Below are positions 1-64,000 of a stretch of 64,000 bases of DNA, in pieces. Numbering within the stretch: position 1 is the stretch's first letter; every line of letters starts with the position of its first letter. The notes beneath the pieces are model-generated. The model saw only the letters and a list, made by a program, of their open reading frames with translations. It was not told where the DNA came from and ran no database searches. Both the position numbers and the translations under genes were made by a program. Source of the DNA: Acidobacteriota bacterium (GTDB taxonomy: Bacteria; Acidobacteriota; Terriglobia; 20CM-2-55-15); the NCBI GenBank assembly GCA_022821145.1, contig JAJEEE010000037.1, forward strand, positions 1-64,000, read 5' to 3'.

Positions 1-135
1 CAGCGCCGCGCGGCCTTCTTCGGAAATCGTCGGCGCCGGTGGCGGCGCGGTTTCCACGACGACGGGCTCGGTCGCCTCGGGCGCGCACCCCGCGGCCAGG
101 ACGAGGGGAACCAGGATCAGTCGGATGCGATTCAC
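1..135 (-). CDS. Lipoprotein, 5' part only (runs off window)
   Basis: A GTG start at 135 is preceded by an AAAGGAG ribosome site. The first residues form a short basic stretch, a hydrophobic segment and a lipobox (LAAGC, Cys at about residue 17), so the product is expected to be a lipid-anchored envelope protein. After the Cys comes a low-complexity Glu/Pro/Val linker. Only 45 codons are inside the window, so the functional domain is not visible. It lies 36 bases downstream of the PepSY gene on the same strand and is probably co-transcribed with it. The lipoprotein call is good; the function is unknown. Confidence 0.7.
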   Translation of the reverse strand, partial: MNRIRLILVPLVLAAGCAPEATEPVVVETAPPPAPTISEEGRAAL

Positions 136-171
136 GATGACGCTCCTTTGTGCCGAACGACCAGCCGGCGA

Positions 172-1752
172 CTACCTGTGGCCCGTGACCGCCGTCATGC
201 GATCGACGCCGCGAACGATACGCTTGAATCCGAGAACGACGCCCAACCCGCTGAGCAGCGCGCCGCCCAGGCAGAAGACGATGATGACGATGTCCCAGAG
301 CGGACGCCTGTCGTACAGGAACGGAAAATCGAACGTGTGCAGACCCGCGTACAGCCACCGCTCGGCGCGGTTCACGCGATTGACGCGGCCGACGATCTGG
401 GCGACGTACGGATCGATGTAGAGCCAGGTGTCGTCCGCATCGTCCAGCTTGACGCGCAGCACGGGAAGCGGCGACCGTTGCTCGCGCGAGTAGTAGTAGG
501 CATCGTAGGCGTCGAGCATGTCGGCCGCCAGGACGCCGACGCCCGGAATCCCCTTTCCGAGCGTCGACAGGATCGTTTCCGTTGCGATCGGCTCTTTTCG
601 AAGCGCCATGTCGCCGGCGGCGATAACCGTGCGTTGGGGATCGACGCTTCTTTGAACGAAGTAGGGTTGATGGCCCCCGTCGGGCCATCCCATGGCCGCG
701 GCGACGGCCGGCGCGCCCCGCGCCACGAAGTGCAGCTCGCCCAGGATGCGCGCGAACGCGACCTCCTTGATCTCGGCGCCGACCCGGGCCTGCCGCCACG
801 ACGCGGCGTCGATCGGCGGATAGTCGGCCAGGCTCCCGGTTCCCGGCGGGAACGCCGCCCGCGTGCCGTCCTCGAGGCTGAAGTCGCGCAGGCTCCACTC
901 GAAGGGCTCCAGCGACAGGAACCCGCTGAACGCGAACGTCAACGTGAGAACGCCGAACACCAGGCCGGCGGTGACGTGCCACCTCAGCCCGCCCGTGTAC
1001 GGAATGCAGGAACGGATGCGCGAGACACGGAACGGACGCTTCGGCCGGAAGTGGATCACGCCCAGCGCGATGCCCAAAGCGGCCAGGACGACGCCGAGCC
1101 CCGCCCCCCAGGTCATGATGCCGGACCAGAGGTCGGCCCTCATGCGCAAGGCTTCGAAATACATGAAGTGCGGGATGACCGAGATCCACGACAGCGCGCG
1201 CCCGCGCCGCGTCGTGAACTGGACGACCTCGCCCAGGCGCGCGGAGACGTAGATCTCCGAGCCGGCCGCGTCGTCGACGGCGAGCTTGTACATGGGGAGC
1301 TGACGGCCCTGGGTCAGCGTCCACTGGTCGGGCGCGGTCATCAGCGCGTCGTAGCGGACCCGTGCCTCGGGAACACTCACGAACCGCGCGGCGATCCGGA
1401 TCGCCTCGTCCAACTCGAGCGCGCCGAAGCGTTCGCCCGTGTCTGCAAACACGATGTCCGTGACGCGCCCGTCGAACCGGTAGGCCGGCCGATCCAGCAC
1501 GGTCAACAGCGTCGTCTGACCGCCGGGATCGAGAAGCCCGGCCCGGGACGCCGCCTCGCCGGGCGTCATCCGAACGGCGTCCATATCGATCGGCGCCAAC
1601 CGCGCCAGGCGCATCTCCGGGGTCAGGCGCGGCATCCCGCGCGAGTACATCATGCCGATCCCGGTCACGAACCACATCAGGAACAGCAAACTCAACGCCA
1701 TTCCCAGGTACCGGTGCCCCAGGATCAGAAGCTTGCGCAGACCGGATTTCAT
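172..1752 (-). CDS. PepSY domain-containing inner-membrane protein
   Basis: About 526 residues. A first membrane helix lies near residues 10-35 (LGMALSLLFLMWFVTG), two or more helices in the middle, and a last helix near the C-terminus. Periplasmic PepSY-like stretches lie between them. This is the arrangement of PepSY-associated TM proteins, which often accompany TonB-dependent uptake or redox systems. I chose the ATG at 1752, which has AAGGA five bases upstream; an in-frame ATG at 1803 lacks a good site and would add a non-hydrophobic extension. The ligand is unknown. The downstream lipoprotein may be its partner. Confidence 0.75.
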   Translation of the reverse strand: MKSGLRKLLILGHRYLGMALSLLFLMWFVTGIGMMYSRGMPRLTPEMRLARLAPIDMDAVRMTPGEAASRAGLLDPGGQTTLLTVLDRPAYRFDGRVTDIVFADTGERFGALELDEAIRIAARFVSVPEARVRYDALMTAPDQWTLTQGRQLPMYKLAVDDAAGSEIYVSARLGEVVQFTTRRGRALSWISVIPHFMYFEALRMRADLWSGIMTWGAGLGVVLAALGIALGVIHFRPKRPFRVSRIRSCIPYTGGLRWHVTAGLVFGVLTLTFAFSGFLSLEPFEWSLRDFSLEDGTRAAFPPGTGSLADYPPIDAASWRQARVGAEIKEVAFARILGELHFVARGAPAVAAAMGWPDGGHQPYFVQRSVDPQRTVIAAGDMALRKEPIATETILSTLGKGIPGVGVLAADMLDAYDAYYYSREQRSPLPVLRVKLDDADDTWLYIDPYVAQIVGRVNRVNRAERWLYAGLHTFDFPFLYDRRPLWDIVIIVFCLGGALLSGLGVVLGFKRIVRGVDRMTAVTGHR

Positions 1753-1859
1753 TGTCCTTTTCGTCAGAATCGAATCGTACGGCATGACACTCGCCGCTGG
1801 CACGGCGGTTCACCGACGCGCAGCGTTCTCGACCAACGCGGGTTACCCCCGATTCAAGG

Positions 1860-2120
1860 TCATTCGGCGGACGGTACGACGGGCACCCGGAACGACTTCC
1901 CGATCAACTCGAATTCCGCGACCTGCTGTCGTTCGAGCTTGCCGCGGATCCGATCGAACGCGCGGATCGTGTCGACGGAATACAACCTCTCGCCGCAACG
2001 CACGCAGACTTCCGCGTCCACGGCCATCGTGGCAAGGTTGACTCCGCCGCGCAGCAGCTTTTCCGTTCGCTTGCGGACAACCTCGCCGCCACACGCCGGG
2101 CACTTCTCGAACGGAATCAC
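1860..2120 (-). CDS. YgiT-type zinc finger protein, likely antitoxin
   Basis: 86 residues. The N-terminus carries CPACGG and a second pair, CVRCGE, a four-cysteine zinc site as in the zinc domain of MqsA/YgiT. The C-terminal half (RAFDRIRGKLERQQVAEFELIG) resembles the short helical tail of YgiT-type antitoxins. The GTG start overlaps the TGA of the upstream DUF4258 gene (GTGA), with GGAGGA upstream, so the two are translationally coupled. Toxin-first order is typical of this TA class. A longer frame from 2264 exists but would lie inside the upstream gene and is not needed. Confidence 0.8.
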   Translation of the reverse strand: MIPFEKCPACGGEVVRKRTEKLLRGGVNLATMAVDAEVCVRCGERLYSVDTIRAFDRIRGKLERQQVAEFELIGKSFRVPVVPSAE

Positions 2121-2431
2121 CTCGTCCTCCTTCGCCGCCAGTCGATCCAACGATCCGGATCGGGCCGGTACGTTGTGATCAGCACCGCGTATTCCGTTTC
2201 GTGATTGTACGCCCAAACGCTGTGCACCGGCTCGCCCTCCCGAGTGAGTCCGTAAACCAGACAACCGGGATACGGCCGGTCGTCAGCATAGTCCTCGAGG
2301 ATCTCGCCGTGCAGGACGCTATGGAGGATCTCGTCGAACGAGAGGTTGTCAGCCAATGCCTCTTCGTCAGCGTGATCCGTGATGCGGACTCGCCCATCAT
2401 GTAGTGCGCGAGTGAGTTGCTCGATTCCCAT
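2117..2431 (-). CDS. DUF4258 domain protein, likely toxin
   Basis: 104 residues. The pattern RITDHADEEA near the N-terminus, then SFDEILHSVLHGEILEDY and a C-terminal strand-rich half ending in TTYRPDP, matches DUF4258. That is a small RelE/MqsR-related fold commonly paired with a YgiT zinc-finger antitoxin. The stop codon overlaps the GTG of the YgiT gene. The expected role is an mRNA interferase-like toxin held in check by its partner; this is inferred from family context, not proven. The ribosome site is weak. Confidence 0.78.
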   Translation of the reverse strand: MGIEQLTRALHDGRVRITDHADEEALADNLSFDEILHSVLHGEILEDYADDRPYPGCLVYGLTREGEPVHSVWAYNHETEYAVLITTYRPDPDRWIDWRRRRTR

Positions 2432-2747
2432 TCACCGTCACGCCGGGCCCAGGCGTCGTCCGACCCCTCCCCGCCACGAACGCTGCCGCGTCTCGTTTAC
2501 CGAAAGTCGATTCGACAACCGGGAGTTGAACGCCATCCTCGGGTACTCGCCATCCGGAACCCGACGCTCGCGGAGGGAACGTTCATCACGCCTTCCGCCC
2601 GCGGGGATCATACGACACGCCCGGGATAGCGACGACAACATTCGCTCGGAATGCGATCCACCCGGTCGGGTTCCCTCGAGAGAGCCGGTTCGATGCAACG
2701 TCCCAGGAAAACGAACGAGGACGGCCCGTGTGGCCTATCCTTCAGAA
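2432..2747. other. Intergenic region, divergent promoters
   Basis: 316 bases between the divergent DUF4258 and Dph6-like genes. Short open frames are present on both strands but none has a ribosome site, a recognisable domain or believable composition. Apart from a -10-like hexamer just before 2748, I see no repeat, RNA gene or riboswitch-like structure. Confidence 0.5.
2736..2741 (+). promoter_or_regulatory. Putative -10 hexamer, leaderless start
   Basis: TATCCT lies six bases before the ATG at 2748, so transcription would start at or next to the first codon. No clear -35 is seen 17 bases upstream, and no ribosome site precedes the gene. The same spacing recurs before several other genes in the window. 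Confidence 0.35.
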
Positions 2748-3464
2748 ATGTCGACAACTGAAAGCATCGATCCGACGCGGTCGACCCGAGCCGGCACGCT
2801 GCTCTCCTGGAGCAGCGGCAAGGACAGCGCGTGGGCGCTCCACGTGCTGCGAAAGGACCCGGCGGTCGACGTGGTCGGGCTCCTGACGACGATAAACGAA
2901 GCCGCCGACCGCGTGGCCATGCACGCGGTGCGCAACGCGCTGCTCGACCGGCAGGCGGCGGCCGTCGAACTCCCCGTGACGAAGGTGCGGATCCCCAGCC
3001 CCTGCTCGAACGCGGAGTATGAGGCGGCCATGGGCGAGGCCCTGCGAGACGCCGGCGGGCGCGGCGTCACGGCAGTCGCGTTCGGCGACCTGTTCCTGGA
3101 GGACATCCGTCGATATCGCGAGGAAACACTGACCGCGACGGGAATGACGCCGCTATTTCCGTTATGGGGTAAGGACACGGCGGCGCTCGCGGACGCGATG
3201 GTGGGTTCCGGACTCCGCGCCGTGATCACGTGCGTCGACCCGAAGCAGCTCGACCCGTCGTTCGCCGGGCGGAACTACGACGCGCGGTTTCTTCGGGATC
3301 TGCCCGCGGGCGTGGACCCGTGCGGCGAGAACTGCGAGTTCCACAGCTTCGCGTACGAGGGTCCCATGTTCGCTTCGCCGATTCCCGTCGTCACCGGGGA
3401 GGTGATCGAACGCGACGGCTTCGTTTTCGCCGACGTGATGCTTGCGGAACCTGGGAACGGTTGA
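2748..3464 (+). CDS. Dph6/MJ0570-like ATP pyrophosphatase (PP-loop)
   Basis: 238 residues. A PP-loop (SWSSGKDS, about residues 19-26) binds ATP pyrophosphate. It is followed by the family pattern HAVRNALL, the central GVTAVAFGDLFLEDIRRYRE and the C-terminal GENCEFHSFAYEGPMF. This is the DUF71 / diphthine-ammonia ligase-like family. Bacteria lack diphthamide, so bacterial members probably amidate another small molecule or activate a carboxylate; the true substrate is unknown. The ATG at 2748 was chosen because homologous sequence starts right after it; a longer in-frame extension from 2379 is unlike the family. Confidence 0.85.
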   Translation: MSTTESIDPTRSTRAGTLLSWSSGKDSAWALHVLRKDPAVDVVGLLTTINEAADRVAMHAVRNALLDRQAAAVELPVTKVRIPSPCSNAEYEAAMGEALRDAGGRGVTAVAFGDLFLEDIRRYREETLTATGMTPLFPLWGKDTAALADAMVGSGLRAVITCVDPKQLDPSFAGRNYDARFLRDLPAGVDPCGENCEFHSFAYEGPMFASPIPVVTGEVIERDGFVFADVMLAEPGNG

Positions 3465-3501
3465 ACTCCCGCGGCGCGATCGCAGCGAATCCGGGCCGCC
3501 G

Positions 3502-4779
3502 TCAGCCCGGCAGTTCCGGAAAGAGACCCGGCAACCAGCGCGAGGCGAGCCTCGCGGGAAACGCGAGGCGAAGCGGGGCGCGTGAGCTTTCCGACACCAG
3601 AACGCCGCGGTCGATCAGCGCCGCGGTCACGCGGCGCGCCTGGCGCTCGCCGAATCCGGTGACGCGGACGACTTCGCCGCGCGGCAACTCACCGCGGTAC
3701 GACACGGCCTCGAGCACCGCTCCGGATTGCCCCGGCAGGGCGCCCGCGCGGAGTTCCTCCTCGCTCCAGATCAGGATGCGGTCGCGAAGCCGGGCGGGCT
3801 GCATCAGCGACTCCATGAAAGTGACCTGATCGATGCAGGCGGCGAGGAAGAAACTCGTGAAGTCCGCCAGGGCGTCTTCGCTCAAATGGCCCCGACCGTC
3901 CCGATCGTCGCGGCGCTCGGCGTCGCAGTCCATGAGCCGGGTCTTGTACTCGCCCTCGTTGCGCGCGAAGCCCCGGGCGATGGACCAGACGCCGCCGGTG
4001 TCCAGCGTCTCCAGCAGCATCGCGTGAGACATCAGCCGGGCGACGCGTCCGTTGCCGTCCAGGAACGGGTGTACCCACAGCAGGCGGTGGTGGGCCGCGG
4101 CGGCGGCCAGCACGCTGTCCACGGCGCCGAGCCTCGAGTAGGCGTCCTCGAACCGCGCCAGGAAACGCGGCACGGCGCCCGCACTGACCGGAACATGACG
4201 GCCGACGCGTACGTCGCAGGCGCGCAACGCGCCGGGAACGACTCGTATCATTTCGCCCGTTTCCGGGTCATCCGCCCGAAGCAGGTCGTCGGGCAACGTT
4301 TCTCCGAAACGCCGATGTATCTCGATCAGACCCTCCGCCGTCGCCGCTCGGCCTTCGAGCCCTCCGCGGTCGATCCATTCCTGGACGGCGATGTGCGCCC
4401 GCGCCTCCAACTGGAGATCGCGCTTTCGCGCATCGGCGCTATAGTCGTTCCGGAGCGCGCGCTCGATGTCGACCGGGTGCGTATCGTGCCCTTCGATCCG
4501 GTTGCTGTAGTAGCAGTTCATGGCCCGCACCAGGTCGGCCAGCGCCACGGAAACGCCCGCCGGAAGGCTTCGGCGGAATCCCGCCGCCCGCGAAGCCAGA
4601 TCGACGGTCAGGTCCGCCAGGTCCGCTCGCCGCGGCGAGCCGACGCTGACGAACAACGGCTCCATGAGCGCGACGGATTCGCCCCGGTCGACCGTGTTCT
4701 TGTCCGGTTTATTGTCCGGTTGAACTTCTTTCATAACTTTAAATTTATCATAATCATGACCGCTATAAAGTTGATCCAT
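3502..4779 (-). CDS. Fic family protein, self-inhibited class II type
   Basis: 425 residues. The Fic core HPFLDGNGR (237-245) carries the catalytic His and the phosphate-binding loop for AMP transfer to protein hydroxyls. An upstream SNRIEG (92-97) fits the (S/T)xxxE(G/N) inhibitory helix, so Glu96 should block ATP until relieved. A C-terminal winged-helix-like segment (about 345-425) is usual in this subgroup. The first 15 codons and the upstream DNA are strikingly AT-rich; an alternative ATG is at 4734 and neither start has a strong ribosome site. Solitary, converging on the Dph6-like gene. Target unknown. Confidence 0.88.
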   Translation of the reverse strand: MDQLYSGHDYDKFKVMKEVQPDNKPDKNTVDRGESVALMEPLFVSVGSPRRADLADLTVDLASRAAGFRRSLPAGVSVALADLVRAMNCYYSNRIEGHDTHPVDIERALRNDYSADARKRDLQLEARAHIAVQEWIDRGGLEGRAATAEGLIEIHRRFGETLPDDLLRADDPETGEMIRVVPGALRACDVRVGRHVPVSAGAVPRFLARFEDAYSRLGAVDSVLAAAAAHHRLLWVHPFLDGNGRVARLMSHAMLLETLDTGGVWSIARGFARNEGEYKTRLMDCDAERRDDRDGRGHLSEDALADFTSFFLAACIDQVTFMESLMQPARLRDRILIWSEEELRAGALPGQSGAVLEAVSYRGELPRGEVVRVTGFGERQARRVTAALIDRGVLVSESSRAPLRLAFPARLASRWLPGLFPELPG

Positions 4780-4876
4780 GGCCTAGAGATCAGTCCTGTT
4801 ATATGGCCGATTTCACGACGACGTGAATGCCCAAGATCACGGGTCGGTCCGAATGATCGATGGCGGGACGACCGGC

Positions 4877-6427
4877 TCACATGTTGAGCAGGTCGTCGAG
4901 GTATCGCTCCAGCAGTTCGGCGTGGCCGGGGGGACACTTGAAGCCGACGTAGCCGTCCGGACGCAGTAGGTACAGCCTCCCGTCCGCGGGCCCGTAGACG
5001 GCGGACAGGGCCGCAGACCGCGGCGGCCGGGCCGCGCGTATCACCGCGCCGAAGCGCTCCTCGAGGCGGCGGACCGCGTCGCCGCCGCCGCCGCCGGGCA
5101 TCACCAGCAGCGTATAGTCCGGGTGACGGCAGTGGTCCCAGAGCGCGCCCCCGCCCTCGAAGTCCACGTCCGGCGCCCGGTCGCCGATCGCGGGACCGTC
5201 CATGCCGTCGGCTTCGGCCACCTTCGCGACATAGTCCCGGTACGTGTACGCGACGCCCGAGCACGTGTTGACCACCCGTTCGGTGTAGCCCGGCTCGAAC
5301 ATCGCCTGCTCCCGCGCCGCGATGCTCTTGCCGTGCGCCATGAAGATGTCGTGCAGCGACGAGGCGGCCCAGATGACCTGCTCGGCGACGGGCCGGCGCT
5401 CAGTCTCGTAGGTGTCGAGCAGCTCGGGCTTGGCCCGGCCCTGCACGACGAGCGCGAGCTTCCATCCCAGGTTGAAGGCGTCCTGCATGCAGCAGTTCAT
5501 CCCCTGCCCGCCGGTCGTCGAATGGACGTGCGCGGCGTCGCCGGCCAGGAACACGTTCCCCTTGCGAAACGTGTCGGCCAGACGCTCCCAGGTCTCCCAC
5601 TTGGAATGCCACACGACGTCGCCGAACGTGACGCCGTCGTAGTGCTGGTCGAGCAGCCGCCCGAAGGCCTGTTGTGGCGTCACGTCGGGATCGTCGGCTT
5701 CGCCCCGGTCGCTCAGGAGCAGGCGGAAGTGTCCGCCCGGCAGCGCCGCCACCATCAGGAAGTGGTCCATGCCGACGCAGTAGTGGAAGTGGTCCGTCCA
5801 GTCTTCGAAACCGTTGAGGAAGATGTCCAGGTTCTGGAAGAAGCTCCCCGTGTAGTCCTTCTCGCGGAGCGAGAAGCCCAGGCCCTGGCGCACGCGCGAG
5901 TTGATGCCGTCGGCGGCCACGAGGTACCGGCAGCGGATCGTCTCCTCGGCGTCGCCCCGGTCGGTGTGCACCACACGCGCCCCCACCTCGCCGTTGCCTT
6001 GTTGCAGACCGACGAAGCGCGTGTCGTATTCGATCGCGGCGCCGAATTCCGACCGCGCGAAATCCCGGATGAACCCCTCGGTCTCGCTCTGGTTGTGCGC
6101 CATGATGCAGTTATAGCGGGACTGGACCGGCGTGTAGTCCAGACCCGGCCTGACTTCGGAGCGCACGCCGTCGCGCACGAAGTGCATGACGTAGCCCTTG
6201 TGACGAAGAGCGCGGTCCAGGCACCGCCGGCCCAGCCGCGCGTCCACGCGCTCGAGCAGCTCGAGGGTGCGGGCGTGCAGCGCGATGGCGCGCGACTCGC
6301 CGGCCGGCCCCGGCATCCGGTCGATGCAGCGGAACTCGACGCCGCGCCGCGCCAACTCCATCGACAGCACGCTGCCGACGGCGCCCCCGCCGACGATCAG
6401 AACGGCGACTTCGCTGGTCGTTGCCAC
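4877..6427 (-). CDS. FAD-dependent aromatic monooxygenase
   Basis: 516 residues. The N-terminal Rossmann motif GGGAVGS (about 13-19) binds the ADP part of FAD. The second FAD motif GDAAHVHSTTGGQGMN lies in the middle, followed by the DAFNLGWKLA helix, as in class A flavoprotein hydroxylases of the PheA/TfdB/MhpA type. These use NAD(P)H and O2 to hydroxylate phenolic rings. The C-terminal thioredoxin-like region (about 400-516) is typical of the larger members. It is cytoplasmic, with no signal peptide. It could feed the gentisate dioxygenase elsewhere in the window, but its substrate cannot be read from sequence. Confidence 0.85.
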   Translation of the reverse strand: MATTSEVAVLIVGGGAVGSVLSMELARRGVEFRCIDRMPGPAGESRAIALHARTLELLERVDARLGRRCLDRALRHKGYVMHFVRDGVRSEVRPGLDYTPVQSRYNCIMAHNQSETEGFIRDFARSEFGAAIEYDTRFVGLQQGNGEVGARVVHTDRGDAEETIRCRYLVAADGINSRVRQGLGFSLREKDYTGSFFQNLDIFLNGFEDWTDHFHYCVGMDHFLMVAALPGGHFRLLLSDRGEADDPDVTPQQAFGRLLDQHYDGVTFGDVVWHSKWETWERLADTFRKGNVFLAGDAAHVHSTTGGQGMNCCMQDAFNLGWKLALVVQGRAKPELLDTYETERRPVAEQVIWAASSLHDIFMAHGKSIAAREQAMFEPGYTERVVNTCSGVAYTYRDYVAKVAEADGMDGPAIGDRAPDVDFEGGGALWDHCRHPDYTLLVMPGGGGGDAVRRLEERFGAVIRAARPPRSAALSAVYGPADGRLYLLRPDGYVGFKCPPGHAELLERYLDDLLNM

Positions 6428-6434
6428 TGTGCCG

Positions 6435-7823
6435 CTACCGGAAATCGAAGATGTCCTCGGGTTCGGGCCGCGCCATGCCGTCCTCGTGGTGGCGTTCCCA
6501 GATCCCGGCCCACGGGCGGCCGTAGATGTCGGGCACGGTGTAGGAGAACGTCTGCCCGGGCGCCATCGGCGTCGCCTGGCCGTCGAGGGGGTAGATCGTC
6601 GGCACGCATTCGAGGATCGGAAAGGGATCGCCCTCGTCGAGCGCGCCCCGACGGTCCAGGTACTGAACGATGCGCACCGGGTCGACGAAGGCCTCCACGT
6701 CGTACAGGACGATCTCGTGCCTCAGGCCGACGAAGCCGCCGTCCGCGCCGGTGCGCGGCGTGTAGATCTCGATCGTCTGCAGCCGGCTGCTGAACTCGTG
6801 CTGGCCGTGCGAGATCCAGCCCTGGACGTTGGACGTCCACGTGACGAGCGCCTCGCCGTCCCAGAAGCCGATCGTCTCGCCCAGCCACTGCGGCACGTCG
6901 GGGCCGAGCCGCGGGACGACGCCGTCCACGTCGAACGCGCGGCCGATGTGGATCTGCGTGATCAGCGTCTTGGCGGCGTTGCGTACGTCGAGGACGAGGT
7001 CCGGGGTCACGACGATGTTGACGGTGCCGCCGCCGTACTGCGAGATCCGGCGCATGAAGCCTTCCGGCCAGCAGTACGCTCCCGGCCACTGCGCCGCGTT
7101 GCTGCCGGCGTAGTGGTACATCTGCTGCACGAGCCGCCGCTGATACTCGGGCGTCAGCAGCGACAGGTACGTGGGTATCTGCAGAACCGCGCCGTGGATC
7201 CACGACGCCGTCTTTTCCCGCTGGCGCTGGTAGCGTCCGTTCCAGTCCGGCAGCGTCGCCGGCGTGTACACCGTTGGACCGCCCCGCCCGCGCGCTTCCT
7301 CCAACAGCCGGGCGTAGTGCGCGGCGGCCGTTTCGAATCCGTACGGGCTGACTATCTCCTCGCGCGGATAGTCCCGGTCGCAGTAGCCCCAGGCCGCCGA
7401 GGCCGGGGGGTCGTCGCCGATCAGGGGCACTTCGTAGGCGCCCCAGATCTGCTCCAGGCCGACCGTCGAGTTGCAACGGTAGTACCGGGGATCGGACCAG
7501 AGCGCCTCGTCCTGGTAGAAGTCCGCGGTGGTGAAGATGTCGACCGGAAGCGGATCCACGCCCGGCGGCACGGCGCCGTCGCGCGCGGCGCACACCGGCA
7601 TGTTGTCCTCGGGGATGCCCGCGCCCGTGAAGTACCCCTTGCCCTCGGAACCGACGATCACGTCGACGCGCAACGGGTCGGGGGCGCCGCGGCCCGCGCT
7701 GGTCTGGGCGGCGCCCAACGGCGTGAAGGTCACGCAAACGGCCAGGACGGCCAGGGGGGCCCTCCATCTTCTGCAGGCGAGGGAAACGGCGGAAGTGTCG
7801 TCGACTCTCGTTCTCTCGAGCAT
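6435..7823 (-). CDS. Secreted protein of the GFWDG-motif family
   Basis: About 462 residues. Start ATG at 7823 has GCGAGG upstream and opens a signal peptide ending near LGAAQ. I do not know a function. Conserved landmarks shared with the gene at 15953 are [53 protein letters not shown] and ETIGFWDGEALVTWTSN. The last block is related to the short DTLVVETT-type motif found in ten secreted proteins of this window. It lies 7 bases from the monooxygenase start and 61 bases from the PQQ dehydrogenase, so all three may form one operon. Cysteines are conserved between the paralogs. Confidence 0.7.
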   Translation of the reverse strand: MLERTRVDDTSAVSLACRRWRAPLAVLAVCVTFTPLGAAQTSAGRGAPDPLRVDVIVGSEGKGYFTGAGIPEDNMPVCAARDGAVPPGVDPLPVDIFTTADFYQDEALWSDPRYYRCNSTVGLEQIWGAYEVPLIGDDPPASAAWGYCDRDYPREEIVSPYGFETAAAHYARLLEEARGRGGPTVYTPATLPDWNGRYQRQREKTASWIHGAVLQIPTYLSLLTPEYQRRLVQQMYHYAGSNAAQWPGAYCWPEGFMRRISQYGGGTVNIVVTPDLVLDVRNAAKTLITQIHIGRAFDVDGVVPRLGPDVPQWLGETIGFWDGEALVTWTSNVQGWISHGQHEFSSRLQTIEIYTPRTGADGGFVGLRHEIVLYDVEAFVDPVRIVQYLDRRGALDEGDPFPILECVPTIYPLDGQATPMAPGQTFSYTVPDIYGRPWAGIWERHHEDGMARPEPEDIFDFR

Positions 7824-7884
7824 GGCAACCTCGCGTTTGGAGTCCGGACACGCCGGCGGGGCGACCATGGCCCGTGCGAGGCGT

Positions 7885-9603
7885 CTAGTCCGGCAGCGCG
7901 TACACGTGCAGCGCGAACCCGGTCGTCGGGGGGTCCACCTGGGGCGTCACCGTGTTGGGGACCAGCCACGGGCTGCCGCCGCCGCGCCCGGTCGTCACGG
8001 CCACGTACTGCTTGCCGTCCACGGCGAACGACGCCGGGAACCCTTGCACCGCGGTGGCCAGCCGCTCCTCCCACAGGATCTCGCCGGTCGCCGCGTCCAC
8101 GGCGCGGAACATCTGTCCCCGGTCTCCGACGAACGCCAGGCCGCCCCCGGTGGACAACACGCCGGTCAGGAAGGAGGCCGGCTGCTCGATCGCCCACAAC
8201 TCTTCCAGCGTGTCCACGTCGTAGGCGGCCAGCTTGCCCAGGTTGCCGTCGCTCCCCGGGCTCTCGTAGAACGACCGGCGCGCCCCGCCCGCGCTTCCGT
8301 TGCCGTCCAGGTCCGGCGGGTTGGGCACCATGACCTGGCAGGCCTGGACCAGCGGGCTGATGATGCTGTTCGTCGGCGGGTGGTAGCTCATCGCCGGCCA
8401 GTTGTGGCCGCCGGCGCTTGTGGGACACGCGTAGACCGGCGTGCCCTCGGATTCGAACAGGATGTCGTCCCGGTATGTGGGACGGCCCGTCACCGGATCG
8501 AAGCTCACCCAGACGTTCTGGAAGACGGTCTCCGTGTGTCCGAGATATTCGCCGGTCAGCCGGTCGTGCTTCCAGAGAATCCCGTCCTTGCCGATGCTCA
8601 GGACCAGGTTGCGCCCGCCCGAATCGACCAGGACGCGCTCGAACACGACGTCGAGGTCGAGCGCCTCGGCGGGCGCGTGCTGGAAATACCATTCCAGCTC
8701 GCCGGTCTCCACGTCCACGGCCAGCGTGGAGTTGGAGTAGAGCCCGTCGGCCGTCGTGCCCCGCGTCAGCGTCATCCAGGGCTTGGCCTGCGCGGTCCCG
8801 ACGTAGGTCAGGCCCAGCTCCGGATCGTAGCTCGGCGTGATCCACATTTCGCCGCCCATGCGCGTCCGGTTGGAGAGGTTGCCCCACGTGTCCCCGCCGG
8901 GCTCCCCGATCAGCGCGATCGTCGGCCGCCGCCAGAGCTGCTCGCCCGTCTGGGCGTCATACGCGCTCAGGAAGCACTTCTCCTGGCCGTAACGCGAACA
9001 GCCCCCCATGCCGATGACGACGCGCCCGTCGGCGACGATGGGCCCGCTGGAGTTGCCTCGGCCCTCGAAGATCACGGTCTCCCATACCGGCTCGCCCGTC
9101 ACCGCGCTGAGCGTGCGGACGGTGTCGCCCGCGGCCAGGTAGATCTTGTCGTCGTATATGGCGATGCCGCGGCGGGCGATGTTGCGTCCCAGGTTGTTCT
9201 GCCAGATCACGTCTCCCGTTGCGCCGTCGATCGCCTGGATGATGCCGCCGGTGTGCGCCAGGTAGACGACGCCGTTGTAGGCGATCGGGGCCGGCTGGTT
9301 CGTCCCGGGCTCGTTCATCGGTATGCGGTAGACCAGCTCCAGGTCGGCGACGTTGGCGGTCGTGATCTCATCGAGCGGCGAGAAGCTCGTCGCATGAAAG
9401 TCGCGGCGGATCATCGGCCAGTCGCCGGGATCCGGATCGCGCAGCGTCTCGGCGTCGAGCGGCTCGAAATCGGGAACCGCGCCACGGACGGCCATGCCCT
9501 CGGGGGCCAGGAAACCGCCGCGCTGCACCGCGCCCGAGACCGGCGTCACGGTGAGGCTGGCGCCGGCCAGCAGAATCAACACGCTGTTCTTACGACTCCA
9601 CAT
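7885..9603 (-). CDS. PQQ-type beta-propeller dehydrogenase
   Basis: About 572 residues with a signal peptide and a GGAGGAATCG ribosome site at the chosen ATG (9603). Repeated blades of the kind [20 protein letters not shown] and [11 protein letters not shown] form the eight-bladed propeller of quinoprotein alcohol dehydrogenases. [10 protein letters not shown] matches a conserved family motif. There is no CxxCH, so electrons must pass to a separate carrier. The adjacent-cysteine pair typical of methanol/ethanol dehydrogenases is not seen. It acts in the periplasm on an unknown alcohol or aldehyde and is preceded on the same strand by the CHRD gene. Confidence 0.83.
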
Positions 9604-9641
9604 CGATTCCTCCAGAGGATCGTGCTTCGGTGACGGGGACT

Positions 9642-10100
9642 CTACCGCAGCAACCACCCCTGCAAGTGGCCGTTCTCGGTTCCCTCGCTGTCCAACTGCA
9701 CATACAGCCGTCCGTCCTCCAGCGCCCGTACCTGCTCGGGGTCAAGGCGCACCGACCCGGTGATGATCCCGCTGCGGCCGTCCTCGGCCGTCTCCACGTT
9801 CAGGTCGAACACGGGGTCGCCCATGACGGCCGTCATCATCCCCATGTGGATCCGCGCCACGGTGGCGGCCGAGGCCAATCCCTTGAACGTTCCGGTCAAC
9901 GCCAACGTCGGACCGTCCAGCGACCACCAGACGTCGCCGGAACCCGCCACGGTCGCCCGCGGCACGCGGTAGGGCGGGGCCGACGCCAAGCGGGACCGGA
10001 CCAGCGCCGGGTCCTGAGCCGCTGCCGGACTGAAAGCTGCCGCGCCCGCCACGGTCAGCAGCGCCGTCAACGACCATGTCGCGAGTTGCCTGGATCGCAT
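9642..10100 (-). CDS. CHRD domain secreted protein
   Basis: About 152 residues. The ATG at 10100 with GGAG seven bases upstream opens a signal peptide ending near SPAAAQ. The rest fits one CHRD (chordin-like) domain: a strand-rich repeat with [18 protein letters not shown] and a terminal block [21 protein letters not shown], where the His-Leu-x-Gly ending is characteristic. CHRD domains occur in many bacterial exported proteins of unknown role. It is 38 bases upstream of the PQQ dehydrogenase and likely in the same transcript. Confidence 0.82.
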
Positions 10101-10221
10101 GCACCCACTCCGTATCGCGGATTCGAGAATTGTCAGCATCGGCCGTGGGGCGCCGGGTGTCAAAGGAAATCTCGCCGACGGCGGAATCGCCGGCCCCCAT
10201 GGCCGATCGACGATTGTTCAA

Positions 10222-10250
10222 TTGGCCCCACGCCGGAGTCCACATAAGAT
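10222..10250 (+). promoter_or_regulatory. Promoter of RHH/PemK module, leaderless
   Basis: TTGGCC (10222-10227), 17-base spacer, TAAGAT (10245-10250). The expected start point is at or one base from the ATG at 10257, so the antitoxin mRNA would lack a leader. The region is AT-richer than its surroundings. Confidence 0.45.
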
Positions 10251-10256
10251 ATAGCT

Positions 10257-10490
10257 ATGAAGACCATACAGATCACAATGGATGAAGATTTGCTGGCCCG
10301 ACTCGACGAGGCGGACGAAGTCCGCCGGAAGGGCCGATCGGCCGTGCTTCGCCAAGCCGCGCGAGAGTACCTGGCTCGCCGGCGCCGGAGGGAGATCGCC
10401 CGGCAGTATCGGCAGGCCTACGGCGCCGACCCGGCTCTCGGAGACGATTTCAAGGGGTGGGAGGACGAAGGCGCATGGACGGACGAATAA
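10257..10490 (+). CDS. Ribbon-helix-helix antitoxin
   Basis: 77 residues. MKTIQITMDEDLLARLDEA is the N-terminal beta strand and first helix of a CopG/MetJ-type DNA-binding domain; RSAVLRQAAREYLARR is the second helix. The acidic, aromatic tail (DDFKGWEDEGAW) is the usual toxin-binding segment. Its last codons overlap the start of the PemK toxin by 16 bases. It is expected to repress its own promoter together with the toxin. Confidence 0.85.
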   Translation: MKTIQITMDEDLLARLDEADEVRRKGRSAVLRQAAREYLARRRRREIARQYRQAYGADPALGDDFKGWEDEGAWTDE

Positions 10491-10804
10491 GACGCGGCGA
10501 AATCTGGCTGTATTCGTTTTCCCGCCCCGACAAGCGCCGCCCGGTTCTCGTTCTGACGCGCCCCGAAGTGATCGAACTATTGCACACGGTGATGGTGGCG
10601 CCGGTCACATCCGTCATTCGCGGAGCGCCAAGCGAAGTGCTCGTCGGAGTGGACGAAGGTCTGAAGACGGTTTCGGCCGTGAACCTGGACCACGTCCAGA
10701 CCGTCGAGACGGCGCGTTTGAAGGGCTTCGTGGGTACGGTCGGACCGGAGAAGATGAACGACGTGTGCCGGGCCCTCGCCGTCGCCGTCGCGTGCGGGGG
10801 CTGA
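10475..10804 (+). CDS. MazF/PemK-type endoribonuclease toxin
   Basis: 109 residues from the ATG at 10475, which has GGAGGAC upstream. RRGEIWLYSFSRPDKRRPVLVLTRPE is the opening of the PemK fold, with the basic loop, and MVAPVTSVIRG carries the conserved strand with the Thr-Ser used in catalysis. NLDHVQTVETARLKGFVG completes the domain. It cleaves mRNA at short sequences when freed from the antitoxin. Overlap with the antitoxin ensures coupled translation. A six-codon longer start is possible but would shift the ribosome site. Confidence 0.88.
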   Translation: MDGRIRRGEIWLYSFSRPDKRRPVLVLTRPEVIELLHTVMVAPVTSVIRGAPSEVLVGVDEGLKTVSAVNLDHVQTVETARLKGFVGTVGPEKMNDVCRALAVAVACGG

Positions 10805-10845
10805 AACCGTGTCAATACTTTTACAATCTACCGTTCGGGACGGAA

Positions 10846-10874
10846 TTGACTTGGCCTGTGGGCGGTGCTAGCGT
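10846..10874 (+). promoter_or_regulatory. Promoter of cassette 1
   Basis: TTGACT (10846-10851), 17-base spacer, TAGCGT (10869-10874), 55 bases before the GTG at 10930. The -35 is near perfect and the -10 is weak. The promoter at 32389 has the same TTGACT, the same spacing and GGTGCTAG at the -10. Confidence 0.5.
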
Positions 10875-10929
10875 CCGTCCGAAACCGCTTTTCTGATTGG
10901 GTTCCTGCACTTGAACCGGGAGTAGTGGC

Positions 10930-12879
10930 GTGAGTAGAGGAACGACGATCCCCGCGGCCGCACTGGGCGCCGCGGCAATGTTGCTGAGCCACGTCGCCGC
11001 GGCTCAGACCAACGTGACCAGTGTTCAACCGGGCTTCGCCGTCGATTTCGCCGGAGAGTGGGTGGTCCGCAACAACGAGGACCCCGGCCAACCGCCGCTG
11101 GGCGACTACCTGGGGATCCCGTTCAACGAGGCCGGACGGCTCCGCGCGGAGGCCTCGGCCGAATCGATGTGGGGGACCGTCGAATACCAGTGCCGGCCGC
11201 ACTCGGCGCCGCACCAGTGGCGCGGCGTGGGCGGCGCCCGGATCATGAAGGAGATCGATCCGCAGACGCGCACGCTGACGGCGTACCACGTCGAGTTCTG
11301 GCGTTCGATGCGGCGGCCGATCTACCTGGACGGCCGGGGGCATCCACCGGCCTGGGCGCCCCACTCCTGGACCGGATTCTCGACCGGGGAGTGGGTCGGC
11401 AACACGCTCAAGGTCACGACCACGCACCTGAAGGACGGCTACCTGAAGCGCAGCGGGCCGCAGACCAGCGACATGTACACGATGACCGAGTACATCACGC
11501 GGCACGGCGAGTTCCTGACCATCTTCATGATCGTCGACGATCCGATCTATCTGGACGAACCCTTCGTTCAGTCGACGACGTACCGGCTGGATCCCGAGGC
11601 GCAGTTGCGGCTGGAGCCGTGCACGACGTCCTTCGCCGAGAACGGCGGCGTCGACCGGCACTGGGTGCCGCATTATCTGCCGGGACAGAACACGTTCCTG
11701 ACCGAGTGGCTCGAGGAGGAAAACTGGATTCCCGAGGAGGCGGCCCGCGGCGGACCGGACACGATCTATCCCGAGTACCGGCGTGCGCTCGCCGGGGATG
11801 CGGCCCCGGAGACCGTGCCTATGTCCGACTCGGCGATTTCCGCCGATGAGAAGGTGCGCGCCCAGAGCCCCCGGGACGGACAGGTCCACGTCCTGCCCGT
11901 GCAGGGCAACGTCTACATGCTCGTCGTCGACGGCGCGAACATCGCCGTGTCGGTCGGACCCGACGGCGCGCTCCTCGTCAATACCGGCCCCGAGCACATG
12001 GCCGGCCAGGTCCTGGAGACGGTCCGCGAGCTGACGGCCTCCGCGGTCGCAGCCCGGCCCAACAACTGCCTGGGCCTGAATTGCGCGAGCAATCCGGCCG
12101 GATGGTCGAGCCCGTACATCAACACGGTCATCAGCTCGACGCCGCCGCCCCGGCCGATTCGCTACATCTTCAACACGAACGCTTCGTCGGACCTGACCGG
12201 CGGAAACCTGACGCTCGCCGAGGCCGGCTACTATCCCCGCGGCGGGGGCAATGCCGGCGCCGTGGCCGGCATCGGCCAGAACGCGATGATCGTCGCCCAC
12301 GAGAACGTGCTGTTCATGCTGAGCGCACCCACGGGCGGCGAGGCGCCGACGCCGGAAGGGGCCTGGCCGACCGACACGTTCTTCGACGAGTTCTACAAGC
12401 TCAGCCAGTACTTCAACGGCGAGGGCGTCGTCGCCTACTCGCAGCCGGCGGCGACCACGGACGGGGACAGCATCGTCTTCTTCCGCCGCTCGGAGGTGAT
12501 ACACGCGGGCGACATCTACTCGACCGTCGCGTATCCCCGCATCGATCTCGAGAACGGCGGCAGCATCCAGGGCGTCATCGATGGGCTGAATCGAATTCTG
12601 GACCTGGCCGTACCGGAGAACCGGGCGCAAGGCGGCACCTGGGTGATCCCCAGCCATGGGCGGTTGTCGGATACGGCCGACGTCGCCTCGTACCGGAACA
12701 TGGTGACGATGGTCCGCGACCGCGTGCGGGCGTTGATCGGCGACGGGCTGACTCTGGAACAGGTCCGGGCCGCGCGGCCGACCGCGGATTTCGACGGGCG
12801 TTACGGCGCCGTCGACGGCGACTGGACCACCGACATGTTCGTGGAGGCCGTCTACGGCAGTCTCGCCGAATCACGATAG
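10930..12879 (+). CDS. Fusion of A-domain and MBL-like domain, secreted
   Basis: 649 residues; GTG start with GGGAG upstream; signal peptide to about residue 25. Residues about 35-290 are the A domain, found as separate proteins at 31426 and 36528 (landmarks EYQCRPH, FSTGEWVGNTLKVTTTHLK, SGPQTSDMY, TIYPEYRR). Residues about 318-645 are the MBL-like domain, found as separate proteins at 30286 and 35391 (DGALLVNTGPEHM, RYIFNTNASSDLTGGN, FNGEGVVAY, HAGDIYSTVAYPRIDLENGG). The metal motif HxHxDH is replaced by NASSDL (417-422), keeping only the Asp; a His remains at the C-terminal site (SHG, 575-577). Enzymatic activity is doubtful. It heads an operon with DUF6152 and X genes. Confidence 0.78.
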   Translation: MSRGTTIPAAALGAAAMLLSHVAAAQTNVTSVQPGFAVDFAGEWVVRNNEDPGQPPLGDYLGIPFNEAGRLRAEASAESMWGTVEYQCRPHSAPHQWRGVGGARIMKEIDPQTRTLTAYHVEFWRSMRRPIYLDGRGHPPAWAPHSWTGFSTGEWVGNTLKVTTTHLKDGYLKRSGPQTSDMYTMTEYITRHGEFLTIFMIVDDPIYLDEPFVQSTTYRLDPEAQLRLEPCTTSFAENGGVDRHWVPHYLPGQNTFLTEWLEEENWIPEEAARGGPDTIYPEYRRALAGDAAPETVPMSDSAISADEKVRAQSPRDGQVHVLPVQGNVYMLVVDGANIAVSVGPDGALLVNTGPEHMAGQVLETVRELTASAVAARPNNCLGLNCASNPAGWSSPYINTVISSTPPPRPIRYIFNTNASSDLTGGNLTLAEAGYYPRGGGNAGAVAGIGQNAMIVAHENVLFMLSAPTGGEAPTPEGAWPTDTFFDEFYKLSQYFNGEGVVAYSQPAATTDGDSIVFFRRSEVIHAGDIYSTVAYPRIDLENGGSIQGVIDGLNRILDLAVPENRAQGGTWVIPSHGRLSDTADVASYRNMVTMVRDRVRALIGDGLTLEQVRAARPTADFDGRYGAVDGDWTTDMFVEAVYGSLAESR

Positions 12880-12892
12880 GAGACGGAAAGGG

Positions 12893-13291
12893 ATGAAACA
12901 CACAACACTGCTGTCGCTTGCGGCCGCCATCCTGCTCTCGGGCACGGCGGCCACCGCGCACCATTCCTTCGGGGCGACCTACAACAGCAACGAGCAGATC
13001 ACGCTTGAAGGCCGCCTGGTGCAGTTCGCATTCCGCAACCCGCATTCCTTCGTCCACGTCGAGGCGCCGGACAAGGACGGCGTCGTTCGGCGGTGGGCCG
13101 TGGAGTGGAGCGGCGCCGGCGCGCTCGCCAGCCAGGGCGTCGAGCGGACCACGCTCCGCGCGGGGGATGCGATCGTCGTCACGGGCCGTCCGTCCCGCAC
13201 GCCCGGCGAGTACCGGGTCCAGATGCTGACGGTGACCCGTCCGCTCGACGGCTTCGAGTGGGGCCGGCGCCCCGGCGAGGTGATCGACTAG
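12893..13291 (+). CDS. DUF6152-like secreted protein (cassette 1)
   Basis: 132 residues. Signal peptide MKHTTLLSLAAAILLSGTAA followed by TA then HHSFGATY. The likely cleavage site (ATA before HH) would leave His-His as the mature N-terminus. Further conserved blocks are EGRLVQFAFRNPHSFVHV and LRAGDAIVVTGRPSR, which read like a small OB-type barrel. The family is of unknown function. It sits 13 bases after the fusion gene, with a GGAGACGG ribosome site, and its stop overlaps the next start (TAGTG). Confidence 0.75.
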   Translation: MKHTTLLSLAAAILLSGTAATAHHSFGATYNSNEQITLEGRLVQFAFRNPHSFVHVEAPDKDGVVRRWAVEWSGAGALASQGVERTTLRAGDAIVVTGRPSRTPGEYRVQMLTVTRPLDGFEWGRRPGEVID

Positions 13292-14019
13292 TGTCGTACC
13301 GAACGATCGGACTCCTCTGCCTGCTGGCCGTTCCCGGCGTGGTCCTGGCGCAGCGGGGCGGCCCTCCGCTTCCCGTCGGCGCGGCGGAAGACCGGGCGGT
13401 CGTCGACCTGACGGGTTACTGGGTCTCGGCCGTCACCGAGGACTGGAAGTTCCGCATGGTGACGCCCAACCCGGGAGCGTACCGCGGCGTCCCCTTGAAC
13501 GGCGAGGGCCAGCGCGTCGCCGACGCATGGGACCCGGACGCCGACGAAGCCGCCGGCGAAGCCTGCCGGGCATACGCCGCGCCGGCCATCATGCGCGTCC
13601 CGGGCCGGTTGCGCGTTTCCTGGGCGGACGGGGACACGCTGCGCATCGAAACCGACGCCGGGACCCAGACGCGGCTGTTCCGCTTCGACGACGTGGGCGC
13701 GGGGCGTGGCGAGCGAAGCTGGCAGGGACACTCCTCGGCGGAGTGGCAGCCTTCGGATGCGGGCGGCGGCACCTTGAGAGTCGTCACGACCAACCTGCGG
13801 GCGGGTTACGTTCGAAAGAACGGCGTGCCCTACAGCGAGAACGCCGTGCTGACCGAGTACTACGACCTGCACGGCGCGCCGAACGGCGACGAGTGGCTCG
13901 TCATCACGACGGTCCTGGACGATGCGGCATACTTCAACGGGCCGTTCCTCACGAGCACGAACTTCAAGCGGATTCCCGACGACTCGGGATGGGATCCGAC
14001 TCCCTGCTCGGTCCGCTAA
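13291..14019 (+). CDS. X-family secreted protein (cassette 1)
   Basis: 242 residues from a GTG that overlaps the stop of the DUF6152 gene. A signal peptide (TIGLLCLLAVPGVVLAQ) is followed by a domain I label X: DLTGYWVSAVTEDWKFRM, VPGRLRVSWADGDTLRIETD, TQTRLFRFDD, GYVRKNGVPYSENAVLTEY and a C-terminal FKRIPDDSGWDPTPC. Paralogs at 29513 and 34219 keep all these blocks. The RKNGVPYS block resembles RRNGxPxSD in the A domain, so A and X are probably distant relatives. Function unknown; a strand-rich lipocalin-like fold is a guess. Confidence 0.75.
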   Translation: MSYRTIGLLCLLAVPGVVLAQRGGPPLPVGAAEDRAVVDLTGYWVSAVTEDWKFRMVTPNPGAYRGVPLNGEGQRVADAWDPDADEAAGEACRAYAAPAIMRVPGRLRVSWADGDTLRIETDAGTQTRLFRFDDVGAGRGERSWQGHSSAEWQPSDAGGGTLRVVTTNLRAGYVRKNGVPYSENAVLTEYYDLHGAPNGDEWLVITTVLDDAAYFNGPFLTSTNFKRIPDDSGWDPTPCSVR

Positions 14020-14405
14020 CGGATCTGGAAACCCAGGCGCGGGTTGAACTCCCGGCCGTCGCTGAGCCGCGTCGCGGTGAGCCAGGCGCCGGCCGGACGA
14101 CCGTCCACCATCGGGTGCCCGGTTATGGTGATCTCGGTACCGGGCGAGAAGTCGCTCCTTCGGATCCCGCCCCGCATGAGCGTGCTGGGCCCTTCGGCCT
14201 CGAAACCCCACGTGGTGACCGTGCCGTCCTCGTTGGTCACGTCCACCAGCAGCCACGAATGCGGGTTCGTGTACTGAAACTCCTGGACCACGCCGGTGAC
14301 GGTGATCTCCCGCGAATCGTCGAACATGGCCGTCGAATGGTGCGCCAGGACCGGCAGTGACGCCACGGCCACGGCCGCCGCAACGCCCGTCAGAATCGTT
14401 CTCAT
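14016..14405 (-). CDS. DUF6152-like secreted protein
   Basis: 129 residues. Signal peptide ending PVLA followed by HHSTAMFDD, again giving a predicted His-His mature N-terminus. The core keeps GVVQEFQYTNPHSWLLV, EGPSTLMRGGIRRSDF and PGTEITITGHP. It is the last gene of a four-gene minus-strand operon (15953, 15402, 14418, 14016), 12 bases after the lipoprotein, with a GGAGATGGGGAG leader. Its stop overlaps the convergent X gene by 4 bases. Function unknown. Confidence 0.75.
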   Translation of the reverse strand: MRTILTGVAAAVAVASLPVLAHHSTAMFDDSREITVTGVVQEFQYTNPHSWLLVDVTNEDGTVTTWGFEAEGPSTLMRGGIRRSDFSPGTEITITGHPMVDGRPAGAWLTATRLSDGREFNPRLGFQIR

Positions 14406-14417
14406 CTCCCCATCTCC

Positions 14418-15374
14418 TTACTGGACGTCGTCTTCGTCGGTGAACGTGAAGTCCGCAAAATCCGATCCGCCCTCTTCGGTCTCCAGCACGACGTTGTTGG
14501 CGTTCTCGCCGCAGTGCCAGTACCGGATCCGCAGGCTTCGGTCGTCGTTGGTCAGCTTCCGGAAGACCTGCCGCGAGTACCACGGCTCGAGGAAGGCCTC
14601 GGGATCGTACAACCAGACGTCGGCGACGATGGTGTCGTCCGCGGTCTTCCGCCAGCGCTCGACGACCTCGACCCGGTCGCTGACCCGCGGCTGGATCCGC
14701 TGCAGCATGCCCGCGCGCATCTGGGCGGTGTGGACGACGAGCGTGTCATCGTCCCAGAACCCGATCGAATCGCCCGCCCAGAGCGGATAGGCGTCCGCCT
14801 CGCTCGGATGGTCCCGACCGTCGGTGTAGACGCGGCGGATCTCGTTCATCATCTCGTTGACCAGCCACGCCTGATCGGGCCGGAGGATGAACTCCTTCAG
14901 GAACGGCTCCACGATCCATCGGGGCATTCCGGCCGGGTTGCACGCGCTCAGGGGATCGTAGTCGATGCCCTGGAGAAAGTTGTCGAGCCGCGCCGTCAAC
15001 TCCTGTTCGTATTCCGGCGTGAGCCGGGCCGGGGGCAGGGACTCCATCGAGGTCTGGTCCGGATCCCAGAAGAACGGGCTCGCCTCGCGCGTCCAAATCC
15101 CCGTCCAGTCGGGAAGCGTCTCCCAGGCGGGCTCCGTACCGCCGCCGACCTCACCCCGGAAGTGATCGTACAGACCGCGCGCGGTCCCATGCTCCACGCC
15201 GAGGTCGATCATTTCCTGTTTGTCGGCGGCCGTGGCGGCGGGCGCCTCGCCATCGGTCCCGGCGCCGTCCGGCGCGGGGCCTTCGGGCGGCGAGCCTTCA
15301 GGCGTCGAGCACGCGGCCATGACGCCCGCGGCAAGCACGGCCGCGAATGGCGCGGAAAGTCGGTTCCTCGTCAT
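14418..15374 (-). CDS. Lipoprotein of the GFWDG-motif family
   Basis: About 318 residues from the ATG at 15374 (AGGGAG upstream). A lipobox (VMAAC) near residue 21 predicts lipid anchoring, followed by a long Pro/Gly/Glu linker. The folded part has LPDWTGIW, RLTPEYEQEL, CNPAGMPRW, GDSIGFWDDDTLVVHTAQM and RVEVVERWRK. The GFWDDDTLVVHT block ties it to the families at 6435 and 15953 and to the A domain. An in-frame GTG at 15401 is an alternative start. Role unknown; expected to be attached to the envelope. Confidence 0.7.
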   Translation of the reverse strand: MTRNRLSAPFAAVLAAGVMAACSTPEGSPPEGPAPDGAGTDGEAPAATAADKQEMIDLGVEHGTARGLYDHFRGEVGGGTEPAWETLPDWTGIWTREASPFFWDPDQTSMESLPPARLTPEYEQELTARLDNFLQGIDYDPLSACNPAGMPRWIVEPFLKEFILRPDQAWLVNEMMNEIRRVYTDGRDHPSEADAYPLWAGDSIGFWDDDTLVVHTAQMRAGMLQRIQPRVSDRVEVVERWRKTADDTIVADVWLYDPEAFLEPWYSRQVFRKLTNDDRSLRIRYWHCGENANNVVLETEEGGSDFADFTFTDEDDVQ

Positions 15375-15401
15375 CACGTGTGTCTCCCTTGGCGTGTTCA
15401 C

Positions 15402-15917
15402 CTAGTTCGAGGCCACCGGCCCGTCGGCGGGAATGACGCCTTCCCCGAACGGCGTGTTGCCCTCGACCGAGTCGCAGTGCCGGCCCGGCGCGGGCACCGC
15501 GTCCATCGGACACCGGAACAGGCCCGAGTCCCCGCGGTCTCCCGCCGGACGGCCGTCCCGCCGGGGGTGGATGGCCATGCTGAAGACGGTTCCCTGCGGA
15601 AACTCTTCCTGGGTGATGCCTTCCCGGCGCGCCTGCGCGGCACTTTCCATCTGCAACACCCAGACGTCGGGTTCGCCGTCCTCGCGCCGCAGGAGCGCGT
15701 CCCGTTCTTCGTTCAAGGGCACCATGTGCATCTCGAAGTGGGCGGCGTTGGGAACGATCCGGACCATGACGCCGGTGAAGACCCGGTACACGGTGCCGTC
15801 GTACATGGCGTAGGAGTGATGGGCGTCCGTCGACGGCACGGCCAGAGCCGCCGCGACGACGGCGACGGCCAGAACCGCGAGGCCAGACGCCGATGCATTG
15901 AGATTCCGGATACGCAT
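15402..15917 (-). CDS. Divergent DUF6152-like secreted protein
   Basis: 171 residues from an ATG with GGGAGGACTCGCC upstream. The signal peptide ends VPSTDA followed by HHSYAMYDG, preserving the His-His start seen in the other DUF6152-like proteins. The core is more divergent: the NPHS block is replaced by PNAAHFEMHMVP, and the C-terminus is extended with two Cys (FRCPMDAVPAPGRHC). It is second in its operon, between the 441-residue family protein and the lipoprotein. Function unknown. Confidence 0.65.
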   Translation of the reverse strand: MRIRNLNASASGLAVLAVAVVAAALAVPSTDAHHSYAMYDGTVYRVFTGVMVRIVPNAAHFEMHMVPLNEERDALLRREDGEPDVWVLQMESAAQARREGITQEEFPQGTVFSMAIHPRRDGRPAGDRGDSGLFRCPMDAVPAPGRHCDSVEGNTPFGEGVIPADGPVASN

Positions 15918-15952
15918 GGCGAGTCCTCCCTTGTGTCCAAGAATGCGGGCGC

Positions 15953-17263
15953 TCACTGAAAGCCCAGGTCGAGCTCGCGCTCGGGGCGCTCCATGTCCTG
16001 CTCGAAGTGCTCTTCCCAGATCCGGGCCCACGGGCGGTTGAGCAGGTCGGGAACACGGTACTCGATCAGCTCGCCCGGCGCCACCTGGGTGGCCACGCCG
16101 CCGATCGGGTACAGCCGGCTGGCGCACTCGAAACGCCCCAGCCGGTCGGCCGTGGCGAGCGATTCCTGGTAGGGCCGGTGAACCAGGATCCGGACCGGCT
16201 CGGCGAGCGCCTCGGCGTCATAGAGCACGGCTTCCCAATCGATCCCCGCCAGCTCGCCGCCGGCGTCGTACACGGGCGTCAGGATCTCGATCGTCTCCAG
16301 CGCGTTGCTCCATTCCCAACTGGAGTGCTGGTTCCAGCCCTGAATGTTCGACGTCATCGTGATCAGCGCGTCCCCGTCCCAGAACCCGATCGTGTCGCCG
16401 TACCACTGCGAGACGGCCGGACCGACCGGAAACTCCCGGCCGAGATGCACGACGCGCGTCATGTTGGCGCTCATCATCAGGACGACCTCGGGGGTGACGA
16501 CGATGCGGTTCGCGCGGGTCCCGCCGGTCGCCCACTGCCGCATGAAGCCCTCGGGCCAGCAATAGGACGCCGACCAGGCGTGCGCGGCGGTGACGCCCTC
16601 GTGGTAGAGCTGCTGCACCAGCCGTTGCTGGTACTCGGGCGTCAGCAGGGACAGGATGGTCGGGGTCTGGTTCGCGCGCATGTAGTTCCACACCAGCCGA
16701 CGCTCCGGGTTGTACTGTCCGTAGGTCCCGTCCCACTTCGGCATGGTTTCGTAGGTATGCCGCGTCGGACCGCCGCGCGACTCCGCGTCGGCCAACAGCG
16801 CGCGGTAGTGGTCGCCCGCGGTCTCGAACGGATACGGGCTGACGATGGCGTCGCGGGGCCAGTCCGCGCCGCAGTCGCCCCAACGGGCCGACACGGGCGG
16901 ATCGCTCCCGATGCGCGGGTCGGTCGTACCCTGGCCGGGGCCCCCGCTCCGCATGTCGGCCATCTGCCGGGGCGAGTTGCACCGCCAGTACCGCGGGTCC
17001 GTCCAGAGGTCGCGGTCCCGGTAGAAGTCCGTGCTCGTGAAGACGTCCAGCGGCAACGGCTCGACGCCGTCGGGCGGCCGCGCGTTCCATTCCGGGCCTT
17101 CGCCGTGACTGGGAACGTCGGGCGGTGGATGAACGGCGGTGTAAGGCGCTCCTCGCAGGCCCGCGACTTGCGGCGGTTCGAGCTGCGCCCATGCCGCCGG
17201 CGCCGCCAACGCGCATGCCAGGAACGGCGCCCAAGCGGTGATGAGCGTCCTGTGAGCAGTCAT
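15953..17263 (-). CDS. Secreted protein of the GFWDG-motif family
   Basis: About 436 residues; ATG at 17263 with GGAGG eight bases upstream; signal peptide ending AAWAQ. It is a clear paralog of the gene at 6435: [57 protein letters not shown] and [17 protein letters not shown] occur in the same order. It heads the operon that continues with DUF6152-like, lipoprotein and DUF6152-like genes. Function unknown. The [20 protein letters not shown] block is also shared and may be part of a binding site. Confidence 0.7.
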
Positions 17264-17368
17264 CTCCTGTACCTCCATGTCGAACGGCCTGAGGCCGCCT
17301 GGATCACCCTGTTCGCCGCGTATTACATCACAGGCGTCGGGCTCCCGGAAAGAAGTTCGGCGCGCCGC

Positions 17369-17944
17369 CTACTCGGGCTCCGCGTCGTCGAGCGACGGCG
17401 GCGTGAACAGGTCCTCGAGGTCGATCCCCGGGTCCAGTTGCGCCTCCGGTTCCGACGTCGTGTAGCCGATCCACCGGCCCATGAAAATGATCGACACCCA
17501 CAGCGCGAGCGACAGGACGGCGACCGTCCTGGCGGCCCGCGGCCCGGCGCGATCCCGGTCCCAACCCGCGACCCTCCGTCCGGCGGTCAGCTCGAACGCC
17601 AGCACGTTGATTCCGGCCAGCAGCAAGAGCACCATCTTGGTCCGGAAGAACACGTTGTCGAAATAGATGCTGGCGCTCGTGACGAACATCAGGACGCCGG
17701 TCACCGCGGCCAACGCCATCGCGGCCCAACTCCATCGCATGATGTCCGCCCGGATGCGCATGAAGGGCCGCCGGACGGACGCGACCCCGAGCAGGCGGAG
17801 GTCGATGACGATGCTCGTGCCGAACACGAGGGCCAATCCCAGGACATGGAAGGACTCGATCAGCGGGAACAGGTAGAGCGAATCCCGAATGCCGGTCGCG
17901 ACGCGGGTCGATTCCAGCCAGGTCAGAACGTCAGCGAAATCCAT
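17369..17944 (-). CDS. DUF6644-like membrane protein
   Basis: 191 residues with four or five membrane helices: ESFHVLGLALVFGTSIVIDL, SWAAMALAAVTGVLMFVTSA, MVLLLLAGINVLAFEL and TVAVLSLALWVSIIFMGRWI. His32 in SFHVLG and a C-terminal acidic tail are notable. The pattern resembles DUF6644 membrane proteins of unknown function. It lies 12 bases downstream of a second member, so the pair may form a heterodimer. The family name is from memory and moderately sure. Confidence 0.6.
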   Translation of the reverse strand: MDFADVLTWLESTRVATGIRDSLYLFPLIESFHVLGLALVFGTSIVIDLRLLGVASVRRPFMRIRADIMRWSWAAMALAAVTGVLMFVTSASIYFDNVFFRTKMVLLLLAGINVLAFELTAGRRVAGWDRDRAGPRAARTVAVLSLALWVSIIFMGRWIGYTTSEPEAQLDPGIDLEDLFTPPSLDDAEPE

Positions 17945-17956
17945 GACCCGGCTCCG

Positions 17957-18475
17957 TCAGGCCAGCGGCGACAGGCCGCCCCACACGTAGTCGTAGGCGA
18001 TCAGGCGGCCCAGGATCACGATCGCCGCCCAGACCAGCAACGTGAGGATGGCCAGCGTGCGCACCGCGGGCCGGTCGGCCAGCGTCCGCTCCCATCGCGT
18101 CTCGTCCTTCTTCAACGAGGCCTGGAACGCGAAAGCGGTCACGGCGCCCACGGCGACCAACGCCATCTTGACCCGGAAGGAGAAGCTCATCAGCTCCCGC
18201 ACGGGCTCTCCGATGACCATCAGGACGCCCGTCACGAGGAGAACGAGCAGCGCCCAGGACATCCACGGACCGAACCGCTCGCGCGTTTCGCCCAGCGTCT
18301 GGTCCCGTCCGGCCCAGCCCAGCAGGCGCAGGTCGATGGCCGCGACCGACGTCAGCACGATACCGATGGCGGCGATATGAATCGACTGCAGCGTCGGAAT
18401 GACCCAGGCGTATTGGGTCTGGATCCACAGGCTCAACGACGTTCGGGCGAGCCACTCGGCGAACTGCTCGATCAC
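17957..18475 (-). CDS. DUF6644-like membrane protein
   Basis: 172 residues, GTG start. Helices QSIHIAAIGIVLTSVAAIDL, SWALLVLLVTGVLMVIG, MALVAVGAVTAFAFQ and LAILTLLVWAAIVILGRLIAYD align with the downstream paralog, including the conserved (S/E)xHxxxIG...IDLRLLG stretch. The conserved His in a membrane helix could bind heme or metal, but that is a guess. It is 28 bases downstream of gentisate dioxygenase on the same strand and may be co-transcribed with it. Confidence 0.6.
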   Translation of the reverse strand: MIEQFAEWLARTSLSLWIQTQYAWVIPTLQSIHIAAIGIVLTSVAAIDLRLLGWAGRDQTLGETRERFGPWMSWALLVLLVTGVLMVIGEPVRELMSFSFRVKMALVAVGAVTAFAFQASLKKDETRWERTLADRPAVRTLAILTLLVWAAIVILGRLIAYDYVWGGLSPLA

Positions 18476-18503
18476 TTCGGATGTCCCTGGCGAGCCGGAA
18501 GCG

Positions 18504-19580
18504 TCAGGTCGACGTCGTCAGCTTCTCTTCCCGCCACAACCCCAATGCCTTCTGGGCGGCCCGGTCCGAGAAGCTGAACAGGACGGCCTGCTCATCGGCG
18601 CGGTGCACGGCCTGAGTCCAGGAAGGAACGACAAAGATGTCGTTCGGCCCCCACGCCAGCAGCGCGCCGCCGACGCGCGTCTCGCCGCGGCCTTCGGTGA
18701 CGCAGAACACCGTGGAGTCGGTCGACCGATAGGGCGCGCTCTCGAATTTCGCGGGAAGCAGTTGGAGGAACGTCGCGATGGTCGGCATCGGATAGCCGCC
18801 GGTCACCGGGTTGACATACTGCATCTTGACGCCGTGCCAGGCGTCGACGGGCGCCATCCGGTACAACCGCTCCAGGGACTCCCGGCTCCGTGAATACGGA
18901 TAGCTGAACACCGGCGATGTCTTGCCGGTCGGCGTGTATTCGAGCGGCGCCAGGTTCTCGCCGTAACGCAACTGCGATTCGCCTTCGCCGCGCGTCACGG
19001 GGTATTCCTCCTCCGGATACAGCGCCGCGAAGCTGGAGTCGAAGTGGTTGACCAGGGGCACGTCCAGACCGTCCATCCATATGACGGGACCGTCGCCGGG
19101 ATTCCCGTGGTCGTGGAACGTCCATGACGGCGTGATGATGAAGTCGCCCGGCGACATCGTCGTCTTCTCGCCGTCGACCGAGGTATAGCCCCCGCTGCTC
19201 TCGAGCACGAAACGCAGCGCGGAGGCGACGTGGCGGTGACACCGGGCGATCTCTCCCGGACGGACAAGCTGCAGCCCGGCGTACATGCTGTGCGTGATCC
19301 GCGAGTCGCCGGGATAACCGGGATTCTCCAGGATGAGTACGCGGCGTTCGGCCTCCTCCGAAGTCAGCAGGTCTCCGGCTTCCACTAGCAGCGGCCGCAT
19401 TTCCGAGTACCGCCACAACACGGGTTGGCATCGCGAACGGGGCTCGGGGGGGATGATGTCGCCCATCACCTCCCATAGAGGCGCCGTGTTGCGGGCGGCC
19501 ATCCGCTCGTAGAACGCCTTCCGCTCCGGCGTAGTCTCGGGCCTTCGGAAGATGGAAGGGTCCGTCAACTCTCGCGCCAT
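18504..19580 (-). CDS. Gentisate 1,2-dioxygenase-like bicupin
   Basis: 358 residues from the ATG at 19580. Two cupin domains are visible. The N-terminal one has CHRHVASALRFVLE and FIITPSWTFHDHGN, whose three His (CHRHxx...HDHG) bind Fe(II) in gentisate and 1-hydroxy-2-naphthoate dioxygenases. The C-terminal one has GRGETRVGG and DIFVVPSWTQAVHRA. The family cleaves the gentisate ring to maleylpyruvate with O2. It is cytoplasmic. Possible next steps (FAH-family hydrolase, maleate isomerase) are 18 kb away. A -10-like TATACT lies at 19608-19613 on this strand. Confidence 0.83.
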   Translation of the reverse strand: MARELTDPSIFRRPETTPERKAFYERMAARNTAPLWEVMGDIIPPEPRSRCQPVLWRYSEMRPLLVEAGDLLTSEEAERRVLILENPGYPGDSRITHSMYAGLQLVRPGEIARCHRHVASALRFVLESSGGYTSVDGEKTTMSPGDFIITPSWTFHDHGNPGDGPVIWMDGLDVPLVNHFDSSFAALYPEEEYPVTRGEGESQLRYGENLAPLEYTPTGKTSPVFSYPYSRSRESLERLYRMAPVDAWHGVKMQYVNPVTGGYPMPTIATFLQLLPAKFESAPYRSTDSTVFCVTEGRGETRVGGALLAWGPNDIFVVPSWTQAVHRADEQAVLFSFSDRAAQKALGLWREEKLTTST

Positions 19581-19692
19581 GTGTATCACCCCGCGCCGGC
19601 TTGCAGTAGTATAACGAATGGGCCCGTCCCGCGCGGCGAACTTCGCAACCGGGCTCGCTTCGCGTGCGCCGGACGGCGCCAAGGAGTCCACC

Positions 19693-20757
19693 ATGCGGCT
19701 CGGAATTCCGCTGGCGTCGCTGATCCTGCTCTCGGTCCAGCTCGACGGCGCGGCCGCCGTTCAGTTCCAGGGACGCGGCGCCGTCCGCGGTGACGCGCGC
19801 GGCGCCATCATCGGCCGGGTCGTCAGCGACTCGCCCCAACCCGTGCCCCACCCCATCGAGGTTCGCCTGGAAGGCGTCGCGCCCGATGTGCGGGCCCGAA
19901 CCTACACGGACGGCCTGGGGAACTTCACGTTCGACGAGTCCCAGGCCGCCACGGCGAGTTTCATCGTCGTCGAGGTGGAGGGATTTCGGCCGGTGCGGCA
20001 ACGCATAGACGCCACGCCGGCCGTCGTGCGCGGGCAGATGGTCACGACCGTCTTCCTGGAGCGGCTGGCGCCCGACGTCTCGCCGGCCTCGGACGACACC
20101 GACGTCGTGGACTTGAGTCAGCTGCGAGCCGACATCCCGCGCCAGGCCGTCGAAGCTTTCGAGCGGGCGGCCGATGCGTCCCGACAAGGCAACCACGAAG
20201 AAGCGGCCGAGCGTCTGGAGCTGGCCGTGGAGTTGTCTCCGGAGTACTACGACGCACAATACGCGCTCGGTTTCGAGTACCTTCAGTTGGGGCGCGTCGA
20301 AGACGCGGAGAGCCGGTTTCGGACCGCGTCCGAGCTCGACCCCAACGCCGCCGATCCGCTCGTCAACCTGGGCATGCTGCATCTCCGCGAGAACGACGCC
20401 CTGACGCTGGCGCGGGACGCCGAAACGGCGGCGAAACGGCTCGCCGACGCGGTCCGCGTGCTCGACGAAGCCGTGGCGCGCGAGCCCGCCTCCGCCTCGG
20501 CGCGCTACCTCCAGGGCACGGCGCTCTACCGGGCCGGGGAGAACCGGCGCGCGCTGGAAACGCTCGAGCGCGCGCTGGATCTGACGCCCTCCGTGCCGCG
20601 GGTTCGCATCATGCTCTACAACGTCTACGTCGCCGAGCGCGAGTTCGGACGGGCGCTCGAGCAGTTGACCCTGTACCTGGACGAGAACCCGGACAGCGCG
20701 GACCGCGAATCCGTCGAGCGAATGAAGACGGAACTGGAGCAACTCCTTCCACGCTGA
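19693..20757 (+). CDS. Secreted carboxypeptidase-regulatory/TPR protein
   Basis: 354 residues; ATG at 19693 with AAGGAGTCCACC upstream. After a signal peptide, a carboxypeptidase-regulatory-like strand domain (IIGRVVSDSPQPVPHPIEV ... GNFTFDESQ, about residues 35-110) is followed by tandem TPR helices (about 150-345: YYDAQYALGFEYLQLGRVED, ADPLVNLGMLHLRENDAL, ASARYLQGTALYRAGENRRA, VPRVRIMLYNVYVAEREFGR). It is probably a periplasmic scaffold. A paralog with the same order begins at 63376. The next TPR gene is 26 bases downstream. Confidence 0.78.
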   Translation: MRLGIPLASLILLSVQLDGAAAVQFQGRGAVRGDARGAIIGRVVSDSPQPVPHPIEVRLEGVAPDVRARTYTDGLGNFTFDESQAATASFIVVEVEGFRPVRQRIDATPAVVRGQMVTTVFLERLAPDVSPASDDTDVVDLSQLRADIPRQAVEAFERAADASRQGNHEEAAERLELAVELSPEYYDAQYALGFEYLQLGRVEDAESRFRTASELDPNAADPLVNLGMLHLRENDALTLARDAETAAKRLADAVRVLDEAVAREPASASARYLQGTALYRAGENRRALETLERALDLTPSVPRVRIMLYNVYVAEREFGRALEQLTLYLDENPDSADRESVERMKTELEQLLPR

Positions 20758-20783
20758 TCGAAATCCACGAGAGATCGCACGAC

Positions 20784-21974
20784 ATGAATATCCCGAAACG
20801 GACCGTGCCCGCCTCTTGGTTGGCCGTCTGCATCGCGGTGACGCCGCCCCTGGCCGCCCGCGCGCAGGACGACGACTTTCGCCTGGAACCCGTAGCCGCC
20901 TCGGCCGCCGAGTTCGAGGCAATGGACGCCCTGGAGCTCGAGCAGAACCCCGTCACGCAGTTGACGTTGGCCACGGCGTTTCTGGCGTCCTATCCGGCGA
21001 GCGAGTTCACGCACCTCGTCCATCGCGTGCGCATCCAGGCTTACGACGCGCTCGGGAACGCCGGCGCGGTGATCACTGCGGCCGAAGCGGCCCTGGAATC
21101 CGAGACCGCGTTCGTCGAATCGCGCCGCGCGACGTTGGCCGAACGTGGGGAAGCGGAGGCGCCCGTCCTGGAGCTCGAGTTCGCGAACTCGCGGACGTTC
21201 TACTATCGGGCGTTGATGGACGCGCACAATCAGCAGGCGGAGAACGAGGCCGTCATCCGTTACGCGACTCTGGGGTTGGAGAGCAACGCGGAAGCCCGGG
21301 AACGGTTCAGCGCGATGACCGACGACAACTCGGACGATTTCGACCCGACGATCGAGAACCACCGCGCGGTCGAGCTGTTTCTGACTCAGACGATCATGGC
21401 CGCGTACCAGAACCTCAACGACGCCGAGCAGACCATCGTCTACGCGGAGCGCGCGCTCGAGTTGAATCCCGACGATCTCGCGACGCTGCTGACCCTTTCC
21501 GGCGTCATGGCCGAGCGTCCTCCCGAAGAGGGCGACGCGCGCGCGGAGCACCTGGACCGGGCCGAGGAGCACGCCGAGAACGCCATCGACATGCTGGACC
21601 GGTTCCTGGACGGTCCGGCCGGGGCCGGCATCGGCGACGCACAGGCCGCCGCGCTGCGTTCCAGCGTTCACTCCACGCTCGGCCTGATCTACCTCCACCA
21701 GGAGGAGTTCGGCGACGCGCGCGATGAGTACGAAACCGCCCTCGAGGCCGCGCCCGACGATCCGATCGCCTGGTTCAGGTTGGGCTTCGCCTACGCGCAG
21801 GACGACGAGGCGGACGACGCCATGGAGGCGCTGGCGCGGTCGGTGTCGCTCGGGGGCGTCACCGAATCGGAGGCCCGGGACCTGTTGGAGCGGATCTACG
21901 AGGCGGAGAACGGATCGCTCGACCTGCTGGACGCGTTCATCGCGGAAGAGGCTGGCCGCATCGGGAACGAGTGA
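20784..21974 (+). CDS. Secreted TPR-repeat protein
   Basis: 396 residues. A signal peptide ends near LAARAQ; the rest is helical, with TPR units such as ENEAVIRYATLGLESNAEAR, AEQTIVYAERALELNPDDLA, GDARDEYETALEAAPDDP and WFRLGFAYAQDDEADDAME. TPRs mediate protein-protein contacts. It is expected to be periplasmic and co-transcribed with the upstream carboxypeptidase-regulatory/TPR gene. A strong hairpin terminator follows 38 bases after the stop. The partner is unknown. Confidence 0.78.
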   Translation: MNIPKRTVPASWLAVCIAVTPPLAARAQDDDFRLEPVAASAAEFEAMDALELEQNPVTQLTLATAFLASYPASEFTHLVHRVRIQAYDALGNAGAVITAAEAALESETAFVESRRATLAERGEAEAPVLELEFANSRTFYYRALMDAHNQQAENEAVIRYATLGLESNAEARERFSAMTDDNSDDFDPTIENHRAVELFLTQTIMAAYQNLNDAEQTIVYAERALELNPDDLATLLTLSGVMAERPPEEGDARAEHLDRAEEHAENAIDMLDRFLDGPAGAGIGDAQAAALRSSVHSTLGLIYLHQEEFGDARDEYETALEAAPDDPIAWFRLGFAYAQDDEADDAMEALARSVSLGGVTESEARDLLERIYEAENGSLDLLDAFIAEEAGRIGNE

Positions 21975-22012
21975 GCCGCCTCGGAGGGCGTCGAACTCTT
22001 CCGAAGAACCAC

Positions 22013-22041
22013 GAAGGGCGGGGGTCGAGCCCCCGCCCTTC
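22013..22041. terminator. Bidirectional hairpin terminator
   Basis: A perfect 12-bp stem (GAAGGGCGGGGG and its complement) with a 5-base loop TCGAG, between the convergent TPR and TonB-receptor genes. The tail on the plus side is TACTTTC, so the U tract is weak, but the stem is very stable and well placed to stop both transcripts. Confidence 0.75.
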
Positions 22042-22066
22042 TACTTTCATCCGATGGATTCCTCGA

Positions 22067-25000
22067 TCAGAAGAGCCACTTCAGGGCGAACTGCATGATC
22101 CGGGGTTCCCGCGAGCTTCGCAACTGCCCGAACGTGCCGCTGCGAAGGTTGAAACTCGGGTTCACGGCCCGGAAGCTGTTCGGGACGTTGTAGATCTCCC
22201 ACCGGAACTCGATGGTCTGGCCTTCGGCGATCGTGAAGTTCCGCGACAGGGCCGCGTCCCAGTCCCATTGCGCCGGCCCCCGGATGCTGCGGATCCCGAC
22301 GTTGCCGATCGTGCCGGGCGCCGGGAACGCGAACGCGTCCAGGTTGAAGTACTGCTCGCGCGGTCCGTTCCGCCCGCTCAGGGGGTTCCCGCCGAGATGC
22401 TGGGCCGGCTGGTCGCCCGGGTTCGTACCGTTCAGGGCGCGGTCCGAACCGGCCTCGATCGTCATGTAGCTGCCCGTGTTGTAGCGGTAGATCACCGCGA
22501 GCTGCCAACCCGAGGCGACCGTCCGCAGCGCCGTGTTCTCGAACTCCGGCATCTGCGCGACGCCGGTCAGGTTCAGCGACTGGCGCCGGTCCGACGAGCA
22601 GTTGCCGCGGGTGCGGTGCCGCTCGCCCGGGAAGATGTTGACGTTGTCGGGGTTCAACCCCGTTCCGCCGTTCTCGCTGTCCTGCTCCAGCGACAGGCAA
22701 TGCGACCACGTGTAGTTGAGGTTCAGCGTGTAGCCGCTGGAGATGCGCTTCCGCACGTCCAGCAGAAGGCCGTTGTAGCTCATGTTGCCCACGCTGTTGA
22801 TCTGCGCCGCGGCGCCCATTTTCCGTCCCACTTCGGGATCGATGAGCGAATACAAGCGGCGGGGGTTCGTGTTCCGCGTCGTGGAGCACGTGGCGCCGGC
22901 GCGTCCCGCGTTGAACGTGTACTGGCCGTTGTGGCACAACCCGTCGGCGTCGGCGACGCCCGGGAAAAAGATGGCCGGGTTGATCTGCTCGGAACCGAGC
23001 ATGTGAATCGTGTGCATGCCGAGATAGGTGGCCGACACCAGCCAGTCGTCGGCGAACTGGCGCTGGAGGCTCAGGTTCCAGCTCTGGACCTGGGCCGGTT
23101 CCAGGTCCTCACCCATGAACGTGAACCGGCCGTAGGTCGGGAACTCGGTGTCCGCCGTCACGTTCAACGGGAACGGGTTCCCGCCCGGGTAGTTCATCCA
23201 GGGGTCGTCCATAAGGGCGTTGTTGATGACGATGTTCCCCCCGAACGGCGGCACCAGCGACGTCCACAGGTGGAACTGCGCGTTGGGATAGTCGTACCCC
23301 AGACCGGCCGATGCCCGCAGCGAGGTCCGGCCGTCGCCGGTGACGTCCCAGGCCAGCCCGAACCGCGGCGCGAAGATCCACATGTTCCGCGGCCGGCCGC
23401 GAAGACCCTCGAAGCCGTCGTCGCCCGGGAAGAGGAAGCCGGCGGGCGCCCTCGTGAACACCGTGCTGCGAACCCCCGCCGCGCGGCGTTCCTCGCTGAA
23501 CGTGGCGATCCGCTCGTTGGTGATCGCCTGGCCCCACTCCGGCTCCCATCGGACGCCCCAGTTCAGCGTCAATGTCGGCGCGACGCGCCACGTGTCGGCG
23601 ATGTAGAGCGCCGAGTACACCTGGCGCATAAGGGCGGTGTTGGGCGGCCCCTGCAGGAAGCGCTGGGTGGCGCCCAGCAGCACGTCGGCCCACGGCAAGC
23701 CGCTGTTCTGTCCATTGAAGTTGAACTGCCCCGACGCGAAGGCCCGGGCCCGGGAGTTGGAGTCGATCCACACGAACGCGCCCCCGTAGCTCCATTGGTG
23801 GTCGCCGCGCGCCTGGCTGATGTCCGTGTTGACGCCCGACGAGAACGTCCGGAAGGTGGAGTCGTTCGACGTGGCGCCGCCGAGATTGAAGCCGGGATTG
23901 CTGATGCCGAGGTTGGCGTACTGTTCCACGTAGCTGTACACGTTGGCGCCGAGATCGGACCATTCGAAGTAGTTGGCCCCGATGCGGCCGACGTTGGTGT
24001 AGTTGACCGCCAGCCGAGTCGAGACGACGGTCGTCGGGCTCACCAGCCACGTGTCGCCGATGGTGTAGGACTGCCCCAGGCTGTCCCACCCCGGCGCGTC
24101 GGCGGTGAAGATGTTGTCGGGCGCCAGCGAGTAGGGCGTGTCGCGGTTGTTGGACTGGAACAGGACGCGCGCGATGACGGAATGGGCATCGTTGACCTGC
24201 CAGTCGGTCTTGGCCACCCACTGCGTGTCGTTGTCCTGCTGCAGGTTCCCGTGCTGGACGAGGCCGCACTCGTCGACGATCATGTCCATCGGGGTCCGGT
24301 TGGCCAACGCCAAGCCGACGGGGCTGAAGTGAACCGGATCGATCATGTTGTTCTCGAACAGTTCCACGCCGTCGCGCACGAAGCTCAACGTGAGCGGACT
24401 CGAACGGCACGGCGGGGCGGTCACGGCCGTGAAGTCGCCGCGCAACATCGCCGGCGTCGCCGCCCAGTCCTCGGTCCCGCTCGGGTCCTGGCGGATCGTC
24501 GTCCCCTGGAACGCGGCGAAGTAGAACAACTTGTCCTGGACGATCGGTCCGCCGATCGTGCCGCCGAACTGGTTGCGCTTGAGCGAGCTGCGGCCCGTGA
24601 AGTACTCCTTGGCGCCGAACAGGTCGTTGCGCACGAACCAGAACAGGCTGCCGTTGACCACGTTGGTGCCCGACTTCGTGACGGCGTTCACCTGCGCGCC
24701 CCCCATCTGCCCCTGGGAGGCCGACAGCGCCGAGGTCTCCACCTTGAACTCCTGCAGCGCGTCCGGGAACGGCAGCGGCAGGCTCAGGTTGTCGTACGGG
24801 TTGTTGTGAATCGCGCCGTCCAGCATGTAGGCCACGCTGCCTTCCTGGCTGCCGGCGACCGAGATCTCCTGCTGGTTGGGCATGCTCCGGCGCGAGGAGA
24901 CGCCGGTCTGCACCGCGGCCCCGGCGTTCAGGATGAGCTGGGTCACGTTGCGGCCGTTCAGCGGCAGCTCGAGGATCCGCTCGTTCTCCATCACGTTGCC

Positions 25001-25408
25001 CACGCCCACGGTCCGCGTCTCGACCAGGACCGTGTTGGCCGTGACCTCGACGGTCTCGGTCACCTGGCCCACCTGCATGATGACCGGGATTTCCGGGTTG
25101 CTGTTGACCTCCAGCGTGATGCCGGTCTGCACGAAGGTCTGGAACCCGGGCAGCGCCACTTCCAGGCGGTACGGTCCGGTGGGCAGGCTAGGGAGGACGA
25201 ACGCGCCGGTCTCGTTCGACACGGTGGCCCGGGTCAGGCCGGTGTCGGTCTGGGTGACGGTGATGTCCGCGCCTGGAATCAGGGCGCCGGTGGCGTCGGT
25301 GACCCTCCCGTTGATTTGCGCGGTCCCCTGCCCCAGCACGGTGACGCACGCCAATGCCAGGACAAGCGGAATACCCAGAAGGTGTCGCAGTCGTGTAATC
25401 CTGATCAT
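22067..25408 (-). CDS. Oar-like TonB-dependent outer-membrane receptor
   Basis: 1113 residues; ATG at 25408 with GGAGGGAGACGG upstream. After the signal peptide, a carboxypeptidase-regulatory domain (about 30-115: INGRVTDATGALIPGADITV, GAFVLPSLPTGPYRLEV) precedes a plug-like region (about 130-250: LPLNGRNVTQLI, YMLDGAIHNNPYDN) and a long beta-barrel that ends in a terminal Phe (FALKWLF), the usual signal for outer-membrane insertion. No clear TonB box is seen. These receptors are abundant in Acidobacteriota and import large or rare substrates. The divergent neighbours are an MBL hydrolase and a tannase. Confidence 0.88.
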   Translation of the reverse strand: MIRITRLRHLLGIPLVLALACVTVLGQGTAQINGRVTDATGALIPGADITVTQTDTGLTRATVSNETGAFVLPSLPTGPYRLEVALPGFQTFVQTGITLEVNSNPEIPVIMQVGQVTETVEVTANTVLVETRTVGVGNVMENERILELPLNGRNVTQLILNAGAAVQTGVSSRRSMPNQQEISVAGSQEGSVAYMLDGAIHNNPYDNLSLPLPFPDALQEFKVETSALSASQGQMGGAQVNAVTKSGTNVVNGSLFWFVRNDLFGAKEYFTGRSSLKRNQFGGTIGGPIVQDKLFYFAAFQGTTIRQDPSGTEDWAATPAMLRGDFTAVTAPPCRSSPLTLSFVRDGVELFENNMIDPVHFSPVGLALANRTPMDMIVDECGLVQHGNLQQDNDTQWVAKTDWQVNDAHSVIARVLFQSNNRDTPYSLAPDNIFTADAPGWDSLGQSYTIGDTWLVSPTTVVSTRLAVNYTNVGRIGANYFEWSDLGANVYSYVEQYANLGISNPGFNLGGATSNDSTFRTFSSGVNTDISQARGDHQWSYGGAFVWIDSNSRARAFASGQFNFNGQNSGLPWADVLLGATQRFLQGPPNTALMRQVYSALYIADTWRVAPTLTLNWGVRWEPEWGQAITNERIATFSEERRAAGVRSTVFTRAPAGFLFPGDDGFEGLRGRPRNMWIFAPRFGLAWDVTGDGRTSLRASAGLGYDYPNAQFHLWTSLVPPFGGNIVINNALMDDPWMNYPGGNPFPLNVTADTEFPTYGRFTFMGEDLEPAQVQSWNLSLQRQFADDWLVSATYLGMHTIHMLGSEQINPAIFFPGVADADGLCHNGQYTFNAGRAGATCSTTRNTNPRRLYSLIDPEVGRKMGAAAQINSVGNMSYNGLLLDVRKRISSGYTLNLNYTWSHCLSLEQDSENGGTGLNPDNVNIFPGERHRTRGNCSSDRRQSLNLTGVAQMPEFENTALRTVASGWQLAVIYRYNTGSYMTIEAGSDRALNGTNPGDQPAQHLGGNPLSGRNGPREQYFNLDAFAFPAPGTIGNVGIRSIRGPAQWDWDAALSRNFTIAEGQTIEFRWEIYNVPNSFRAVNPSFNLRSGTFGQLRSSREPRIMQFALKWLF

Positions 25409-25723
25409 CCGTCTCCCTCCGTTATGCGCACAACGGAGCGTCCGCTCCGAAGCGCCGCCCGAGCCGCCGAGGCCGGCGGGGTCGGGGTCATCGGTGACTC
25501 GCGTAATCCGTGGGCCTCGGGCGCGAATATACTGCCGATACGACCCTGGGCACAACGAAAAAACGGGATTCGCACCCGGCCTCGCGCCGGGCGTTCCCGC
25601 GGCGGCGCGCGGGGGCGCGGCGGAAGATTCCGCCGAGACCTCTTCCAGGGTTCCCGACGCTGGCCATCGGCAACCGGGTTCCCGTATAGTGCGGTCGAAA
25701 AACACACGGAGGGCACGGGATTC
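25409..25723. other. Divergent intergenic control region
   Basis: 315 bases between the TonB receptor and the MBL gene. It holds a candidate minus-strand promoter at 25526-25555 and, for the plus strand, a -10-like TATAGT at 25685-25690. I see no gene or RNA structure. The middle (about 25580-25640) is extremely GC-rich and low in complexity. Confidence 0.5.
25526..25555 (-). promoter_or_regulatory. Putative promoter of TonB receptor
   Basis: Read on the minus strand: TTGTGC (25555-25550), 18-base spacer, TATATT (25531-25526), leaving a leader of about 110 bases before the ATG at 25408. It is the only AT-rich hexamer pair in the gap with acceptable spacing. Confidence 0.4.
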
Positions 25724-26761
25724 ATGAAACCGACCATCATGGCGATTTCGTTGGCCGCCGGCATGGCGCCGACGGTCTGGGCGCCCCGGACCGAAGCGCA
25801 GGACCGGTCGCTGTACCAGCAGACCGAATACCAGGGACGGGAGATCGGCAACCTCACCGGCGACGTCTATTACGCGCGGCAGGACGACTACCTCAGCGTG
25901 TTCATGGTGACGTCGGAGGGCATCGTCCTGGTCGAGCCGGTCGGGACCGACATGGCGAACTGGCTGAAGGGCGAGTTGGCCGCGCGCTTCGACGTTCCGG
26001 TCAAGTACGTCATCTACAGCCACTATCACTGGGACCACGGGTCCGGAGGCGCCGTCTGGACCGATACCGCGCGCCTGATCGGACACGAGAGCATGCTCGG
26101 GGCCCTGGCGATGCCGCCGGAGGGAACGCCGCTCCCCGATAACGCGCAGGGCGACGACGCCAACGACGACGGGCGCCTCGAGCGAGGCGAGGCGTCCGGC
26201 AACGTCCAGCGGTTGTTCGACCTCTACGACGCCGACGGCGACGGCGTCTTGACGGGCGCCGAGGTCACGCGCGGACCGCTGGCCCACGTCGTCCCGCCGG
26301 ACCTGACCTATACCGACACGGTCTACATCAACCTGGGGGGCAAGCGGGTCGAGGTCATCCCGATTCCGACGCGTCACGCCCCGGACAACACCGTCGTCCG
26401 GTTCGTCGACGGGACCAACGTGATGTTCGCCTCCGACTGGATTACCGTCAACCGCACGCCGTTCGGGTTCGACGTGGCCCGCGACGACGAGATCGAGAAG
26501 GTGCGGCAGGTCGAGGCGATGGACTTCGAGCACTTCGTCTGCAGCCACGGCCAACTCGGCACGAAGGCCGACGTCACCGCCAACCGCGTCTACCGGGAGG
26601 CCGTTCGAGACCGTGTTCGGGAGGCGATCGCCGAAGGGCGGAGCCTGGAAGAGACCCAGGCCACGGTGACGATGGACGACTATTCGGACTGGGAGTTCTT
26701 TCCGCAGCAGAGCCCGCTCAACGTGACCGGGGCATATCGGGCGTTCACGGAAACTCCGTAG
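25724..26761 (+). CDS. Secreted MBL-fold hydrolase with EF-hand pair insert
   Basis: 345 residues with a signal peptide ending near TEAQ. The MBL metal motif HYHWDH (100-105) is intact, and His218 (TRHAPD) and Asp238 (ASDW) are the expected further ligands. Between them an insert (about 140-185) carries two canonical 12-residue EF-hand loops: DANDDGRLERGE (145-156) and DADGDGVLTGAE (169-180). Calcium binding is therefore likely, and could tie folding or activity to the extracellular medium. Substrate unknown. It is upstream of a tannase gene by 61 bases and divergent from the TonB receptor. Confidence 0.85.
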   Translation: MKPTIMAISLAAGMAPTVWAPRTEAQDRSLYQQTEYQGREIGNLTGDVYYARQDDYLSVFMVTSEGIVLVEPVGTDMANWLKGELAARFDVPVKYVIYSHYHWDHGSGGAVWTDTARLIGHESMLGALAMPPEGTPLPDNAQGDDANDDGRLERGEASGNVQRLFDLYDADGDGVLTGAEVTRGPLAHVVPPDLTYTDTVYINLGGKRVEVIPIPTRHAPDNTVVRFVDGTNVMFASDWITVNRTPFGFDVARDDEIEKVRQVEAMDFEHFVCSHGQLGTKADVTANRVYREAVRDRVREAIAEGRSLEETQATVTMDDYSDWEFFPQQSPLNVTGAYRAFTETP

Positions 26762-26822
26762 CCGCCTCGTCGCGTCCACGACCTGCGAGCGCCGGGAGCC
26801 CCGGCCCCGACTGGAGGACAGC

Positions 26823-28466
26823 ATGACCGCGTTCAGCGTCATCCTATGGACCCTGACCGCCGGGCTCCACGCGGCGGTGGAACCGGGACGCGCGCCCGCG
26901 CAGTCCCCGAACATGGAAACCTGCCAGGCATTGGCCGCGATGCCCAACCTGACGATCACGCTGGCCCGCCTGGAGCCCGCCGCCGGCTTCGTTCCCGAGC
27001 ACTGCTACATCCAGGGGACGATTTCGGGCAGCATCCGGTTCCACATGCAACTGCCGCTGCCCGCGGACTGGAACGGCCGGCTGCTCAATATCGGCGACGG
27101 GGGGAAGGACGGAGACCTGGACTTCGCCGACGCGCGGCTCGAACAAGGCTACGCGGTCGCGAACTCCAACACGGGCCACGACGTCGGCGCCGAGCCCGGC
27201 GCGTGGTTCGGCTTCGACAACCCGCAGGCCCTGGTGGACTTCGGCTACCGGGCCGTCCACCTCACGGCCAACGCATCGAAGACCGTCGTCGGCGCCTACT
27301 ACGGCCGCGCGCCGCGCTACGCCTATTTCGAGGGTTGCTCGACCGGCGGCCGGCAGGGCCTGATGGAAGCGCAGCGCTTCCCATCGGACTTCGACGGGAT
27401 CGTGTCCGAAGCGCCCGTCCTGGACTACCAGGCGATCAACGCGGGTCACATCTGGATGACCCAACGTCTGTACGCGGCCGATTTCGCGGGCAACCTGGCC
27501 TTCGACGCCGACGGCGACGGTTCCCAGGAAAGCCTGACGAAGTGGGAAGTACTTCGCGACACCGTGTCGGCGGTTTGCGATCCCGTCGACGGCATCGAGG
27601 ACGGCCTGATCGAAGATCCGCGGATGTGTCCGTTCGATCCCGAGCGGCACCTGGCCGACCGGATGTGCGAACCCGGCGTCGACGGGGACGCATGCTTCAC
27701 GGACCGGCAGATCCAGGCCGTCCGCGACCTCTACCGCGGGCCGTACGACAGCGCGGGCGTCCAGATCATGAGGGGCTTGCCTCCGGGATCCGAGTACGGA
27801 TGGGCCCGGAACGTCATTCCTCACGCCGGTAACGATCGGATCCCGTTCAAGCTGATCTATGCGCTCGACCACATGAACTTCCTGTTTTTCGAGGAATCCC
27901 CGGGGCTCCCCATGTCGACGCCGAACGATCTGAACGCAACCCCCGACAAGCGGGCGGTGCTGCCCGAGTACGCCTGGTGGGAGTTCGACATCGACGATTT
28001 CACCGGCGGGCGCGCCGACGCGATGAGGTCGATCACGGACGCGACGGATCCCGACCTCTCCCGGTTCCTGAATCGCGAAGGCGGTAAGCTGTTGCTTTAC
28101 CACGGATGGGGCGACTCCGAAGTCCAGTTGGGACCCACGCTGGACTACTACGACGCCATGGTCGCGGCCACCTTCGACGGGGACATGGAAGCGGCGCGCG
28201 ACAAGGCGCGTTTCTTCATGGTTCCCGGACTGGGGCATTGCGGCGGCGGTCCGGGCCCCGGCGAGTGGGATCGGCTCGCTCCGCTCGTCGACTGGGTCGA
28301 GACCGGCGCCGCTCCGGACTTCATCGTCGGCGAACGCCGCGTCGACGGCGTCCTGGAGAATCAACGCCGGATATGCGCCTACCCGGAAGCGTCCCGGTAC
28401 ATCGGCCCGGCCGGCGGCGAGAACGATCCGGCGAACTGGAGGGCCGACAACTTCGAATGCCGCTGA
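26823..28466 (+). CDS. Tannase/feruloyl esterase family protein
   Basis: 547 residues; ATG with GGAGGACAGC upstream; signal peptide ending near APAQ. The catalytic Ser173 lies in GCSTGGRQG, Asp431 in HGWGDSEV and His472 in GLGHCGGG. Cys172 and Cys473 next to the Ser and His give the CS-D-HC disulfide that defines this family. CDPVDGIEDGLIEDP is the lid-domain calcium-binding signature. It is secreted and expected to hydrolyse phenolic esters such as galloyl or feruloyl esters. Same strand as the MBL-EF gene and the SMP-30-like gene. Confidence 0.9.
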   Translation: MTAFSVILWTLTAGLHAAVEPGRAPAQSPNMETCQALAAMPNLTITLARLEPAAGFVPEHCYIQGTISGSIRFHMQLPLPADWNGRLLNIGDGGKDGDLDFADARLEQGYAVANSNTGHDVGAEPGAWFGFDNPQALVDFGYRAVHLTANASKTVVGAYYGRAPRYAYFEGCSTGGRQGLMEAQRFPSDFDGIVSEAPVLDYQAINAGHIWMTQRLYAADFAGNLAFDADGDGSQESLTKWEVLRDTVSAVCDPVDGIEDGLIEDPRMCPFDPERHLADRMCEPGVDGDACFTDRQIQAVRDLYRGPYDSAGVQIMRGLPPGSEYGWARNVIPHAGNDRIPFKLIYALDHMNFLFFEESPGLPMSTPNDLNATPDKRAVLPEYAWWEFDIDDFTGGRADAMRSITDATDPDLSRFLNREGGKLLLYHGWGDSEVQLGPTLDYYDAMVAATFDGDMEAARDKARFFMVPGLGHCGGGPGPGEWDRLAPLVDWVETGAAPDFIVGERRVDGVLENQRRICAYPEASRYIGPAGGENDPANWRADNFECR

Positions 28467-28483
28467 CGGCGCTGGGGAGAATC

Positions 28484-29497
28484 ATGAAGTCCGCATCGCT
28501 TCCATCGATCGCCATGTGTCTGGCCGCGGCGCTGCCGGCCGGCGCCGCCTATTCCCAAGGGGTCCAGAACCGCCTGTCGCCCGAGATCTCGACGCGCGTC
28601 GCCGCGATTCCGGGCGTCGTCGGCGGCAACGTCCGTTGGGAGCTGGCGTGGAGCGGCGACGGCAACGCCGACGGCATCGTCGGGACCCCGGACGGCGGCC
28701 TGCTATTCGCGCAGGAACAGTCCAGCCGCGTCCGGAAGCTGGACGTCGACGGCAACGTCACGACGTTCCTGGGGAACACCAATGGCGCCGGTTCGGTTTC
28801 CGTCGACGCCGATGGCCGCGTCTTCGCCGTTCAGCGCACATGCACCGATCCGGGACGGGCCCCGGAACTGGGTCCGTGCGAAGATCCGACGAAGGTGGCC
28901 GTTCTGGCGCCGGAGCCGCGGGTCCTGGCGGAGGGGTTCGCCGACGGCGCGTCGTTGGGACGCGTCAACGATCTCGTCGTCGACGGACGCGGCGGCGCGT
29001 TCTTCACCTCGGGCGGCCTACACCACGCCGGCGCGGACGGCCGGGTGAGGACCCTGGCCGCCGACGTCCGGGCCAACGGCGTGATCCTGAGCCCGGACGA
29101 CGCCACGCTCTACGTGACCAACCGCGGCACGATCGTCGCGTTCGACGTCGGCGCGGGCGGCGCGGTGTCGAACCGGCGGGACTTCGCCCGATTGGAGGAT
29201 TCCGACGGCGGCGACGGAATGGCCGTCGACGCGGCCGGGCGGCTCTATGTCACCGCCGGCTACACGATCCAGGTGTTCAGCCCCGAGGGCGCGTTCCTCG
29301 GCACGATTCCCACGCCCCGCCGCGCGATCTCGGTCGCGTTCTCCGGTCCGGAGAAGAAGACGCTGTACGTCGTGGGCAGCGGCGCCCAGGGGCCGGACGG
29401 TCGAGACCGGGTCACGCCGGAGGGCGTCCGCAACAACGCCAAGTCGATCTACAGGCTCCCGATGATCGCGGAAGGTTTCGCGGGACGCCCCAAGTAG
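28484..29497 (+). CDS. SMP-30/gluconolactonase-like beta-propeller
   Basis: 337 residues from an ATG with GGGGAGAATC upstream; signal peptide ending near AAYSQ. Repeats DGGLLFAQEQSSRVRKLD, GSVSVDADGRVFAVQ, VNDLVVDGRGGAFFTSGG, NGVILSPDDATLYVTN and GMAVDAAGRLYVTAG form the blades; the Asn/Asp at NDLV and NGV are the usual metal ligands. The family covers calcium-dependent lactonases and esterases. It is 17 bases after the tannase gene and could open a lactone product of it. An ATG nine codons earlier overlaps the tannase stop. Confidence 0.83.
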   Translation: MKSASLPSIAMCLAAALPAGAAYSQGVQNRLSPEISTRVAAIPGVVGGNVRWELAWSGDGNADGIVGTPDGGLLFAQEQSSRVRKLDVDGNVTTFLGNTNGAGSVSVDADGRVFAVQRTCTDPGRAPELGPCEDPTKVAVLAPEPRVLAEGFADGASLGRVNDLVVDGRGGAFFTSGGLHHAGADGRVRTLAADVRANGVILSPDDATLYVTNRGTIVAFDVGAGGAVSNRRDFARLEDSDGGDGMAVDAAGRLYVTAGYTIQVFSPEGAFLGTIPTPRRAISVAFSGPEKKTLYVVGSGAQGPDGRDRVTPEGVRNNAKSIYRLPMIAEGFAGRPK

Positions 29498-29512
29498 GGT
29501 CGGGGACGCGGC

Positions 29513-30268
29513 TCAGCGGTACGCCGAGCACGGCGTCGGGTTCCAGCCGCCCTCGTCGGCCTCCTGCTTGAAGTGCGTGCTTTCCATGAACCGCCGCGTC
29601 ATGTAGACCGGGTCGTCGTAGAACGTCGTCAGGATGAGCCACCGGTCGCCGTTGGGCTCGTCGAACGCGAAGAAGTACTCCGTCATCACGGTCTGATCGC
29701 TGTAGGGGACGCCGTTCCGCCGGATGTACCCCATGCGCAAGTGGTCGGTCACCACCTTCAGCCGGCCGCTGGGGACCGAGTTCGGCTCCCGGCCGCCTTC
29801 GGCCCGGATCCACTCGGCCACCGAGTGCCCCTGCCAGGCGGGCTCCTCGGGCGGTTCGACGGACGGATCGAAGTGGAACAGCCGCGTCTGGGAGCCCGCG
29901 TCGGTGTCGATGCGCAACGTGTCGGCGTCCTCCCAGGTGATGTGCAGCCGTCCCGGAATGCGCATCACGCCGCCCGCGCCGTACCACCGGCACTCCTCGC
30001 CGGCGGCCTCGTCCGCGGCCGGGTCCCACGCGTCGGCGACCGCGATGGCGGCCGGCGTCATGGCCGTGCTCTCGTAGTCACCCCTCTCGGGCACCACCAT
30101 CCGGTGGCGCCAACCCTCGGTCACCACCGACACCCAGTACCCGGTCAGGTCGAGCGGCGGATCGACGCTGGCCTGGGCCCGGGCCGGCCGCGGCGCGACG
30201 GCGAGCAGACCCGCGGCGACGGCCAGGCTTGCCGCAAGACGAATGGAATGGCGGAACGCGCGATTCAT
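29513..30268 (-). CDS. X-family secreted protein (cassette 2)
   Basis: 251 residues from the ATG at 30268, which has GGGAGGAGG upstream; an ATG at 30289 that overlaps the previous stop (ATGA) is a fair alternative. A signal peptide ends near ARAQ. Shared blocks with 13291 and 34219 are DLTGYWVSVVTEGWRHRM, MRIPGRLHITWEDADTLRID, SQTRLFHFD, GYIRRNGVPYSDQTVMTEY and GGWNPTPC. It is the last gene of cassette 2, which lacks a DUF6152 member. Function unknown. Confidence 0.75.
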   Translation of the reverse strand: MNRAFRHSIRLAASLAVAAGLLAVAPRPARAQASVDPPLDLTGYWVSVVTEGWRHRMVVPERGDYESTAMTPAAIAVADAWDPAADEAAGEECRWYGAGGVMRIPGRLHITWEDADTLRIDTDAGSQTRLFHFDPSVEPPEEPAWQGHSVAEWIRAEGGREPNSVPSGRLKVVTDHLRMGYIRRNGVPYSDQTVMTEYFFAFDEPNGDRWLILTTFYDDPVYMTRRFMESTHFKQEADEGGWNPTPCSAYR

Positions 30269-30285
30269 GGGCGTGGCCTCCTCCC

Positions 30286-31365
30286 TCATTGCGCCGGCTC
30301 CAGGCTTCGGTAGACCGCGGTCACGAAGTCGTCGGCCGTCCAGTCCCCCGACTCGTTCGCGTAAAGGCCGTCATAGGCCTTCGTCGGCCGCTCCGCCAGG
30401 ACCTGCTCCAGCGACCATCCGCGGTCGATCATCTCCTGGACGTTGTTCCGGACGATGGTCACCATGTCCCGGTAGTAGCCGACGTCGGCCGAGTCGCTGA
30501 GACGCCCGCGTCCGGGGACCACCATCGTGCCGCCCTCGGTCCGGAACTCGGGAATCGCGATCTCGAGGACGTAGTTCAGGGCGTCGATCACGCCGTCGAT
30601 GCTGCCCCCGTGCTCCAGGTCGATGATCGGATACGTCGTCTGCGAGAAGAAGTCGCCGGTCACGATCACGTCCGAGCGCGGGAAGTACACCAGCGTGTCC
30701 GCGTCCGAGGTGGCTTGCGGCATGTGGATCATACGCACGCCCTCGCCGTTGAAGTGATGGCTGATCTTGTAGCTCGACCCGTAGTACGTGTCCGTCGGGT
30801 ACGCCAGATCGACCTCACCCCTCTCGACCAGGCGGAACAGGACTTCCTCGCGGGCGTAAATGCTGGCGCCGACGCCGGCGTCGGCGATGGCGCCGGCGAC
30901 GTTGCCGCCGACGAAGGTCACGCCCGAGGCGCGGATCGCGGCGTTCCCCCCGACGCGATCCTCCGCGGCGCTGGTGTTGATGATGTAGCGCACGGGCTTT
31001 GGCGGCTGGTAGCCGTCCCGATAGGCCAGCACCGACAGCCGGCCTTCGGCGCCCCACCGCAGCGGGTCGGGATCGCGGCCCATCAACTGCAACTCCTGCG
31101 TTTCGCGGATCGCGGCCAGAACCGCGCCGGCCATGTCTGCCGACCCCGAATCGACAAGCAGCACGCCGTCGTCACCGATCGACGCGGCGACGTTGCCGCC
31201 GCCTCCGACGAGCATGTAGATCGGTCCGCGCACGCGGACCACGTCGATCGCGTCGTCCTGGGCCTCGACCCGGGGCGCGCCGGCGAGCGCGGCCGCCGTG
31301 AGAATCCCGACGGAAACGCACGTTACGGTTTTCGGACGACGCGGCTTCAACTCCTGTTTCGTCAT
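30286..31365 (-). CDS. MBL-like secreted protein, active site lost (cassette 2)
   Basis: 359 residues; ATG at 31365 with GGAG six bases upstream; signal peptide ending VEAQ. The fold is recognisable from DDGVLLVDSGSADM, KPVRYIIN, VGGNAAIRASGVTFVGGN, SDVIVTGDFF and YPIIDLEHGGSIDGVIDAL. The metal motif is degenerate: SAAEDR (132-137) stands where the paralog at 35391 has HYHPDH. The second-site His is also gone (QATSDAD), as is the last one (GRGR). Only the two Asp remain, so hydrolysis is unlikely; a binding or structural role is more plausible. Confidence 0.78.
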   Translation of the reverse strand: MTKQELKPRRPKTVTCVSVGILTAAALAGAPRVEAQDDAIDVVRVRGPIYMLVGGGGNVAASIGDDGVLLVDSGSADMAGAVLAAIRETQELQLMGRDPDPLRWGAEGRLSVLAYRDGYQPPKPVRYIINTSAAEDRVGGNAAIRASGVTFVGGNVAGAIADAGVGASIYAREEVLFRLVERGEVDLAYPTDTYYGSSYKISHHFNGEGVRMIHMPQATSDADTLVYFPRSDVIVTGDFFSQTTYPIIDLEHGGSIDGVIDALNYVLEIAIPEFRTEGGTMVVPGRGRLSDSADVGYYRDMVTIVRNNVQEMIDRGWSLEQVLAERPTKAYDGLYANESGDWTADDFVTAVYRSLEPAQ

Positions 31366-31425
31366 GCGATTCTCCAGATCCTTTCCGCCCATGCAGCACG
31401 AAGCGCCATGCGACGGAAGCGCGTC

Positions 31426-32277
31426 TCAGCGCCCCGGAATCAACTCCTGGATTCGCTGCTTGAACTCCGGATACATGGTTTCCGCGCCCCCCCGCGTGGC
31501 CTCGATCGGGAGGTTGTACACGTCGGCGGCTTCACGGGCGTACGGGTTCTCCCCCGGGAAGTAGTGGGGCACGAACCCGGGCTCCCGGTTGACCTCGGTC
31601 ACCACCGTGCAGGGATAGGGCGGGACCTGCTGGTTGGGCCGCCACTGGAACTCCGACGTCCGTATCAGCGGCTCCTCCAGGTAGACCGGATCGTAGGTGA
31701 TCGTCGTCCACGTGATCACGTCCTCGTTCCGGATCAGGTATTCGACCACCTCGGCGCGGTCGCTCCTAGGCAGCCCGTTGCGGCGAATGTAGTCTTCCTT
31801 GAGGTGCGTCGTGTGGATCCGCAGCACGTCGCCGATCCATTGACCCGTGGAGAACCCGGCCCAGTTGTGCGCCTCGTTGGGGCCGGGATGCGGACGCCCG
31901 TCCATGTAGATCGGGCGGTCGACCGAGCGGAGCCATTCGAAGTGGTAGGCGATCAGGTTCCTGGACGCCGGATCGATCTCCGGCGTGATGAACGGCTGCG
32001 ACGGTCCCCGCGTGATGTAGTCCACGCCGTGAGGCCGGCACTGCCACTCCGCCAGCGACTGGATCGACGAGTCCCACAACTCGGCCCGCGCCCGAGCGGC
32101 GTCGTTGATGGGCATGCCCATGAACTCACCCAGCTCCGGCCCGCTGACCCGCTCGTCGCGGTCCTCGTCCATCACCGGAGCCCACTGCCCCGAGATGTCC
32201 ATCTGCGCCGCGGCCGGCCGGGCCGCGAGCGCCGCGGCTACAAGCGCGACGATGATCGGTACGGTCTTCACCCTCAT
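31426..32277 (-). CDS. A-domain secreted protein (cassette 2)
   Basis: 283 residues from the ATG at 32277; signal peptide ending PAAAQ. It matches the N-terminal half of the fusion at 10930: EWQCRPHGVDYITRGPS, AYHFEWLRSVDRPIYMDGR, FSTGQWIGDVLRIHTTHLK, DYIRRNGLPRSDRAEVVEY and TMYPEFKQRI. An EF-hand-like acidic run (DEDRDERVSGPE) follows the signal peptide. It is first in cassette 2, 60 bases before the MBL-like gene. Function unknown. Confidence 0.75.
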   Translation of the reverse strand: MRVKTVPIIVALVAAALAARPAAAQMDISGQWAPVMDEDRDERVSGPELGEFMGMPINDAARARAELWDSSIQSLAEWQCRPHGVDYITRGPSQPFITPEIDPASRNLIAYHFEWLRSVDRPIYMDGRPHPGPNEAHNWAGFSTGQWIGDVLRIHTTHLKEDYIRRNGLPRSDRAEVVEYLIRNEDVITWTTITYDPVYLEEPLIRTSEFQWRPNQQVPPYPCTVVTEVNREPGFVPHYFPGENPYAREAADVYNLPIEATRGGAETMYPEFKQRIQELIPGR

Positions 32278-32388
32278 GTGGATCCGCCCCCTCGATTGAA
32301 CGTTCACGGCAGTTCGGTTAGGGATTTATACACCGCGATGACGGACAACTCCAAGCGTTGCGAAAAGGCGCGGCGGCGCGGCGGCAAA

Positions 32389-32417
32389 TTGACTCCGTTC
32401 CGTGCCGGTGCTAGAAG
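32389..32417 (+). promoter_or_regulatory. Promoter of DoxX-like gene
   Basis: TTGACT (32389-32394), 17-base spacer, TAGAAG (32412-32417), seven bases before the ATG at 32425, so the mRNA would be nearly leaderless. The GGTGCTAG at the -10 matches the promoter at 10846. Confidence 0.45.
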
Positions 32418-32424
32418 GACTGCG

Positions 32425-33744
32425 ATGGGCGGGGAGAGCCAAAGGACACGGCCCGACCCGGGCGTCGAGGCCCAGCGGTGGCGCCTCCCGACCCGGATCG
32501 GCTTCCGTTTCTGCTTCGCCTACCTCGGTCTGTACGTCCTGGCGACGCGGATCTCGGGCGGCCTGTTCCTGCTACCGGACCGCGCGTTCAGCAGCTTCGG
32601 GACGCTGCCGCCCGCGCGCGAGATCACCTTCTGGGTGGCGGAACGCGTGTTCGGCATGACGGGGCCGCTCCCCTACACCGGGAACAGTTGGGATGCGCGC
32701 TTCTTCTGGGTCCAGGCGTTCCTGGTCCTCGTCCTGGCTTCGGGCGCGACCGCCATGTGGTCGCTGCTGGACCGCCGCCGCGCGAACTACGTGACGCTCC
32801 ACAAGTGGTTCCGCGTGTTCGTCCGCCTGGCGATCGCCTCACAGATGTTCGAGTACGGCGTCACGAAGATCATCCCCGCCCAGTTCCCGTTCCCGTCGCT
32901 GATCACGCTGGTCACGCCCGTGGGCGGCGTGTCCATGCAGGGACTGTTCTGGACGTTCGTCGGCGCCTCGCCGACGTACCAGATCCTGACCGGGGTCGTG
33001 GAGGTGGCGGCGGGAATATTGCTGATCGTTCCCCGCACGGCCACGCTGGGCGCCATGGTCGTCCTGGCCAGCATGATGCAGGTGTTCGGTTTCAACATGC
33101 TGTACGACGTGGGCGTGAAGATGATCTCGTTCCACCTAGTCCTGATGACCGCGTTCCTGCTCGCGCCCGAGTCGCTTCGGTTGTGGACCTTCTTCTTCGG
33201 GAAACACCCCACGCCGGCCGCCGCGCATCCGCCGTTTTTCCGCTCGCGCCGCGCCCACGCCGCCGCCGTCGGCGCTCAACTCCTGTTCGGCGCGTACGCG
33301 ATCGCGGTGTACGGAAACATCACCTGGGCCTATTGGAACCAGGCCGGCGGCGGAAGCCCCCGGTCGCCTCTCTACGGCGTCTGGGACGTGGAACGGCTGT
33401 CGATCGACGGCGAGGCGCGGCCGGCGGCCGTCAACGACTACGACCGCCGGTGGCGGCGGGTCATCTTCGACGAACCCGGCGCGATGGTCTTCCAACGCAT
33501 CGACGATTCCTTCGCCCGGTACGGGGCCACCATCGATACGGCCCGCAACATGCTGTCGCTGACGAAGGGCGACAGCCGCACGTGGCGGTCGGAGTTCGCG
33601 TTTCGGCGGTCCGGCGACGACGGGCTGGTGCTGGAGGGCGAGATGGACGGCTACGAGATCGGAATCGAGCTGCGCCTGGTCCGGCGCGACACGTTCCAGC
33701 TCCTCAACAGCCACTTCCGGTGGGTGCGGCCGCCGGATCCGTAA
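32425..33744 (+). CDS. DoxX-like multi-pass membrane protein
   Basis: 439 residues. At least six membrane helices cover about residues 25-315 (FCFAYLGLYVLATRISGGLF, AFLVLVLASGATAMWSLL, FVRLAIASQMFEYGVTKIIP, ILTGVVEVAAGILLIVPRTA, MVVLASMMQVFGFNMLYDVG). The block EYGVTKI...FPFPSL and the later GVVEVAAGILL are DoxX/SURF4-like. The last 110 residues form a soluble strand-rich domain (GVWDVERLSIDG). It stands alone on the plus strand between cassettes 2 and 3. Role unknown; DoxX proteins are often linked to respiration or redox stress. Confidence 0.65.
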   Translation: MGGESQRTRPDPGVEAQRWRLPTRIGFRFCFAYLGLYVLATRISGGLFLLPDRAFSSFGTLPPAREITFWVAERVFGMTGPLPYTGNSWDARFFWVQAFLVLVLASGATAMWSLLDRRRANYVTLHKWFRVFVRLAIASQMFEYGVTKIIPAQFPFPSLITLVTPVGGVSMQGLFWTFVGASPTYQILTGVVEVAAGILLIVPRTATLGAMVVLASMMQVFGFNMLYDVGVKMISFHLVLMTAFLLAPESLRLWTFFFGKHPTPAAAHPPFFRSRRAHAAAVGAQLLFGAYAIAVYGNITWAYWNQAGGGSPRSPLYGVWDVERLSIDGEARPAAVNDYDRRWRRVIFDEPGAMVFQRIDDSFARYGATIDTARNMLSLTKGDSRTWRSEFAFRRSGDDGLVLEGEMDGYEIGIELRLVRRDTFQLLNSHFRWVRPPDP

Positions 33745-33745
33745 G

Positions 33746-34222
33746 CTATCGCCGCTCGTACACCACGGTCGACGCGACTTCCCGGCCGTCGGCCAGCCGC
33801 TCCCGCGTGAAGGTCGTCAACGTGTCCCCGTCCGGCGAGACCGTCGTCCGCGCCCGGGCGGCGGGCGCGCCGTCCACCTTGATGACGACCTCGTAGGTCT
33901 GCTCGTCGACCCATCGGTAGGCGTTCGTCAGGACGTAGTCGACCCCCTGGACGGCGTAGTCCCGGCCGTCGAACCGGCCGGTCCATTCCATGCGGACCAC
34001 GCCGCCGCGCTCGCCGACCAGCTCGTAACGGACCCGGACGCCGTCGCCGTGGGGCTCGATCCAGCAGGTCGTTCGCTTGTATTGCGAAGGGTTCGATTCG
34101 GACGCCCGGGTGTTCAACTCCCAGGTCCCGAACAGGATCTCGGCGTCCTGCGCTGCCAGGGCGGCGGCGCATGCGAGAACGCCGGCCACCCCGCCGAGCG
34201 TCCGGACTGCGAAACGGGTCAA
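33746..34222 (-). CDS. Small secreted lipocalin-like protein
   Basis: 158 residues from a TTG start that overlaps the stop of the X gene (TTGA), with no good ribosome site, so translation is probably coupled. The signal peptide TRFAVRTLGGVAGVLACAAALAAQ is convincing. The mature part starts FGTWELNTRAS and continues as strands (YAVQGVDYVLTNAYRWVD, YEVVIKVDGAPAAR, TTVSPDGDTLTTFTRERL), a barrel-like pattern. It is the last gene of cassette 3 and converges on the DoxX-like gene with a one-base gap. Function unknown. Confidence 0.65.
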   Translation of the reverse strand: MTRFAVRTLGGVAGVLACAAALAAQDAEILFGTWELNTRASESNPSQYKRTTCWIEPHGDGVRVRYELVGERGGVVRMEWTGRFDGRDYAVQGVDYVLTNAYRWVDEQTYEVVIKVDGAPAARARTTVSPDGDTLTTFTRERLADGREVASTVVYERR

Positions 34223-34998
34223 TACTCGGTGCAGGGCGTGGGATTCCAAAGGGATCCGTCGGGCAGCTTCTTGAACGTCAGCGTCCGGACGAAGTGCGCG
34301 GTCAGGTACTGCGGGTCGTCGACGTAGGTCTGCACCAGCAGGTACTCGTCGCCGTTGGGTTCGGTCAGGCGGACGAAGAACTCGGTCATGTGGGCGTCGC
34401 CGCTGTAGGGAATGCCGTTCTTCAGGTAGTAGCCCGGCAGCATGTGGGTCGTCTCCGCGCGCATGTTGCCGCCCATGGGCACCTGCGCCAGCGAAACGCC
34501 GGCGCCCCGGCCGGAGAATCCGCCGTAGACCTCCCACTCGGCCACGGAGTGCCCTTGCAGGGAGGGCTCGTCCGGCGGGTCCACGTCGCCGAAATGGAAC
34601 AGGCGCGTCTGCGTTCCGGCGTCCAGGTCGATGCGCAGCGTGTTGTCGTTCTCCCAATCGATCCTCAAGTGGGTGGGCAGACGCATGACGCCGGCGGCGC
34701 CGTACGCCATCAGGCACCGGCCATCGGGCGGCGGCGCCTCGCCCGTCCAGGCGTCGGCCAGACGCTGTCCTTCCGCGTTCAGCGGGACCAGATCGTAGTC
34801 GCCGCGCTGTCCGGTGAACATGCGGTGGCGCCAGTCCTCGTTGACCAGGGCGGTCCAGTCGCCGACCAGATCGATCGGGGCTGCGTCGCGGGCCGTCTGC
34901 GGGGGCGGGGCCGGCCCGCCGCGCTGCGCCCATGCCGGCCCGGCGGCGAGGAGGGCCGCGAACAGCGCCGGCCACAACTGCCGGCGCGTCCTAGTCAA
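34219..34998 (-). CDS. X-family secreted protein (cassette 3)
   Basis: 259 residues; its start overlaps the DUF6152 stop by 8 bases. Signal peptide ending PAWAQ, then the blocks shared with 13291 and 29513: DLVGDWTALVNEDWRHRM, MRLPTHLRIDWENDNTLRID, TQTRLFHFGD, GYYLKNGIPYSGDAHMTEF and GSLWNPTPC. A Gly-rich loop (GGFSGRGAG) replaces a shorter loop in the paralogs. Function unknown. Translation of the following small gene seems coupled to it. Confidence 0.75.
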   Translation of the reverse strand: MTRTRRQLWPALFAALLAAGPAWAQRGGPAPPPQTARDAAPIDLVGDWTALVNEDWRHRMFTGQRGDYDLVPLNAEGQRLADAWTGEAPPPDGRCLMAYGAAGVMRLPTHLRIDWENDNTLRIDLDAGTQTRLFHFGDVDPPDEPSLQGHSVAEWEVYGGFSGRGAGVSLAQVPMGGNMRAETTHMLPGYYLKNGIPYSGDAHMTEFFVRLTEPNGDEYLLVQTYVDDPQYLTAHFVRTLTFKKLPDGSLWNPTPCTEY

Positions 34999-35386
34999 AG
35001 TCCTCGCCCTGCTGGCCCCATCCGTATCCGTCTTCGGTGCGCAGGAGCGTCCGCATGCGGATCCGGTGGTCGGCGGGGTTGCGGCCCGGATTGCCGGTGA
35101 TGACCACGACGTCGCCGGGCCGGAGCGAGGAACGGCTCACGCCCTGACGCCCCAACTGGCCGGCGCCGCCCCACTCCACGCCCCAACGGTGCACCTCGCC
35201 GTCCTCGTCGGGCGCCATCACGTGAACCCAGGAGTGGGGGTTGCGGAACATGAACTGGACGATGCGGCCCTCGATCTCGACCAGCGCGTCTTCGTCGTAG
35301 GTCGCCGTGAAGGAATGGTGCGCGAAGGCGGTCGCCGCGAACATCGCGACCGCCGCGAGCACGGGTACACACACACTTCGTTTCAT
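34991..35386 (-). CDS. DUF6152-like secreted protein (cassette 3)
   Basis: 131 residues from the ATG at 35386 (AGGGAG upstream). Signal peptide ending TAFA directly before HHSFTATYDED, giving a predicted His-His mature N-terminus. It is very close to the cassette 1 member: EGRIVQFMFRNPHSWVHVM, WGVEWGGAGQLGRQGV and LRPGDVVVITGNPGRNP. It lies 4 bases after the MBL-like gene and overlaps the X gene, so tight co-expression is expected. Function unknown. Confidence 0.78.
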   Translation of the reverse strand: MKRSVCVPVLAAVAMFAATAFAHHSFTATYDEDALVEIEGRIVQFMFRNPHSWVHVMAPDEDGEVHRWGVEWGGAGQLGRQGVSRSSLRPGDVVVITGNPGRNPADHRIRMRTLLRTEDGYGWGQQGEDFD

Positions 35387-35390
35387 GACG

Positions 35391-36527
35391 TCATCTCCCT
35401 GGGCCCCCGCTGTAGGGCGGGAGGCCTCGGTATTCCTCCGGAGCCGGCGTCTCGGTGAGGTTCCGATACACCGCCTCCACGAACATCTCGGTGGTCCATG
35501 GACCGTCCTCGGCGCCGAACCGCGGATCGTAGCCCAGCGTCGGACGCGCCGCCTGCACTTCATCCAACGACATCCCGTCGTCGATCATGATCTGCATGTG
35601 GTCGCGAATGATCGTCAGCATGTCCCGGTAATAACCCAGGTCGGCGGAGTCCGAAATCCGGCCGCTGCCGGGAACGATCAGGGTGCCGCCCTCGGTCCGG
35701 AACGAGGGGATGGCCAGTTCCAGCATGTAGTTCAGGGCGTCGATGACGCCGTTGATGTGCCCGCCGCGCTCCAGGTCGATGACCGGATACGTCGCGGCCG
35801 AATACGTGTCGCCGGCCACGATCACGTCCGATCGGGTGAAGTGGACGATGCTGTCGCCGTCGGTATGCGCCCCCGGCATGTGAATCAGGCGAATGCCCTC
35901 GCCGTTGAAGAAATGGCTGAGCTTGTAGTACTCGCCGTAGTACGTATCCGTCGGCAATGCACGGAACGGCGCCTCGGCGTCCACCATGTGGAAGAGCGTG
36001 TTCTCGTGGGCGAGGATCGCGGCGCCTTCGTCGGCGTCCTGAATGCTGCCCGACACGTTCCCGCCGGCGAACGTGACGCCGGCGTTGGCCAAGGTCTCGT
36101 TGCCGCCGGTGTGATCCGGGTGATAGTGGGTGTTCAGGATGTACCGGATCGGCTTCGGCGGCGGCCGCGTGTAGATGGGCGTGGTCTGGAGCGCCTCGGC
36201 GCCCCCGCGAAGCCCCGGCGGCGGCAGGCTGCCGAAGTCGAGCATGCGCTGAAGCTCCTGGATCTCGATCAGGAGCGCCTCGGCCATCGACTCGGCGCCC
36301 GAATCCACCAGCAGCACGCCGTCGGGGCCCACGGAGGCGACGACGTTGCCGCCCGCGCCCGCGAAGAGCCAGATGTTGCCCTGAACGTGGACGGCCTCGA
36401 CGCCGCCCTGCCGGAGAACCGGCGGTTCGCCTCGACCCGCGGCCGCAAACACGGTTCCCGACGCCGTCAATGCCGCCAGTCCGAGAATCGACCTCGCAAC
36501 GCCGCGCATGTCCGTCACGCGGCGCAT
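35391..36527 (-). CDS. MBL-fold secreted hydrolase-like protein (cassette 3)
   Basis: 378 residues from the ATG at 36527, which touches the stop of the A-domain gene and has GGAG eight bases upstream. Signal peptide to about residue 29. It is the only one of the three cassette MBL proteins with the metal motif intact: HYHPDH (134-139), His221 (GAHTDGD) and Asp240 (VAGD). The last expected His is replaced (VPGSGR, 286-290). Further shared blocks are GVLLVDSGAESM and PVIDLERGGHINGVIDAL. It could be a hydrolase with one incomplete metal site; substrate unknown. Confidence 0.8.
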   Translation of the reverse strand: MRRVTDMRGVARSILGLAALTASGTVFAAAGRGEPPVLRQGGVEAVHVQGNIWLFAGAGGNVVASVGPDGVLLVDSGAESMAEALLIEIQELQRMLDFGSLPPPGLRGGAEALQTTPIYTRPPPKPIRYILNTHYHPDHTGGNETLANAGVTFAGGNVSGSIQDADEGAAILAHENTLFHMVDAEAPFRALPTDTYYGEYYKLSHFFNGEGIRLIHMPGAHTDGDSIVHFTRSDVIVAGDTYSAATYPVIDLERGGHINGVIDALNYMLELAIPSFRTEGGTLIVPGSGRISDSADLGYYRDMLTIIRDHMQIMIDDGMSLDEVQAARPTLGYDPRFGAEDGPWTTEMFVEAVYRNLTETPAPEEYRGLPPYSGGPGR

Positions 36528-37457
36528 CTACCGCGCTCCCGACACGGGCGCGTTCTGTTGCGCCTCGAACGTCGGCGTGGCTTCGTCCAACCGGCGCGCT
36601 TCCCACCCGTTCTCGCGGATCATGGCGCGGAACTCGGGATACATCGAGATCGCGCCCTGGCGGGCCGCCTCGGCCGGGATTCCGAGGTGCTCCTCGTACT
36701 CCCCGAGGTGGGGATTCTCGCCCGGGAACCAGCTCGGCACGTAGCCCCGGGGCCGGTCCACCTCGGTGACGACCGTGCACGGATACGGCGGCACCTGGTC
36801 GTGAGGCCGCCGTATGTACTCGGTGGTGCGAATCAGCGGTTCCGTGAGGTAGTCGGGATCGTAGACGACCTTGGTCCAGGACAGGTAGTCCTCGTTGCCC
36901 ACCGACCGCAGGATCAGGTATTCGGTCATCGTGATGCGGTCGCTCTGCGGCGGGCCGTTCCGCCGGATGTAGTCTTCCTTCACATGCGTCGTCGTGACCT
37001 TCAGGACGTCGCCGACCCATTCCCCGGTGGAAAAGCCGGCCCAGGTGTGGGGCGCGTGCTCGGACGGATGCGAGCGGCCGTCCATCCAGATCGGGTTGTC
37101 GATCGACCGCAGCCACTCGGTGTGGAAGGCGACGGTCTCGCGCGACACCGGATCCACTTCCTTCCAGATCTTCAGGGCCGACGGGCCGCGCGTGATATAG
37201 GCGCCCGAATGCGGCCGGCACTGCCATTCCGGCAGCGACTGGATCGACGCGTCCCATGTGTCCGACCGCCGGTAACCCGCCTCGTTGAGCGGCAGTCCGC
37301 CGGTGTCGCCGTTGTACGGGTTGTGGAAGTTGTCCTCGCTGCGGACCACGCGCCATTCCCCGGACAGGTCCGTCTGGGCGTAAGCCGCCCCGCCGAGGCA
37401 TGCCGCGGCCGTCAGGAGGAGGGAAACCTGAATGCCGGCTCGAGTGCGGTTCGTCAT
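36528..37457 (-). CDS. A-domain secreted protein (cassette 3)
   Basis: 309 residues; ATG with GGAGGG about nine bases upstream; signal peptide ending AAYAQ. Same blocks as in the fusion at 10930 and in 31426: EWQCRPHSGAYITRGPSA, AFHTEWLRSIDNPIWMDGR, FSTGEWVGDVLKVTTTHVK, DYIRRNGPPQSDRITMTEY and SMYPEFRAMI. It leads the complete cassette (A, MBL, DUF6152, X, small lipocalin-like). Function unknown. The strongly conserved Arg-Asn-Gly and Ser-Asp positions suggest a binding pocket rather than a structural role only. Confidence 0.75.
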   Translation of the reverse strand: MTNRTRAGIQVSLLLTAAACLGGAAYAQTDLSGEWRVVRSEDNFHNPYNGDTGGLPLNEAGYRRSDTWDASIQSLPEWQCRPHSGAYITRGPSALKIWKEVDPVSRETVAFHTEWLRSIDNPIWMDGRSHPSEHAPHTWAGFSTGEWVGDVLKVTTTHVKEDYIRRNGPPQSDRITMTEYLILRSVGNEDYLSWTKVVYDPDYLTEPLIRTTEYIRRPHDQVPPYPCTVVTEVDRPRGYVPSWFPGENPHLGEYEEHLGIPAEAARQGAISMYPEFRAMIRENGWEARRLDEATPTFEAQQNAPVSGAR

Positions 37458-37536
37458 GGGTCACCACCCTCCATGTCGCAACGCGTGGGTCCATCGCGCC
37501 GCGATGCGCCAAGTATAGCGCCGCCGGTGGACGGGA

Positions 37537-38421
37537 CTAAGCGATTTGTCCGGTGGATGCCGGATGCACCTGGACGTCCATGGCGCCCACGCCTTCGATC
37601 GACGCCCGGATACGGTCACCGGGCGCGAGCGGGCTCACGCCTTCCGGCGTGCCCGTCATGATGATGTCGCCCGGATACAGCGTGTAGAACGCCGAGGCGA
37701 ACTCGATCAATCGCTCGACGCCCATCGTCATGTGCCGCGTGTTCGAGTCCTGGCGCACGACGCCGTTGACCGAGACCGAGAGATCCAGGTTGCCCGGATC
37801 CGGTATCTCGTCCCGGGTCACCAGCCAGGGGCCCACCACCGCGTAGGTGTCGGGCGACTTCCGAAGACAGCGTTCCTCGGGTCCCCGGATCGTGAGGTCC
37901 AGGCCGATCGTGTACCCGGCCACGTATTCCAGCGCGTCCCCGGCCGCAACGTTGTTCGCGGGTTTGCCGATGACGACCGCCAGTTCCACCTCGTGATCGT
38001 TGCGCCGGTCGAGCTTGCGGAGGCGAATGCCTTCGCCCGGCCCGGCCAGCGCGCTCCGCGCCTTGAGGAAGACACCCATCTTGTGAATCGGCGCCGTGTG
38101 CGCCGCGACGTTGTGGTGGATCCCGGCGTCGGCCTTGACTTCATCCACGTGCTTCACGTAGTTCAACGGCGCGCCGATGATCTTGCCCGGGTTGGCCACC
38201 GGGCTCAGCAGCCTCAGCCCTTCCAGCTCATGGACCTCGGCTTCCGGCGCGATCGACCGTGCGCGCTCGCACACCGCATCCAGGTTCTCGATGAGCACGT
38301 CCACCGCCGGCAACGGATAACGGTAGGCCGGCAACACGTCCAGAGCGGCGCTGACATCCCGCACGCGCGTGTCTTCGACAAGCCCCAACCGCGAATCATC
38401 TCCGAATCGGCATAAGCGCAT
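37537..38421 (-). CDS. Fumarylacetoacetate hydrolase family protein
   Basis: 294 residues, cytoplasmic. The C-terminal FAH domain has IIGAPLNYVKHVDE, the metal ligands Glu144 and Glu146 in DHEVELAVVIGK, Asp175 in TIGLDLT and the block GDIIMTGTPEGVSPLAPGD. The family includes maleyl- or fumarylpyruvate hydrolases, oxaloacetate decarboxylases and isomerases of aromatic meta/gentisate pathways. With gentisate dioxygenase and maleate isomerase in the same window, a maleylpyruvate hydrolase role is plausible but unproven. First of a likely operon by position: 22 bases before the enolase-superfamily gene. Confidence 0.85.
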   Translation of the reverse strand: MRLCRFGDDSRLGLVEDTRVRDVSAALDVLPAYRYPLPAVDVLIENLDAVCERARSIAPEAEVHELEGLRLLSPVANPGKIIGAPLNYVKHVDEVKADAGIHHNVAAHTAPIHKMGVFLKARSALAGPGEGIRLRKLDRRNDHEVELAVVIGKPANNVAAGDALEYVAGYTIGLDLTIRGPEERCLRKSPDTYAVVGPWLVTRDEIPDPGNLDLSVSVNGVVRQDSNTRHMTMGVERLIEFASAFYTLYPGDIIMTGTPEGVSPLAPGDRIRASIEGVGAMDVQVHPASTGQIA

Positions 38422-38443
38422 AAAGCGTCCTTCCCTCCTTGCA

Positions 38444-39526
38444 TCAAGCGGCCTGGTACATTCTCCGAACGGCGTCCTCCAGGACCAGCCCGTGTCCCGG
38501 CGCGTCCCGCGGCGCCATGCGGCCGTCTTCCCGAACCTCGGGCCAACCTTCGAACAGGGGTTCGATCAGGGGGAATTCCTCCAGCCACGTGACGGCGCCG
38601 GCCGCGGCGGCGGCATGGACGAACAGCCCCGGCAGGAAGTGGGGCGCGACGCCGACGTCGAACGCCTCCGCCAGCCGCGCCACCTCGACGACCGGAGTCA
38701 GGCCGCCCGCCATGGCCAGGTCGGGTTGGATCACGCTCACGAGGCGTTCCGACAGGAACGGCAGGAAGGCCGCCCGCCCTTGCAGATGTTCCCCCGCCGC
38801 CACCGGCGCGCCGCCGGACGAGGCCAGTGCGCGATAGCCTTCGATCGCATCGGCCGGGAGCGGTTCCTCCACGAACAGCACGCCGTGCTCCCGCGCGGCG
38901 CCCAACAAGCGGCGCGCCGCGACCAGGTCGCATTTCTCGTTGGCGTCCAGCATCATGTCGACGCCGTCGGGGAGGGCCGAACGGACGGCTTCCATCACGC
39001 GGATGTCCTCGCCGCCGCGTCCCCGCGCGCGGGGCTTGACCGCTCCCAGACCCCGGGCGGCATGCGCCGCGGCCGTCTCGGCGGCTGCTTCCGGCGATTG
39101 GACGGCGGTGAAGCCGCCGCTCCCGTACACGGGCACGTGCCGCGCGGCGCCCCCCAGCGCCTCGGCGAGCGGGATTCCCCGCCGATTGGACTCCAGGTCC
39201 CAGGCGGCGACGTCGACGGCGGCCAGCGCCACCATGTTCGGCCCCGGCCCCGTCCGGTTGAACCCGGCCGCGATCCGGCGCCAAAGGGCCGGCGGCGGAA
39301 CCCGTTCCTGGCCGCGCACGTGACGATCCAACTGGCCGCGGGCGGCTTCGAGTACGACGGCGCCGCCTTGGCCTCCGATCACGTAGGTGAAACCCCACCC
39401 GACGGCGCCGTCGGAGTCCGCCAGGTCCACGACGACCACGTCGACGGCGGACACGCCGGAGCCGCCCACGGGCTTGTCCAGCCGATAGTGCAGAAGGACG
39501 GCTTCGGCCCGATCGATCGTCGTCAA
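38444..39526 (-). CDS. Mandelate racemase/muconate lactonizing-type enzyme
   Basis: 360 residues from a TTG that overlaps the stop of the upstream gene (TTGA). An enolase-superfamily barrel is clear: metal ligands Asp194 (MLDANE), Glu220 (FVEEPL) and Glu246 (AAGEHLQG), and a late His296 (APHFLPG). At the second strand the usual KxK is KPR (164-166), so the second acid/base is altered. The substrate is probably a hydroxy- or keto-carboxylate, but the exact reaction (racemase, dehydratase, lactonase) cannot be told. It sits between FAH-family and maleate isomerase-like genes, implying one pathway. Confidence 0.8.
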   Translation of the reverse strand: MTTIDRAEAVLLHYRLDKPVGGSGVSAVDVVVVDLADSDGAVGWGFTYVIGGQGGAVVLEAARGQLDRHVRGQERVPPPALWRRIAAGFNRTGPGPNMVALAAVDVAAWDLESNRRGIPLAEALGGAARHVPVYGSGGFTAVQSPEAAAETAAAHAARGLGAVKPRARGRGGEDIRVMEAVRSALPDGVDMMLDANEKCDLVAARRLLGAAREHGVLFVEEPLPADAIEGYRALASSGGAPVAAGEHLQGRAAFLPFLSERLVSVIQPDLAMAGGLTPVVEVARLAEAFDVGVAPHFLPGLFVHAAAAAGAVTWLEEFPLIEPLFEGWPEVREDGRMAPRDAPGHGLVLEDAVRRMYQAA

Positions 39527-40290
39527 GCCGATGCTCCGACCCGTTCCGAAAGGAGCGCTCCGGCCCCGGGGGCGTGCGGCGCCAGGTTCAGGCTCCGCAG
39601 CATCTGGTAGACCGTGCATACGGACGCCGAAACCACCGGCAGCCCGCATTCCGCCTCGACCACGGGGACGGCCGGCAGAGAGGGCATCTGGACGCAGGCG
39701 GAGAGGACGAGGGCGTCGGCGCCATCCAGGTTCAGGTCCTTGTAGATATCGACCAACGCCATCGGATCCTGTCGCCCCACCTCCAGGTTGTCGGCGATCT
39801 CGAGCGAGATGCTGTCGATGACCTCGACGCCTTCGGCCTCGATGTACTCGGTGACGAGGCGGGTCAACGGCCGGAGATACGGCGTCACGATCGAAACCCG
39901 TCGCGCGCCCAACGCCTTCAACCCGTCGACGAGCGCGCCGGCGCTGGTGACGACCGGCGCCGGATGGCCTTCCCTCTCCGTCACGGCGCGCAGGCGCGCC
40001 TCGGACTGGCAGTGGTAGCCCCGGCCCATGGTCATGATCGCCACCAGGCAGGCATAGCCCAGGACGTCCACGTCGGCGTCGGCCAGTTCGGCGGCGCAAC
40101 GGTCCGACTCGGCGTCCATGGCCTCGAGCTCCGCCTTGGTCACGCTCTTCATGCGCATGCGCGCCGAGTGGAACGTGAAACGCTCCGGCTCGACCGCTTC
40201 CCGGGCCCGGAGCATCGCGGGGATCTCGGTCTCCATCGTCGTGTTCGAGCTCGGCACGATCTGCCCGATGCGATACGTTCTCGTCGTCAT
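39523..40290 (-). CDS. Maleate isomerase / Asp-Glu racemase family protein
   Basis: 255 residues; ATG with GGGGAGAG upstream; cytoplasmic. Two catalytic cysteines are visible, Cys81 (GYACLVAIMTMG) and Cys199 (LSACVQMPSL), with Asn16 in PSSNTTMETE. This is the arrangement of maleate cis-trans isomerase and arylmalonate decarboxylase. Maleate isomerase converts maleate to fumarate without cofactor. It is transcribed first, followed by the enolase-superfamily and FAH genes in one tight operon. Decarboxylase activity is the main alternative. Confidence 0.83.
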   Translation of the reverse strand: MTTRTYRIGQIVPSSNTTMETEIPAMLRAREAVEPERFTFHSARMRMKSVTKAELEAMDAESDRCAAELADADVDVLGYACLVAIMTMGRGYHCQSEARLRAVTEREGHPAPVVTSAGALVDGLKALGARRVSIVTPYLRPLTRLVTEYIEAEGVEVIDSISLEIADNLEVGRQDPMALVDIYKDLNLDGADALVLSACVQMPSLPAVPVVEAECGLPVVSASVCTVYQMLRSLNLAPHAPGAGALLSERVGASA

Positions 40291-40312
40291 GGCGTGGCTC
40301 TCCCCGGGACGT

Positions 40313-41233
40313 TTACGGCGGCGTTCGATCCTTGTGCCTCGCTTGCTCGAAATCCGGCCGTTTCGTCCCGTCCGACAATTCTAAGTCGTCACGGGTGTTT
40401 CCGGGTCTCTTACGTTCCAACCAGACCCGTTTCGGGAACTGCGCGTAGCCGGCAACCACGTGGCGCACGTCGTACCGGGGATCCAATTCCGGCTTCGGCG
40501 CCAGATCCCACAACCATCGCCGCCCCCCTTCCGGCAAATCCACCCCCCGCAGCGATCCGTCCCGGCAGACGACGTCCTCTCCATCGCAATAGAGACGCTC
40601 CAGATCCGATATCAGACACACGTTGCCTGCCAACGAAGCGAGCCAGTCCAGGTGGTCGACGACCAGCCGGCGGGAAAACGCCTTCACCCACCAGGGCGCC
40701 GGACCGTTCTTCTTCCGGGTTGCGTAGCGAACCGGCGCCAACGGAAGCTGGGACAGGATATTCGCCGAAACGACCAGGTCGACGTCTTCTCCCGGAAAGA
40801 AGTCCGGCTTTCGCTCCGGCAACGCCAACCGCCGTCCCCGCTGAGCCATGGCATGCACCTCTTCGACGACTCCGGTGACGTCGGCACATCGAAGACGCAC
40901 GTTCGGATACCGGCGTACCGCCGAACGGACCTGCCGAAGATGCAGAATGTCCACCAGGACGACTTCACGAAAGCGCCGGCTCAACTCGGCGACCGGGATA
41001 TCGAAAAGCGGCCCCGAGCCGATGACGACCGCTTTCCGGTTTCGGGCGCAACGATCCGCGGCCTCGAGCATCAGCGCCCGGCTGCGCTCCACGTGCGGAC
41101 GCCATGCGAGCCGGCAACGCCGCCCCCGGGAATCGAGCTGCCTCAGTCCCCGCGCGTACCCCATGGCCGCCAGGTGGCGGGGAATGGGGTTCGCCAGGTG
41201 ACGGATCCAGTCCCAAGTCGAACCGAATGACAT
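40313..41233 (-). CDS. SAM-dependent methyltransferase-like protein
   Basis: 306 residues from the ATG at 41233; an in-frame start at 41314 is possible. A Rossmann-type start AVVIGSGPLFDIPVAEL followed by a strand ending EVVLVDI and an acidic-ended VRLRCADV looks like SAM-binding motifs I-III. LVVSANILSQLPL matches motif IV. A Lys/Arg-rich patch (TRKKNGPAPWWVK) may bind nucleic acid or phosphate. I do not recognise the subfamily or substrate. It precedes nothing obviously linked; the maleate isomerase operon is downstream by 23 bases. Confidence 0.6.
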   Translation of the reverse strand: MSFGSTWDWIRHLANPIPRHLAAMGYARGLRQLDSRGRRCRLAWRPHVERSRALMLEAADRCARNRKAVVIGSGPLFDIPVAELSRRFREVVLVDILHLRQVRSAVRRYPNVRLRCADVTGVVEEVHAMAQRGRRLALPERKPDFFPGEDVDLVVSANILSQLPLAPVRYATRKKNGPAPWWVKAFSRRLVVDHLDWLASLAGNVCLISDLERLYCDGEDVVCRDGSLRGVDLPEGGRRWLWDLAPKPELDPRYDVRHVVAGYAQFPKRVWLERKRPGNTRDDLELSDGTKRPDFEQARHKDRTPP

Positions 41234-41310
41234 GTCCCGATCGCTCGCAACGCGTCCCGGTTGTCGGAACGACCGCAAGTCCTGCGTCTCCCGTGGAGTT
41301 CGCGAAGGTG

Positions 41311-43209
41311 TCAAGGCAGCGCGAAAACGATGACGGCTTCGGCCCCCTCCGGTCCGGGATCGTCGACGTCGCCGCGCTGTCCGCCGGCCACGACGGCGAT
41401 GTACTGCCTGCCGTCGACTTCATACGAGATCGGGACCGCGTGCGCGCTCATCTCCAGCCGTTGGACCCAAAGCTCCCGGCCGGTCCCGGAGTCGAAGGCG
41501 CGGAAGCGGCGGTCGTTCGAGGCGCCGATGAAGACCAGGCCCCCCGCCGTGGTCATGGGCCCGCCGAAATTCAAGCGGCCGGTGTTCCGGCGTTCCGGGG
41601 GCAACTCCTCGGTGATCCCCAGCGGCACGCGCCAGGCGATGTCCCCGGTCGCGGCGTCGACGGCGATCAACTCGCCCCACGGCGGTTTCTGACACGGCCA
41701 GGCGTCCTCGCCCGCGCCGTTGATGTTGCCCCCGGAGTCCTCGGTGTTGTCGTGCCACTGAAATCGCGATGTCCGGCCGACGATGCTGTTCCGCCGGTAC
41801 GGCACGTCCGATCCTTCGGGGCTCCGCTCGATCCAGCCGAAGCTGCCTTCGCTCATGGTGTTGACGAAGACGTAACCCAGTTCGGGATCGGCCGCGGCCC
41901 CGCCCCAGTTCGCGCCGCCGACCGAGCCGGGAAAGACGACAGTCGATCGGGGCGGCGCGCCCGGGGCGCGGTAGACGTACGGCGTGAACGGCCCCTCGTT
42001 GAGCAGGCCGCCGCTCCTTTCGACCAGTTCGCGGCAGAACGCGGCATGCTCGGCGTTGGTGTCTTCCGCCGTCACGATGTCTTCCGGACTGTACGATACG
42101 CGCGCCAGCGCCGGGGGCTTGACCGGGATCGGCTGCGTGGGCGAGCTGCGCTCCTCGGGGACCGTGCTCTGCGGGACCGGCGCTTCCTCGATCCCGAACA
42201 ACGGTTCCCCCGTCACGCGGTTCAGGATGTACATGTACCCGGTCTTGGCCGTCTGGGCCAGGATCGGCACGGTCTCGCCCTCGATCGTCACGTCCAGGAG
42301 CACCGGCGGCGACGGCAGGTCGTAGTCCCAGAGGTCGTGGTGTACGTGCTGGAAATGCCAGAGACGTTCTCCGGTGCGGACGTCCAGCGCCACGACCGAC
42401 CCCCCGAAAAGATTGTCGCCGTGGCGGTCGCCCCCCCAGTAGTCGATCGGACCCGGCGTCTCGAATACGGCGTAGTAGATGCCCCGATCCGGGTCCAGGG
42501 TCTGTGAGAAGGACCAACTGTAGGCGCCGGTCCGGTCGCGCCAGCTCTCGTTCTCCCAGGTCTCGATTCCCGGTTCTCCCGGTCCCGGAACGGCTCGGAA
42601 CTCCCACATCCGCTCGCCCGTCCGGGCGTCGAACGCCCGCACCGCGCCGGGCGAGCTGTTGGTGCCCACCAGGATCCGGTCCTCGAAGACGCTGGGGACG
42701 CCGTTGTAGGTCTGGACCATGTCGACGACGCCGTCCGCGCCGAAACCGCCGACGGGTTCTCCCGTGAACGCGCCGAGACCGATCAGGCGGGCGCCCGCGG
42801 TGAAGAAGACGCGCGGCGCGTTCTCGCCGTCGCCCGGCCAGTACACGGCGCCGCGCCGGTTGGGCGGATCCTCCAACGACATCGCGAAGGTCCAGACCTC
42901 GTCGCCGGTCGCCGCGTCCAGCGCCGCGAACGAATCCGCCAGCGGAAGGAACATCACGCCGTCGACGACGATGGGCGTCGCCTCGGATCCCCCGGTCAAC
43001 TGGCCCACGGTTCCGAGCCGCCCCAGGGGGAACGTCCATGCCCGTTCCAGGCCGGCGACGTTGCCGGTGTGTATCTCGTCCAGGGGCGAGTGCCGCGTGC
43101 CCCACAGGTCGTAGTTGTACATCGGCCAGTCGCCGGGATCCTGTGCCGACAGCCATCCGGCGCCCAGCCCGAACACGGCGACGGCAAGCGCGATACCTTG
43201 AGCTCTCAT
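41311..43209 (-). CDS. PQQ-type beta-propeller dehydrogenase
   Basis: 632 residues; ATG with GGAGGAAGCC upstream; signal peptide ending WLSAQ. It begins with the family entry block DPGDWPMYNYDLWGTRHSPL and has propeller repeats (DAATGDEVWTF, DVRTGERLWHFQ, DAATGDIAWRVP, DSGTGRELWVQRL). The motif HHDLWDYDLPSPPVL carries the Asp pair near the cofactor. No heme motif and no adjacent-cysteine pair. It oxidises an unknown alcohol or sugar in the periplasm. It lies 15 bases after the carboxylesterase gene, so an ester-derived alcohol would be a logical substrate. Confidence 0.85.
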   Translation of the reverse strand: MRAQGIALAVAVFGLGAGWLSAQDPGDWPMYNYDLWGTRHSPLDEIHTGNVAGLERAWTFPLGRLGTVGQLTGGSEATPIVVDGVMFLPLADSFAALDAATGDEVWTFAMSLEDPPNRRGAVYWPGDGENAPRVFFTAGARLIGLGAFTGEPVGGFGADGVVDMVQTYNGVPSVFEDRILVGTNSSPGAVRAFDARTGERMWEFRAVPGPGEPGIETWENESWRDRTGAYSWSFSQTLDPDRGIYYAVFETPGPIDYWGGDRHGDNLFGGSVVALDVRTGERLWHFQHVHHDLWDYDLPSPPVLLDVTIEGETVPILAQTAKTGYMYILNRVTGEPLFGIEEAPVPQSTVPEERSSPTQPIPVKPPALARVSYSPEDIVTAEDTNAEHAAFCRELVERSGGLLNEGPFTPYVYRAPGAPPRSTVVFPGSVGGANWGGAAADPELGYVFVNTMSEGSFGWIERSPEGSDVPYRRNSIVGRTSRFQWHDNTEDSGGNINGAGEDAWPCQKPPWGELIAVDAATGDIAWRVPLGITEELPPERRNTGRLNFGGPMTTAGGLVFIGASNDRRFRAFDSGTGRELWVQRLEMSAHAVPISYEVDGRQYIAVVAGGQRGDVDDPGPEGAEAVIVFALP

Positions 43210-43224
43210 CGGCGGCTTCCTCCG

Positions 43225-44838
43225 CTATCCCGCCCGCAATGCGGCGAGCGCCAGCCGCTCCTCGCGATTCGGATCGCGGACCATCCGGACGTCGTCGCCG
43301 AACATCATCGTCGGATAATCGGCCGGGTCGAACGCCGGCCATTCCGGGATGTCCGGGTGGTTCGGGTCGCCGTTGCGCGCGAACGCGGCCCACGCGGCGC
43401 TCATCTTGTGGGCCAGCTCGTAACGCGCCTGCATGGCCCCGGTCATCGACGCGGCGATGTCGACGTTGTAGAGCGCGAACGGGATGTCCAGCGTGTGGTA
43501 CGAGCCCATGCGGTTGTCGTAGACCGGCGAGTACCAGTCGAAGAAGTACAGGAAGCTGGGCGCGCCGCCCTGCGCGAACTTGAGCTCGCCCAGCGTCTGC
43601 GCGTTCCGGCGGCGCGTGTCGTCCGACTGGGCGGTGAGCCACAACATCTGGTTGACGCGATCGGGATGTTTCCTTCGATACAGCGCCATCAACTCCCGCC
43701 CGGCGGCCGCGTCGTCGTTCGCGAGGCCGATGAAGCGGGCGAGCGTCTCGCCGTCCGACAACTCCAGCGGCGGCGGACCGACCCACCCGTTCTCGGTCTC
43801 GGTGGACCCCATCATCAGGGGCACATCGGCCGAATACTCCGGCGCGGTCGGGTCCCACTGGTGCCGGGGAATGACGGTCCCGTCGATGACGGGCCCCCGC
43901 CCCAGGCCGGGTATGGCCGGTTCGCTGTCGAACGCCGCCTGGAGCTGCCGCCACGGCATGGACTGGAGCGCGTCCAGCCGGTCGGGGCCGAGGCCGAGCT
44001 TGGACAGGAAGCGTTCCGCCGCCTCGGTGGCGCCGTCGCGGGGCGTTCCCCGGAGCGCCGATCCGCTCATGGCGATGCCGCCATGGAACAGGTCCTCGGC
44101 CGACGGCATGGCCATCAGCGTCGTCACCTTCCCCCCGCCGCCGGACTGCCCGAAGATCGTCACGCGCTCGGGATCGCCCCCGAACTCCGCGATGTTGTCG
44201 CGGATCCAGTCCAGGACGGCCACGATGTCCTGAACCCCGACGTTGGTGGAGCGGGCCCACTTCTCTCCGCCCAGATCCGCCAGGTGCAGGAAACCGAACA
44301 GGTTCAGCCGGTGGTTGACGGCCACGACGACAACGTCTTCCTTCCACGCCACGTTCGTGCCGTCGTACAGCAGCCAGTTTCCCGAACCGCCCGAGAACCC
44401 GCCGCCATGCAGCCAGACCATCACGGGACGCCGCCCGTTGTCCGGCCCGGGAGTGAAGATGTTGATGTTCAGGCAATCCTCGCCCATCGGCTCGCGACGG
44501 TCGAGCGCCCAGACCACGGAGACGGGTCCGCCCGAGTCCTGCGGCGCGCGGTTTCCGACGCCGATCGCGTCCCGGACCCCGCTCCACGCCGCCGCGCGGA
44601 CGGGCGGCATGAAGCGGTTCGAGCCTCCGGTCGACGCGCCGTACGGGACGCCCCAGAACTGGTGGACGCCGTTGCGGATCCGGCCCTGGACACGCCCCTC
44701 CGTCGTCGGAACGATGGGCGTGAGAGACGTGCCGCGGACATCCTGCGTTTTCGCGCCGGCCCCGGTCGGCGCCATCGACAGTCCGGCCGCGGCCGCGGCG
44801 CCGGATCTCAGGAAGGCCCTTCGATTCATGAAGCTCAT
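43225..44838 (-). CDS. Type-B carboxylesterase with Tat-like signal
   Basis: 537 residues from the ATG at 44838 (GGAGG upstream). The N-terminus MNRRAFLRSGAAAAAG has the twin-arginine pattern, so it is probably exported folded. Oxyanion loop HGGGF (144-148), nucleophile Ser232 in GQSGGG, then an acidic residue in STETENGW and a His in SYHTLD complete the triad. Family members hydrolyse many carboxylic esters. It is upstream of the PQQ dehydrogenase with a 15-base gap and divergent from a cassette-type gene. Confidence 0.88.
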   Translation of the reverse strand: MSFMNRRAFLRSGAAAAAGLSMAPTGAGAKTQDVRGTSLTPIVPTTEGRVQGRIRNGVHQFWGVPYGASTGGSNRFMPPVRAAAWSGVRDAIGVGNRAPQDSGGPVSVVWALDRREPMGEDCLNINIFTPGPDNGRRPVMVWLHGGGFSGGSGNWLLYDGTNVAWKEDVVVVAVNHRLNLFGFLHLADLGGEKWARSTNVGVQDIVAVLDWIRDNIAEFGGDPERVTIFGQSGGGGKVTTLMAMPSAEDLFHGGIAMSGSALRGTPRDGATEAAERFLSKLGLGPDRLDALQSMPWRQLQAAFDSEPAIPGLGRGPVIDGTVIPRHQWDPTAPEYSADVPLMMGSTETENGWVGPPPLELSDGETLARFIGLANDDAAAGRELMALYRRKHPDRVNQMLWLTAQSDDTRRRNAQTLGELKFAQGGAPSFLYFFDWYSPVYDNRMGSYHTLDIPFALYNVDIAASMTGAMQARYELAHKMSAAWAAFARNGDPNHPDIPEWPAFDPADYPTMMFGDDVRMVRDPNREERLALAALRAG

Positions 44839-44865
44839 GGCTGCCTCCTCCATTTCGCCTAAAGG

Positions 44866-44893
44866 TTGCTTCGCATGGCTGGGAACGTAATAT
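44866..44893 (+). promoter_or_regulatory. Promoter of reduced cassette
   Basis: TTGCTT (44866-44871), 16-base spacer, TAATAT (44888-44893). It lies 13 bases before the ATG at 44907, giving a very short leader with no ribosome site. Confidence 0.45.
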
Positions 44894-44906
44894 ACACTGA
44901 CGCCCG

Positions 44907-45695
44907 ATGGGCGAATCCAGCAATTCCGGACAGCGACCGCGGGCCTGCGCGATCGTACTGGTCGCCGTGCTGGGCGGCGTCTTCGCCTCGGCCCAGACGG
45001 CGACCGCGCCTGTCCCGGATCTCGCGGGAATCTGGTCGCCGGGCGACAACTGCACGCCGAACGGCGTGACCTGTCCGTTCGTCTTCCGCGAGTTGCCGTT
45101 GAAGGCGCGGGCGCTGGGCTTCATGGCCGCGTGGGACGAAACGGCGGGACCGAAGTACGACTGCGTCCAGGCCACGTCGCCGTCCCTGGTGGCGGATCCC
45201 TACGCGTTCGCGATCGAGCAGCGGGAAGACCGGGTCGTCTTCACCTACGAAAAGGACGACATCGTGAGAACCGTCTGGCTCGAGGGCCACGGGCACCCCG
45301 AGCCGCCCGTCTACGAGTTCACGGTCCAGGGGTATTCGCGCGGCCGGTACGAAGACGGGAGCCTCGTCGTCGAAACGTCCGCGTTCACGTTCGATCCTCA
45401 CGGCCTGGACGACATGGCCAACGTGCCCTCCTCCACCCGGAAGCGCGTCGTCGAGACGTACCGGCGGGAGGGCGATGGCCTCCGCGCGGACGTGGTCACC
45501 GAGGATCCGGTCTTTCTGAACGAAGCCATCGCGTTCACCCGCCTTTGGGAACCGCAGGAAGCGCCGCTGATCCTGCCGTACGCGTGCCTGCCCGAGCTGG
45601 CCAGCCAGCCCGTGCAGTTCGTGCCGTCCAAGTACGCGGACCCGGACATGATCCGGCTCCCGGAGGTCTTTCCCCCCGATGACGACGCGCAATAG
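44907..45695 (+). CDS. A/X-like secreted protein (reduced cassette)
   Basis: 262 residues with a signal peptide ending FASAQ. It opens DLAGIWSPGDNCTPNG, includes KYDCVQATSP, then GYSRGRYEDGSLVVETSAF, a clear member of the DTLVVETT motif family, and ends with a LPEVFPPDDD tail. It has no RNGxP block. Three Cys near residues 50, 60 and 90 may form a disulfide. It is followed 13 bases later by a DUF6152-like gene, repeating the pairing seen in cassettes 1 and 3. The ATG at 44907 is the only start that includes the signal peptide. Confidence 0.68.
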   Translation: MGESSNSGQRPRACAIVLVAVLGGVFASAQTATAPVPDLAGIWSPGDNCTPNGVTCPFVFRELPLKARALGFMAAWDETAGPKYDCVQATSPSLVADPYAFAIEQREDRVVFTYEKDDIVRTVWLEGHGHPEPPVYEFTVQGYSRGRYEDGSLVVETSAFTFDPHGLDDMANVPSSTRKRVVETYRREGDGLRADVVTEDPVFLNEAIAFTRLWEPQEAPLILPYACLPELASQPVQFVPSKYADPDMIRLPEVFPPDDDAQ

Positions 45696-45707
45696 AGGAA
45701 CGCCGAC

Positions 45708-46082
45708 ATGCGTTTGCAGACCTGGACGATGATCGCGGCGGCCATCGTCATGGCCGCCGTCCCGGCCGCCGGGCACCATGCGCAGTCGGCGGCATTCCAT
45801 ATGGATCGATACGTCGAGATCGAAGGCGTCGTCAGCAACTTCGTCTTCAGGAACCCGCATCCCGTCCTGTACGTCGAGGTGACGGGCGACGACGGAGAGA
45901 TCCAGGTCTGGCAGATCGAATTCGCCCCGGCCACGGTCCTGGCCAAGCGCGGTTGGACGCGGGAGACTTTCGTCGAAGGCGAGGTCATCAGCGCCCGCGG
46001 CCACCCGTCCAAGGTGGAAGGGACGCACGGGATGGCGGCGGGCGCGGACATCACGCGCGCGGCGGGCGAAGTGGTGCGGTAG
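45708..46082 (+). CDS. DUF6152-like secreted protein
   Basis: 124 residues; GAGGAAC ribosome site. Signal peptide ending PAAG followed by HHAQSAAFHMD; cleavage there would again expose His-His. The core keeps EGVVSNFVFRNPHPVLYVEV, FAPATVLAKRGWTRETF and EGEVISARGHPSKVEG. It is the second gene of the reduced cassette and converges on the cytochrome-lectin gene with a four-base gap. Function unknown. Confidence 0.73.
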   Translation: MRLQTWTMIAAAIVMAAVPAAGHHAQSAAFHMDRYVEIEGVVSNFVFRNPHPVLYVEVTGDDGEIQVWQIEFAPATVLAKRGWTRETFVEGEVISARGHPSKVEGTHGMAAGADITRAAGEVVR

Positions 46083-46086
46083 ACGT

Positions 46087-47082
46087 TCAGTCGGCGGCGA
46101 AGCAGTAGAACAGGCCGTCGCCGCCGCTGGCCCGCAGGTCGTCCTGGCTGCAACCCCGCGACGGGTGCGCCGCATTCCAGGAGCTTCCGTCCTGGCCCCC
46201 GCCTTCCCGGTCGTGATGACCGACCATGGCGGCGCCCTCGCCGCCGCTGGTCCAGTTGTTGCAGTTCATCCCCACGGCGGCCGTGCCGTCGGCCAGCGTG
46301 CCGGTCAGGATGTCATGCCGGTTCGGGTCCTCGCCCCTTCCGGCGATCCGCTCGCCGGTCTCGCTGACCGACATGGCGAGGCTCATGCGGTTGTTGCCGA
46401 TGTGCAGGTCCGTCACGCCGCGGGCGATCAGCAGGCCGTCGGCGTTGTACCACGGTCCGCCGCCGATGCGGTCGCCCGCGTGGATCACGGGATCCCCGTC
46501 GAAGCTGGTGCTCAGGTACGCGCGCCAGGTCCGGTCGCCGGACCCGGCGGCCTCCGCCAGCGACTGGCAGTGCGCGTCGGCGCCCGCCAGCCCGCCCAGG
46601 TCGCCGCCGTTCCCGGGCCCGACGCTGGTCACGAAGAAACCCATCCGGTCCTCGGGGCGTTCATCGACCGAACCCAGCTCGCCTCGCGCCAGGGCCACCA
46701 TGTCGACCTCTCGCATTGCCGCTTCCGCGCCCTCTTCATCGCCCTCGTCCGGGACGGGCTCCAACACGAAGTACACGTGGTCGGGGTCCGAGAAATGGAA
46801 CGCCGTCCCGTTCGACAGGGTCGTCGTTTCATAGGTGAAGCGGTCCGGAAACCGGGCGCGCAGCATCGGCGTGATCGTGAATCCGTTCTCGGCGAAGGCC
46901 AGCCCGAACTCGTTCCGGGCGCCGCCGCCAAGGTCGTTGATGTGGCAGGCGCCGCAGGTGTCGATCGCGGGGTTCCGCAACGGGTCCCCCTGGTACAACA
47001 TGAAGAACTCGGGACGCGCCTCCAAGGTGTGCGCCAGGACTCCGGACAAGCCCAACGCAAGAACGGCCGCGCCGAGTCTCAT
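46087..47082 (-). CDS. Secreted monoheme cytochrome fused to lectin-like domain
   Basis: 331 residues with a signal peptide. A single c-type heme site CGACH (43-47) lies in a short N-terminal domain (FFMLYQGDPLRNPAIDTC). The C-terminal half starts FVTSVGPGNGGDLGGLAGADAH and continues AYLSTSFDGDPVIHA, RIGGGPWYNADG and NRHDILTGTLADG, a pattern of C-type-lectin/endostatin-like domains; five Cys would form its disulfides. The combination suggests an electron carrier that docks on a surface or polymer. The ribosome site is weak. It is 13 bases after the ankyrin gene. Confidence 0.7.
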   Translation of the reverse strand: MRLGAAVLALGLSGVLAHTLEARPEFFMLYQGDPLRNPAIDTCGACHINDLGGGARNEFGLAFAENGFTITPMLRARFPDRFTYETTTLSNGTAFHFSDPDHVYFVLEPVPDEGDEEGAEAAMREVDMVALARGELGSVDERPEDRMGFFVTSVGPGNGGDLGGLAGADAHCQSLAEAAGSGDRTWRAYLSTSFDGDPVIHAGDRIGGGPWYNADGLLIARGVTDLHIGNNRMSLAMSVSETGERIAGRGEDPNRHDILTGTLADGTAAVGMNCNNWTSGGEGAAMVGHHDREGGGQDGSSWNAAHPSRGCSQDDLRASGGDGLFYCFAAD

Positions 47083-47095
47083 CGTCGAGCCGCCG

Positions 47096-48511
47096 TCACG
47101 GAGCCAGGCTCAAGGCCCGGGACCGGAACATGTCCGACGGCGTCTGCCCGTCGTTGTTCGCCTGGTGCAGGCTGGCGCCGGCCGCGGTCAGGAACCGGAC
47201 GATGTCCTGCGCGCCGTTTCGGGCGGCGTAGTGCAAGGCCGTGTTCCCGGTCGGCGTGTGGACGCCATCGACGGGCGCACCCGCCTCCCAGAACATGCGT
47301 ACGGCCTCCAGCCGCATCGGATCGCGGGGACCGGCCGCGTTGTCGTAGCGTCCCCGGGCCCGCAGTCCGGCCATGACCATCAGAGGCGACGAGCCGTCGG
47401 CCGCCGTCGTTGCCGGCGTGGCGCCGTATTCCATCAGGAGCCGCATGATCTCCATGTCGGTGGAGAACGCGGCCCGGAGCATGGGGGTCGCTCCCGGGGG
47501 CACGTTCACCTCGCCCTGCGCCTGCCGCGGTGGAATCCGTTTCGTGTAGACCTGGTCCGGGTCGGCGCCGCCATCCAGCAGCATGCGGACGATGTCCATG
47601 TCGCCCAACACCCGATCCCGCAACGGCGGCGCCGGCCGGTTCGTGTACGCCGGCGTGTTGCGCGTCTCGACGGCGGTGTAGAGCGAACCGTCGTCGACGT
47701 CGGCGCCGCGCTCGATCAGCATCGCCGCGAAGTCCCAGTGCCCGTTGATGACCGCCACCTGCAGGGGCGTGAAGCCATAGATGACTTCGCCCGGGTTCAC
47801 GTCCGCCCCGGAGTCGAGCAGTACCTCGCCCACGGCGTCGTGTCCCTGCCGGGCCGCGAAGTACAGAGGCGTCAACTCTCCGGTCGGACGGTCGACCAGT
47901 GCGCCGGCCGCGCTGGTCTCGATCTGCTCGAAATCCAACAGCGCCGAACGGGCGTTCACGTCCGCTCCGCGGTCGATCAGGAACCGCGCGGCCTCGGCGT
48001 GGCCTTCGATCGCCGCCCACATCAACGGCGTCTGCCCCCGCCACTCTTCGGCGGCGTTGATCTCGCCCCCGTGGTCGAGAAGGAGCGCCAGCGTGTCCAC
48101 GTGGCCCGTACGCGCGGCGATCATGACCGGAGTCTCACCCGCGCCATACCCGGCGTTCGGGTCCGCGCCCGCGTCCAGCAGCCGGCGCGTGACCGCCTCG
48201 CTCCCGAGCGTGACCGCCTCGTGGAGCGGCGTGACGCCGTACCGGTTGCTGACGTTGGCTCGGGCCCCGGCGTCCAGGAGCGCCTCGACGGCCTCGAGAT
48301 CGTTCCAGTAGGCGGCCCAATGCAGCGCCGTCATCGTTTCGTTGTCGGTCGCGACGACGTCCGCCACGCCCTCCGAGAGCAGCGAAAGAACCGCGGCCGT
48401 GTCGCGATTCTTCGCGGCCAGAGCCAGCGGGCTTTCTTCCGTTTGCGCGGCGCCGGGGCCGGCGCCCAACAACACGGCGATCGATGCGGTCAGCATGCGT
48501 CGGGATGTCAT
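47096..48511 (-). CDS. Secreted ankyrin-repeat protein
   Basis: 471 residues; GGGAGACTGCC ribosome site; signal peptide ending PGAAQ. About nine ankyrin repeats are visible, for example MTALHWAAYWNDLEAVEALL, GVTPLHEAVTLGSEAVTRRL, ETPVMIAARTGHVDTLALLL, QTPLMWAAIEGHAEAARFLI and NTALHYAARNGAQDIVRFL. Ankyrin proteins bind other proteins; export to the periplasm suggests a scaffold there. It precedes the cytochrome-lectin gene and follows the DUF1552 gene on the same strand, so these may be one transcript. Confidence 0.87.
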   Translation of the reverse strand: MTSRRMLTASIAVLLGAGPGAAQTEESPLALAAKNRDTAAVLSLLSEGVADVVATDNETMTALHWAAYWNDLEAVEALLDAGARANVSNRYGVTPLHEAVTLGSEAVTRRLLDAGADPNAGYGAGETPVMIAARTGHVDTLALLLDHGGEINAAEEWRGQTPLMWAAIEGHAEAARFLIDRGADVNARSALLDFEQIETSAAGALVDRPTGELTPLYFAARQGHDAVGEVLLDSGADVNPGEVIYGFTPLQVAVINGHWDFAAMLIERGADVDDGSLYTAVETRNTPAYTNRPAPPLRDRVLGDMDIVRMLLDGGADPDQVYTKRIPPRQAQGEVNVPPGATPMLRAAFSTDMEIMRLLMEYGATPATTAADGSSPLMVMAGLRARGRYDNAAGPRDPMRLEAVRMFWEAGAPVDGVHTPTGNTALHYAARNGAQDIVRFLTAAGASLHQANNDGQTPSDMFRSRALSLAP

Positions 48512-48536
48512 GGCAGTCTCCCTTACCGACAGCTAC

Positions 48537-49901
48537 CTACAGCGCGATGTGGCCGTCGCTCGCGACGCGTTCCAGCCCGAAGGCGTCGGTTTCCACGCCA
48601 GCGCGATTCAGGATCGTCACCAGGAGGTTCGCGAACGGCACGGTCTCGGTGTACTTCGGAACGTAGGACGCATCCCGATCCGGCGCCAGTTCCCCGAGCT
48701 TGATGTGGCGGTTGCCCGGGAACAGCCCGCCGACCACGAGCGTCGGCAGGTTGATGTGGTCGTGGACGTTGGAGTTGCTCATGCCGCTCCCATAGAGGAA
48801 CGTCGAGTGATCCAGGATGCTGCCCTCGCCGTCGGGCGTGGACCGCAGCCGCTCCAGGAAGTTCGCGAACAACTGGGCGTGGTAGGTGTCCACCCGGGCC
48901 TTCTTCTCGACCACCTCGGGCACGTAGTTGTTGTGCGAGATCGGGTGATGGCCCTCGGCCACGCCGATCTGCGGATAGCTCTGCGTGCTGAGCGACCGCG
49001 ACAGCATGAACGAGGTGACCCGCGTCAGGTCGGCCTGCAGCGCCAGCGCCTGCAGCTCGAACATCAGGACGATGTGCTCCTCGAACGACTCGGGAATCCC
49101 CGTGGGCGGCGCCGGGACCTCCAGGCTGCTCTCCGACCGCTGGCGCTCGCCCTGAACCAGCCGGCGCTCGATCTCCCGCACGTTCTCCAGGTACTCGTCG
49201 AGCTTGGCGCGGTCCGGGGCGCCCAGGTCGCGCCGCAGCGCGCGCGCGCTCTCGGCCACGCCGTCCAGGATGCTGGTGCTCTGTTCCAGCCGCGCCAAAC
49301 GCGCCTCGTCGGTGGCCGCGTCGCCCCCGAACATCCGTTCGAAGACCACGCGCGGGTTGATCTCCATCGGGAGCGGCTGCGTCGGCGTCCGCCACGAAAT
49401 CGTGCTCATGTAGGAACAGAGGAAGTCGCCCGCGCAACTGCCCAGGCTGCTGGACATGTCCTCGGTCGCCACCTCGAGCGACGGGAACGTCGTCTCCTGG
49501 CCGATGTGCTCGGCGATGACCTGGTCGGCGGTCCGGTTCAGAAGCACCGTGCTGCCCTTGGCCGGAAACGCGCCGCTCATCCACATGCCGGGACTCGGCG
49601 AATGCCCGTTCTCGCCCTCGTTGGTCAGACCCGTGATCACGTTGACGTACTCGCGGAAGGGTTCCAGGGGCTTGAGGATGGTGGAGAATTCGAAGTCCGC
49701 GCCCGCCTGGGCCGGCATCCACTGATCCATGATCGTCCCGTGGGGCACGTAGACGAACCCGAAACGCTCCACCGGGCGGGCCGCCGTCTGCGCCCACGCG
49801 GTGTGCGCCGGAACCATCGCGTCCAGCAGCGGCAGGGCCACGGCGGCCCCGGCGCCCCGAAGAAACGTTCGGCGATTGAGGTGCTGACGTGTCGCAAACA
49901 T
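48537..49901 (-). CDS. DUF1552 domain protein
   Basis: 454 residues; AGGAGAG ribosome site. The N-terminal NRRTFLRGAGAAVALPLLDA is a Tat export signal. The rest matches DUF1552: RFGFVYVPHGTIMDQWMP, GLTNEGENGHSPSPGMWM, GGDAATDEARLARLEQSTSI and STFLYGSGMSNSNVHDHINLP. The family is found in Planctomycetota and Acidobacteriota and nearly always follows a DUF1592 cytochrome gene, as here. The His-rich segments could bind metal as in arylsulfatase-like folds, but the reaction is unknown. Confidence 0.88.
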   Translation of the reverse strand: MFATRQHLNRRTFLRGAGAAVALPLLDAMVPAHTAWAQTAARPVERFGFVYVPHGTIMDQWMPAQAGADFEFSTILKPLEPFREYVNVITGLTNEGENGHSPSPGMWMSGAFPAKGSTVLLNRTADQVIAEHIGQETTFPSLEVATEDMSSSLGSCAGDFLCSYMSTISWRTPTQPLPMEINPRVVFERMFGGDAATDEARLARLEQSTSILDGVAESARALRRDLGAPDRAKLDEYLENVREIERRLVQGERQRSESSLEVPAPPTGIPESFEEHIVLMFELQALALQADLTRVTSFMLSRSLSTQSYPQIGVAEGHHPISHNNYVPEVVEKKARVDTYHAQLFANFLERLRSTPDGEGSILDHSTFLYGSGMSNSNVHDHINLPTLVVGGLFPGNRHIKLGELAPDRDASYVPKYTETVPFANLLVTILNRAGVETDAFGLERVASDGHIAL

Positions 49902-49920
49902 GTTCGACTCTCCTATGGCC

Positions 49921-52374
49921 TTATCGTTCCGCTATTCCGCCATCCGACTCCAGCCGCGCCGTCGGGTCCGGTTCGGCGCGGCGGGTTCGCATCTGGAACG
50001 GCGTGCTCGTGACGATGCCGCGAACCAGGGTCGAGAACCGGTAGTTCTCGTCCGCGGCGTCCCGGACAACCGCGCGCACGATCGGCATGTCGCGCGCCTC
50101 CAGCCCCCGTCCCAGCGCATAGGTCAACAGCATTTCCGTGGCCGTCGACGCGAACTGCTCCGACCGGCTCAGGATCGCCTCGCGCAGACCCACCGGGCCG
50201 TCGATCGGCCCGAAATCCCGGAACACCGGAATGGAACCGGCCGCGTCGATCGGCAAGTCGTCCTCCGCTTCGCGCCATCGCCCGATGGCGTCGAAGTTCT
50301 CCAGGGCCAGGCCGACCGGATCCATGTACTGGTGGCAGCCCGAGCACGCCGGGTTGGCGCGGTGCTGGGCCATCCGCTCGCGCATGGCCGCCGGCTGGTT
50401 CAGGTTCTCCTCGAGAGGCGGGACGTTCGGCGGCGGCGGGGGCGGCGGCGTCCCAAGGATGTTCGTCAGCACGTATTTGCCGCGATTCACCGGAGACGTC
50501 CGGTTCGCGTACGAGTTGATCAGCATCACGCTGGCGTGCCCCAGGAGCCCCTTCCGGTTCTCGTCTTCGACGTCCACGCGGCGGAACTGGTCTCCGTAGA
50601 CGCCCCGGATGCCGTAGTGCCGGGCCACCCGCTCGTTGACGAACGTGTAGTCGGCCGTCAGCAGGTCCAGGACGCTGCGATCCTCGCGCGCGATGCTCTC
50701 GAACAGCAGCTCGGTCTCGCGCTGTAGGCCCTTCCGAAGGTTGTCGTCGAAATCCGGGAACAGGTCGGCGTCCGGTTCCGTCGCGACGACGTTCCGCAGG
50801 TACAGCCACTGCCCGGCGAAGTTGGCGCCCAGGGCCCCTGCCCGTTCATCGGCCAGCATGCGTTCGATCTGTTCCTGGAGGATCTCCGGTTCCTGGAGAC
50901 GCCTGGCGATGGCCAGGTCGAGCAACTCGTCGTCCGGCACGCTGCTCCAGATGAAGAACGACAGCCGCGACGCCATCTCCAGGTCGCGGATCCGGTACAT
51001 CGCGCCCGGCGCCGCGTCCTCCGGGTCGCGCTCGAAGCGGAACAGGAACTGCGGGCTGACCAGGATCGACACCAGTGCGGTCTGGATCCCCACATCGAAG
51101 CTCTCGCCCTTGCCCCTTTCCTGTTGATAGAAATCCACGAGGGTTGCGACTTCCGCATCGGTCACCGGGCGGCGATAGGCCAACCGCGCCATGCGCGAGA
51201 GGATGTCCCGCGCGCAGCCCAGGGCCTCGGTCTCGTCATCCGGGTAGCACGTCATGATGCGGCGCCGGCTCGGCGAGGCGCCGGGGCCCGTGACATCGAA
51301 AGGCCCCTCGATCGTCACGCGCTCGAGCACGGGGATCCCGGTCGGATCGATCGGATCGATGTTGTCGCGCAGGAACGGCTGCAGCAGGTGGAGCGGCGCG
51401 GCCGAGCTCTTCTTCACGAACGCCACGCCCACGCGATGCGGACCGGCCGTCAGCGGCACGCGGACCCGGAACCGCGCCTCGATCTTGTCGCCTTCCGCCT
51501 GCGGTATCAGGTAGTTGATCCGCTCCTCTTCGATGCCTCCGAAGCGCTCCAGCAGGACGCGTTCCCCGTCGACCGTGATCTCCAGGTCGTGCTCATGCTC
51601 CAACCCGCGGATGACGGCCACGGTGTTTCGCCAGAGCCTCGGCTGTATGACGTATTCGCCGTCGACCGGGAAGTTGTGCTCGATCAGCAACCCGCCGCGC
51701 GTCCCGACCGGCAGTCCCTCGATGTGGTCGTTCTGCGACAGGTCCGAACGGACCCGGAACGTCTCGATGCGCGGCGTGAGGTTCGTGTCGCCGATCGCCT
51801 GGCTCGTGATCGTCCATGCGGCCGACAGGTACCGGTCCATCAAGGAGGGCGAGATACCGAGGACCGCGGCCATGTTGTCGAAACCGAACGCGTCGACGTC
51901 GGGCGGCAGCAATTCCGAGACGTCGACGTCCAGGTGGAACACGTCGCGGACCGCGTTCCCGTACTCGGCCCGGTTCAAGCGCTGCAGGACCTTTTCGCCC
52001 GGATGCGGGTTCGCCGCCGCCGCGGTGTCCAGAGTCGAGGCCAGGAACGACGTGAAGCCGTCGACCGCCGCCGCGTCCGGCGCTCGCGCCCCCGGCGGCG
52101 GCATCATCCGGCCGCCCACTTTCCTGATGACCCGTTCCCACAGCTCGGGTTCGTCGGAAACGCGCGACAGGTCCTTGCCCTCCAGGGACAAGCCCGCGGT
52201 CAACAGGCGCGGGTTGTGACATCCGACGCAGTAAGTATCGACGAAGCCCAGGTATTGTGACGCCGCCGCGGCCTCGGAGGCCTGCGGCTCGGCGGAGGCG
52301 GATGGCGGAAGGACGCGGCCGGCGGCGAGACCCACCACGCCGACCGACACGGCCACGATCACTTTGTGTCGCAC
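49921..52374 (-). CDS. DUF1592/planctomycete-type cytochrome protein
   Basis: 817 residues from a GTG start, signal peptide first. The single heme motif CVGCH (49-53) and GGRMMPPPGARAPD are the usual PSCyt-type c domain. DUF1587-like (NRAEYGNAVRDVF), DUF1595/1592-like (LPPDVDAFGFDN, SRMARLAYRRPVTDAEV, LFRFERDP), DUF1588-like (NRGKYVLTNILGTPPPPPP) and DUF1585-like (CSGCHQYMDPVGLALENFD) blocks follow in the usual order. A second CxxCH (CSGCH) is present in the DUF1588 region. Its physiological role is unknown, but pairing with DUF1552 is standard. It lies 19 bases upstream of the DUF1552 gene. Confidence 0.9.
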   Translation of the reverse strand: MRHKVIVAVSVGVVGLAAGRVLPPSASAEPQASEAAAASQYLGFVDTYCVGCHNPRLLTAGLSLEGKDLSRVSDEPELWERVIRKVGGRMMPPPGARAPDAAAVDGFTSFLASTLDTAAAANPHPGEKVLQRLNRAEYGNAVRDVFHLDVDVSELLPPDVDAFGFDNMAAVLGISPSLMDRYLSAAWTITSQAIGDTNLTPRIETFRVRSDLSQNDHIEGLPVGTRGGLLIEHNFPVDGEYVIQPRLWRNTVAVIRGLEHEHDLEITVDGERVLLERFGGIEEERINYLIPQAEGDKIEARFRVRVPLTAGPHRVGVAFVKKSSAAPLHLLQPFLRDNIDPIDPTGIPVLERVTIEGPFDVTGPGASPSRRRIMTCYPDDETEALGCARDILSRMARLAYRRPVTDAEVATLVDFYQQERGKGESFDVGIQTALVSILVSPQFLFRFERDPEDAAPGAMYRIRDLEMASRLSFFIWSSVPDDELLDLAIARRLQEPEILQEQIERMLADERAGALGANFAGQWLYLRNVVATEPDADLFPDFDDNLRKGLQRETELLFESIAREDRSVLDLLTADYTFVNERVARHYGIRGVYGDQFRRVDVEDENRKGLLGHASVMLINSYANRTSPVNRGKYVLTNILGTPPPPPPPNVPPLEENLNQPAAMRERMAQHRANPACSGCHQYMDPVGLALENFDAIGRWREAEDDLPIDAAGSIPVFRDFGPIDGPVGLREAILSRSEQFASTATEMLLTYALGRGLEARDMPIVRAVVRDAADENYRFSTLVRGIVTSTPFQMRTRRAEPDPTARLESDGGIAER

Positions 52375-52710
52375 GTATTCCCCAAAGGCGCCGGAATCGA
52401 AACCCGACTCGCTTTCGAACTATATATGGATGCGGGGGTTACGCTGTCAAGGAAAACCGGCCGCGAAAACGCCGACAGCCCGGTCCGGCGCGTGTCCGAG
52501 GTGCTCGGCGATGACAAGCACTTCACGGAGCTGAATGACCGCCGCCGATCAGCGTCGACCGTGGTCGGGTCGGGATCACGCTTCGGAGGTACGTGGGACT
52601 CTCAAAGTTGTGTCAGACTACGACGGTCCGGCTACAGGCCACATACACGATTCCAGGCCGCCACCCGGACTCGACGAAGCCAACCGTGGACGATTCGAAG
52701 GAGGAGGAGG
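52375..52710. other. Divergent intergenic region with repeat
   Basis: 336 bases between the DUF1592 gene and the PQQ dehydrogenase. An AT-rich patch (CTATATATGG, near 52420) could hold the DUF1592 promoter. It contains one copy of the 29-base repeat described separately. No gene or RNA is recognisable in the rest. Confidence 0.5.
52464..52492 (+). repeat. Left copy of imperfect 29-base direct repeat
   Basis: CGAAAACGCCGACAGCCCGG followed by TCCGGCGCG. It matches 57209-57237 at 26 of 29 positions. The right copy overlaps the hairpin terminator behind tRNA-Pro, while this one has only half of that hairpin. Together they bracket a 4.7-kb segment. Confidence 0.55.
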
Positions 52711-54387
52711 ATGTTCCATTCACCACATCGAACAAACGACACGGCATTCAGACCGATCATGATCACGCGTGTCCTTGTCCTTCTTTCGCTGACCGTTTCG
52801 AGTTTCGCCCAGCGGGGTGGACCGCCCCAGCGCGAGGCCCCGGCCCCGAACGTGTCATTCGAAGAGATCGTCAACGCCGAGGCGACGCCGGAGAACTGGC
52901 TGACATACAACGGGTCCTACCGGAGCCTCCGTCACAGCGGCCTGACCCAGATCACACCCGGCAATGTCGACGACCTCGAGCTCACGTGGGCCTACCAGAC
53001 CCGTTCGCTCGAGATTCACGAGGTCACCCCCCTCGTGGCGAACGGGGTCATGTACACGGTCGAGAGCCCCAACAACGTCCGCGCCCTGGATGCCACAACC
53101 GGGGAGGTCTACTGGAGGTTCGACCACGCACCCGCCGAAGACGCGCGCAACTGCTGTGGGCGCCTGACTCGGGGGCTGGCGATCCTCGACAACACGATCT
53201 TCCTGGCGACGCTCGACGCGTTCATGATCGCCATCGACGCCCGTACGGGCGACGAAATCTGGCGAACGAAGGCTGACGATCACAGTCAGGGCTATGCCTT
53301 CACGCATGCGCCGCTCATCGCCGGTGACCGGGTCATTGCCGGCACGGCCGGCGGCGAGTACGGCGTCCGCGGCTGGATCGCAGCCTGGGATGTGGAAACC
53401 GGCGAGGAGGTGTGGCGGTTCCATACCGTCCCCTCACCCGATGAGCCCGGAGGGGACACCTGGAGCGGAGACTCGTGGATGCACGGCGGCGCCCCGATCT
53501 GGGTCACCGGCTCGTACGATCCGGCCACCAACCTCACTTTCTGGGGAACAGGGAACCCGGGGCCCGACTGGGATGGCCGCGGGCGGCTCGGCGACAACCT
53601 GTACAGCTGCACGGTCATCGCGCTGGACGCCGATACAGGCGAGCTGGTCTGGCACTACCAGTTCTCTCCCCACAACGAGTTCGACTGGGACGCCACGCAA
53701 ACACCGGTTCTCGTGGACAGGGAGTGGGCGGGCGAGCAACGCCGGCTCATGCTCTTCGCCAACCGTAACGGCGTCTACTACGTCCTCGACCGCGTGACGG
53801 GCGAGTTCCTCCACGCGCGGTCGTTCGCGCGGACCAACTGGGTGGACGGTTTCGACGAAGACGGACGCCCCAACCAGATCGTCAACAGCACTCCGGAAGG
53901 CGTGCTCGTGTATCCGGGCAACCAGGGCGCCACCAATTGGTATCCGCCCTCCTACAGTCCCGAAACCGGATTGTTGTACGTGCCCACCTGGGAGAACACC
54001 TCCACGACGTACAGGCAGGGAGAGGAGCCGCCCACGTTCGTCGAGGGCCAGGCGTTCACCGGTCCCTTCCCGGGACGCGGCGCGGCCGGCGAGGATGTCT
54101 ACAGCGCTGTGAGGGCCCTGGATCTCGAGGGGAACAGAGTGTGGCAGTTCCGTCAGAACGTCCCCAGCAGCGAAGCCGGGATCATGACTACGGCCTCGAA
54201 CCTGCTCTTCAGCGGGGGCCGCGACGGCCACTTCTTCGCCCTCGACGCCCGTAACGGTGAACTGTTGTGGGAAACGCGGCTGGGCGCGGCCGTCGAAGCG
54301 GGTCCGATGACCTATGCGGCGGGCGGCAACCAATACGTCAGCATTCAGGCGGGTCGCACGTTGTTTACGTTCGGCCTGCGCGACTGA
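52711..54387 (+). CDS. PQQ-type dehydrogenase with adjacent Cys pair
   Basis: 558 residues from the ATG at 52711, which has a strong GGAGGAGG upstream; an ATG at 52759 would start directly at the signal peptide and is possible. Entry block ENWLTYNGSYRSLRHSGL, propeller repeats (DATTGEVYWRFDH, DARTGDEIWRTK, DVETGEEVWRFHT, DADTGELVWHYQF) and NEFDWDATQTPVL with the catalytic-site Asp pair. Cys148-Cys149 (RNCCGR) is the vicinal disulfide of methanol/ethanol-type quinoproteins, absent from the other two PQQ genes here. Heme-free. It faces an esterase gene convergently. Confidence 0.87.
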   Translation: MFHSPHRTNDTAFRPIMITRVLVLLSLTVSSFAQRGGPPQREAPAPNVSFEEIVNAEATPENWLTYNGSYRSLRHSGLTQITPGNVDDLELTWAYQTRSLEIHEVTPLVANGVMYTVESPNNVRALDATTGEVYWRFDHAPAEDARNCCGRLTRGLAILDNTIFLATLDAFMIAIDARTGDEIWRTKADDHSQGYAFTHAPLIAGDRVIAGTAGGEYGVRGWIAAWDVETGEEVWRFHTVPSPDEPGGDTWSGDSWMHGGAPIWVTGSYDPATNLTFWGTGNPGPDWDGRGRLGDNLYSCTVIALDADTGELVWHYQFSPHNEFDWDATQTPVLVDREWAGEQRRLMLFANRNGVYYVLDRVTGEFLHARSFARTNWVDGFDEDGRPNQIVNSTPEGVLVYPGNQGATNWYPPSYSPETGLLYVPTWENTSTTYRQGEEPPTFVEGQAFTGPFPGRGAAGEDVYSAVRALDLEGNRVWQFRQNVPSSEAGIMTTASNLLFSGGRDGHFFALDARNGELLWETRLGAAVEAGPMTYAAGGNQYVSIQAGRTLFTFGLRD

Positions 54388-54409
54388 CCACGAATTCGAG
54401 CCGTCCGTT

Positions 54410-55501
54410 TCACTGAAACAATACCCGCGCGTAGTCGCGCAGATACTGTCGCCAGTTGATCCAGGTATGGCCGCCGCTGGTTTCGATGAACTCGTGCTCG
54501 ATTCCGTGCTTCGCCAGCGTCTCGCTCAGCGTGACCGATTCGGGATGGGCGAAATCGGCGGCGCCGACGACGATCGAGAAGTGCTGAACGTCAGCATTGA
54601 CCTGATCGGATTGCGCGAGGAAGTCGGCATATGTCGCCTCGAAGTCCTCGGCCGAGGAGGCGCCCGCGCTCCAGATCGAAACATATGCGAACTCGTCCGG
54701 ATTGCGCCCGAACACCTGGATCGTGTGCCCGCCTCCCATCGAAAGGCCGCCAATGGCGCGGCTCTCCGGCCTGGCCTCCACTCGAAAGCGCGCTTCGACC
54801 GCCGGCAGGATGTCGTTCATGAGCTCACTCTCGAACCTCGACCGGGAATCCTGAGGCAGGCTGCCGTTCGGCATGACCACGATCATCGGCTGGGCCGCGC
54901 CGTCCGCGATGAGATTGTCGAGGATGAATCCGGCGCGGCCGATCGAACTCCAGCCCGAGTCCTCGTCCCCGCCTCCGTGCAGCAAGTAGAAGACTGGATA
55001 GTCGCGGCTCGTGTCATCGTAGTCCGGCGGCGTGTAGACGTGCATGCGCCGCTGGACGCCGAGCGTTTCCGACTCGTACCAGACCTTCCGTATCTGTCCG
55101 TGAGGCACGGGCCGGTTGTCCTGAAACGCCGTTTCCGGCCCCTCGAGGTAGAACATGCTGTCGACGCCGCGTATTCCCTGTTTGATCTCGGGGTTGCGCG
55201 GATCGAGGGTCCGGACGCCGTCGACGTTGAAGCTGTAGCTGTAGTAGTCGGGCCTCAGGCCGTCGATGGTCACCGACCAGACGCCGTCGGCGTTCATGCT
55301 CAGGTCGAGCGGCGCCCGCGTCGCCATCCAATCTCCGGTGACGTAGACACGCTCCGCGTTGGGCGCGTGGATCTGCAGCGTCACTCCGGAATCGCTGATC
55401 ATGGGCGACACGACCGAATCGGCCGGAGAGGACTGCCGCTCGGCGTGTGCGGTGGCTGCGACGCCGATCGAGAGTATTCCCACGATGAATTTCGTCGTCA
55501 T
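54410..55501 (-). CDS. Secreted esterase with N-terminal Ig-like domain
   Basis: 363 residues; signal peptide ending TAHA. Residues about 35-120 look like the E-set/CBM48-type strand domain (VTLQIHAPNAERVYVTGDW, GVWSVTIDGLRPDYYSYSF) that precedes the hydrolase in enterochelin-esterase and feruloyl-esterase (XynZ-like) proteins. The alpha/beta hydrolase follows: YPVFYLLHGGGDEDSGW, nucleophile in GGLSMGGG, and a His in SGGHTWINWRQYL. It is expected to cleave phenolic or carbohydrate esters outside the cytoplasm. GC content is visibly lower than in flanking genes. Confidence 0.87.
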   Translation of the reverse strand: MTTKFIVGILSIGVAATAHAERQSSPADSVVSPMISDSGVTLQIHAPNAERVYVTGDWMATRAPLDLSMNADGVWSVTIDGLRPDYYSYSFNVDGVRTLDPRNPEIKQGIRGVDSMFYLEGPETAFQDNRPVPHGQIRKVWYESETLGVQRRMHVYTPPDYDDTSRDYPVFYLLHGGGDEDSGWSSIGRAGFILDNLIADGAAQPMIVVMPNGSLPQDSRSRFESELMNDILPAVEARFRVEARPESRAIGGLSMGGGHTIQVFGRNPDEFAYVSIWSAGASSAEDFEATYADFLAQSDQVNADVQHFSIVVGAADFAHPESVTLSETLAKHGIEHEFIETSGGHTWINWRQYLRDYARVLFQ

Positions 55502-55577
55502 TCAGAGCCCCCTTTTGATTGCGTCGCAAGACCGGACAGCCTTGGCGGCGATTCGCGCGGCCGCTCCCGGCTTGCTC

Positions 55578-57107
55578 TCACGGCATACGGCAACCGTAGT
55601 TGTCGGCGGCGTTCGAGTCCCCGCCGTTGAAATGTGCGTAGGTCGGGAACGGACACAGCGGCCGGGACTGTCCCGGCATCGATTGGCCGGTCGCTGTGAC
55701 GGCGCCCGGCGCGATACCGTTCTCGACCCATTCGACAATCGGCGTCAGCAGGTCGAACGAGTCGACGGTCTGCTCGCCGCCGCCGCAGTGGGCCATTCCG
55801 GGCACGAGATAGAGACGCGCGTATTCGTCGATCGCTGCAACGCCCTCGTTCCGTTCCCCCATGGTTTCGAAGTACCGGACCGTGTCATTCGACGAGAACC
55901 ATGGATCGGCTTCGCCGTGATAGTAGATGTGCCTGCCGCCCCGATCGATGAACGTACTGACGTTGTAGGTCGTACCGGTCGCGCCGAGCGCTTCGTTGGC
56001 CGCGATCGCGTCGAGGAACTCGGCGTCGACGTCCTGTTGACCGATGTCTGCGCCGTGGGGTCCGATCGGCGGACTGCCGCCGGCGACGAGCAACCCGGGC
56101 AGGCCTTGCGCATCATCGATGCCGGAGTCCCACGGATATGAGACATAGACGGACTGGCCGGCGGCGTTGACGGGCCCGGACATTGCCCGGAACAGGGCAT
56201 CGGCCTTGTCGTCGGCGAGGCATTGCCTGTTCCCTCGCCTCGAGCAGGCAAGGGCGCGCGGATCGAATTCGCACGACGAGCGATTGAAGATCAGCCCGTC
56301 CGCGTTTCCGTCGAGCGCATCGCAACTGTTCGTCAGTTCGCCCATGATGAGCTCTTGCGCATCCCCGGTGAACGGGTTCCGCGGATCGGTGTCCGCGATG
56401 TCGACGTATTGATTGCTGATCCAGCGCAGCGCCAGGTTGCTGATCGTGGTTCGCATCGCCGGCGCTCCGGAAACGATGCCGTCGAACAGAAACGGATGAC
56501 GTTGCGCCATGATCATGCCTTCGCGACCACCCGTCGAGCAGCCTGCAAAGTAGCTGTGATGCGGCTGAGAGCCGTAGTACGCCTCCACGATCGGGCGCGC
56601 GACTTCGGTTGTCTTGGCGTTGGCGTCGAACTGGAAGTTCAGGAGCGCCTGCTGATCCGCCATGAAGCTCGAATCGAAACCGCCCCCTGAGTGACCGCTG
56701 TCGGTGCTGGCGACCGCGAAGCCGCGCGCGAGCGCAGATCGCGCGCCGGCTGCGGTGTTGCCCGTCGGTTCGCGGACGGCGCCGTTGAGGCCGCCGCCGC
56801 CCTGGAACAAGAACCGCCCGTTCCACTCCCCGGGCATGTTGATCGCAAACCGGATGGCGTACTCGACGCCGTCGATGCCGGTTCGGTGCTCGAAGCTCCC
56901 CCTCACGTGGCAGTGGGGCGGGAGGCCCACACCGCCTCCGAACCCGCTCAACTCGCGGTCTTCGTAGAATCGGGCCTCGTCGATTCGCAGGTCTTCCGGG
57001 CCGTTGGACCACTGCGTCAAGGCGCCGCAGTCCCTTTCCTGTGCGCAGGCGGCCGCGGCCGCGCAGAGAAGCATCATCGTCGGGGCAACGCATTGACGAA
57101 GTTTCAT
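55578..57107 (-). CDS. Tannase/feruloyl esterase family protein
   Basis: 509 residues; GGAGACC ribosome site; signal peptide ending AACAQ. Ser191 in GCSTGGREG, Asp401 in YHGEADPWFS and His440 in GMAHCGGGEQT form the triad; Cys190 and Cys441 give the CS-D-HC disulfide. SCDALDGNADGLIFN is the lid calcium signature. It is a distant paralog of the gene at 26823. Hand counts of two 60-base lines inside it give 55% and 58% GC, against 72% in a core-like line, so recent transfer is possible. It is upstream of the esterase gene. Confidence 0.9.
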   Translation of the reverse strand: MKLRQCVAPTMMLLCAAAAACAQERDCGALTQWSNGPEDLRIDEARFYEDRELSGFGGGVGLPPHCHVRGSFEHRTGIDGVEYAIRFAINMPGEWNGRFLFQGGGGLNGAVREPTGNTAAGARSALARGFAVASTDSGHSGGGFDSSFMADQQALLNFQFDANAKTTEVARPIVEAYYGSQPHHSYFAGCSTGGREGMIMAQRHPFLFDGIVSGAPAMRTTISNLALRWISNQYVDIADTDPRNPFTGDAQELIMGELTNSCDALDGNADGLIFNRSSCEFDPRALACSRRGNRQCLADDKADALFRAMSGPVNAAGQSVYVSYPWDSGIDDAQGLPGLLVAGGSPPIGPHGADIGQQDVDAEFLDAIAANEALGATGTTYNVSTFIDRGGRHIYYHGEADPWFSSNDTVRYFETMGERNEGVAAIDEYARLYLVPGMAHCGGGEQTVDSFDLLTPIVEWVENGIAPGAVTATGQSMPGQSRPLCPFPTYAHFNGGDSNAADNYGCRMP

Positions 57108-57208
57108 GACCAGGTCTCCGTTTGCCGCGTGGTCGGGATCGTCAGACAGCCTTCGACTCGAACGTGATCCCGTGTCGACAGAATCTCCTCGGAAGCGATC
57201 TCGTCTAC

Positions 57209-57237
57209 GAAAACGTCGACAGCCCGTTCCGGCACGA
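57209..57237 (+). repeat. Right copy of imperfect 29-base direct repeat
   Basis: CGAAAACGTCGACAGCCCGT followed by TCCGGCACG, 26 of 29 identical to 52464-52492. It overlaps the T-run and one arm of the hairpin terminator that follows tRNA-Pro on the minus strand, a common location for attachment sites. Confidence 0.55.
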
Positions 57238-57253
57238 AACCGAAACGGGCTGC
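57221..57253 (-). terminator. Hairpin terminator after tRNA-Pro genes
   Basis: Read on the minus strand: a 13-bp stem with one G-T pair (CAGCCCGTTTCGG and its partner), 7-base loop TTTCGTG, followed by TCGACGTTTTCG. It starts 20 bases after the 3' end of tRNA-Pro(CGG) and is well placed to end that transcript. Confidence 0.65.
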
Positions 57254-57273
57254 ATCTTGCTGATTCTAAAAGT

Positions 57274-57346
57274 CGGGACGAGAGGATTTGAACCTCCGAC
57301 CCCCTGATCCCGAACCAGGTGCTCTACCAGGCTGAGCCACGTCCCG
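57274..57346 (-). tRNA. tRNA-Pro (anticodon CGG)
   Basis: 73 bases. Acceptor stem CGGGACG/CGTCCCG with discriminator A, D-arm GCTC...GAGC, anticodon stem CCTGG/TCAGG with loop TTCGGGA, so anticodon CGG (codon CCG), a 4-base variable loop, and T-arm GGAGG-TTCAAAT-CCTCT. The 3' CCA is not encoded. It lies 59 bases after the second tRNA-Pro on the same strand. Confidence 0.93.
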
Positions 57347-57405
57347 ACTGGGGCAATTCTAGCAGCCTGCGCCGGCATTGTACACGCCGCGGCGGGCGGA
57401 GAAAG

Positions 57406-57479
57406 TCGGGACGAGAGGACTTGAACCTCCGACCTCACCCACCCCAAGGGTGCGCGCTACCAGGCTGCGCCACGTCCCG
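57406..57479 (-). tRNA. tRNA-Pro (anticodon GGG)
   Basis: 74 bases. Acceptor stem CGGGACG/CGTCCCG, discriminator A, D-arm GCGC...GCGC, anticodon stem CACCC/GGGTG with loop TTGGGGT, so anticodon GGG (codon CCC, and CCU by wobble), variable loop AGGTC, T-arm GGAGG-TTCAAGT-CCTCT. No CCA encoded. It begins 12 bases after the MerR-family gene and may share its transcript. Confidence 0.93.
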
Positions 57480-57491
57480 AACAGTTTCACA

Positions 57492-57830
57492 TTAGGTTTT
57501 GCCGTCGAGCAAAGTCAAGATCTCCTCCAGTCCGTTCCGGACCTTCCGCAGTGTTTCCTCGGCGGTGTCCCGCGCGTCGGGGTCATCGCGGCGGCCGTTC
57601 AAGAGACGCCGCGCGCCGGCAATCGTGAATCCCTTGTCGTAGAGGAGCTCCCGGATGCGCATGACGGTCTCGACATCCTTCCGACGGTAGAGCCGGTGGC
57701 CGGAATTGGCCTTCCGCGGCGCCAGGTTGCGGAATTCCGTCTCCCAGAAACGCAGCACATGGGTTTCGACGCCGGCGATCTCGGCCACCTCGCCGATCTT
57801 GAAGTAGAGCTTGTCGGGGATTTCAGTCAT
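57492..57830 (-). CDS. MerR family transcriptional regulator
   Basis: 112 residues from the ATG at 57830. [20 protein letters not shown] is the winged helix-turn-helix with the ETEF continuation, and [20 protein letters not shown] is the wing and second part, as in MerR proteins. The C-terminal coiled coil ([19 protein letters not shown]) has no metal-binding cysteines. It is a short, effector-less member of the kind found beside IHF/tRNA genes in many bacteria. Co-oriented with der upstream and tRNA-Pro downstream. Confidence 0.88.
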
Positions 57831-57869
57831 CGCGCGCCACGTCCGCTCCCTGCGCGTGAGCACCGCGCC

Positions 57870-59228
57870 CTACCGTGGATCCTTCCTCGGCTTCCGGGAA
57901 CGCTGCTTGATTATAATCGGCGTCCCCTTGAACGAGAATCGATCCCGGATCCGGTTCGCGAGAAATCGTTCGAACGAGAAGTGCAGCTTGCGCGACGTGC
58001 CCGCGAATACGACGAACGTGGGCGGCGCCACGCGCGCCTGGACGATATAGCGCACCTTGACGTCCGAGCTCAGGCCGCCCCGATGCAGGTTGACCTCCGC
58101 GAGGAACTGGTTCAGCTCCCCGGTCCCGATCCGGCGTCCCCGTTCCTGGAAGATCTCCTCGGCCAGACCGTAGAGCCTGTCGACGCGCTGCAAGGTCCGC
58201 GCGGAAACGAACACGATCGGAGCGTAGTCCAGGTACTTCAGCTTCGCCCGGATACGCGCCTCGAAATCGGCGGCGACGGCCGGGTCCTTGCGAACGCGGT
58301 CCCACTTGTTGACCGCGATGATGACCGACCGTCCGGCCTCGTGGGCGAAACCGCCAATGGTCGCGTCGATCCCGCTCACCGGCTCGGTGGCGTCGATCAG
58401 CAGGATCGCCACGTCGCACCGCTCCAGGTGTTTCCGCGCCATCACGATGCTGAGCCGGTCGGCTTTCCGGACCGTGCGGCCCCGGCGGCGAATGCCGGCC
58501 GTATCGACGAATCGGAACCCGACGCCGCCGCGCTCGATCCAGCTGTCCACCGCGTCCCGCGTCGTGCCGGCCACGGGGGAAACCATGGCGCGTTCCTCGC
58601 CGACCAACGCGTTCAGCAACGTGGACTTCCCGGCGTTGGGGCGGCCGATGATCGCCACGCGCACCTCGCGTTCCCGCGTCTCGACGGACGACGCCGGCCG
58701 AAGCTGGGCCGTCACCGCGTCAAGCAGCTCGGCGAAACCGCGGCCGTGCTCGGCCGACACTCCCAGGACGGTTTCGAATCCCAGGCCCATGAACTCCGAG
58801 GCGTCGTTTTCCTGCTTCGCGGAATCGGTCTTGTTCACCGCGACGACCACCCGCCGCCCGCGGGCGCGCAGGATCCCCGCCAGTTCCTCGTCCGCGCCCG
58901 TACGCCCGGCGCGCCCGTCCACCACCAGAACCACCAGCGACGCCGCCTCGATCGCCACCCGGGCCTGTTCGAAGATCTTGCGGGGTATCTCGGCGTCGTC
59001 GCCCGCGAGGAGGCCGCCGGTGTCGACGACCTCGAAGTCGACTCCGCCCCATTCCAGCCGGCCGTAGATCCGGTCGCGCGTCACGCCCGGTTCGTCCGAA
59101 ACGATGGACCGGCGCTGGCCGACGAGCCGGTTGAACACGGTGGACTTGCCGACGTTCGGCCGCCCGACGATCGCGACGAGCGGGACGTCTCCCGGATGGG
59201 ACCCTTTGGAGGCGGGAAGTTCGGACAC
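57870..59228 (-). CDS. der: Ribosome biogenesis GTPase Der (EngA)
   Basis: 452 residues. Two tandem GTPase domains are clear: first P-loop GRPNVGKS (22-29) with DTGG and NKTD, second P-loop GRPNAGKS (195-202) with DTAG and NKWD. A C-terminal KH-like domain (about 360-440: GLSSDVKVRYIVQARVAPP, FANRIRDRFSFKGTPI) follows. Der is essential for 50S subunit assembly. It is downstream of the MoaD/ThiS gene by 36 bases on the same strand. Confidence 0.96.
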   Translation of the reverse strand: MSELPASKGSHPGDVPLVAIVGRPNVGKSTVFNRLVGQRRSIVSDEPGVTRDRIYGRLEWGGVDFEVVDTGGLLAGDDAEIPRKIFEQARVAIEAASLVVLVVDGRAGRTGADEELAGILRARGRRVVVAVNKTDSAKQENDASEFMGLGFETVLGVSAEHGRGFAELLDAVTAQLRPASSVETREREVRVAIIGRPNAGKSTLLNALVGEERAMVSPVAGTTRDAVDSWIERGGVGFRFVDTAGIRRRGRTVRKADRLSIVMARKHLERCDVAILLIDATEPVSGIDATIGGFAHEAGRSVIIAVNKWDRVRKDPAVAADFEARIRAKLKYLDYAPIVFVSARTLQRVDRLYGLAEEIFQERGRRIGTGELNQFLAEVNLHRGGLSSDVKVRYIVQARVAPPTFVVFAGTSRKLHFSFERFLANRIRDRFSFKGTPIIIKQRSRKPRKDPR

Positions 59229-59264
59229 GAACGAAAGTGCGCCGCGCCGACGGGGTCGTCGGCG

Positions 59265-59540
59265 TCAGCCCCCGGCGATCGAGGGCAGGATCGAAATCGT
59301 GTCGCCGGTGCGGATGGCCGTCGCCAGGTGATCCCTGTCCTTGATGTTGTCCTCGTTGACGAACACGTTGATGAACCGCCGGACCTCCCCGTTCTCGTCG
59401 AAGATGCGCTCGGCCAGGCCGCTGAACTCCGCATCCAGCTTCCGCAGCGCCTCCTCGACGGTCGCCGCCTCGACGGCCACTTCGCCTCGACCGGCGGTCA
59501 GGCTTCTCAGCGGCGTGGGTATCTTGACGTTGACGCTCAT
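59265..59540 (-). CDS. MoaD/ThiS-family sulfur carrier protein
   Basis: 91 residues with the ubiquitin-like fold (VNVKIPTPLRSLT, FINVFVNEDNIKD, GDTISILPSIAGG) and a C-terminal Gly-Gly, the site of adenylation and thiocarboxylation. The DENGEVRRFINVFVN block is typical of the CysO-like branch rather than MoaD proper. It is 3 bases downstream of a JAMM protease gene. In actinobacteria the same pair (Mec and CysO) makes cysteine from a protein thiocarboxylate, so a similar sulfur-relay role is likely. Confidence 0.88.
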   Translation of the reverse strand: MSVNVKIPTPLRSLTAGRGEVAVEAATVEEALRKLDAEFSGLAERIFDENGEVRRFINVFVNEDNIKDRDHLATAIRTGDTISILPSIAGG

Positions 59541-59543
59541 CGC

Positions 59544-59984
59544 CTAGCTCTCCTCTCCGCCGGCGGGCGGGATGTCGACGGACTCTTCCTCGAAACGGTC
59601 GCCGCCGTCGGCCAGTTCCCAGCTCTGAACGCTCGCGACCCGGCCCTCGACCACGGAACCGATCACGTAGGACCATCCCGCCCAGGCATGGGCTAGGTCG
59701 GTGCCGGACGGACGCGACGGATGATCCGGATGGGAATGATAGATGCCGACGATGTCCCACGGGCCTCCGTCGAGCTCCCGCTGCGCCCGGAGCATGTCCT
59801 TGGGATCCAGTTCGTACCGATCCCGGGCGCGTGCCGTGTTGAGGTTCCGGCAGCGGCGCGCGACGGCGGCCACCCGGGCGCCGTCGTCGACCGACCCGAT
59901 GATCAGTCCGCAGCACTCGTGCGGGTAGGCGTCCTCCATGTGGGCGCGGATATCCCCCATCACGCTCTTCGGTATGCGGAGCAC
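59544..59984 (-). CDS. JAMM/MPN+ metalloprotease (Mec-like)
   Basis: 146 residues from a GTG start at 59984; no strong ribosome site, so the start could be a little different. The JAMM motif is complete: Glu23 (HECCG), His83 and His85 (YHSHPDH), Ser93 and Asp96 (SGTD), binding zinc. Such small MPN+ enzymes cut amino acids from the C-terminus of sulfur-carrier proteins. The MoaD/ThiS gene follows immediately, which fits. Divergent from dinG. Confidence 0.88.
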   Translation of the reverse strand: MLRIPKSVMGDIRAHMEDAYPHECCGLIIGSVDDGARVAAVARRCRNLNTARARDRYELDPKDMLRAQRELDGGPWDIVGIYHSHPDHPSRPSGTDLAHAWAGWSYVIGSVVEGRVASVQSWELADGGDRFEEESVDIPPAGGEES

Positions 59985-60044
59985 GCATGAATGATAGCGG
60001 AATCGGCCGGCCCGTGGGAAAACGTCCCGGTACGGAATTTCCGA

Positions 60045-60050
60045 TACACT
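60045..60050 (+). promoter_or_regulatory. Putative -10 of dinG-like gene, leaderless
   Basis: TACACT seven bases before the ATG at 60058, preceded by GA. No good -35 at the usual distance. No ribosome site precedes the start codon, which fits leaderless transcription. Confidence 0.35.
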
Positions 60051-60057
60051 AGCCCGA

Positions 60058-61947
60058 ATGCAGGACTTCTTCGCCCCCGGCGGCCTCCTGGCGCGGAAGC
60101 TCGAAGGATACGAGGCCCGGCCGTCCCAGGCCCGGATGGCCGAGATCGTCGGCCGCGCTCTGGAGAACCGCACCCACGCCATCATCGAAGCCGGGACCGG
60201 GACGGGAAAGACGCTCGCCTATCTCGCGCCGGCGCTCGTCCACGGACAGCGGCTGCTGGTTTCGACCGGAACCAAGGCCCTCCAGGACCAGATCTTCTAC
60301 AAGGACGTCCCGCTTCTGGAGACCCTGCTCGAGCGTCCGGTCCGGGCCGCCTACCTGAAAGGCCGCGCCAACTACCTCTGCACGTTGAAGCTGCGCCAGT
60401 TCCGGAAAGACGGCCTGTTCACGCCGAACGCGATCGACGCCTTCCGGGAAATCGAGGCATGGGCCGGCGAGACCGAGACCGGCGACCGCGCCGAGCTGTC
60501 CGCGGTGGACGACGAGCTCTGGCAGAGCCTGGACGCCCGGCGGGAGCGGTGCCTGGGCACGCGATGCGAGGACTTCGAATCGTGCTTCCTGACGCGGATG
60601 CGGCGCAAGGCCATGGAGTCGGACATCGTCGTCGTCAACCACTATCTGTTCTTCGCGGACCTGGCCATTCGCGAGTCCGAGGCGGCGCAGATCCTCCCCG
60701 ACTACACGGCCGTCATTTTCGACGAGGCCCACGAGCTGGAGGACATCGCCACGGGCTACTTCGGATTCCACGTCAGCAACCACCGCCTTCAGGAGCTGCT
60801 CTACGACGCCCGCGCGCTCGCCGAGGAATCGGAAGCGTCGATCGACGGCGCCGCGGCCGTGTTGACGCGGGCCTCGGACGGTTTCTTCGGACGCTTGATG
60901 TCGACCCCCGATGGACGCCATCCCATGCCGGAACTGACCGGCATCGACGATCTGATCGGCGCGCTCGCGGACATCCGGCAGACGTTCGAGCAGTTGGACG
61001 ATGCGGCCGGGGAATGGGGGAACATGGCGCGGCGGTCGGGCGAGCTGGAGTCCGAGCTCCAGGTTTTCAAGGCGGGCCACCCCGACAACTACGTGTCCTG
61101 GATGGACCGCCGGGGCGGCGGAGTGTTCCTGGAGGCGTGTCCGATCGATGTCGCGCCCGTTCTCGAGTCCAACCTGTTCGAACGCGTGCCCACCTGCGTG
61201 CTGACCTCGGCGACGCTGACCGTCGGCGGCTCGACCGACTATATCCGCGGCCGGCTCGGCCTGCGGACGGCCGAGAGCGAGGCGCTGTCGACAGAGTTCG
61301 ACTTCGGGCAACAGGCCGCGCTCTACGTTCCGCACCACTTGCCCGACTACCGAAATCCGACCTTCCCCGAACGGGCCGCGGACGAGATCCGGAAGATCCT
61401 CGACGTGTCCCGCGGGCGCGCCTTCGTCCTGTTCACCAGCTACCAGCAGATGGAGGCGTGTTACAAGGCTGTCGCCGGCGATCTCCCTTACCCGACGCTG
61501 ATCCAGGGACGAACGAGCCGGAGCCGGTTGCTGGAACGGTTCCGCCGGAAACCGAACGCCGTCCTGTTCGCGACGTCCAGTTTCTGGCAGGGGATCGACG
61601 TTCCGGGCGAGGCGTTGAGTTGCGTCATCATCGACAAGCTCCCGTTCCAGGTGCCCTCCGATCCCCTGGTCCAGGCGCGCATGCGGCAGATCGAGGCGTC
61701 CGGGGGGAACGCGTTCGCCGACTACCAGGTGCCGGCGGCCATCCTGCGTCTCAAGCAGGGGTTCGGCCGCCTGATCCGGTCCCGAAGCGACCGCGGCATT
61801 CTCGCGATCCTCGACAGCCGTCTCCGCACGCGGCCGTACGGCAAGGTGTTCATGGACAGCCTCCCCGACTACGCGATCGTCGACCGGGTGGAGGAACTGC
61901 GCGCGTTCCTCGACGACAGGCCGGACCGGGCCGAAGCGAGCGGCTGA
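60058..61947 (+). CDS. DinG/XPD-like ATP-dependent DNA helicase
   Basis: 629 residues. Walker A EAGTGTGKT (44-52), DEAH box at 222-225 (FDEAHELED), and four cysteines at 108, 165, 170 and 176 placed between them as the [4Fe-4S] ligands of XPD-type helicases. C-terminal motifs include SSFWQGIDVPGEAL and LKQGFGRLIRS. DinG/YoaA proteins unwind DNA 5' to 3' in repair and R-loop removal. Its stop overlaps the queE start (TGATG), so the genes are coupled. Confidence 0.92.
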   Translation: MQDFFAPGGLLARKLEGYEARPSQARMAEIVGRALENRTHAIIEAGTGTGKTLAYLAPALVHGQRLLVSTGTKALQDQIFYKDVPLLETLLERPVRAAYLKGRANYLCTLKLRQFRKDGLFTPNAIDAFREIEAWAGETETGDRAELSAVDDELWQSLDARRERCLGTRCEDFESCFLTRMRRKAMESDIVVVNHYLFFADLAIRESEAAQILPDYTAVIFDEAHELEDIATGYFGFHVSNHRLQELLYDARALAEESEASIDGAAAVLTRASDGFFGRLMSTPDGRHPMPELTGIDDLIGALADIRQTFEQLDDAAGEWGNMARRSGELESELQVFKAGHPDNYVSWMDRRGGGVFLEACPIDVAPVLESNLFERVPTCVLTSATLTVGGSTDYIRGRLGLRTAESEALSTEFDFGQQAALYVPHHLPDYRNPTFPERAADEIRKILDVSRGRAFVLFTSYQQMEACYKAVAGDLPYPTLIQGRTSRSRLLERFRRKPNAVLFATSSFWQGIDVPGEALSCVIIDKLPFQVPSDPLVQARMRQIEASGGNAFADYQVPAAILRLKQGFGRLIRSRSDRGILAILDSRLRTRPYGKVFMDSLPDYAIVDRVEELRAFLDDRPDRAEASG

Positions 61948-62594
61948 TGGACGCCACCATCCGGATCACCGAGATCTTCCACTCGATCCAGGGGGAGTCG
62001 TCGCGCGCGGGTCAACCCTCGGTCTTCGTCCGCCTGACCGGATGCAGCCTCCGGTGCACCTACTGCGACACGCAATACGCATACTTCGGGGGCGCGGAGA
62101 TGGCGCTGGACGACGTGGTGGACCGCGTGGCGCGGTACGGCGCCCGGCTGGTGGAGATCACCGGGGGCGAACCGCTGGAACAGGCGTCGGTGATCCCGCT
62201 GATGAACCGCCTTCTGGACGCGGGCTACACGGTCATGCTCGAGACAGGGGGGCACGTCTCGATCGCGGAGGTTCCCGAACGCGTGATCAAGATCATCGAC
62301 GTCAAGACGCCCGACAGCGGCGAGCCGGACACTTTTCTCGAAGCCAACATCGGACTGGCCGCGCCGCACGACGAGTTCAAGTTCGTCATAGCGACAGAAC
62401 GCGACTACCGGTGGTCGCGCGACTTCTATCGGACGCGCCTGGCCGGGCTCGGGAACACGGTGCTGTTCTCGCCGTCTCACGGGGACGTGTCGAATCGGCA
62501 GTTGTCGGAGTGGATTCTGGCCGACCGCCTGCCGGTCCGCTTCCAGTTGCAGCTTCACAAGTACATCTGGGGCCCGGACGTCCGCGGCGTTTGA
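61947..62594 (+). CDS. queE: 7-carboxy-7-deazaguanine synthase QueE
   Basis: 215 residues. The radical-SAM cysteines are CSLRCTYC in the usual CxxxCxxC form near residue 33, after IFHSIQGES, the substrate-side block of QueE. ITGGEPLEQ and ETGGHVSI are the conserved SAM- and product-binding blocks. It makes the 7-deazaguanine ring in queuosine biosynthesis. It starts inside the dinG stop and precedes queC by 61 bases, where a separate promoter lies. Confidence 0.93.
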   Translation: MDATIRITEIFHSIQGESSRAGQPSVFVRLTGCSLRCTYCDTQYAYFGGAEMALDDVVDRVARYGARLVEITGGEPLEQASVIPLMNRLLDAGYTVMLETGGHVSIAEVPERVIKIIDVKTPDSGEPDTFLEANIGLAAPHDEFKFVIATERDYRWSRDFYRTRLAGLGNTVLFSPSHGDVSNRQLSEWILADRLPVRFQLQLHKYIWGPDVRGV

Positions 62595-62609
62595 CGTTTC
62601 GCCGCGGCT

Positions 62610-62638
62610 TTGACTTGGGTCCGGCCCGGACATACACT
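62610..62638 (+). promoter_or_regulatory. Promoter of queC
   Basis: TTGACT (62610-62615), 17-base spacer, TACACT (62633-62638), about 17 bases before the GTG at 62656. It is the best-matching sigma-70-like promoter in the window. Confidence 0.55.
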
Positions 62639-62655
62639 GAAGCGGGATCCGTATC

Positions 62656-63360
62656 GTGAACTCCGTGGCACCACCGAGCCGGCCGCGGGCCGTCGTGCTG
62701 ATGAGCGGCGGGCTGGACAGTTGCGTCACGGCCGCCATCGCCCGTCGCGACCACGAGCTACATGCGTTGCACGCCAACTACCGCCAGAGGACCGAGCGGC
62801 GGGAGCTGGAGGCGTTTCACGCGCAAGCGGATTCCTTCGGAATCGCCGACCGGCTGGTGGTTCGACTCGACTACTTCGCGGCGATCGGCGGGTCGAGCCT
62901 GACCGACACGGCCATCGCGGTGCCCGACGGCGACCCGAACGCGAAGGGCATTCCCAACACCTACGTGCCGTTCAGGAACGCCCATTTCCTGGCCATCGCG
63001 ACGTCGTGGGCCGAAACGATCGGCGCGCGCCGGATCTTCATCGGGGCGGTCGAAGAGGACAGCCCCGGATACCCGGACTGCCGCCCCGAATACTACGAGC
63101 GGATGAACGCCGTGATCGAGGCTGGCACGCGCCCCGGCAGCGGGATTAGAATCGAAACGCCGCTGATTCGCATGCGGAAATCAGCGATAGTCCGCGAAGG
63201 CATCGCGCTGGGGGCGCCGCTGGAGTTGTCGTGGTCATGCTACCGGCTCCAGGAGCCGGCGTGCGGGACGTGCGACAGTTGCCGGTTGCGGCTGGAAGCG
63301 TTCCGAGAGGCGGGCGCCCCCGACCCCATTACGTATGATGAACACTATGCCCAAGCTTGA
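62656..63360 (+). CDS. queC: 7-cyano-7-deazaguanine synthase QueC
   Basis: 234 residues from a GTG start. The PP-loop MSGGLDSCV near residue 16 binds ATP; NTYVPFRNAHFLAIA and DCRPEYYERMN are family blocks; the C-terminal CYRLQEPACGTCDSCRLR carries the four zinc cysteines. It converts 7-carboxy-7-deazaguanine and ammonia to preQ0 on the queuosine path. It follows queE, so the two consecutive steps sit together. Confidence 0.93.
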   Translation: MNSVAPPSRPRAVVLMSGGLDSCVTAAIARRDHELHALHANYRQRTERRELEAFHAQADSFGIADRLVVRLDYFAAIGGSSLTDTAIAVPDGDPNAKGIPNTYVPFRNAHFLAIATSWAETIGARRIFIGAVEEDSPGYPDCRPEYYERMNAVIEAGTRPGSGIRIETPLIRMRKSAIVREGIALGAPLELSWSCYRLQEPACGTCDSCRLRLEAFREAGAPDPITYDEHYAQA

Positions 63361-63375
63361 GAGACGGAGGTTCTC

Positions 63376-64000
63376 ATGAGAGTCGTCTGCCGTGCGTTGC
63401 CTGGTTGCCTGCTCTTACTTGCGTTCGCCGCGCCGGCCGCGGCGCAAGGCGTCGTCCGCGGCACGATCCTCGACTTCCAGGGCGAGCCGATCGAGGGCGC
63501 GGCCGTCCGCATCGAAGGCGACGACTATCTCCAGGAGTACCCGACCGGTCCGGACGGCACGTACTCCGCCACGCTGCCCCCCGGCGCCTACACGCTGACG
63601 TTCCTCGTCCAGCGGCAACCGCTGCTGGTCGAGAACAACGTCCCCGTCCGAGCGGGCGAGCCGCTCGTGCGCGACTTCGACATGAGCGCCTTGAGCGACG
63701 AGGACCAGGAGCGGGCGCTGGAAATGCTGGAAGCCCGCGGTGACGCCACGGCGATCCGGGAGGCGTTCGACGCGGGCGTCGCGGCCCTGAACGCGGGCGA
63801 CGTCGACACGGCGATCATTCAGTTCGGGATCGCTGCCGATGGCGACGACCAGCACATCATCCTGGCGAACCTCGCGCAGGCGTTGGCCCAGGGAGGCCGG
63901 CACGAGGAGGCCGCCCAGAACTACGCGCTCGCGTTGATCCAGGACCCGGAGAACGCCGTCTACCTGCAGAACCGGGGCATCGCGCTCGGCAACACCGGCG
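63376..64000 (+). CDS. Carboxypeptidase-regulatory/TPR protein, 5' part
   Basis: At least 208 residues, open to the window end. The ATG with ACGGAGGTTCTC upstream opens a signal peptide ending AAAAQ. Then a carboxypeptidase-regulatory-like domain (VVRGTILDFQGEPIEGAAVR, GTYSATLPPGAYTLTF) and, after a helical linker, TPR units (AALNAGDVDTAIIQFGIAA, ANLAQALAQGGRHEEAAQNY, LALIQDPENAVYLQNRGIAL). It has the same architecture as the gene at 19693. Function unknown; a secreted scaffold is likely. Confidence 0.8.
   Translation, partial: MRVVCRALPGCLLLLAFAAPAAAQGVVRGTILDFQGEPIEGAAVRIEGDDYLQEYPTGPDGTYSATLPPGAYTLTFLVQRQPLLVENNVPVRAGEPLVRDFDMSALSDEDQERALEMLEARGDATAIREAFDAGVAALNAGDVDTAIIQFGIAADGDDQHIILANLAQALAQGGRHEEAAQNYALALIQDPENAVYLQNRGIALGNTG

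Follow-up and report, generated by a model that had tools for sequence, protein, structure and literature searches.

Why should a single bacterial genome carry, over and over, the same short succession of genes for exported proteins, and do these genes work together? The question is raised by the window analysed here, a 64-kb stretch of DNA from an Acidobacteriota bacterium, where a gene for a protein termed A, one for an MBL-like protein, in two cases one for DUF6152, and one for a protein termed X follow one another three times. Positions, strands and order are those given in a preliminary description of this DNA, which also reported a reduced pair of an A/X gene and a DUF6152 gene, present at 44907-46082 (+). 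The genes concerned are the following.

10930..12879, +: cassette 1 A-MBL fusion, one open reading frame, 649 aa, secreted (AlphaFold model, Foldseek MBL fold); A part ~10930-11815, MBL part ~11815-12879, both +
12893..13291, +: cassette 1 DUF6152 (PF19649), predicted mature N-terminus HHSF (Pfam E 2.9e-22, 79 bits)
13291..14019, +: cassette 1 X, whose start codon shares 1 nt with the DUF6152 stop (TAGTG)
31426..32277, -: cassette 2 A; an alternative upstream GTG start is possible at 32307
30286..31392, -: cassette 2 MBL-like protein with degenerate metal ligands, S-A-D-R..T..D..R (Pfam Lactamase_B E 2e-5)
29513..30289, -: cassette 2 X, with a 4-nt ATGA overlap with MBL
36528..37457, -: cassette 3 A
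35391..36527, -: cassette 3 MBL-like protein, HxHxDH intact (NTHYHPDH), last ligand His changed to Ser (Pfam Lactamase_B E 2e-14)
34991..35386, -: cassette 3 DUF6152 (Pfam 88.8 bits)
34219..34998, -: cassette 3 X, overlapping DUF6152 by 8 nt
44907..45695, +: reduced pair, A/X protein (detected by a profile HMM of cassette A only)
45708..46082, +: reduced pair, DUF6152 (Pfam E 3.9e-22, 78.6 bits)

Cassette 2 is without DUF6152. The junctions are as tight as had been announced, with 0 nt between A and MBL in cassette 3 and overlaps of 1, 4 and 8 nt elsewhere, and every product begins with a signal-peptide-like segment (judged by eye), as also claimed. Taking the first-listed member as reference, identity among the three cassettes is 42-55% for A, 45-53% for MBL and 46-53% for X, and in the tree the closest relative of cassette 1 is a cassette on contig C70; these are therefore old, divergent paralogues, and a recent tandem duplication is ruled out as their origin. 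A role in anti-phage defence was considered and rejected, since PADLOC matches none of the cassette proteins.

A further set, unlisted in the preliminary description, lies at 17278-14016 (-), where A/X-like, DUF6152, A/X-like and DUF6152 genes stand behind two DUF6644 genes.

14016..14405, -: DUF6152 (Pfam E 2.6e-32, 111 bits)
14418..15401, -: A/X-like protein
15402..15917, -: divergent DUF6152 (Pfam E 7.6e-10, 39 bits)
15953..17278, -: long A/X-like protein
17369..17944, -: tandem DUF6644 membrane protein 1 (Pfam E 1.4e-13)
17957..18475, -: tandem DUF6644 membrane protein 2 (Pfam DUF6644 E 6.4e-11)

With 39-111 bits, the five DUF6152 proteins listed exceed the Pfam gathering cut-off of 27 bits that defines membership. 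The DUF6644 protein at 17957-18475 matches CopD (PF05425) with E 5e-5, its 24.1 bits lying below the gathering cut-off of 32.1.

How many protein families are at work here? Four had been proposed, but A and X are homologous to one another (hhalign probability 99.7%, E 1e-25; BLASTP E 1e-17) and make up a single family, absent from Pfam and NCBIfam. Two cysteines are kept in this A/X family at 98% and 100% (n=291 sequences), and the residues common to all its members are mostly structural: Gly, Pro, Trp, the two Cys and one Asp. The best Foldseek matches of the A/X model are CRABP2, CRBP and FABP, with probability 1.00 but at a moderate level of resemblance (E 2.5e-4 to 1e-3, TMt 0.5-0.6); A/X, a disulfide-bearing secreted family, is tentatively predicted to have a lipocalin/FABP-like barrel. 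Neither A/X nor DUF6152 has a confident relative in the PDB by sequence. X has no match in PLSDB, which leaves the spread of X by plasmids unsupported.

Does the association extend beyond the window? The source genome (4.2 Mb) contains seven A-MBL-(DUF6152)-X cassettes, about 125 A/X genes, 88 DUF6152 genes and only 5 DUF6644 genes. Most A/X and DUF6152 genes lie away from any MBL gene. Of the 88 DUF6152 genes, 73 have an A/X gene on the same strand no more than 1 kb away, where 3.8 would be expected and 2000 random placements gave 12 at most. In public genomes, where MBL loci were chosen by MBL sequence alone and adjacency of A/X is therefore not built in, A adjoins 60 of 63 cassette MBLs, X 58 and both of them 55. 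DUF6152 accompanies 20 of these 63, and its absence from two thirds of them implies that it is not always needed by the cassette. Nor is the association confined to close strains: the hosts are mostly Acidobacteriota (Vicinamibacteria, Bryobacterales, Terriglobia, gp5, gp6) and Gammaproteobacteria, with one metagenome-assembled genome labelled Acidimicrobiia. Natural fusions occur in several lineages (about 30 A-MBL, 14 DUF6152-A/X), and the A, MBL and X trees mirror one another (r 0.84, 0.66 and 0.69; shuffle maximum 0.17). Among 297 Acidobacteriota genomes, DUF6152 and DUF6644 are found in the identical 39, spread over 10 families, and A/X in 37 of these and in one other genome only. DUF6644 is in tandem at 30 of 30 loci, with DUF6152 in the short (~1.5-kb) flanks of 17.

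DUF6152, A/X and DUF6644 constitute a co-inherited gene system, the first two bearing export signals; within it, A-MBL-(DUF6152)-X forms a cassette to which an MBL-fold protein has been added, often fused to A. DUF6152, A/X and tandem DUF6644 are the broader and more universal unit, from which the MBL cassette seems to be derived. The original proposal that the proteins work as a unit outside the cytoplasm withstands the refuting conditions set for it and is supported by adjacency across phyla, by the A-MBL and DUF6152-A/X fusions and by the mirrored trees. Structure models covered the naturally fused pairs, and the cassette proteins may form a physical complex. The source genome thus holds dozens of copies of this exported set, made up of a probable metal-binding protein, a barrel for a ligand and sometimes a hydrolase-like enzyme; being co-inherited across many bacteria, the set is likely to be a new toolkit with which metals or aromatic compounds are dealt with extracellularly.

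The clearest hint about its chemistry comes from DUF6152. Only three residues are fully invariant, all of them histidines (His1, His2 and the NPH histidine, in 154/154 sequences). HH directly follows a small residue (A, G, S or T) in 147/149 sequences, and position -3 is mostly occupied by A, V or G; read from this -3/-1 pattern, cleavage is predicted at AxA^HH, which would leave His1-His2 at the mature N-terminus. The second, internal histidine sought in a histidine brace is present as the NPH histidine, at about position 28. The model of the protein is an OB-fold (Foldseek match to SSB, TMt 0.61), with a mean pLDDT of 75 over the first ten residues; a viral homology search returned weak OB-fold matches only, and a literature search found no paper on DUF6152 or DUF6644. 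As judged from these conserved positions, DUF6152 is probably a secreted metal protein, with copper the probable metal.

We may take this as a starting point for a mechanism, to which, taken as a whole, we give somewhat less than an even chance. Signal peptidase would cleave DUF6152 at AxA^HH, freeing the amino terminus together with His1 and His2 for metal; in the exported OB-fold, these groups and the NPH histidine of the first hairpin would form a site resembling the histidine brace for a transition metal, presumably copper. A/X, a disulfide-stabilised calycin-type barrel, would hold a small ligand, hydrophobic or aromatic, beside this metal site, the DUF6152-A/X fusions tying barrel to metal protein, and the DUF6644 proteins, tandem and CopD-like, would supply metal (or electrons) to many DUF6152 paralogues. 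Expansion to 88 DUF6152 and about 125 A/X would reflect diversified ligand specificity in a bacterium degrading aromatic compounds and esters. In the cassettes, A and X would be two specialised barrels, and the MBL domain would act on the same ligand or, in most copies, perhaps merely bind it. It would be bolder to see in DUF6152-A/X a new class of secreted copper oxidoreductases, with a histidine brace on an OB-fold, a separate calycin barrel, in some hundred versions in this one genome, for choice of substrate, a shared CopD-like hub and A-MBL-X as the aromatic branch, and this we hold to be improbable.

The neighbouring genes speak in two directions. A gene for an FAA hydrolase, with a gentisate-dioxygenase-like cupin and/or Amdase (maleate isomerase family), adjoins the cassette in the window and at L042, L044, L045, L050 and L064, while L062 has a cupin and DUF6644 beside the cassette, and other cassette loci carry tannase, HpcH/HpaI aldolase, amidohydrolase and cresol-dehydrogenase-like genes; the gentisate-type context is limited to some 6 of the 80 loci, the majority of them closely related to the window cassettes. 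These catabolic neighbours would be incidental if the system served metal acquisition, with DUF6152 capturing a metal, be it copper or some other, outside the inner membrane for a CopD-like importer, DUF6644, and with A/X binding metallophores as siderocalins do, the complex being imported by TonB-type receptors. A TonB-type outer-membrane protein is indeed encoded at 29 of 80 cassette loci; in cultured bacteria TonB receptors and siderophore transporters adjoin DUF6152, as do TonB and siderophore genes the two-gene DUF6152-DUF6644 units of Comamonas and Azospirillum, and on Pseudomonadota plasmids the neighbours point to metal uptake, not catabolism. CopC, with its N-terminal histidine, and CopD are an obvious analogue, in keeping with the weak CopD match of DUF6644, and the characterised N-terminal-His families of PMC12537917 considered here bind metal with no notable catalysis. 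Yet so many DUF6152 and A/X genes for 5 DUF6644 in 4.2 Mb are hard to explain by supply alone, and an MBL-fold partner and ring-cleavage genes would be unexpected; this explanation is a serious one, though it falls well short of an even chance.

The catalyst might instead be the MBL protein, a secreted lactonase, aryl-ester or sulfate-ester hydrolase to which A/X would present the substrate and for which DUF6152 would be the metallochaperone. The fold is confirmed, the cassette 1 fusion being modelled with pLDDT 86 and pTM 0.88 and matched by Foldseek to 8d2z (E 4e-11) and many other MBLs, alkylsulfatases and BcII included; the abundance of A-MBL fusions and the presence of MBL in every cassette, DUF6152 being found in some, go the same way. 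The metal ligands, however, tell against it: only 12 of 78 cassettes keep HxHxDH intact, the motif having changed about 10 times on the tree, the complete dinuclear set (HxHxDH with distal His, Asp and His) is seen in only 11 of 102 MBL sequences, and the commonest pattern is S-D-D-H-H-D-H (22 of 102). In the window HxHxDH is lost from cassettes 1 (N-S-D-L..T..D..H) and 2, and cassette 3 departs from the full site by its last His only. The many A/X and DUF6152 genes remote from any MBL also argue against a hydrolase at the centre, which we find unlikely. No link is visible between the presence of DUF6152 and the state of these ligands: DUF6152 accompanies 4 MBLs with the full site and is missing from 7, and it accompanies 24 with an altered site and is missing from 43. 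Retention of the MBL domain despite such frequent ligand loss would be a clean case of repurposing.

More doubtful still is that A/X themselves carry out the catalysis, their active site being calycin-like (cf. phenolic acid decarboxylase) and DUF6152 and MBL being accessory. The near-invariant polar residues of cassette A (D126, R128, H130, H137, H158, K160) and the conserved residues of X (Q127, R129, Q145, W112, W152) could line the barrel, and genes for aromatic acids are close by, but these candidates are not the same in A, in X and in most other members, and what the whole family has in common is mostly structural. Finally, chance clustering of expanded secreted families with no joint function, which the sheer number of A/X and DUF6152 genes in the source genome might suggest, is excluded for practical purposes by the 73 of 88 against 3.8, the adjacency in other genomes, the multi-lineage fusions, the mirrored trees and the identical DUF6152 and DUF6644 genome sets.

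The histidine-brace-like reading, which we prefer, would be of some consequence: that one genome should encode 88 such proteins would be striking, and would bear on metal handling, or on extracellular attack on aromatic matter, by uncultured Acidobacteriota. In any case, two families of unknown function, DUF6152 and DUF6644, and a large one outside Pfam, A/X, are brought into one testable system by exact co-occurrence, fusions and a specific prediction of a metal site.

Set against known systems, it resembles CopC-CopD in that an exported protein, DUF6152, with a predicted mature N-terminal histidine and a further histidine, has its genes associated with those of a CopD-like protein that crosses the membrane several times, in tandem or divergent arrangement. 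It differs in that DUF6152 is predicted to be an OB-fold, whereas CopC is a beta-sandwich, in that DUF6644 matches CopD weakly, below cut-off, and in that CopC-CopD has no counterpart to the A/X barrel, the MBL partners or the 88-copy expansion. With the histidine-brace metalloproteins, DUF6152 shares a histidine at its predicted mature N-terminus. Secreted N-terminal-His families that bind metal have a precedent in DUF4198, DUF6702, Ang-1 and Ang-2, metalloproteins found by signal strapping (PMC12537917). DUF4198 and DUF6702 likewise have a signal peptide, then a conserved histidine, and a second one downstream (His18, and His28/His32, against about 28 in DUF6152); DUF6152 is not named in that paper, and the likeness lies in these features, its HH being fully conserved against 79% and 65% for the N-terminal histidine of the families described there (PMC12537917). 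For the MBL part the nearest curated models are TIGR04559/TIGR04558 (E 5e-14 for cassette 2, 5e-16 for cassette 3), quinoprotein relay system zinc metallohydrolases related to SoxH; the scores of 27-59 bits lie below the cut-off of 280 for TIGR04559 (SoxH_rel_PQQ_2), and the cassette proteins differ by ligands usually altered and by A/X fused to them or flanking them. With the calycin superfamily (CRABP/FABP, lipocalins), finally, A/X would share its predicted antiparallel beta-barrel, and it stands apart by the want of confident sequence similarity to solved chains, by its conserved pair of cysteines, and by being bacterial, exported and paired with DUF6152.

The three A-MBL-(DUF6152)-X cassettes and the reduced pair that the preliminary description placed in this window are indeed present there, with junctions that often overlap, as it had noted, or almost abut; a further set, missing from its list, has to be added. 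A and X are secreted proteins predicted to form lipocalin/FABP-like barrels, and MBL is a part with the metallo-beta-lactamase fold.

10930-12879, +, cassette 1, single ORF for A and MBL
12893-13291, +, cassette 1, DUF6152
13291-14019, +, cassette 1, X
32277-31426, -, cassette 2, A
31392-30286, -, cassette 2, MBL
30289-29513, -, cassette 2, X
37457-36528, -, cassette 3, A
36527-35391, -, cassette 3, MBL
35386-34991, -, cassette 3, DUF6152
34998-34219, -, cassette 3, X
44907-45695, +, pair, A/X-like
45708-46082, +, pair, DUF6152
17278-14016, -, additional set: A/X-like, DUF6152, A/X-like, DUF6152

This additional set is preceded by a gentisate-dioxygenase-like cupin gene and two genes of DUF6644, a weakly CopD-like membrane family. 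The whole run (14016-19694, -), co-directional with short gaps, is likely an operon, and recurs in part at locus L062. Three further features were observed in the window. A 477-aa ORF (6435-7868, -), with no match in Pfam, fits the A/X profile in its central part and adjoins a PQQ-dehydrogenase-like stretch. A secreted MBL-type protein outside any cassette (about 25900-26761, +), its HYHWDH intact, shares its frame with an overlong ORF (21971-26761). The tRNA-Pro called by ARAGORN within the MBL coding sequence of cassette 2 (31103-31184, -) is most likely a false positive.

DUF6152 is Pfam PF19649, while A and X, without match in Pfam or NCBIfam, are homologous to one another and to many further proteins of the same genome, with two cysteines conserved, across 291 members, at 98% and 100%. 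The MBLs of cassettes 2 and 3 match Lactamase_B; SoxH-related quinoprotein-relay hydrolases matched MBL parts below cut-off. This 4.18-Mb genome of 89 contigs, 99% complete, holds seven cassettes, five DUF6644 genes, 88 DUF6152 genes and at least 125 A/X matches, a floor because 150 of 167 candidates were scored. A same-strand A/X lies within 1 kb of 73 of the 88 DUF6152, against 3.8 under random placement (maximum 12 in 2000 placements). Relatives in the family mostly carry 36-91 DUF6152 each and most other families of the class none: this is an extreme lineage-specific expansion.

When 84,980 species genomes were scanned with the MBL alignment, 80 loci emerged. Most belong to Acidobacteriota; others are from Gammaproteobacteria, and one is from a possibly misbinned MAG that bears the label Acidimicrobiia. 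Among the 63 MBLs with sufficient flank, the immediate neighbours include A in 60, X in 58, both in 55 and DUF6152 in 20, which bears out the coupling described at the outset and takes it beyond close strains; gene orders are AMDX (16), AMX (14), MXA (7) and XAM (5). Single-ORF fusions join A to MBL (about 30) or DUF6152 to A/X (14). A DUF6152-A/X fusion in a Proteobacteria MAG (L113:12201-13193) contains a short unresolved stretch, and L117 and L119 have closely similar fusions. For 78 cassettes, the A, MBL and X trees agree with correlations of 0.84, 0.66 and 0.69 (shuffle maximum 0.17); part of this is shared organism history, though several cassettes share a genome. The cassette is patchy, with strong matches to the cassette-type MBL in only about 5 of 297 Acidobacteriota genomes.

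In those 297 genomes, DUF6152 and above-cut-off DUF6644 occupy an identical set of 39, and A/X is found in 38, 37 of them in common. As the carriers belong to ten families, and presence differs within genera g12 and g23, the match reflects more than lineage alone; among 41 nearer relatives, A/X occurs in 15/15 genomes with DUF6152 versus 1/26 without (Fisher 2.5e-10). DUF6644 occurs as tandem pairs, and at 17 of 30 loci the short flanks contain DUF6152, often in divergent orientation. Plasmids of cultured Pseudomonadota carry DUF6152-DUF6644 pairs by themselves in Comamonas and Azospirillum; on those of Croceibacterium, DUF6152 is accompanied by A/X and a TonB receptor, and on those of Novosphingobium by A/X and DUF6644. 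Some cassettes have, directly downstream, a gene for a longer membrane protein (L069:12389-13369; also L085, L089 and L102) whose C-terminal half is DUF6644-like and which may be a membrane partner of the MBL cassette itself.

Cassette 3 adjoins genes for an FAA hydrolase and an Amdase (maleate-isomerase family), and various combinations of these genes and the gentisate-dioxygenase-like cupin accompany cassettes at L042, L044, L045, L050, L062 and L064. Genes for a tannase, an aldolase, an amidohydrolase or a cresol-dehydrogenase-like enzyme stand near other cassettes; the names gentisate dioxygenase and cresol dehydrogenase are presumptive, given from the sequences. Judging by these neighbours, the substrate in the window's subfamily is probably aromatic or phenolic. 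A TonB-type outer-membrane protein is found at 29 of the 80 loci.

The model of the A-MBL fusion of cassette 1 (pLDDT 86, pTM 0.88) predicts an unambiguous MBL fold and suggests a fixed arrangement of the two domains. That of a natural DUF6152-A/X fusion of the same genome, started at the predicted mature HH (pLDDT 86.5, pTM 0.70), has a small five-stranded DUF6152 domain resembling SSB-type OB-folds, followed by a barrel. In the PDB this barrel is matched best by retinoid- and fatty-acid-binding proteins, an assignment of moderate strength. Only three residues are invariant in 154 DUF6152 sequences, two His directly after the predicted signal peptide, where the preceding residues are compatible with signal peptidase I, and the His of NPH. 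By contrast, the MBL ligands are degenerate: 12 of 78 cassettes keep HxHxDH intact (in the window, cassette 3 only), with some ten changes on the tree, and the commonest pattern has lost the first two His while keeping D, H, H, D, H.

Taking as established the export-type genes, co-inheritance, adjacency, fusions, invariant His and degenerate MBL sites, we may picture a system where the DUF6152 N-terminus would bind a transition metal, A/X would hold a small ligand which the MBL domain would act on or bind, and DUF6644 would provide metal or electrons to many DUF6152 copies. The chief rival is metal acquisition without any chemistry, and the evidence points both ways: gene context in cultured bacteria favours metal uptake, the explosion of paralogues and the catabolic context favour ligand processing. 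An N-terminal-His signature has been the basis for finding new N-terminal-His metalloproteins (PMC12537917); DUF6152 is not mentioned there, and its His signature is of the same kind.

Follow-up and report, generated by a model that had tools for sequence, protein, structure and literature searches.

A 64,000-nucleotide stretch of an Acidobacteriota genome (the window) encodes three metallo-β-lactamase (MBL) fold proteins, each of which lacks one or more metal ligands. What is the fold kept for? The initial annotation had read the three as an enzyme/pseudoenzyme set, in which one copy may be catalytic and two act as non-catalytic partners or sensors.

Ligands were assigned by the standard MBL numbering and Zn1/Zn2 ligand sets, and are given in the order 116, 118, 120, 121, 196, 221, 263, so that an intact site reads HHDHHDH. 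MBL1 (35391..36527, minus strand) reads HHDHHDS, with the motifs NTHYHPDH, AHTDGD, GDTYS and PGSGR. Its His221 and Asp240 correspond to standard His196 and Asp221, and Ser288 occupies the His263 position. MBL2 (30286..31392, minus strand) reads SADRTDR, with NTSAAEDR, ATSDAD (Thr at 196), GDFFS and PGRGR (Arg at 263), and has lost five of the seven ligands. The MBL part of the X3-MBL3 fusion (10930..12879, plus strand) has lost four (NSDLTDH), with NTNASSDL, ATTDGD (Thr at 196), GDIYS and PSHGR, which keeps His263. MBL1, MBL2 and MBL3 retain 6, 2 and 3 ligands, respectively; the full set of HxHxDH with His196, Asp221 and His263 is absent in all of them, and only Asp120 and Asp221 are common to the three. 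Translation and alignment thereby confirm the initial annotation on HYHPDH with His221, Asp240 and no last His in MBL1, on SAAEDR with the second and last His gone in MBL2, on NASSDL with the last His kept (SHG) in the fusion, and on the Asp positions alone persisting throughout; the loss at 196 in the fusion (Thr) is an addition to its list.

As a reference we used 47 non-ligand positions whose conservation reaches 95% or more among 54 intact relatives. Of these, 46 are retained in MBL1, 44 in MBL2 and 42 in MBL3, and the contrast with ligand retention (Fisher p = 0.24, 0.0003 and 0.011, respectively) indicates that in MBL2 and MBL3 the metal site in particular has been lost. The single ligand change in MBL1 is not significant taken alone. 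The reading frames of MBL1, MBL2 and the fusion are full length, without stops.

The AF2 models of MBL1 (core pLDDT mostly at least 90) and of the fusion (pLDDT 84.7, pTM 0.86, both X and MBL parts confident) match solved MBLs of the αββα fold, MBL1 with Foldseek MBL matches and the MBL part of the fusion with a Z of 27.4 to 6uxu. PF00753 (gathering score 22.7) matches MBL1 with 54.5 bits (2e-14) and MBL2 with 25.1 bits (2e-5), while a Pfam search with the fusion gave no match. A fold without its essential metal residues, the mark of a pseudoenzyme, is thus found in MBL3 by model and motif and in MBL2 by motif and conserved columns; MBL1 fits this description only in part. The best PDB profile match (6.5e-12), also among the top fold matches (Z 26.2), is 8d2z, a Metallo-beta-lactamase superfamily protein of Burkholderia cenocepacia. 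It has HYHAVR at HxHxDH and PGRG at His263, so that its Zn2 ligands are also missing; however, in contrast to most degenerate MBLs of the present family its Zn1 ligands are in place, and identity is only ~18%. Chlorothalonil dehalogenase (6uxu) and the alkylsulfatases SdsA1 and Pisa1 (2cfz, 2yhe), all active metalloenzymes, share the fold with high structural scores but differ in domain make-up. The best NCBIfam matches of MBL1 and MBL2 (59 and 52 bits) are the SoxH-related quinoprotein relay MBLs TIGR04558/TIGR04559, far below the cut-offs of 280–300 bits. This identity was rejected, TIGR04559 scoring 59.1, 52.4 and 27.2 bits for MBL1, MBL2 and the fusion against a cut-off of 280. PQQ dehydrogenases occur nearby in the window.

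Each of the three MBLs lies within an exported gene set, X-MBL-(DUF6152)-Y. In the MBL1 set, on the minus strand, the exported upstream partner X1 (36528..37457), of the unnamed family X, precedes the exported MBL1, a DUF6152 protein (34991..35386; PF19649, 2.8e-25) with HHS after its signal peptide, and the exported Y1 (34219..34998) of family Y, a distant homologue of X. The MBL2 set, on the same strand, has X2 (31426..32307, ~55–57% identical to X1) upstream of MBL2, followed by Y2 (29513..30289), and is without a DUF6152 gene. In the plus-strand fusion set, the X part lies at ~10930–11830 and MBL3 at ~11860–12879; D3, a DUF6152-type protein (12893..13291, 51.5% identical to the 34991–35386 protein), and Y3 (13288..14019) follow. 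Pfam, NCBIfam and PDB sequence searches with X gave no match, and the fold-search matches of the fusion were filled by MBL hits, which barely probe the X fold. MBL4 (25724..26761, plus strand), which has a canonical HxHxDH and a weak EF-hand-like insert, is a distant paralogue outside both the family and the gene set. The genome holds seven close family MBLs, three in the window and four elsewhere; five are broken, and the two intact ones lie on contigs C81 and C34, both outside the window. The gene sets, MBL4 and the four members elsewhere all go beyond the initial annotation.

Throughout the family, metal ligands are lost repeatedly while the fold is kept. We combined relatives among the matches listed (94 regions of relatives and 6 of the own genome) with 79 of 526 loci found by a pattern requiring His or Arg at 263, which biases that position. 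Twenty-three duplicates were removed from the family alignment, and leaving out 13 of 174 rows (fragments, distant rows, MBL4 and L216, whose frame is broken in the motif) gave a 161-row tree with 9 outgroup rows and 152 ingroup MBLs, obtained by a quick search under a simple model with long-branch warnings. Among the matches listed, at least one ligand is missing in 98 of the 152 and 54 are intact. The Zn1 ligands are lost first: 52 sequences combine a broken Zn1 site with an intact Zn2 site, 8 show the opposite, both sites are broken in 36 and both kept in 56. By position, losses number 82 for H116, 78 for H118, 46 for H196, 27 for D120, 23 for H263 (the position biased by sampling), 18 for H121 and 13 for D221; parsimony loss counts include a few regains, possibly artefacts. 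The stepwise loss proposed in the initial annotation is a fair description, as MBL3 lies inside a clade of 29 sequences without an intact member, many of which keep Zn2.

Such losses could mean that an expansion left redundant duplicates under relaxed constraint and that these are decaying. Ligand replacements do vary within clades, and MBL2 sits on a long branch (0.59) in a set without DUF6152. However, purifying selection acts on the broken copies measured, and their X-MBL-Y sets are unbroken. In a comparison of two species of the genus, dN/dS is 0.19 for MBL1, 0.17 for the MBL part of the fusion and 0.03 for a fusion of the NAHNTDR type; two intact copies gave 0.20 and 0.29. In gammaproteobacterial classes it is 0.09–0.15 (SLHNTDR) and 0.04–0.10 (SDH(H/Y)HDS). 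The one congener compared has no MBL2 orthologue, so these figures cover the other copies. The 59 non-ligand columns with low entropy in intact MBLs change little in degenerate ones (mean 0.48 bits, still low), where the seven ligand columns reach 1.65 bits, a partly circular contrast as the groups are defined by ligands. Conserved non-ligand columns are kept at 90–96% on average, regardless of the number of ligands lost. The homologue alignment that had been suggested as a check shows broken-site classes recurring across species, genera and phyla; these are under purifying selection and are not scattered decay. Since other conserved positions and the X genes are kept, dN/dS is 0.03–0.19 in broken copies and the classes recur, decay is unlikely for MBL1 and MBL3; with full frames, low dN/dS and conserved classes, it was rejected for these two and the C70 fusion, and as a general account we consider it highly improbable.

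Another explanation is that the broken copies are non-catalytic partners of a catalytic sister MBL, in heteromers like CPSF73 with CPSF100. The precedent is eukaryotic: CPSF100 and INTS9, MBL-fold proteins without catalytic activity, are the partners of CPSF73 and INTS11 (PMC4819959). As here, the fold is kept and the HxHxDH ligands are lost in a conserved manner, and those proteins serve in a protein complex; however, they belong to eukaryotic RNA processing, whereas the present family is exported and bacterial, has lost ligands many separate times and, while linked to X and Y, has no intact partner that is constant. Both kinds of copy, intact and broken, occur together in the genome of the window and in all five gammaproteobacterial genomes examined (G061–G065). 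Against this, G002 (98% complete) has two close family members, NDDHHDH and SHDHHER, neither of them intact, and both members in G005 (81% complete) are broken. The G002 case indicates that an intact family partner is not obligatory, and each MBL is accompanied by an X of its own and mostly by a Y, with no sister MBL as constant neighbour. We therefore regard sister-MBL heteromers as unlikely. The data support an enzyme/pseudoenzyme set in the sense that a single genome carries both intact and broken copies (2 of 7 intact); this support does not extend to a fixed group of one enzyme and two pseudoenzymes. Likewise, MBL2 and MBL3 are ligand-poor as proposed, but His263 is missing even from MBL1, the best copy in the window, which may therefore be without any catalytic copy.

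It is also possible that the site was rebuilt repeatedly as a mono-metal or non-zinc centre, with the poorer sites using other residues. Replacements are recurrent and position-specific (Ser at 116, Asp at 118, Glu at 120 and Arg at 263, the last subject to the sampling bias), the string xDDHHDH occurs in 31 sequences spread over several separate clades, and the Zn2 ligands are intact in the 52 sequences with Zn1 lost. One class combines S-x-D-x-D-H with H196, D221 and H263. The MBL3 clade has a newly conserved C-x4-C pair, and another fusion clade has gained two conserved His. A single zinc suffices for B2 enzymes, and in flavodiiron proteins position 118 is occupied by a carboxylate. From the sequences, altered-metal catalysis is possible above all in the SxDxDH class. 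On the other hand, MBL2 (SADRTDR), the NAHNTDR fusion and SLHNTDR are almost without ligands, and the ten rows of the MBL3 clade differ from one another at ligand positions. The 45 positions that are best conserved in the degenerate set include no His, and on this basis we rejected a replacement His site shared by every degenerate MBL. For the family as a whole, we hold altered-metal enzymes to be a doubtful explanation.

Among the loci with enough flank (66 degenerate, 39 intact), X lies beside or is fused to the MBL in 63 and 37, respectively, and Y is present in 58 and 33. Fused MBLs are more often degenerate (32/36) than unfused ones (66/116; p = 3e-4, in a test that ignores kinship). An association this constant, which extends to fusion, makes X a more probable partner than a sister MBL. 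Beside degenerate MBLs, the X residues D126, R128, C80, H137, H158, K160, D200, E206 and C227 remain at 96–100% weighted frequency.

Most likely, then, the MBL fold is kept to serve X as a partner or binding domain, its metal site being optional. Relatives keep ligand-poor versions in the same gene sets, which makes such a role, rather than that of a classical enzyme, probable. The best overall explanation, to which we give a probability of roughly 55%, is an exported MBL family in X-MBL-(DUF6152)-Y sets whose MBL is mainly a partner or binding domain, with the chemistry located elsewhere. X would rely on the MBL subunit chiefly as a folded partner or as a domain that binds small molecules, and in many species the two are fused. 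Chemistry, if any, would be performed by other members of the set, the candidate residues being the invariant Asp, Arg, His, Lys and Glu of X and the invariant His-His...His...Glu of DUF6152. MBL2 and MBL3 would be non-catalytic members, and MBL1 an intermediate whose Zn1 site might still bind one metal. Several observations count against this explanation. The 54 intact MBLs occur in the same kind of set, suggesting that some members of the family retain metal chemistry; the recurrent replacements could mean a changed rather than a lost metal site; some broken clades have new conserved residues; and 12 of 47 near-invariant X columns turn variable beside degenerate MBLs.

More speculatively, X-MBL-DUF6152-Y may be an exported four-part system of Acidobacteriota and Gammaproteobacteria. 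The MBL would be a plug-in recognition domain with an optional di-metal site, losing Zn1 first on many branches and presenting a spread of pockets within one genome, and the working metal centre would lie in DUF6152, whose mature protein would start with two His.

Our literature searches found no paper on DUF6152, none on Rariloculus in sponges and only unrelated papers on structure 8D2Z and on MBL expansion in an Acidobacteria or sponge context; those on degenerate HxHxDH, pseudoenzymes and metal-ligand loss returned general, β-lactamase or other-subject papers, an absence limited to these searches. The best described MBL-fold pseudoenzymes that we found in print are the eukaryotic RNA-processing proteins (PMC4819959). 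In the present family, intact, half-broken and nearly ligand-free versions occur in one kind of gene set, several per genome. They form a natural series for studying the order in which the ligands of a di-metal site disappear and the role of the fold without metal. The series is also a warning that the domain name alone is insufficient for calling such genes β-lactamases or hydrolases.

The window, which spans positions 1-64000 of contig C51 in a 4.18 Mb genome that is 99.3% complete, holds three gene sets built on one plan, X-MBL-(DUF6152)-Y, where X and Y are unnamed protein families flanking an MBL-fold protein and DUF6152 (PF19649) is the fourth member. The first set, X1-MBL1-DUF6152-Y1, occupies 37457-34219 on the minus strand (MBL1 at 35391-36527). 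The second, X2-MBL2-Y2 (32307-29513, minus strand; MBL2 at 30286-31392), is without DUF6152. In the third (10930-14019, plus strand), DUF6152 and Y3 come after a fusion of X3 with MBL3 (10930-12879). X and Y share distant homology (E ~1e-10 to 1e-25), and neither has a Pfam or NCBIfam match apart from a chance Pfam match of Y3 (E 0.17). All set proteins start with a putative export signal, as read by eye. The X/Y superfamily is a large, unnamed and putatively exported family; it has 57 matches in the genome at E 0.001 or better, most of them outside the seven MBL sets.

Other genes in the window resemble parts of the sets. A diverged X-like gene (30% identity) stands with a DUF6152-like gene (41%) at 14019-15401 (minus strand), and a further DUF6152-like gene (35%) is found at 45696-46079 (plus strand), each with no same-strand family MBL adjoining. 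A canonical MBL (25724-26761, plus strand; HYHWDH ... SHG) carries a weak EF-hand-like insert between its motifs and adjoins a tannase/feruloyl esterase gene (26823-28466). The neighbouring genes (3502-9657, 26823-28466 and 37537-44853) encode an FAD ring hydroxylase, PQQ dehydrogenases, tannase, FAA hydrolase, arylmalonate decarboxylase and carboxylesterase, as well as a Fic protein, suggesting that aromatic or plant-like compounds are broken down.

Translation and alignment bear out all the motifs that the initial annotation had named in the three MBLs. Written as strings of the metal-ligand positions 116, 118, 120, 121, 196, 221 and 263 (standard MBL numbering; HHDHHDH when intact), MBL1 reads HHDHHDS, MBL2 SADRTDR and MBL3 NSDLTDH. 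Set against other conserved positions, ligand loss goes beyond general divergence in MBL2 and MBL3; the single loss in MBL1, taken by itself, does not.

The proposed stepwise loss of ligands also holds on a tree of 161 sequences, built with the ligand columns left out. MBL3 belongs to a ten-row clade from several genomes of the same family (nine fusions and one row scored as unfused), nested in a 29-row clade where SDDHHDH-like strings prevail, and neither clade has an intact member. Another clade, of eleven rows (support 92, inner forks 86-100), contains MBL1 and MBL2; its gammaproteobacterial members, from sets related to the MBL1 set as a whole, carry SLHNTDR or a similar string. A C-x4-C pair (alignment A2 columns 401-406) is a gain of the MBL3 clade, present in 90% of its rows and missing from intact relatives, and a separate fusion clade (locus L116 and relatives) has acquired two invariant His residues.

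Intact strings make up 54 of the 152 ingroup sequences, leaving 98 that are not. Losses are commonest at positions 116, 118 and 196, the Zn1 set: Zn1 is lost and Zn2 kept in 52 sequences, the reverse is seen in 8, both are lost in 36 and neither in 56. Parsimony places 13, 17, 13, 10, 15, 7 and 12 losses at positions 116, 118, 120, 121, 196, 221 and 263, respectively, with some regains that are possibly artefacts. Replacements depend on position (Ser at 116, Asp at 118, Glu at 120, Thr, Ile or Asn at 196, Arg at 263). The strongest rival to a partner or recognition role for the MBL fold would be altered-metal catalysis, chiefly in the xDDHHDH class (31 sequences).

A search with MBL1 found seven close family members in the genome (at least 47% identity): MBL1, MBL2, MBL3, a second fusion on contig C70 (NAHNTDR), a member on C60 (HHDHHGH) and two with intact ligands on C81 and C34. 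Therefore, none of the genome's intact copies lies in the window. A short frame on contig C89 (L070, 21715-22062; 296 aa) covers the first part of this MBL only (NTNDTPHNVGG) and has a counterpart on contig C38 of the congener G001, so both species of the genus carry one. The mix of intact and broken copies is consistent with the earlier idea of one catalytic MBL and two non-catalytic partners or sensors, and both kinds occur together in 5/5 gammaproteobacterial genomes looked at, but the intact copies here are outside the window and a 98%-complete relative has no close intact copy. Since the close family of that relative consists of NDDHHDH and SHDHHER only (a third match, 32% identical, has CFEQHGN), the proposed trio of one enzyme and two pseudoenzymes is a special case that the data do not require.

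Decay, the outcome set against that idea, is contradicted for MBL1, MBL3 and the C70 fusion by low dN/dS. A comparison of the genus's two species gives ratios of 0.19 (MBL1), 0.17 (MBL part of X3-MBL3) and 0.03 (NAHNTDR fusion, with 0.07 in its MBL part), values with few changes behind them (8, 7 and 3 amino-acid changes, respectively); the intact copies give 0.20 and 0.29, and HHDHHGH 0.24. For MBL2, no orthologue was found in the congener, whose assembly ends beside it with X2 cut at the contig end. Across these loci (L066-L069, L072-L077), the degenerate copies (MBL1, MBL3 and C70) have a dS of 0.04-0.09, and those on C81, C60 and C34 one of 0.21-0.38. In three gammaproteobacterial genomes, the SLHNTDR, SDH(H/Y)HDS and RHDR classes have dN/dS of 0.04-0.18, against 0.09-0.17 for the remaining classes, which are intact or HHDNHDR. 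On average, intact sequences retain 99% of the conserved non-ligand positions, and the five that have lost six ligands retain 90%.

The family is matched at E 0.001 in 45 of 61 genomes searched, the window's genome counted. From 526 coding stretches in a scan of named genomes, 79 loci were kept, from Acidobacteriota, Gammaproteobacteria and one record titled Acidimicrobiia; gene sets of the plan X-MBL-(DUF6152)-Y recur in these relatives. Among loci with enough flank, X adjoins or is fused to 63/66 degenerate and 37/39 intact MBLs, Y adjoins 58/66 and 33/39, and DUF6152 37/66 and 13/39. X and DUF6152 are each found at one of nine outgroup MBLs. The X residues D126, R128, H137, H158, K160, D200 and E206 and the Cys pair C80/C227 are 96-100% conserved beside degenerate MBLs and 93-100% beside intact ones, and 12 of 47 near-invariant X columns turn variable beside degenerate MBLs. 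Because these residues stay conserved, the gene set seems to go on working without the MBL metal site.

DUF6152 may itself hold a candidate N-terminal metal site. H32, H33, H60 and E80 of its aligned stretch are kept in 83/83 copies (rounded frequency 1.0), and in the proteins at 34991-35386 (minus strand) and 12893-13291 (plus strand) HHS directly follows A-x-A. This Ala-x-Ala resembles a signal cleavage site; cutting there would place the two His at the mature N-terminus. Copper histidine-brace proteins have a His at this place. No paper on DUF6152 was found in the literature.

The AF2 model of MBL1 has a core mostly at pLDDT of at least 90 (mean 77.7), and that of the X3-MBL3 fusion a mean pLDDT of 84.7 and a pTM of 0.86. 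The modelled MBL3 domain, whose metal site is broken, matches 6uxu, a chlorothalonil dehalogenase (Z 27.4, rmsd 2.9 over 267), and the Burkholderia protein 8d2z (Z 26.2, rmsd 2.6 over 262). The latter reads HYHAVR and PGRG at the aligned ligand places, and a solved structure with missing Zn2 ligands therefore exists.

MBL pseudoenzymes are already known, and literature searches found no bacterial exported family of them of comparable spread. The nearest functional likeness is to CPSF100 and INTS9, which PMC4819959 describes as inactive MBL partners of active nucleases; the likeness is in working, not descent. The simplest reading is that X would use the MBL fold as its partner or recognition domain, in which the metal is optional, with MBL2 and MBL3 being non-catalytic and MBL1 possibly holding one metal.
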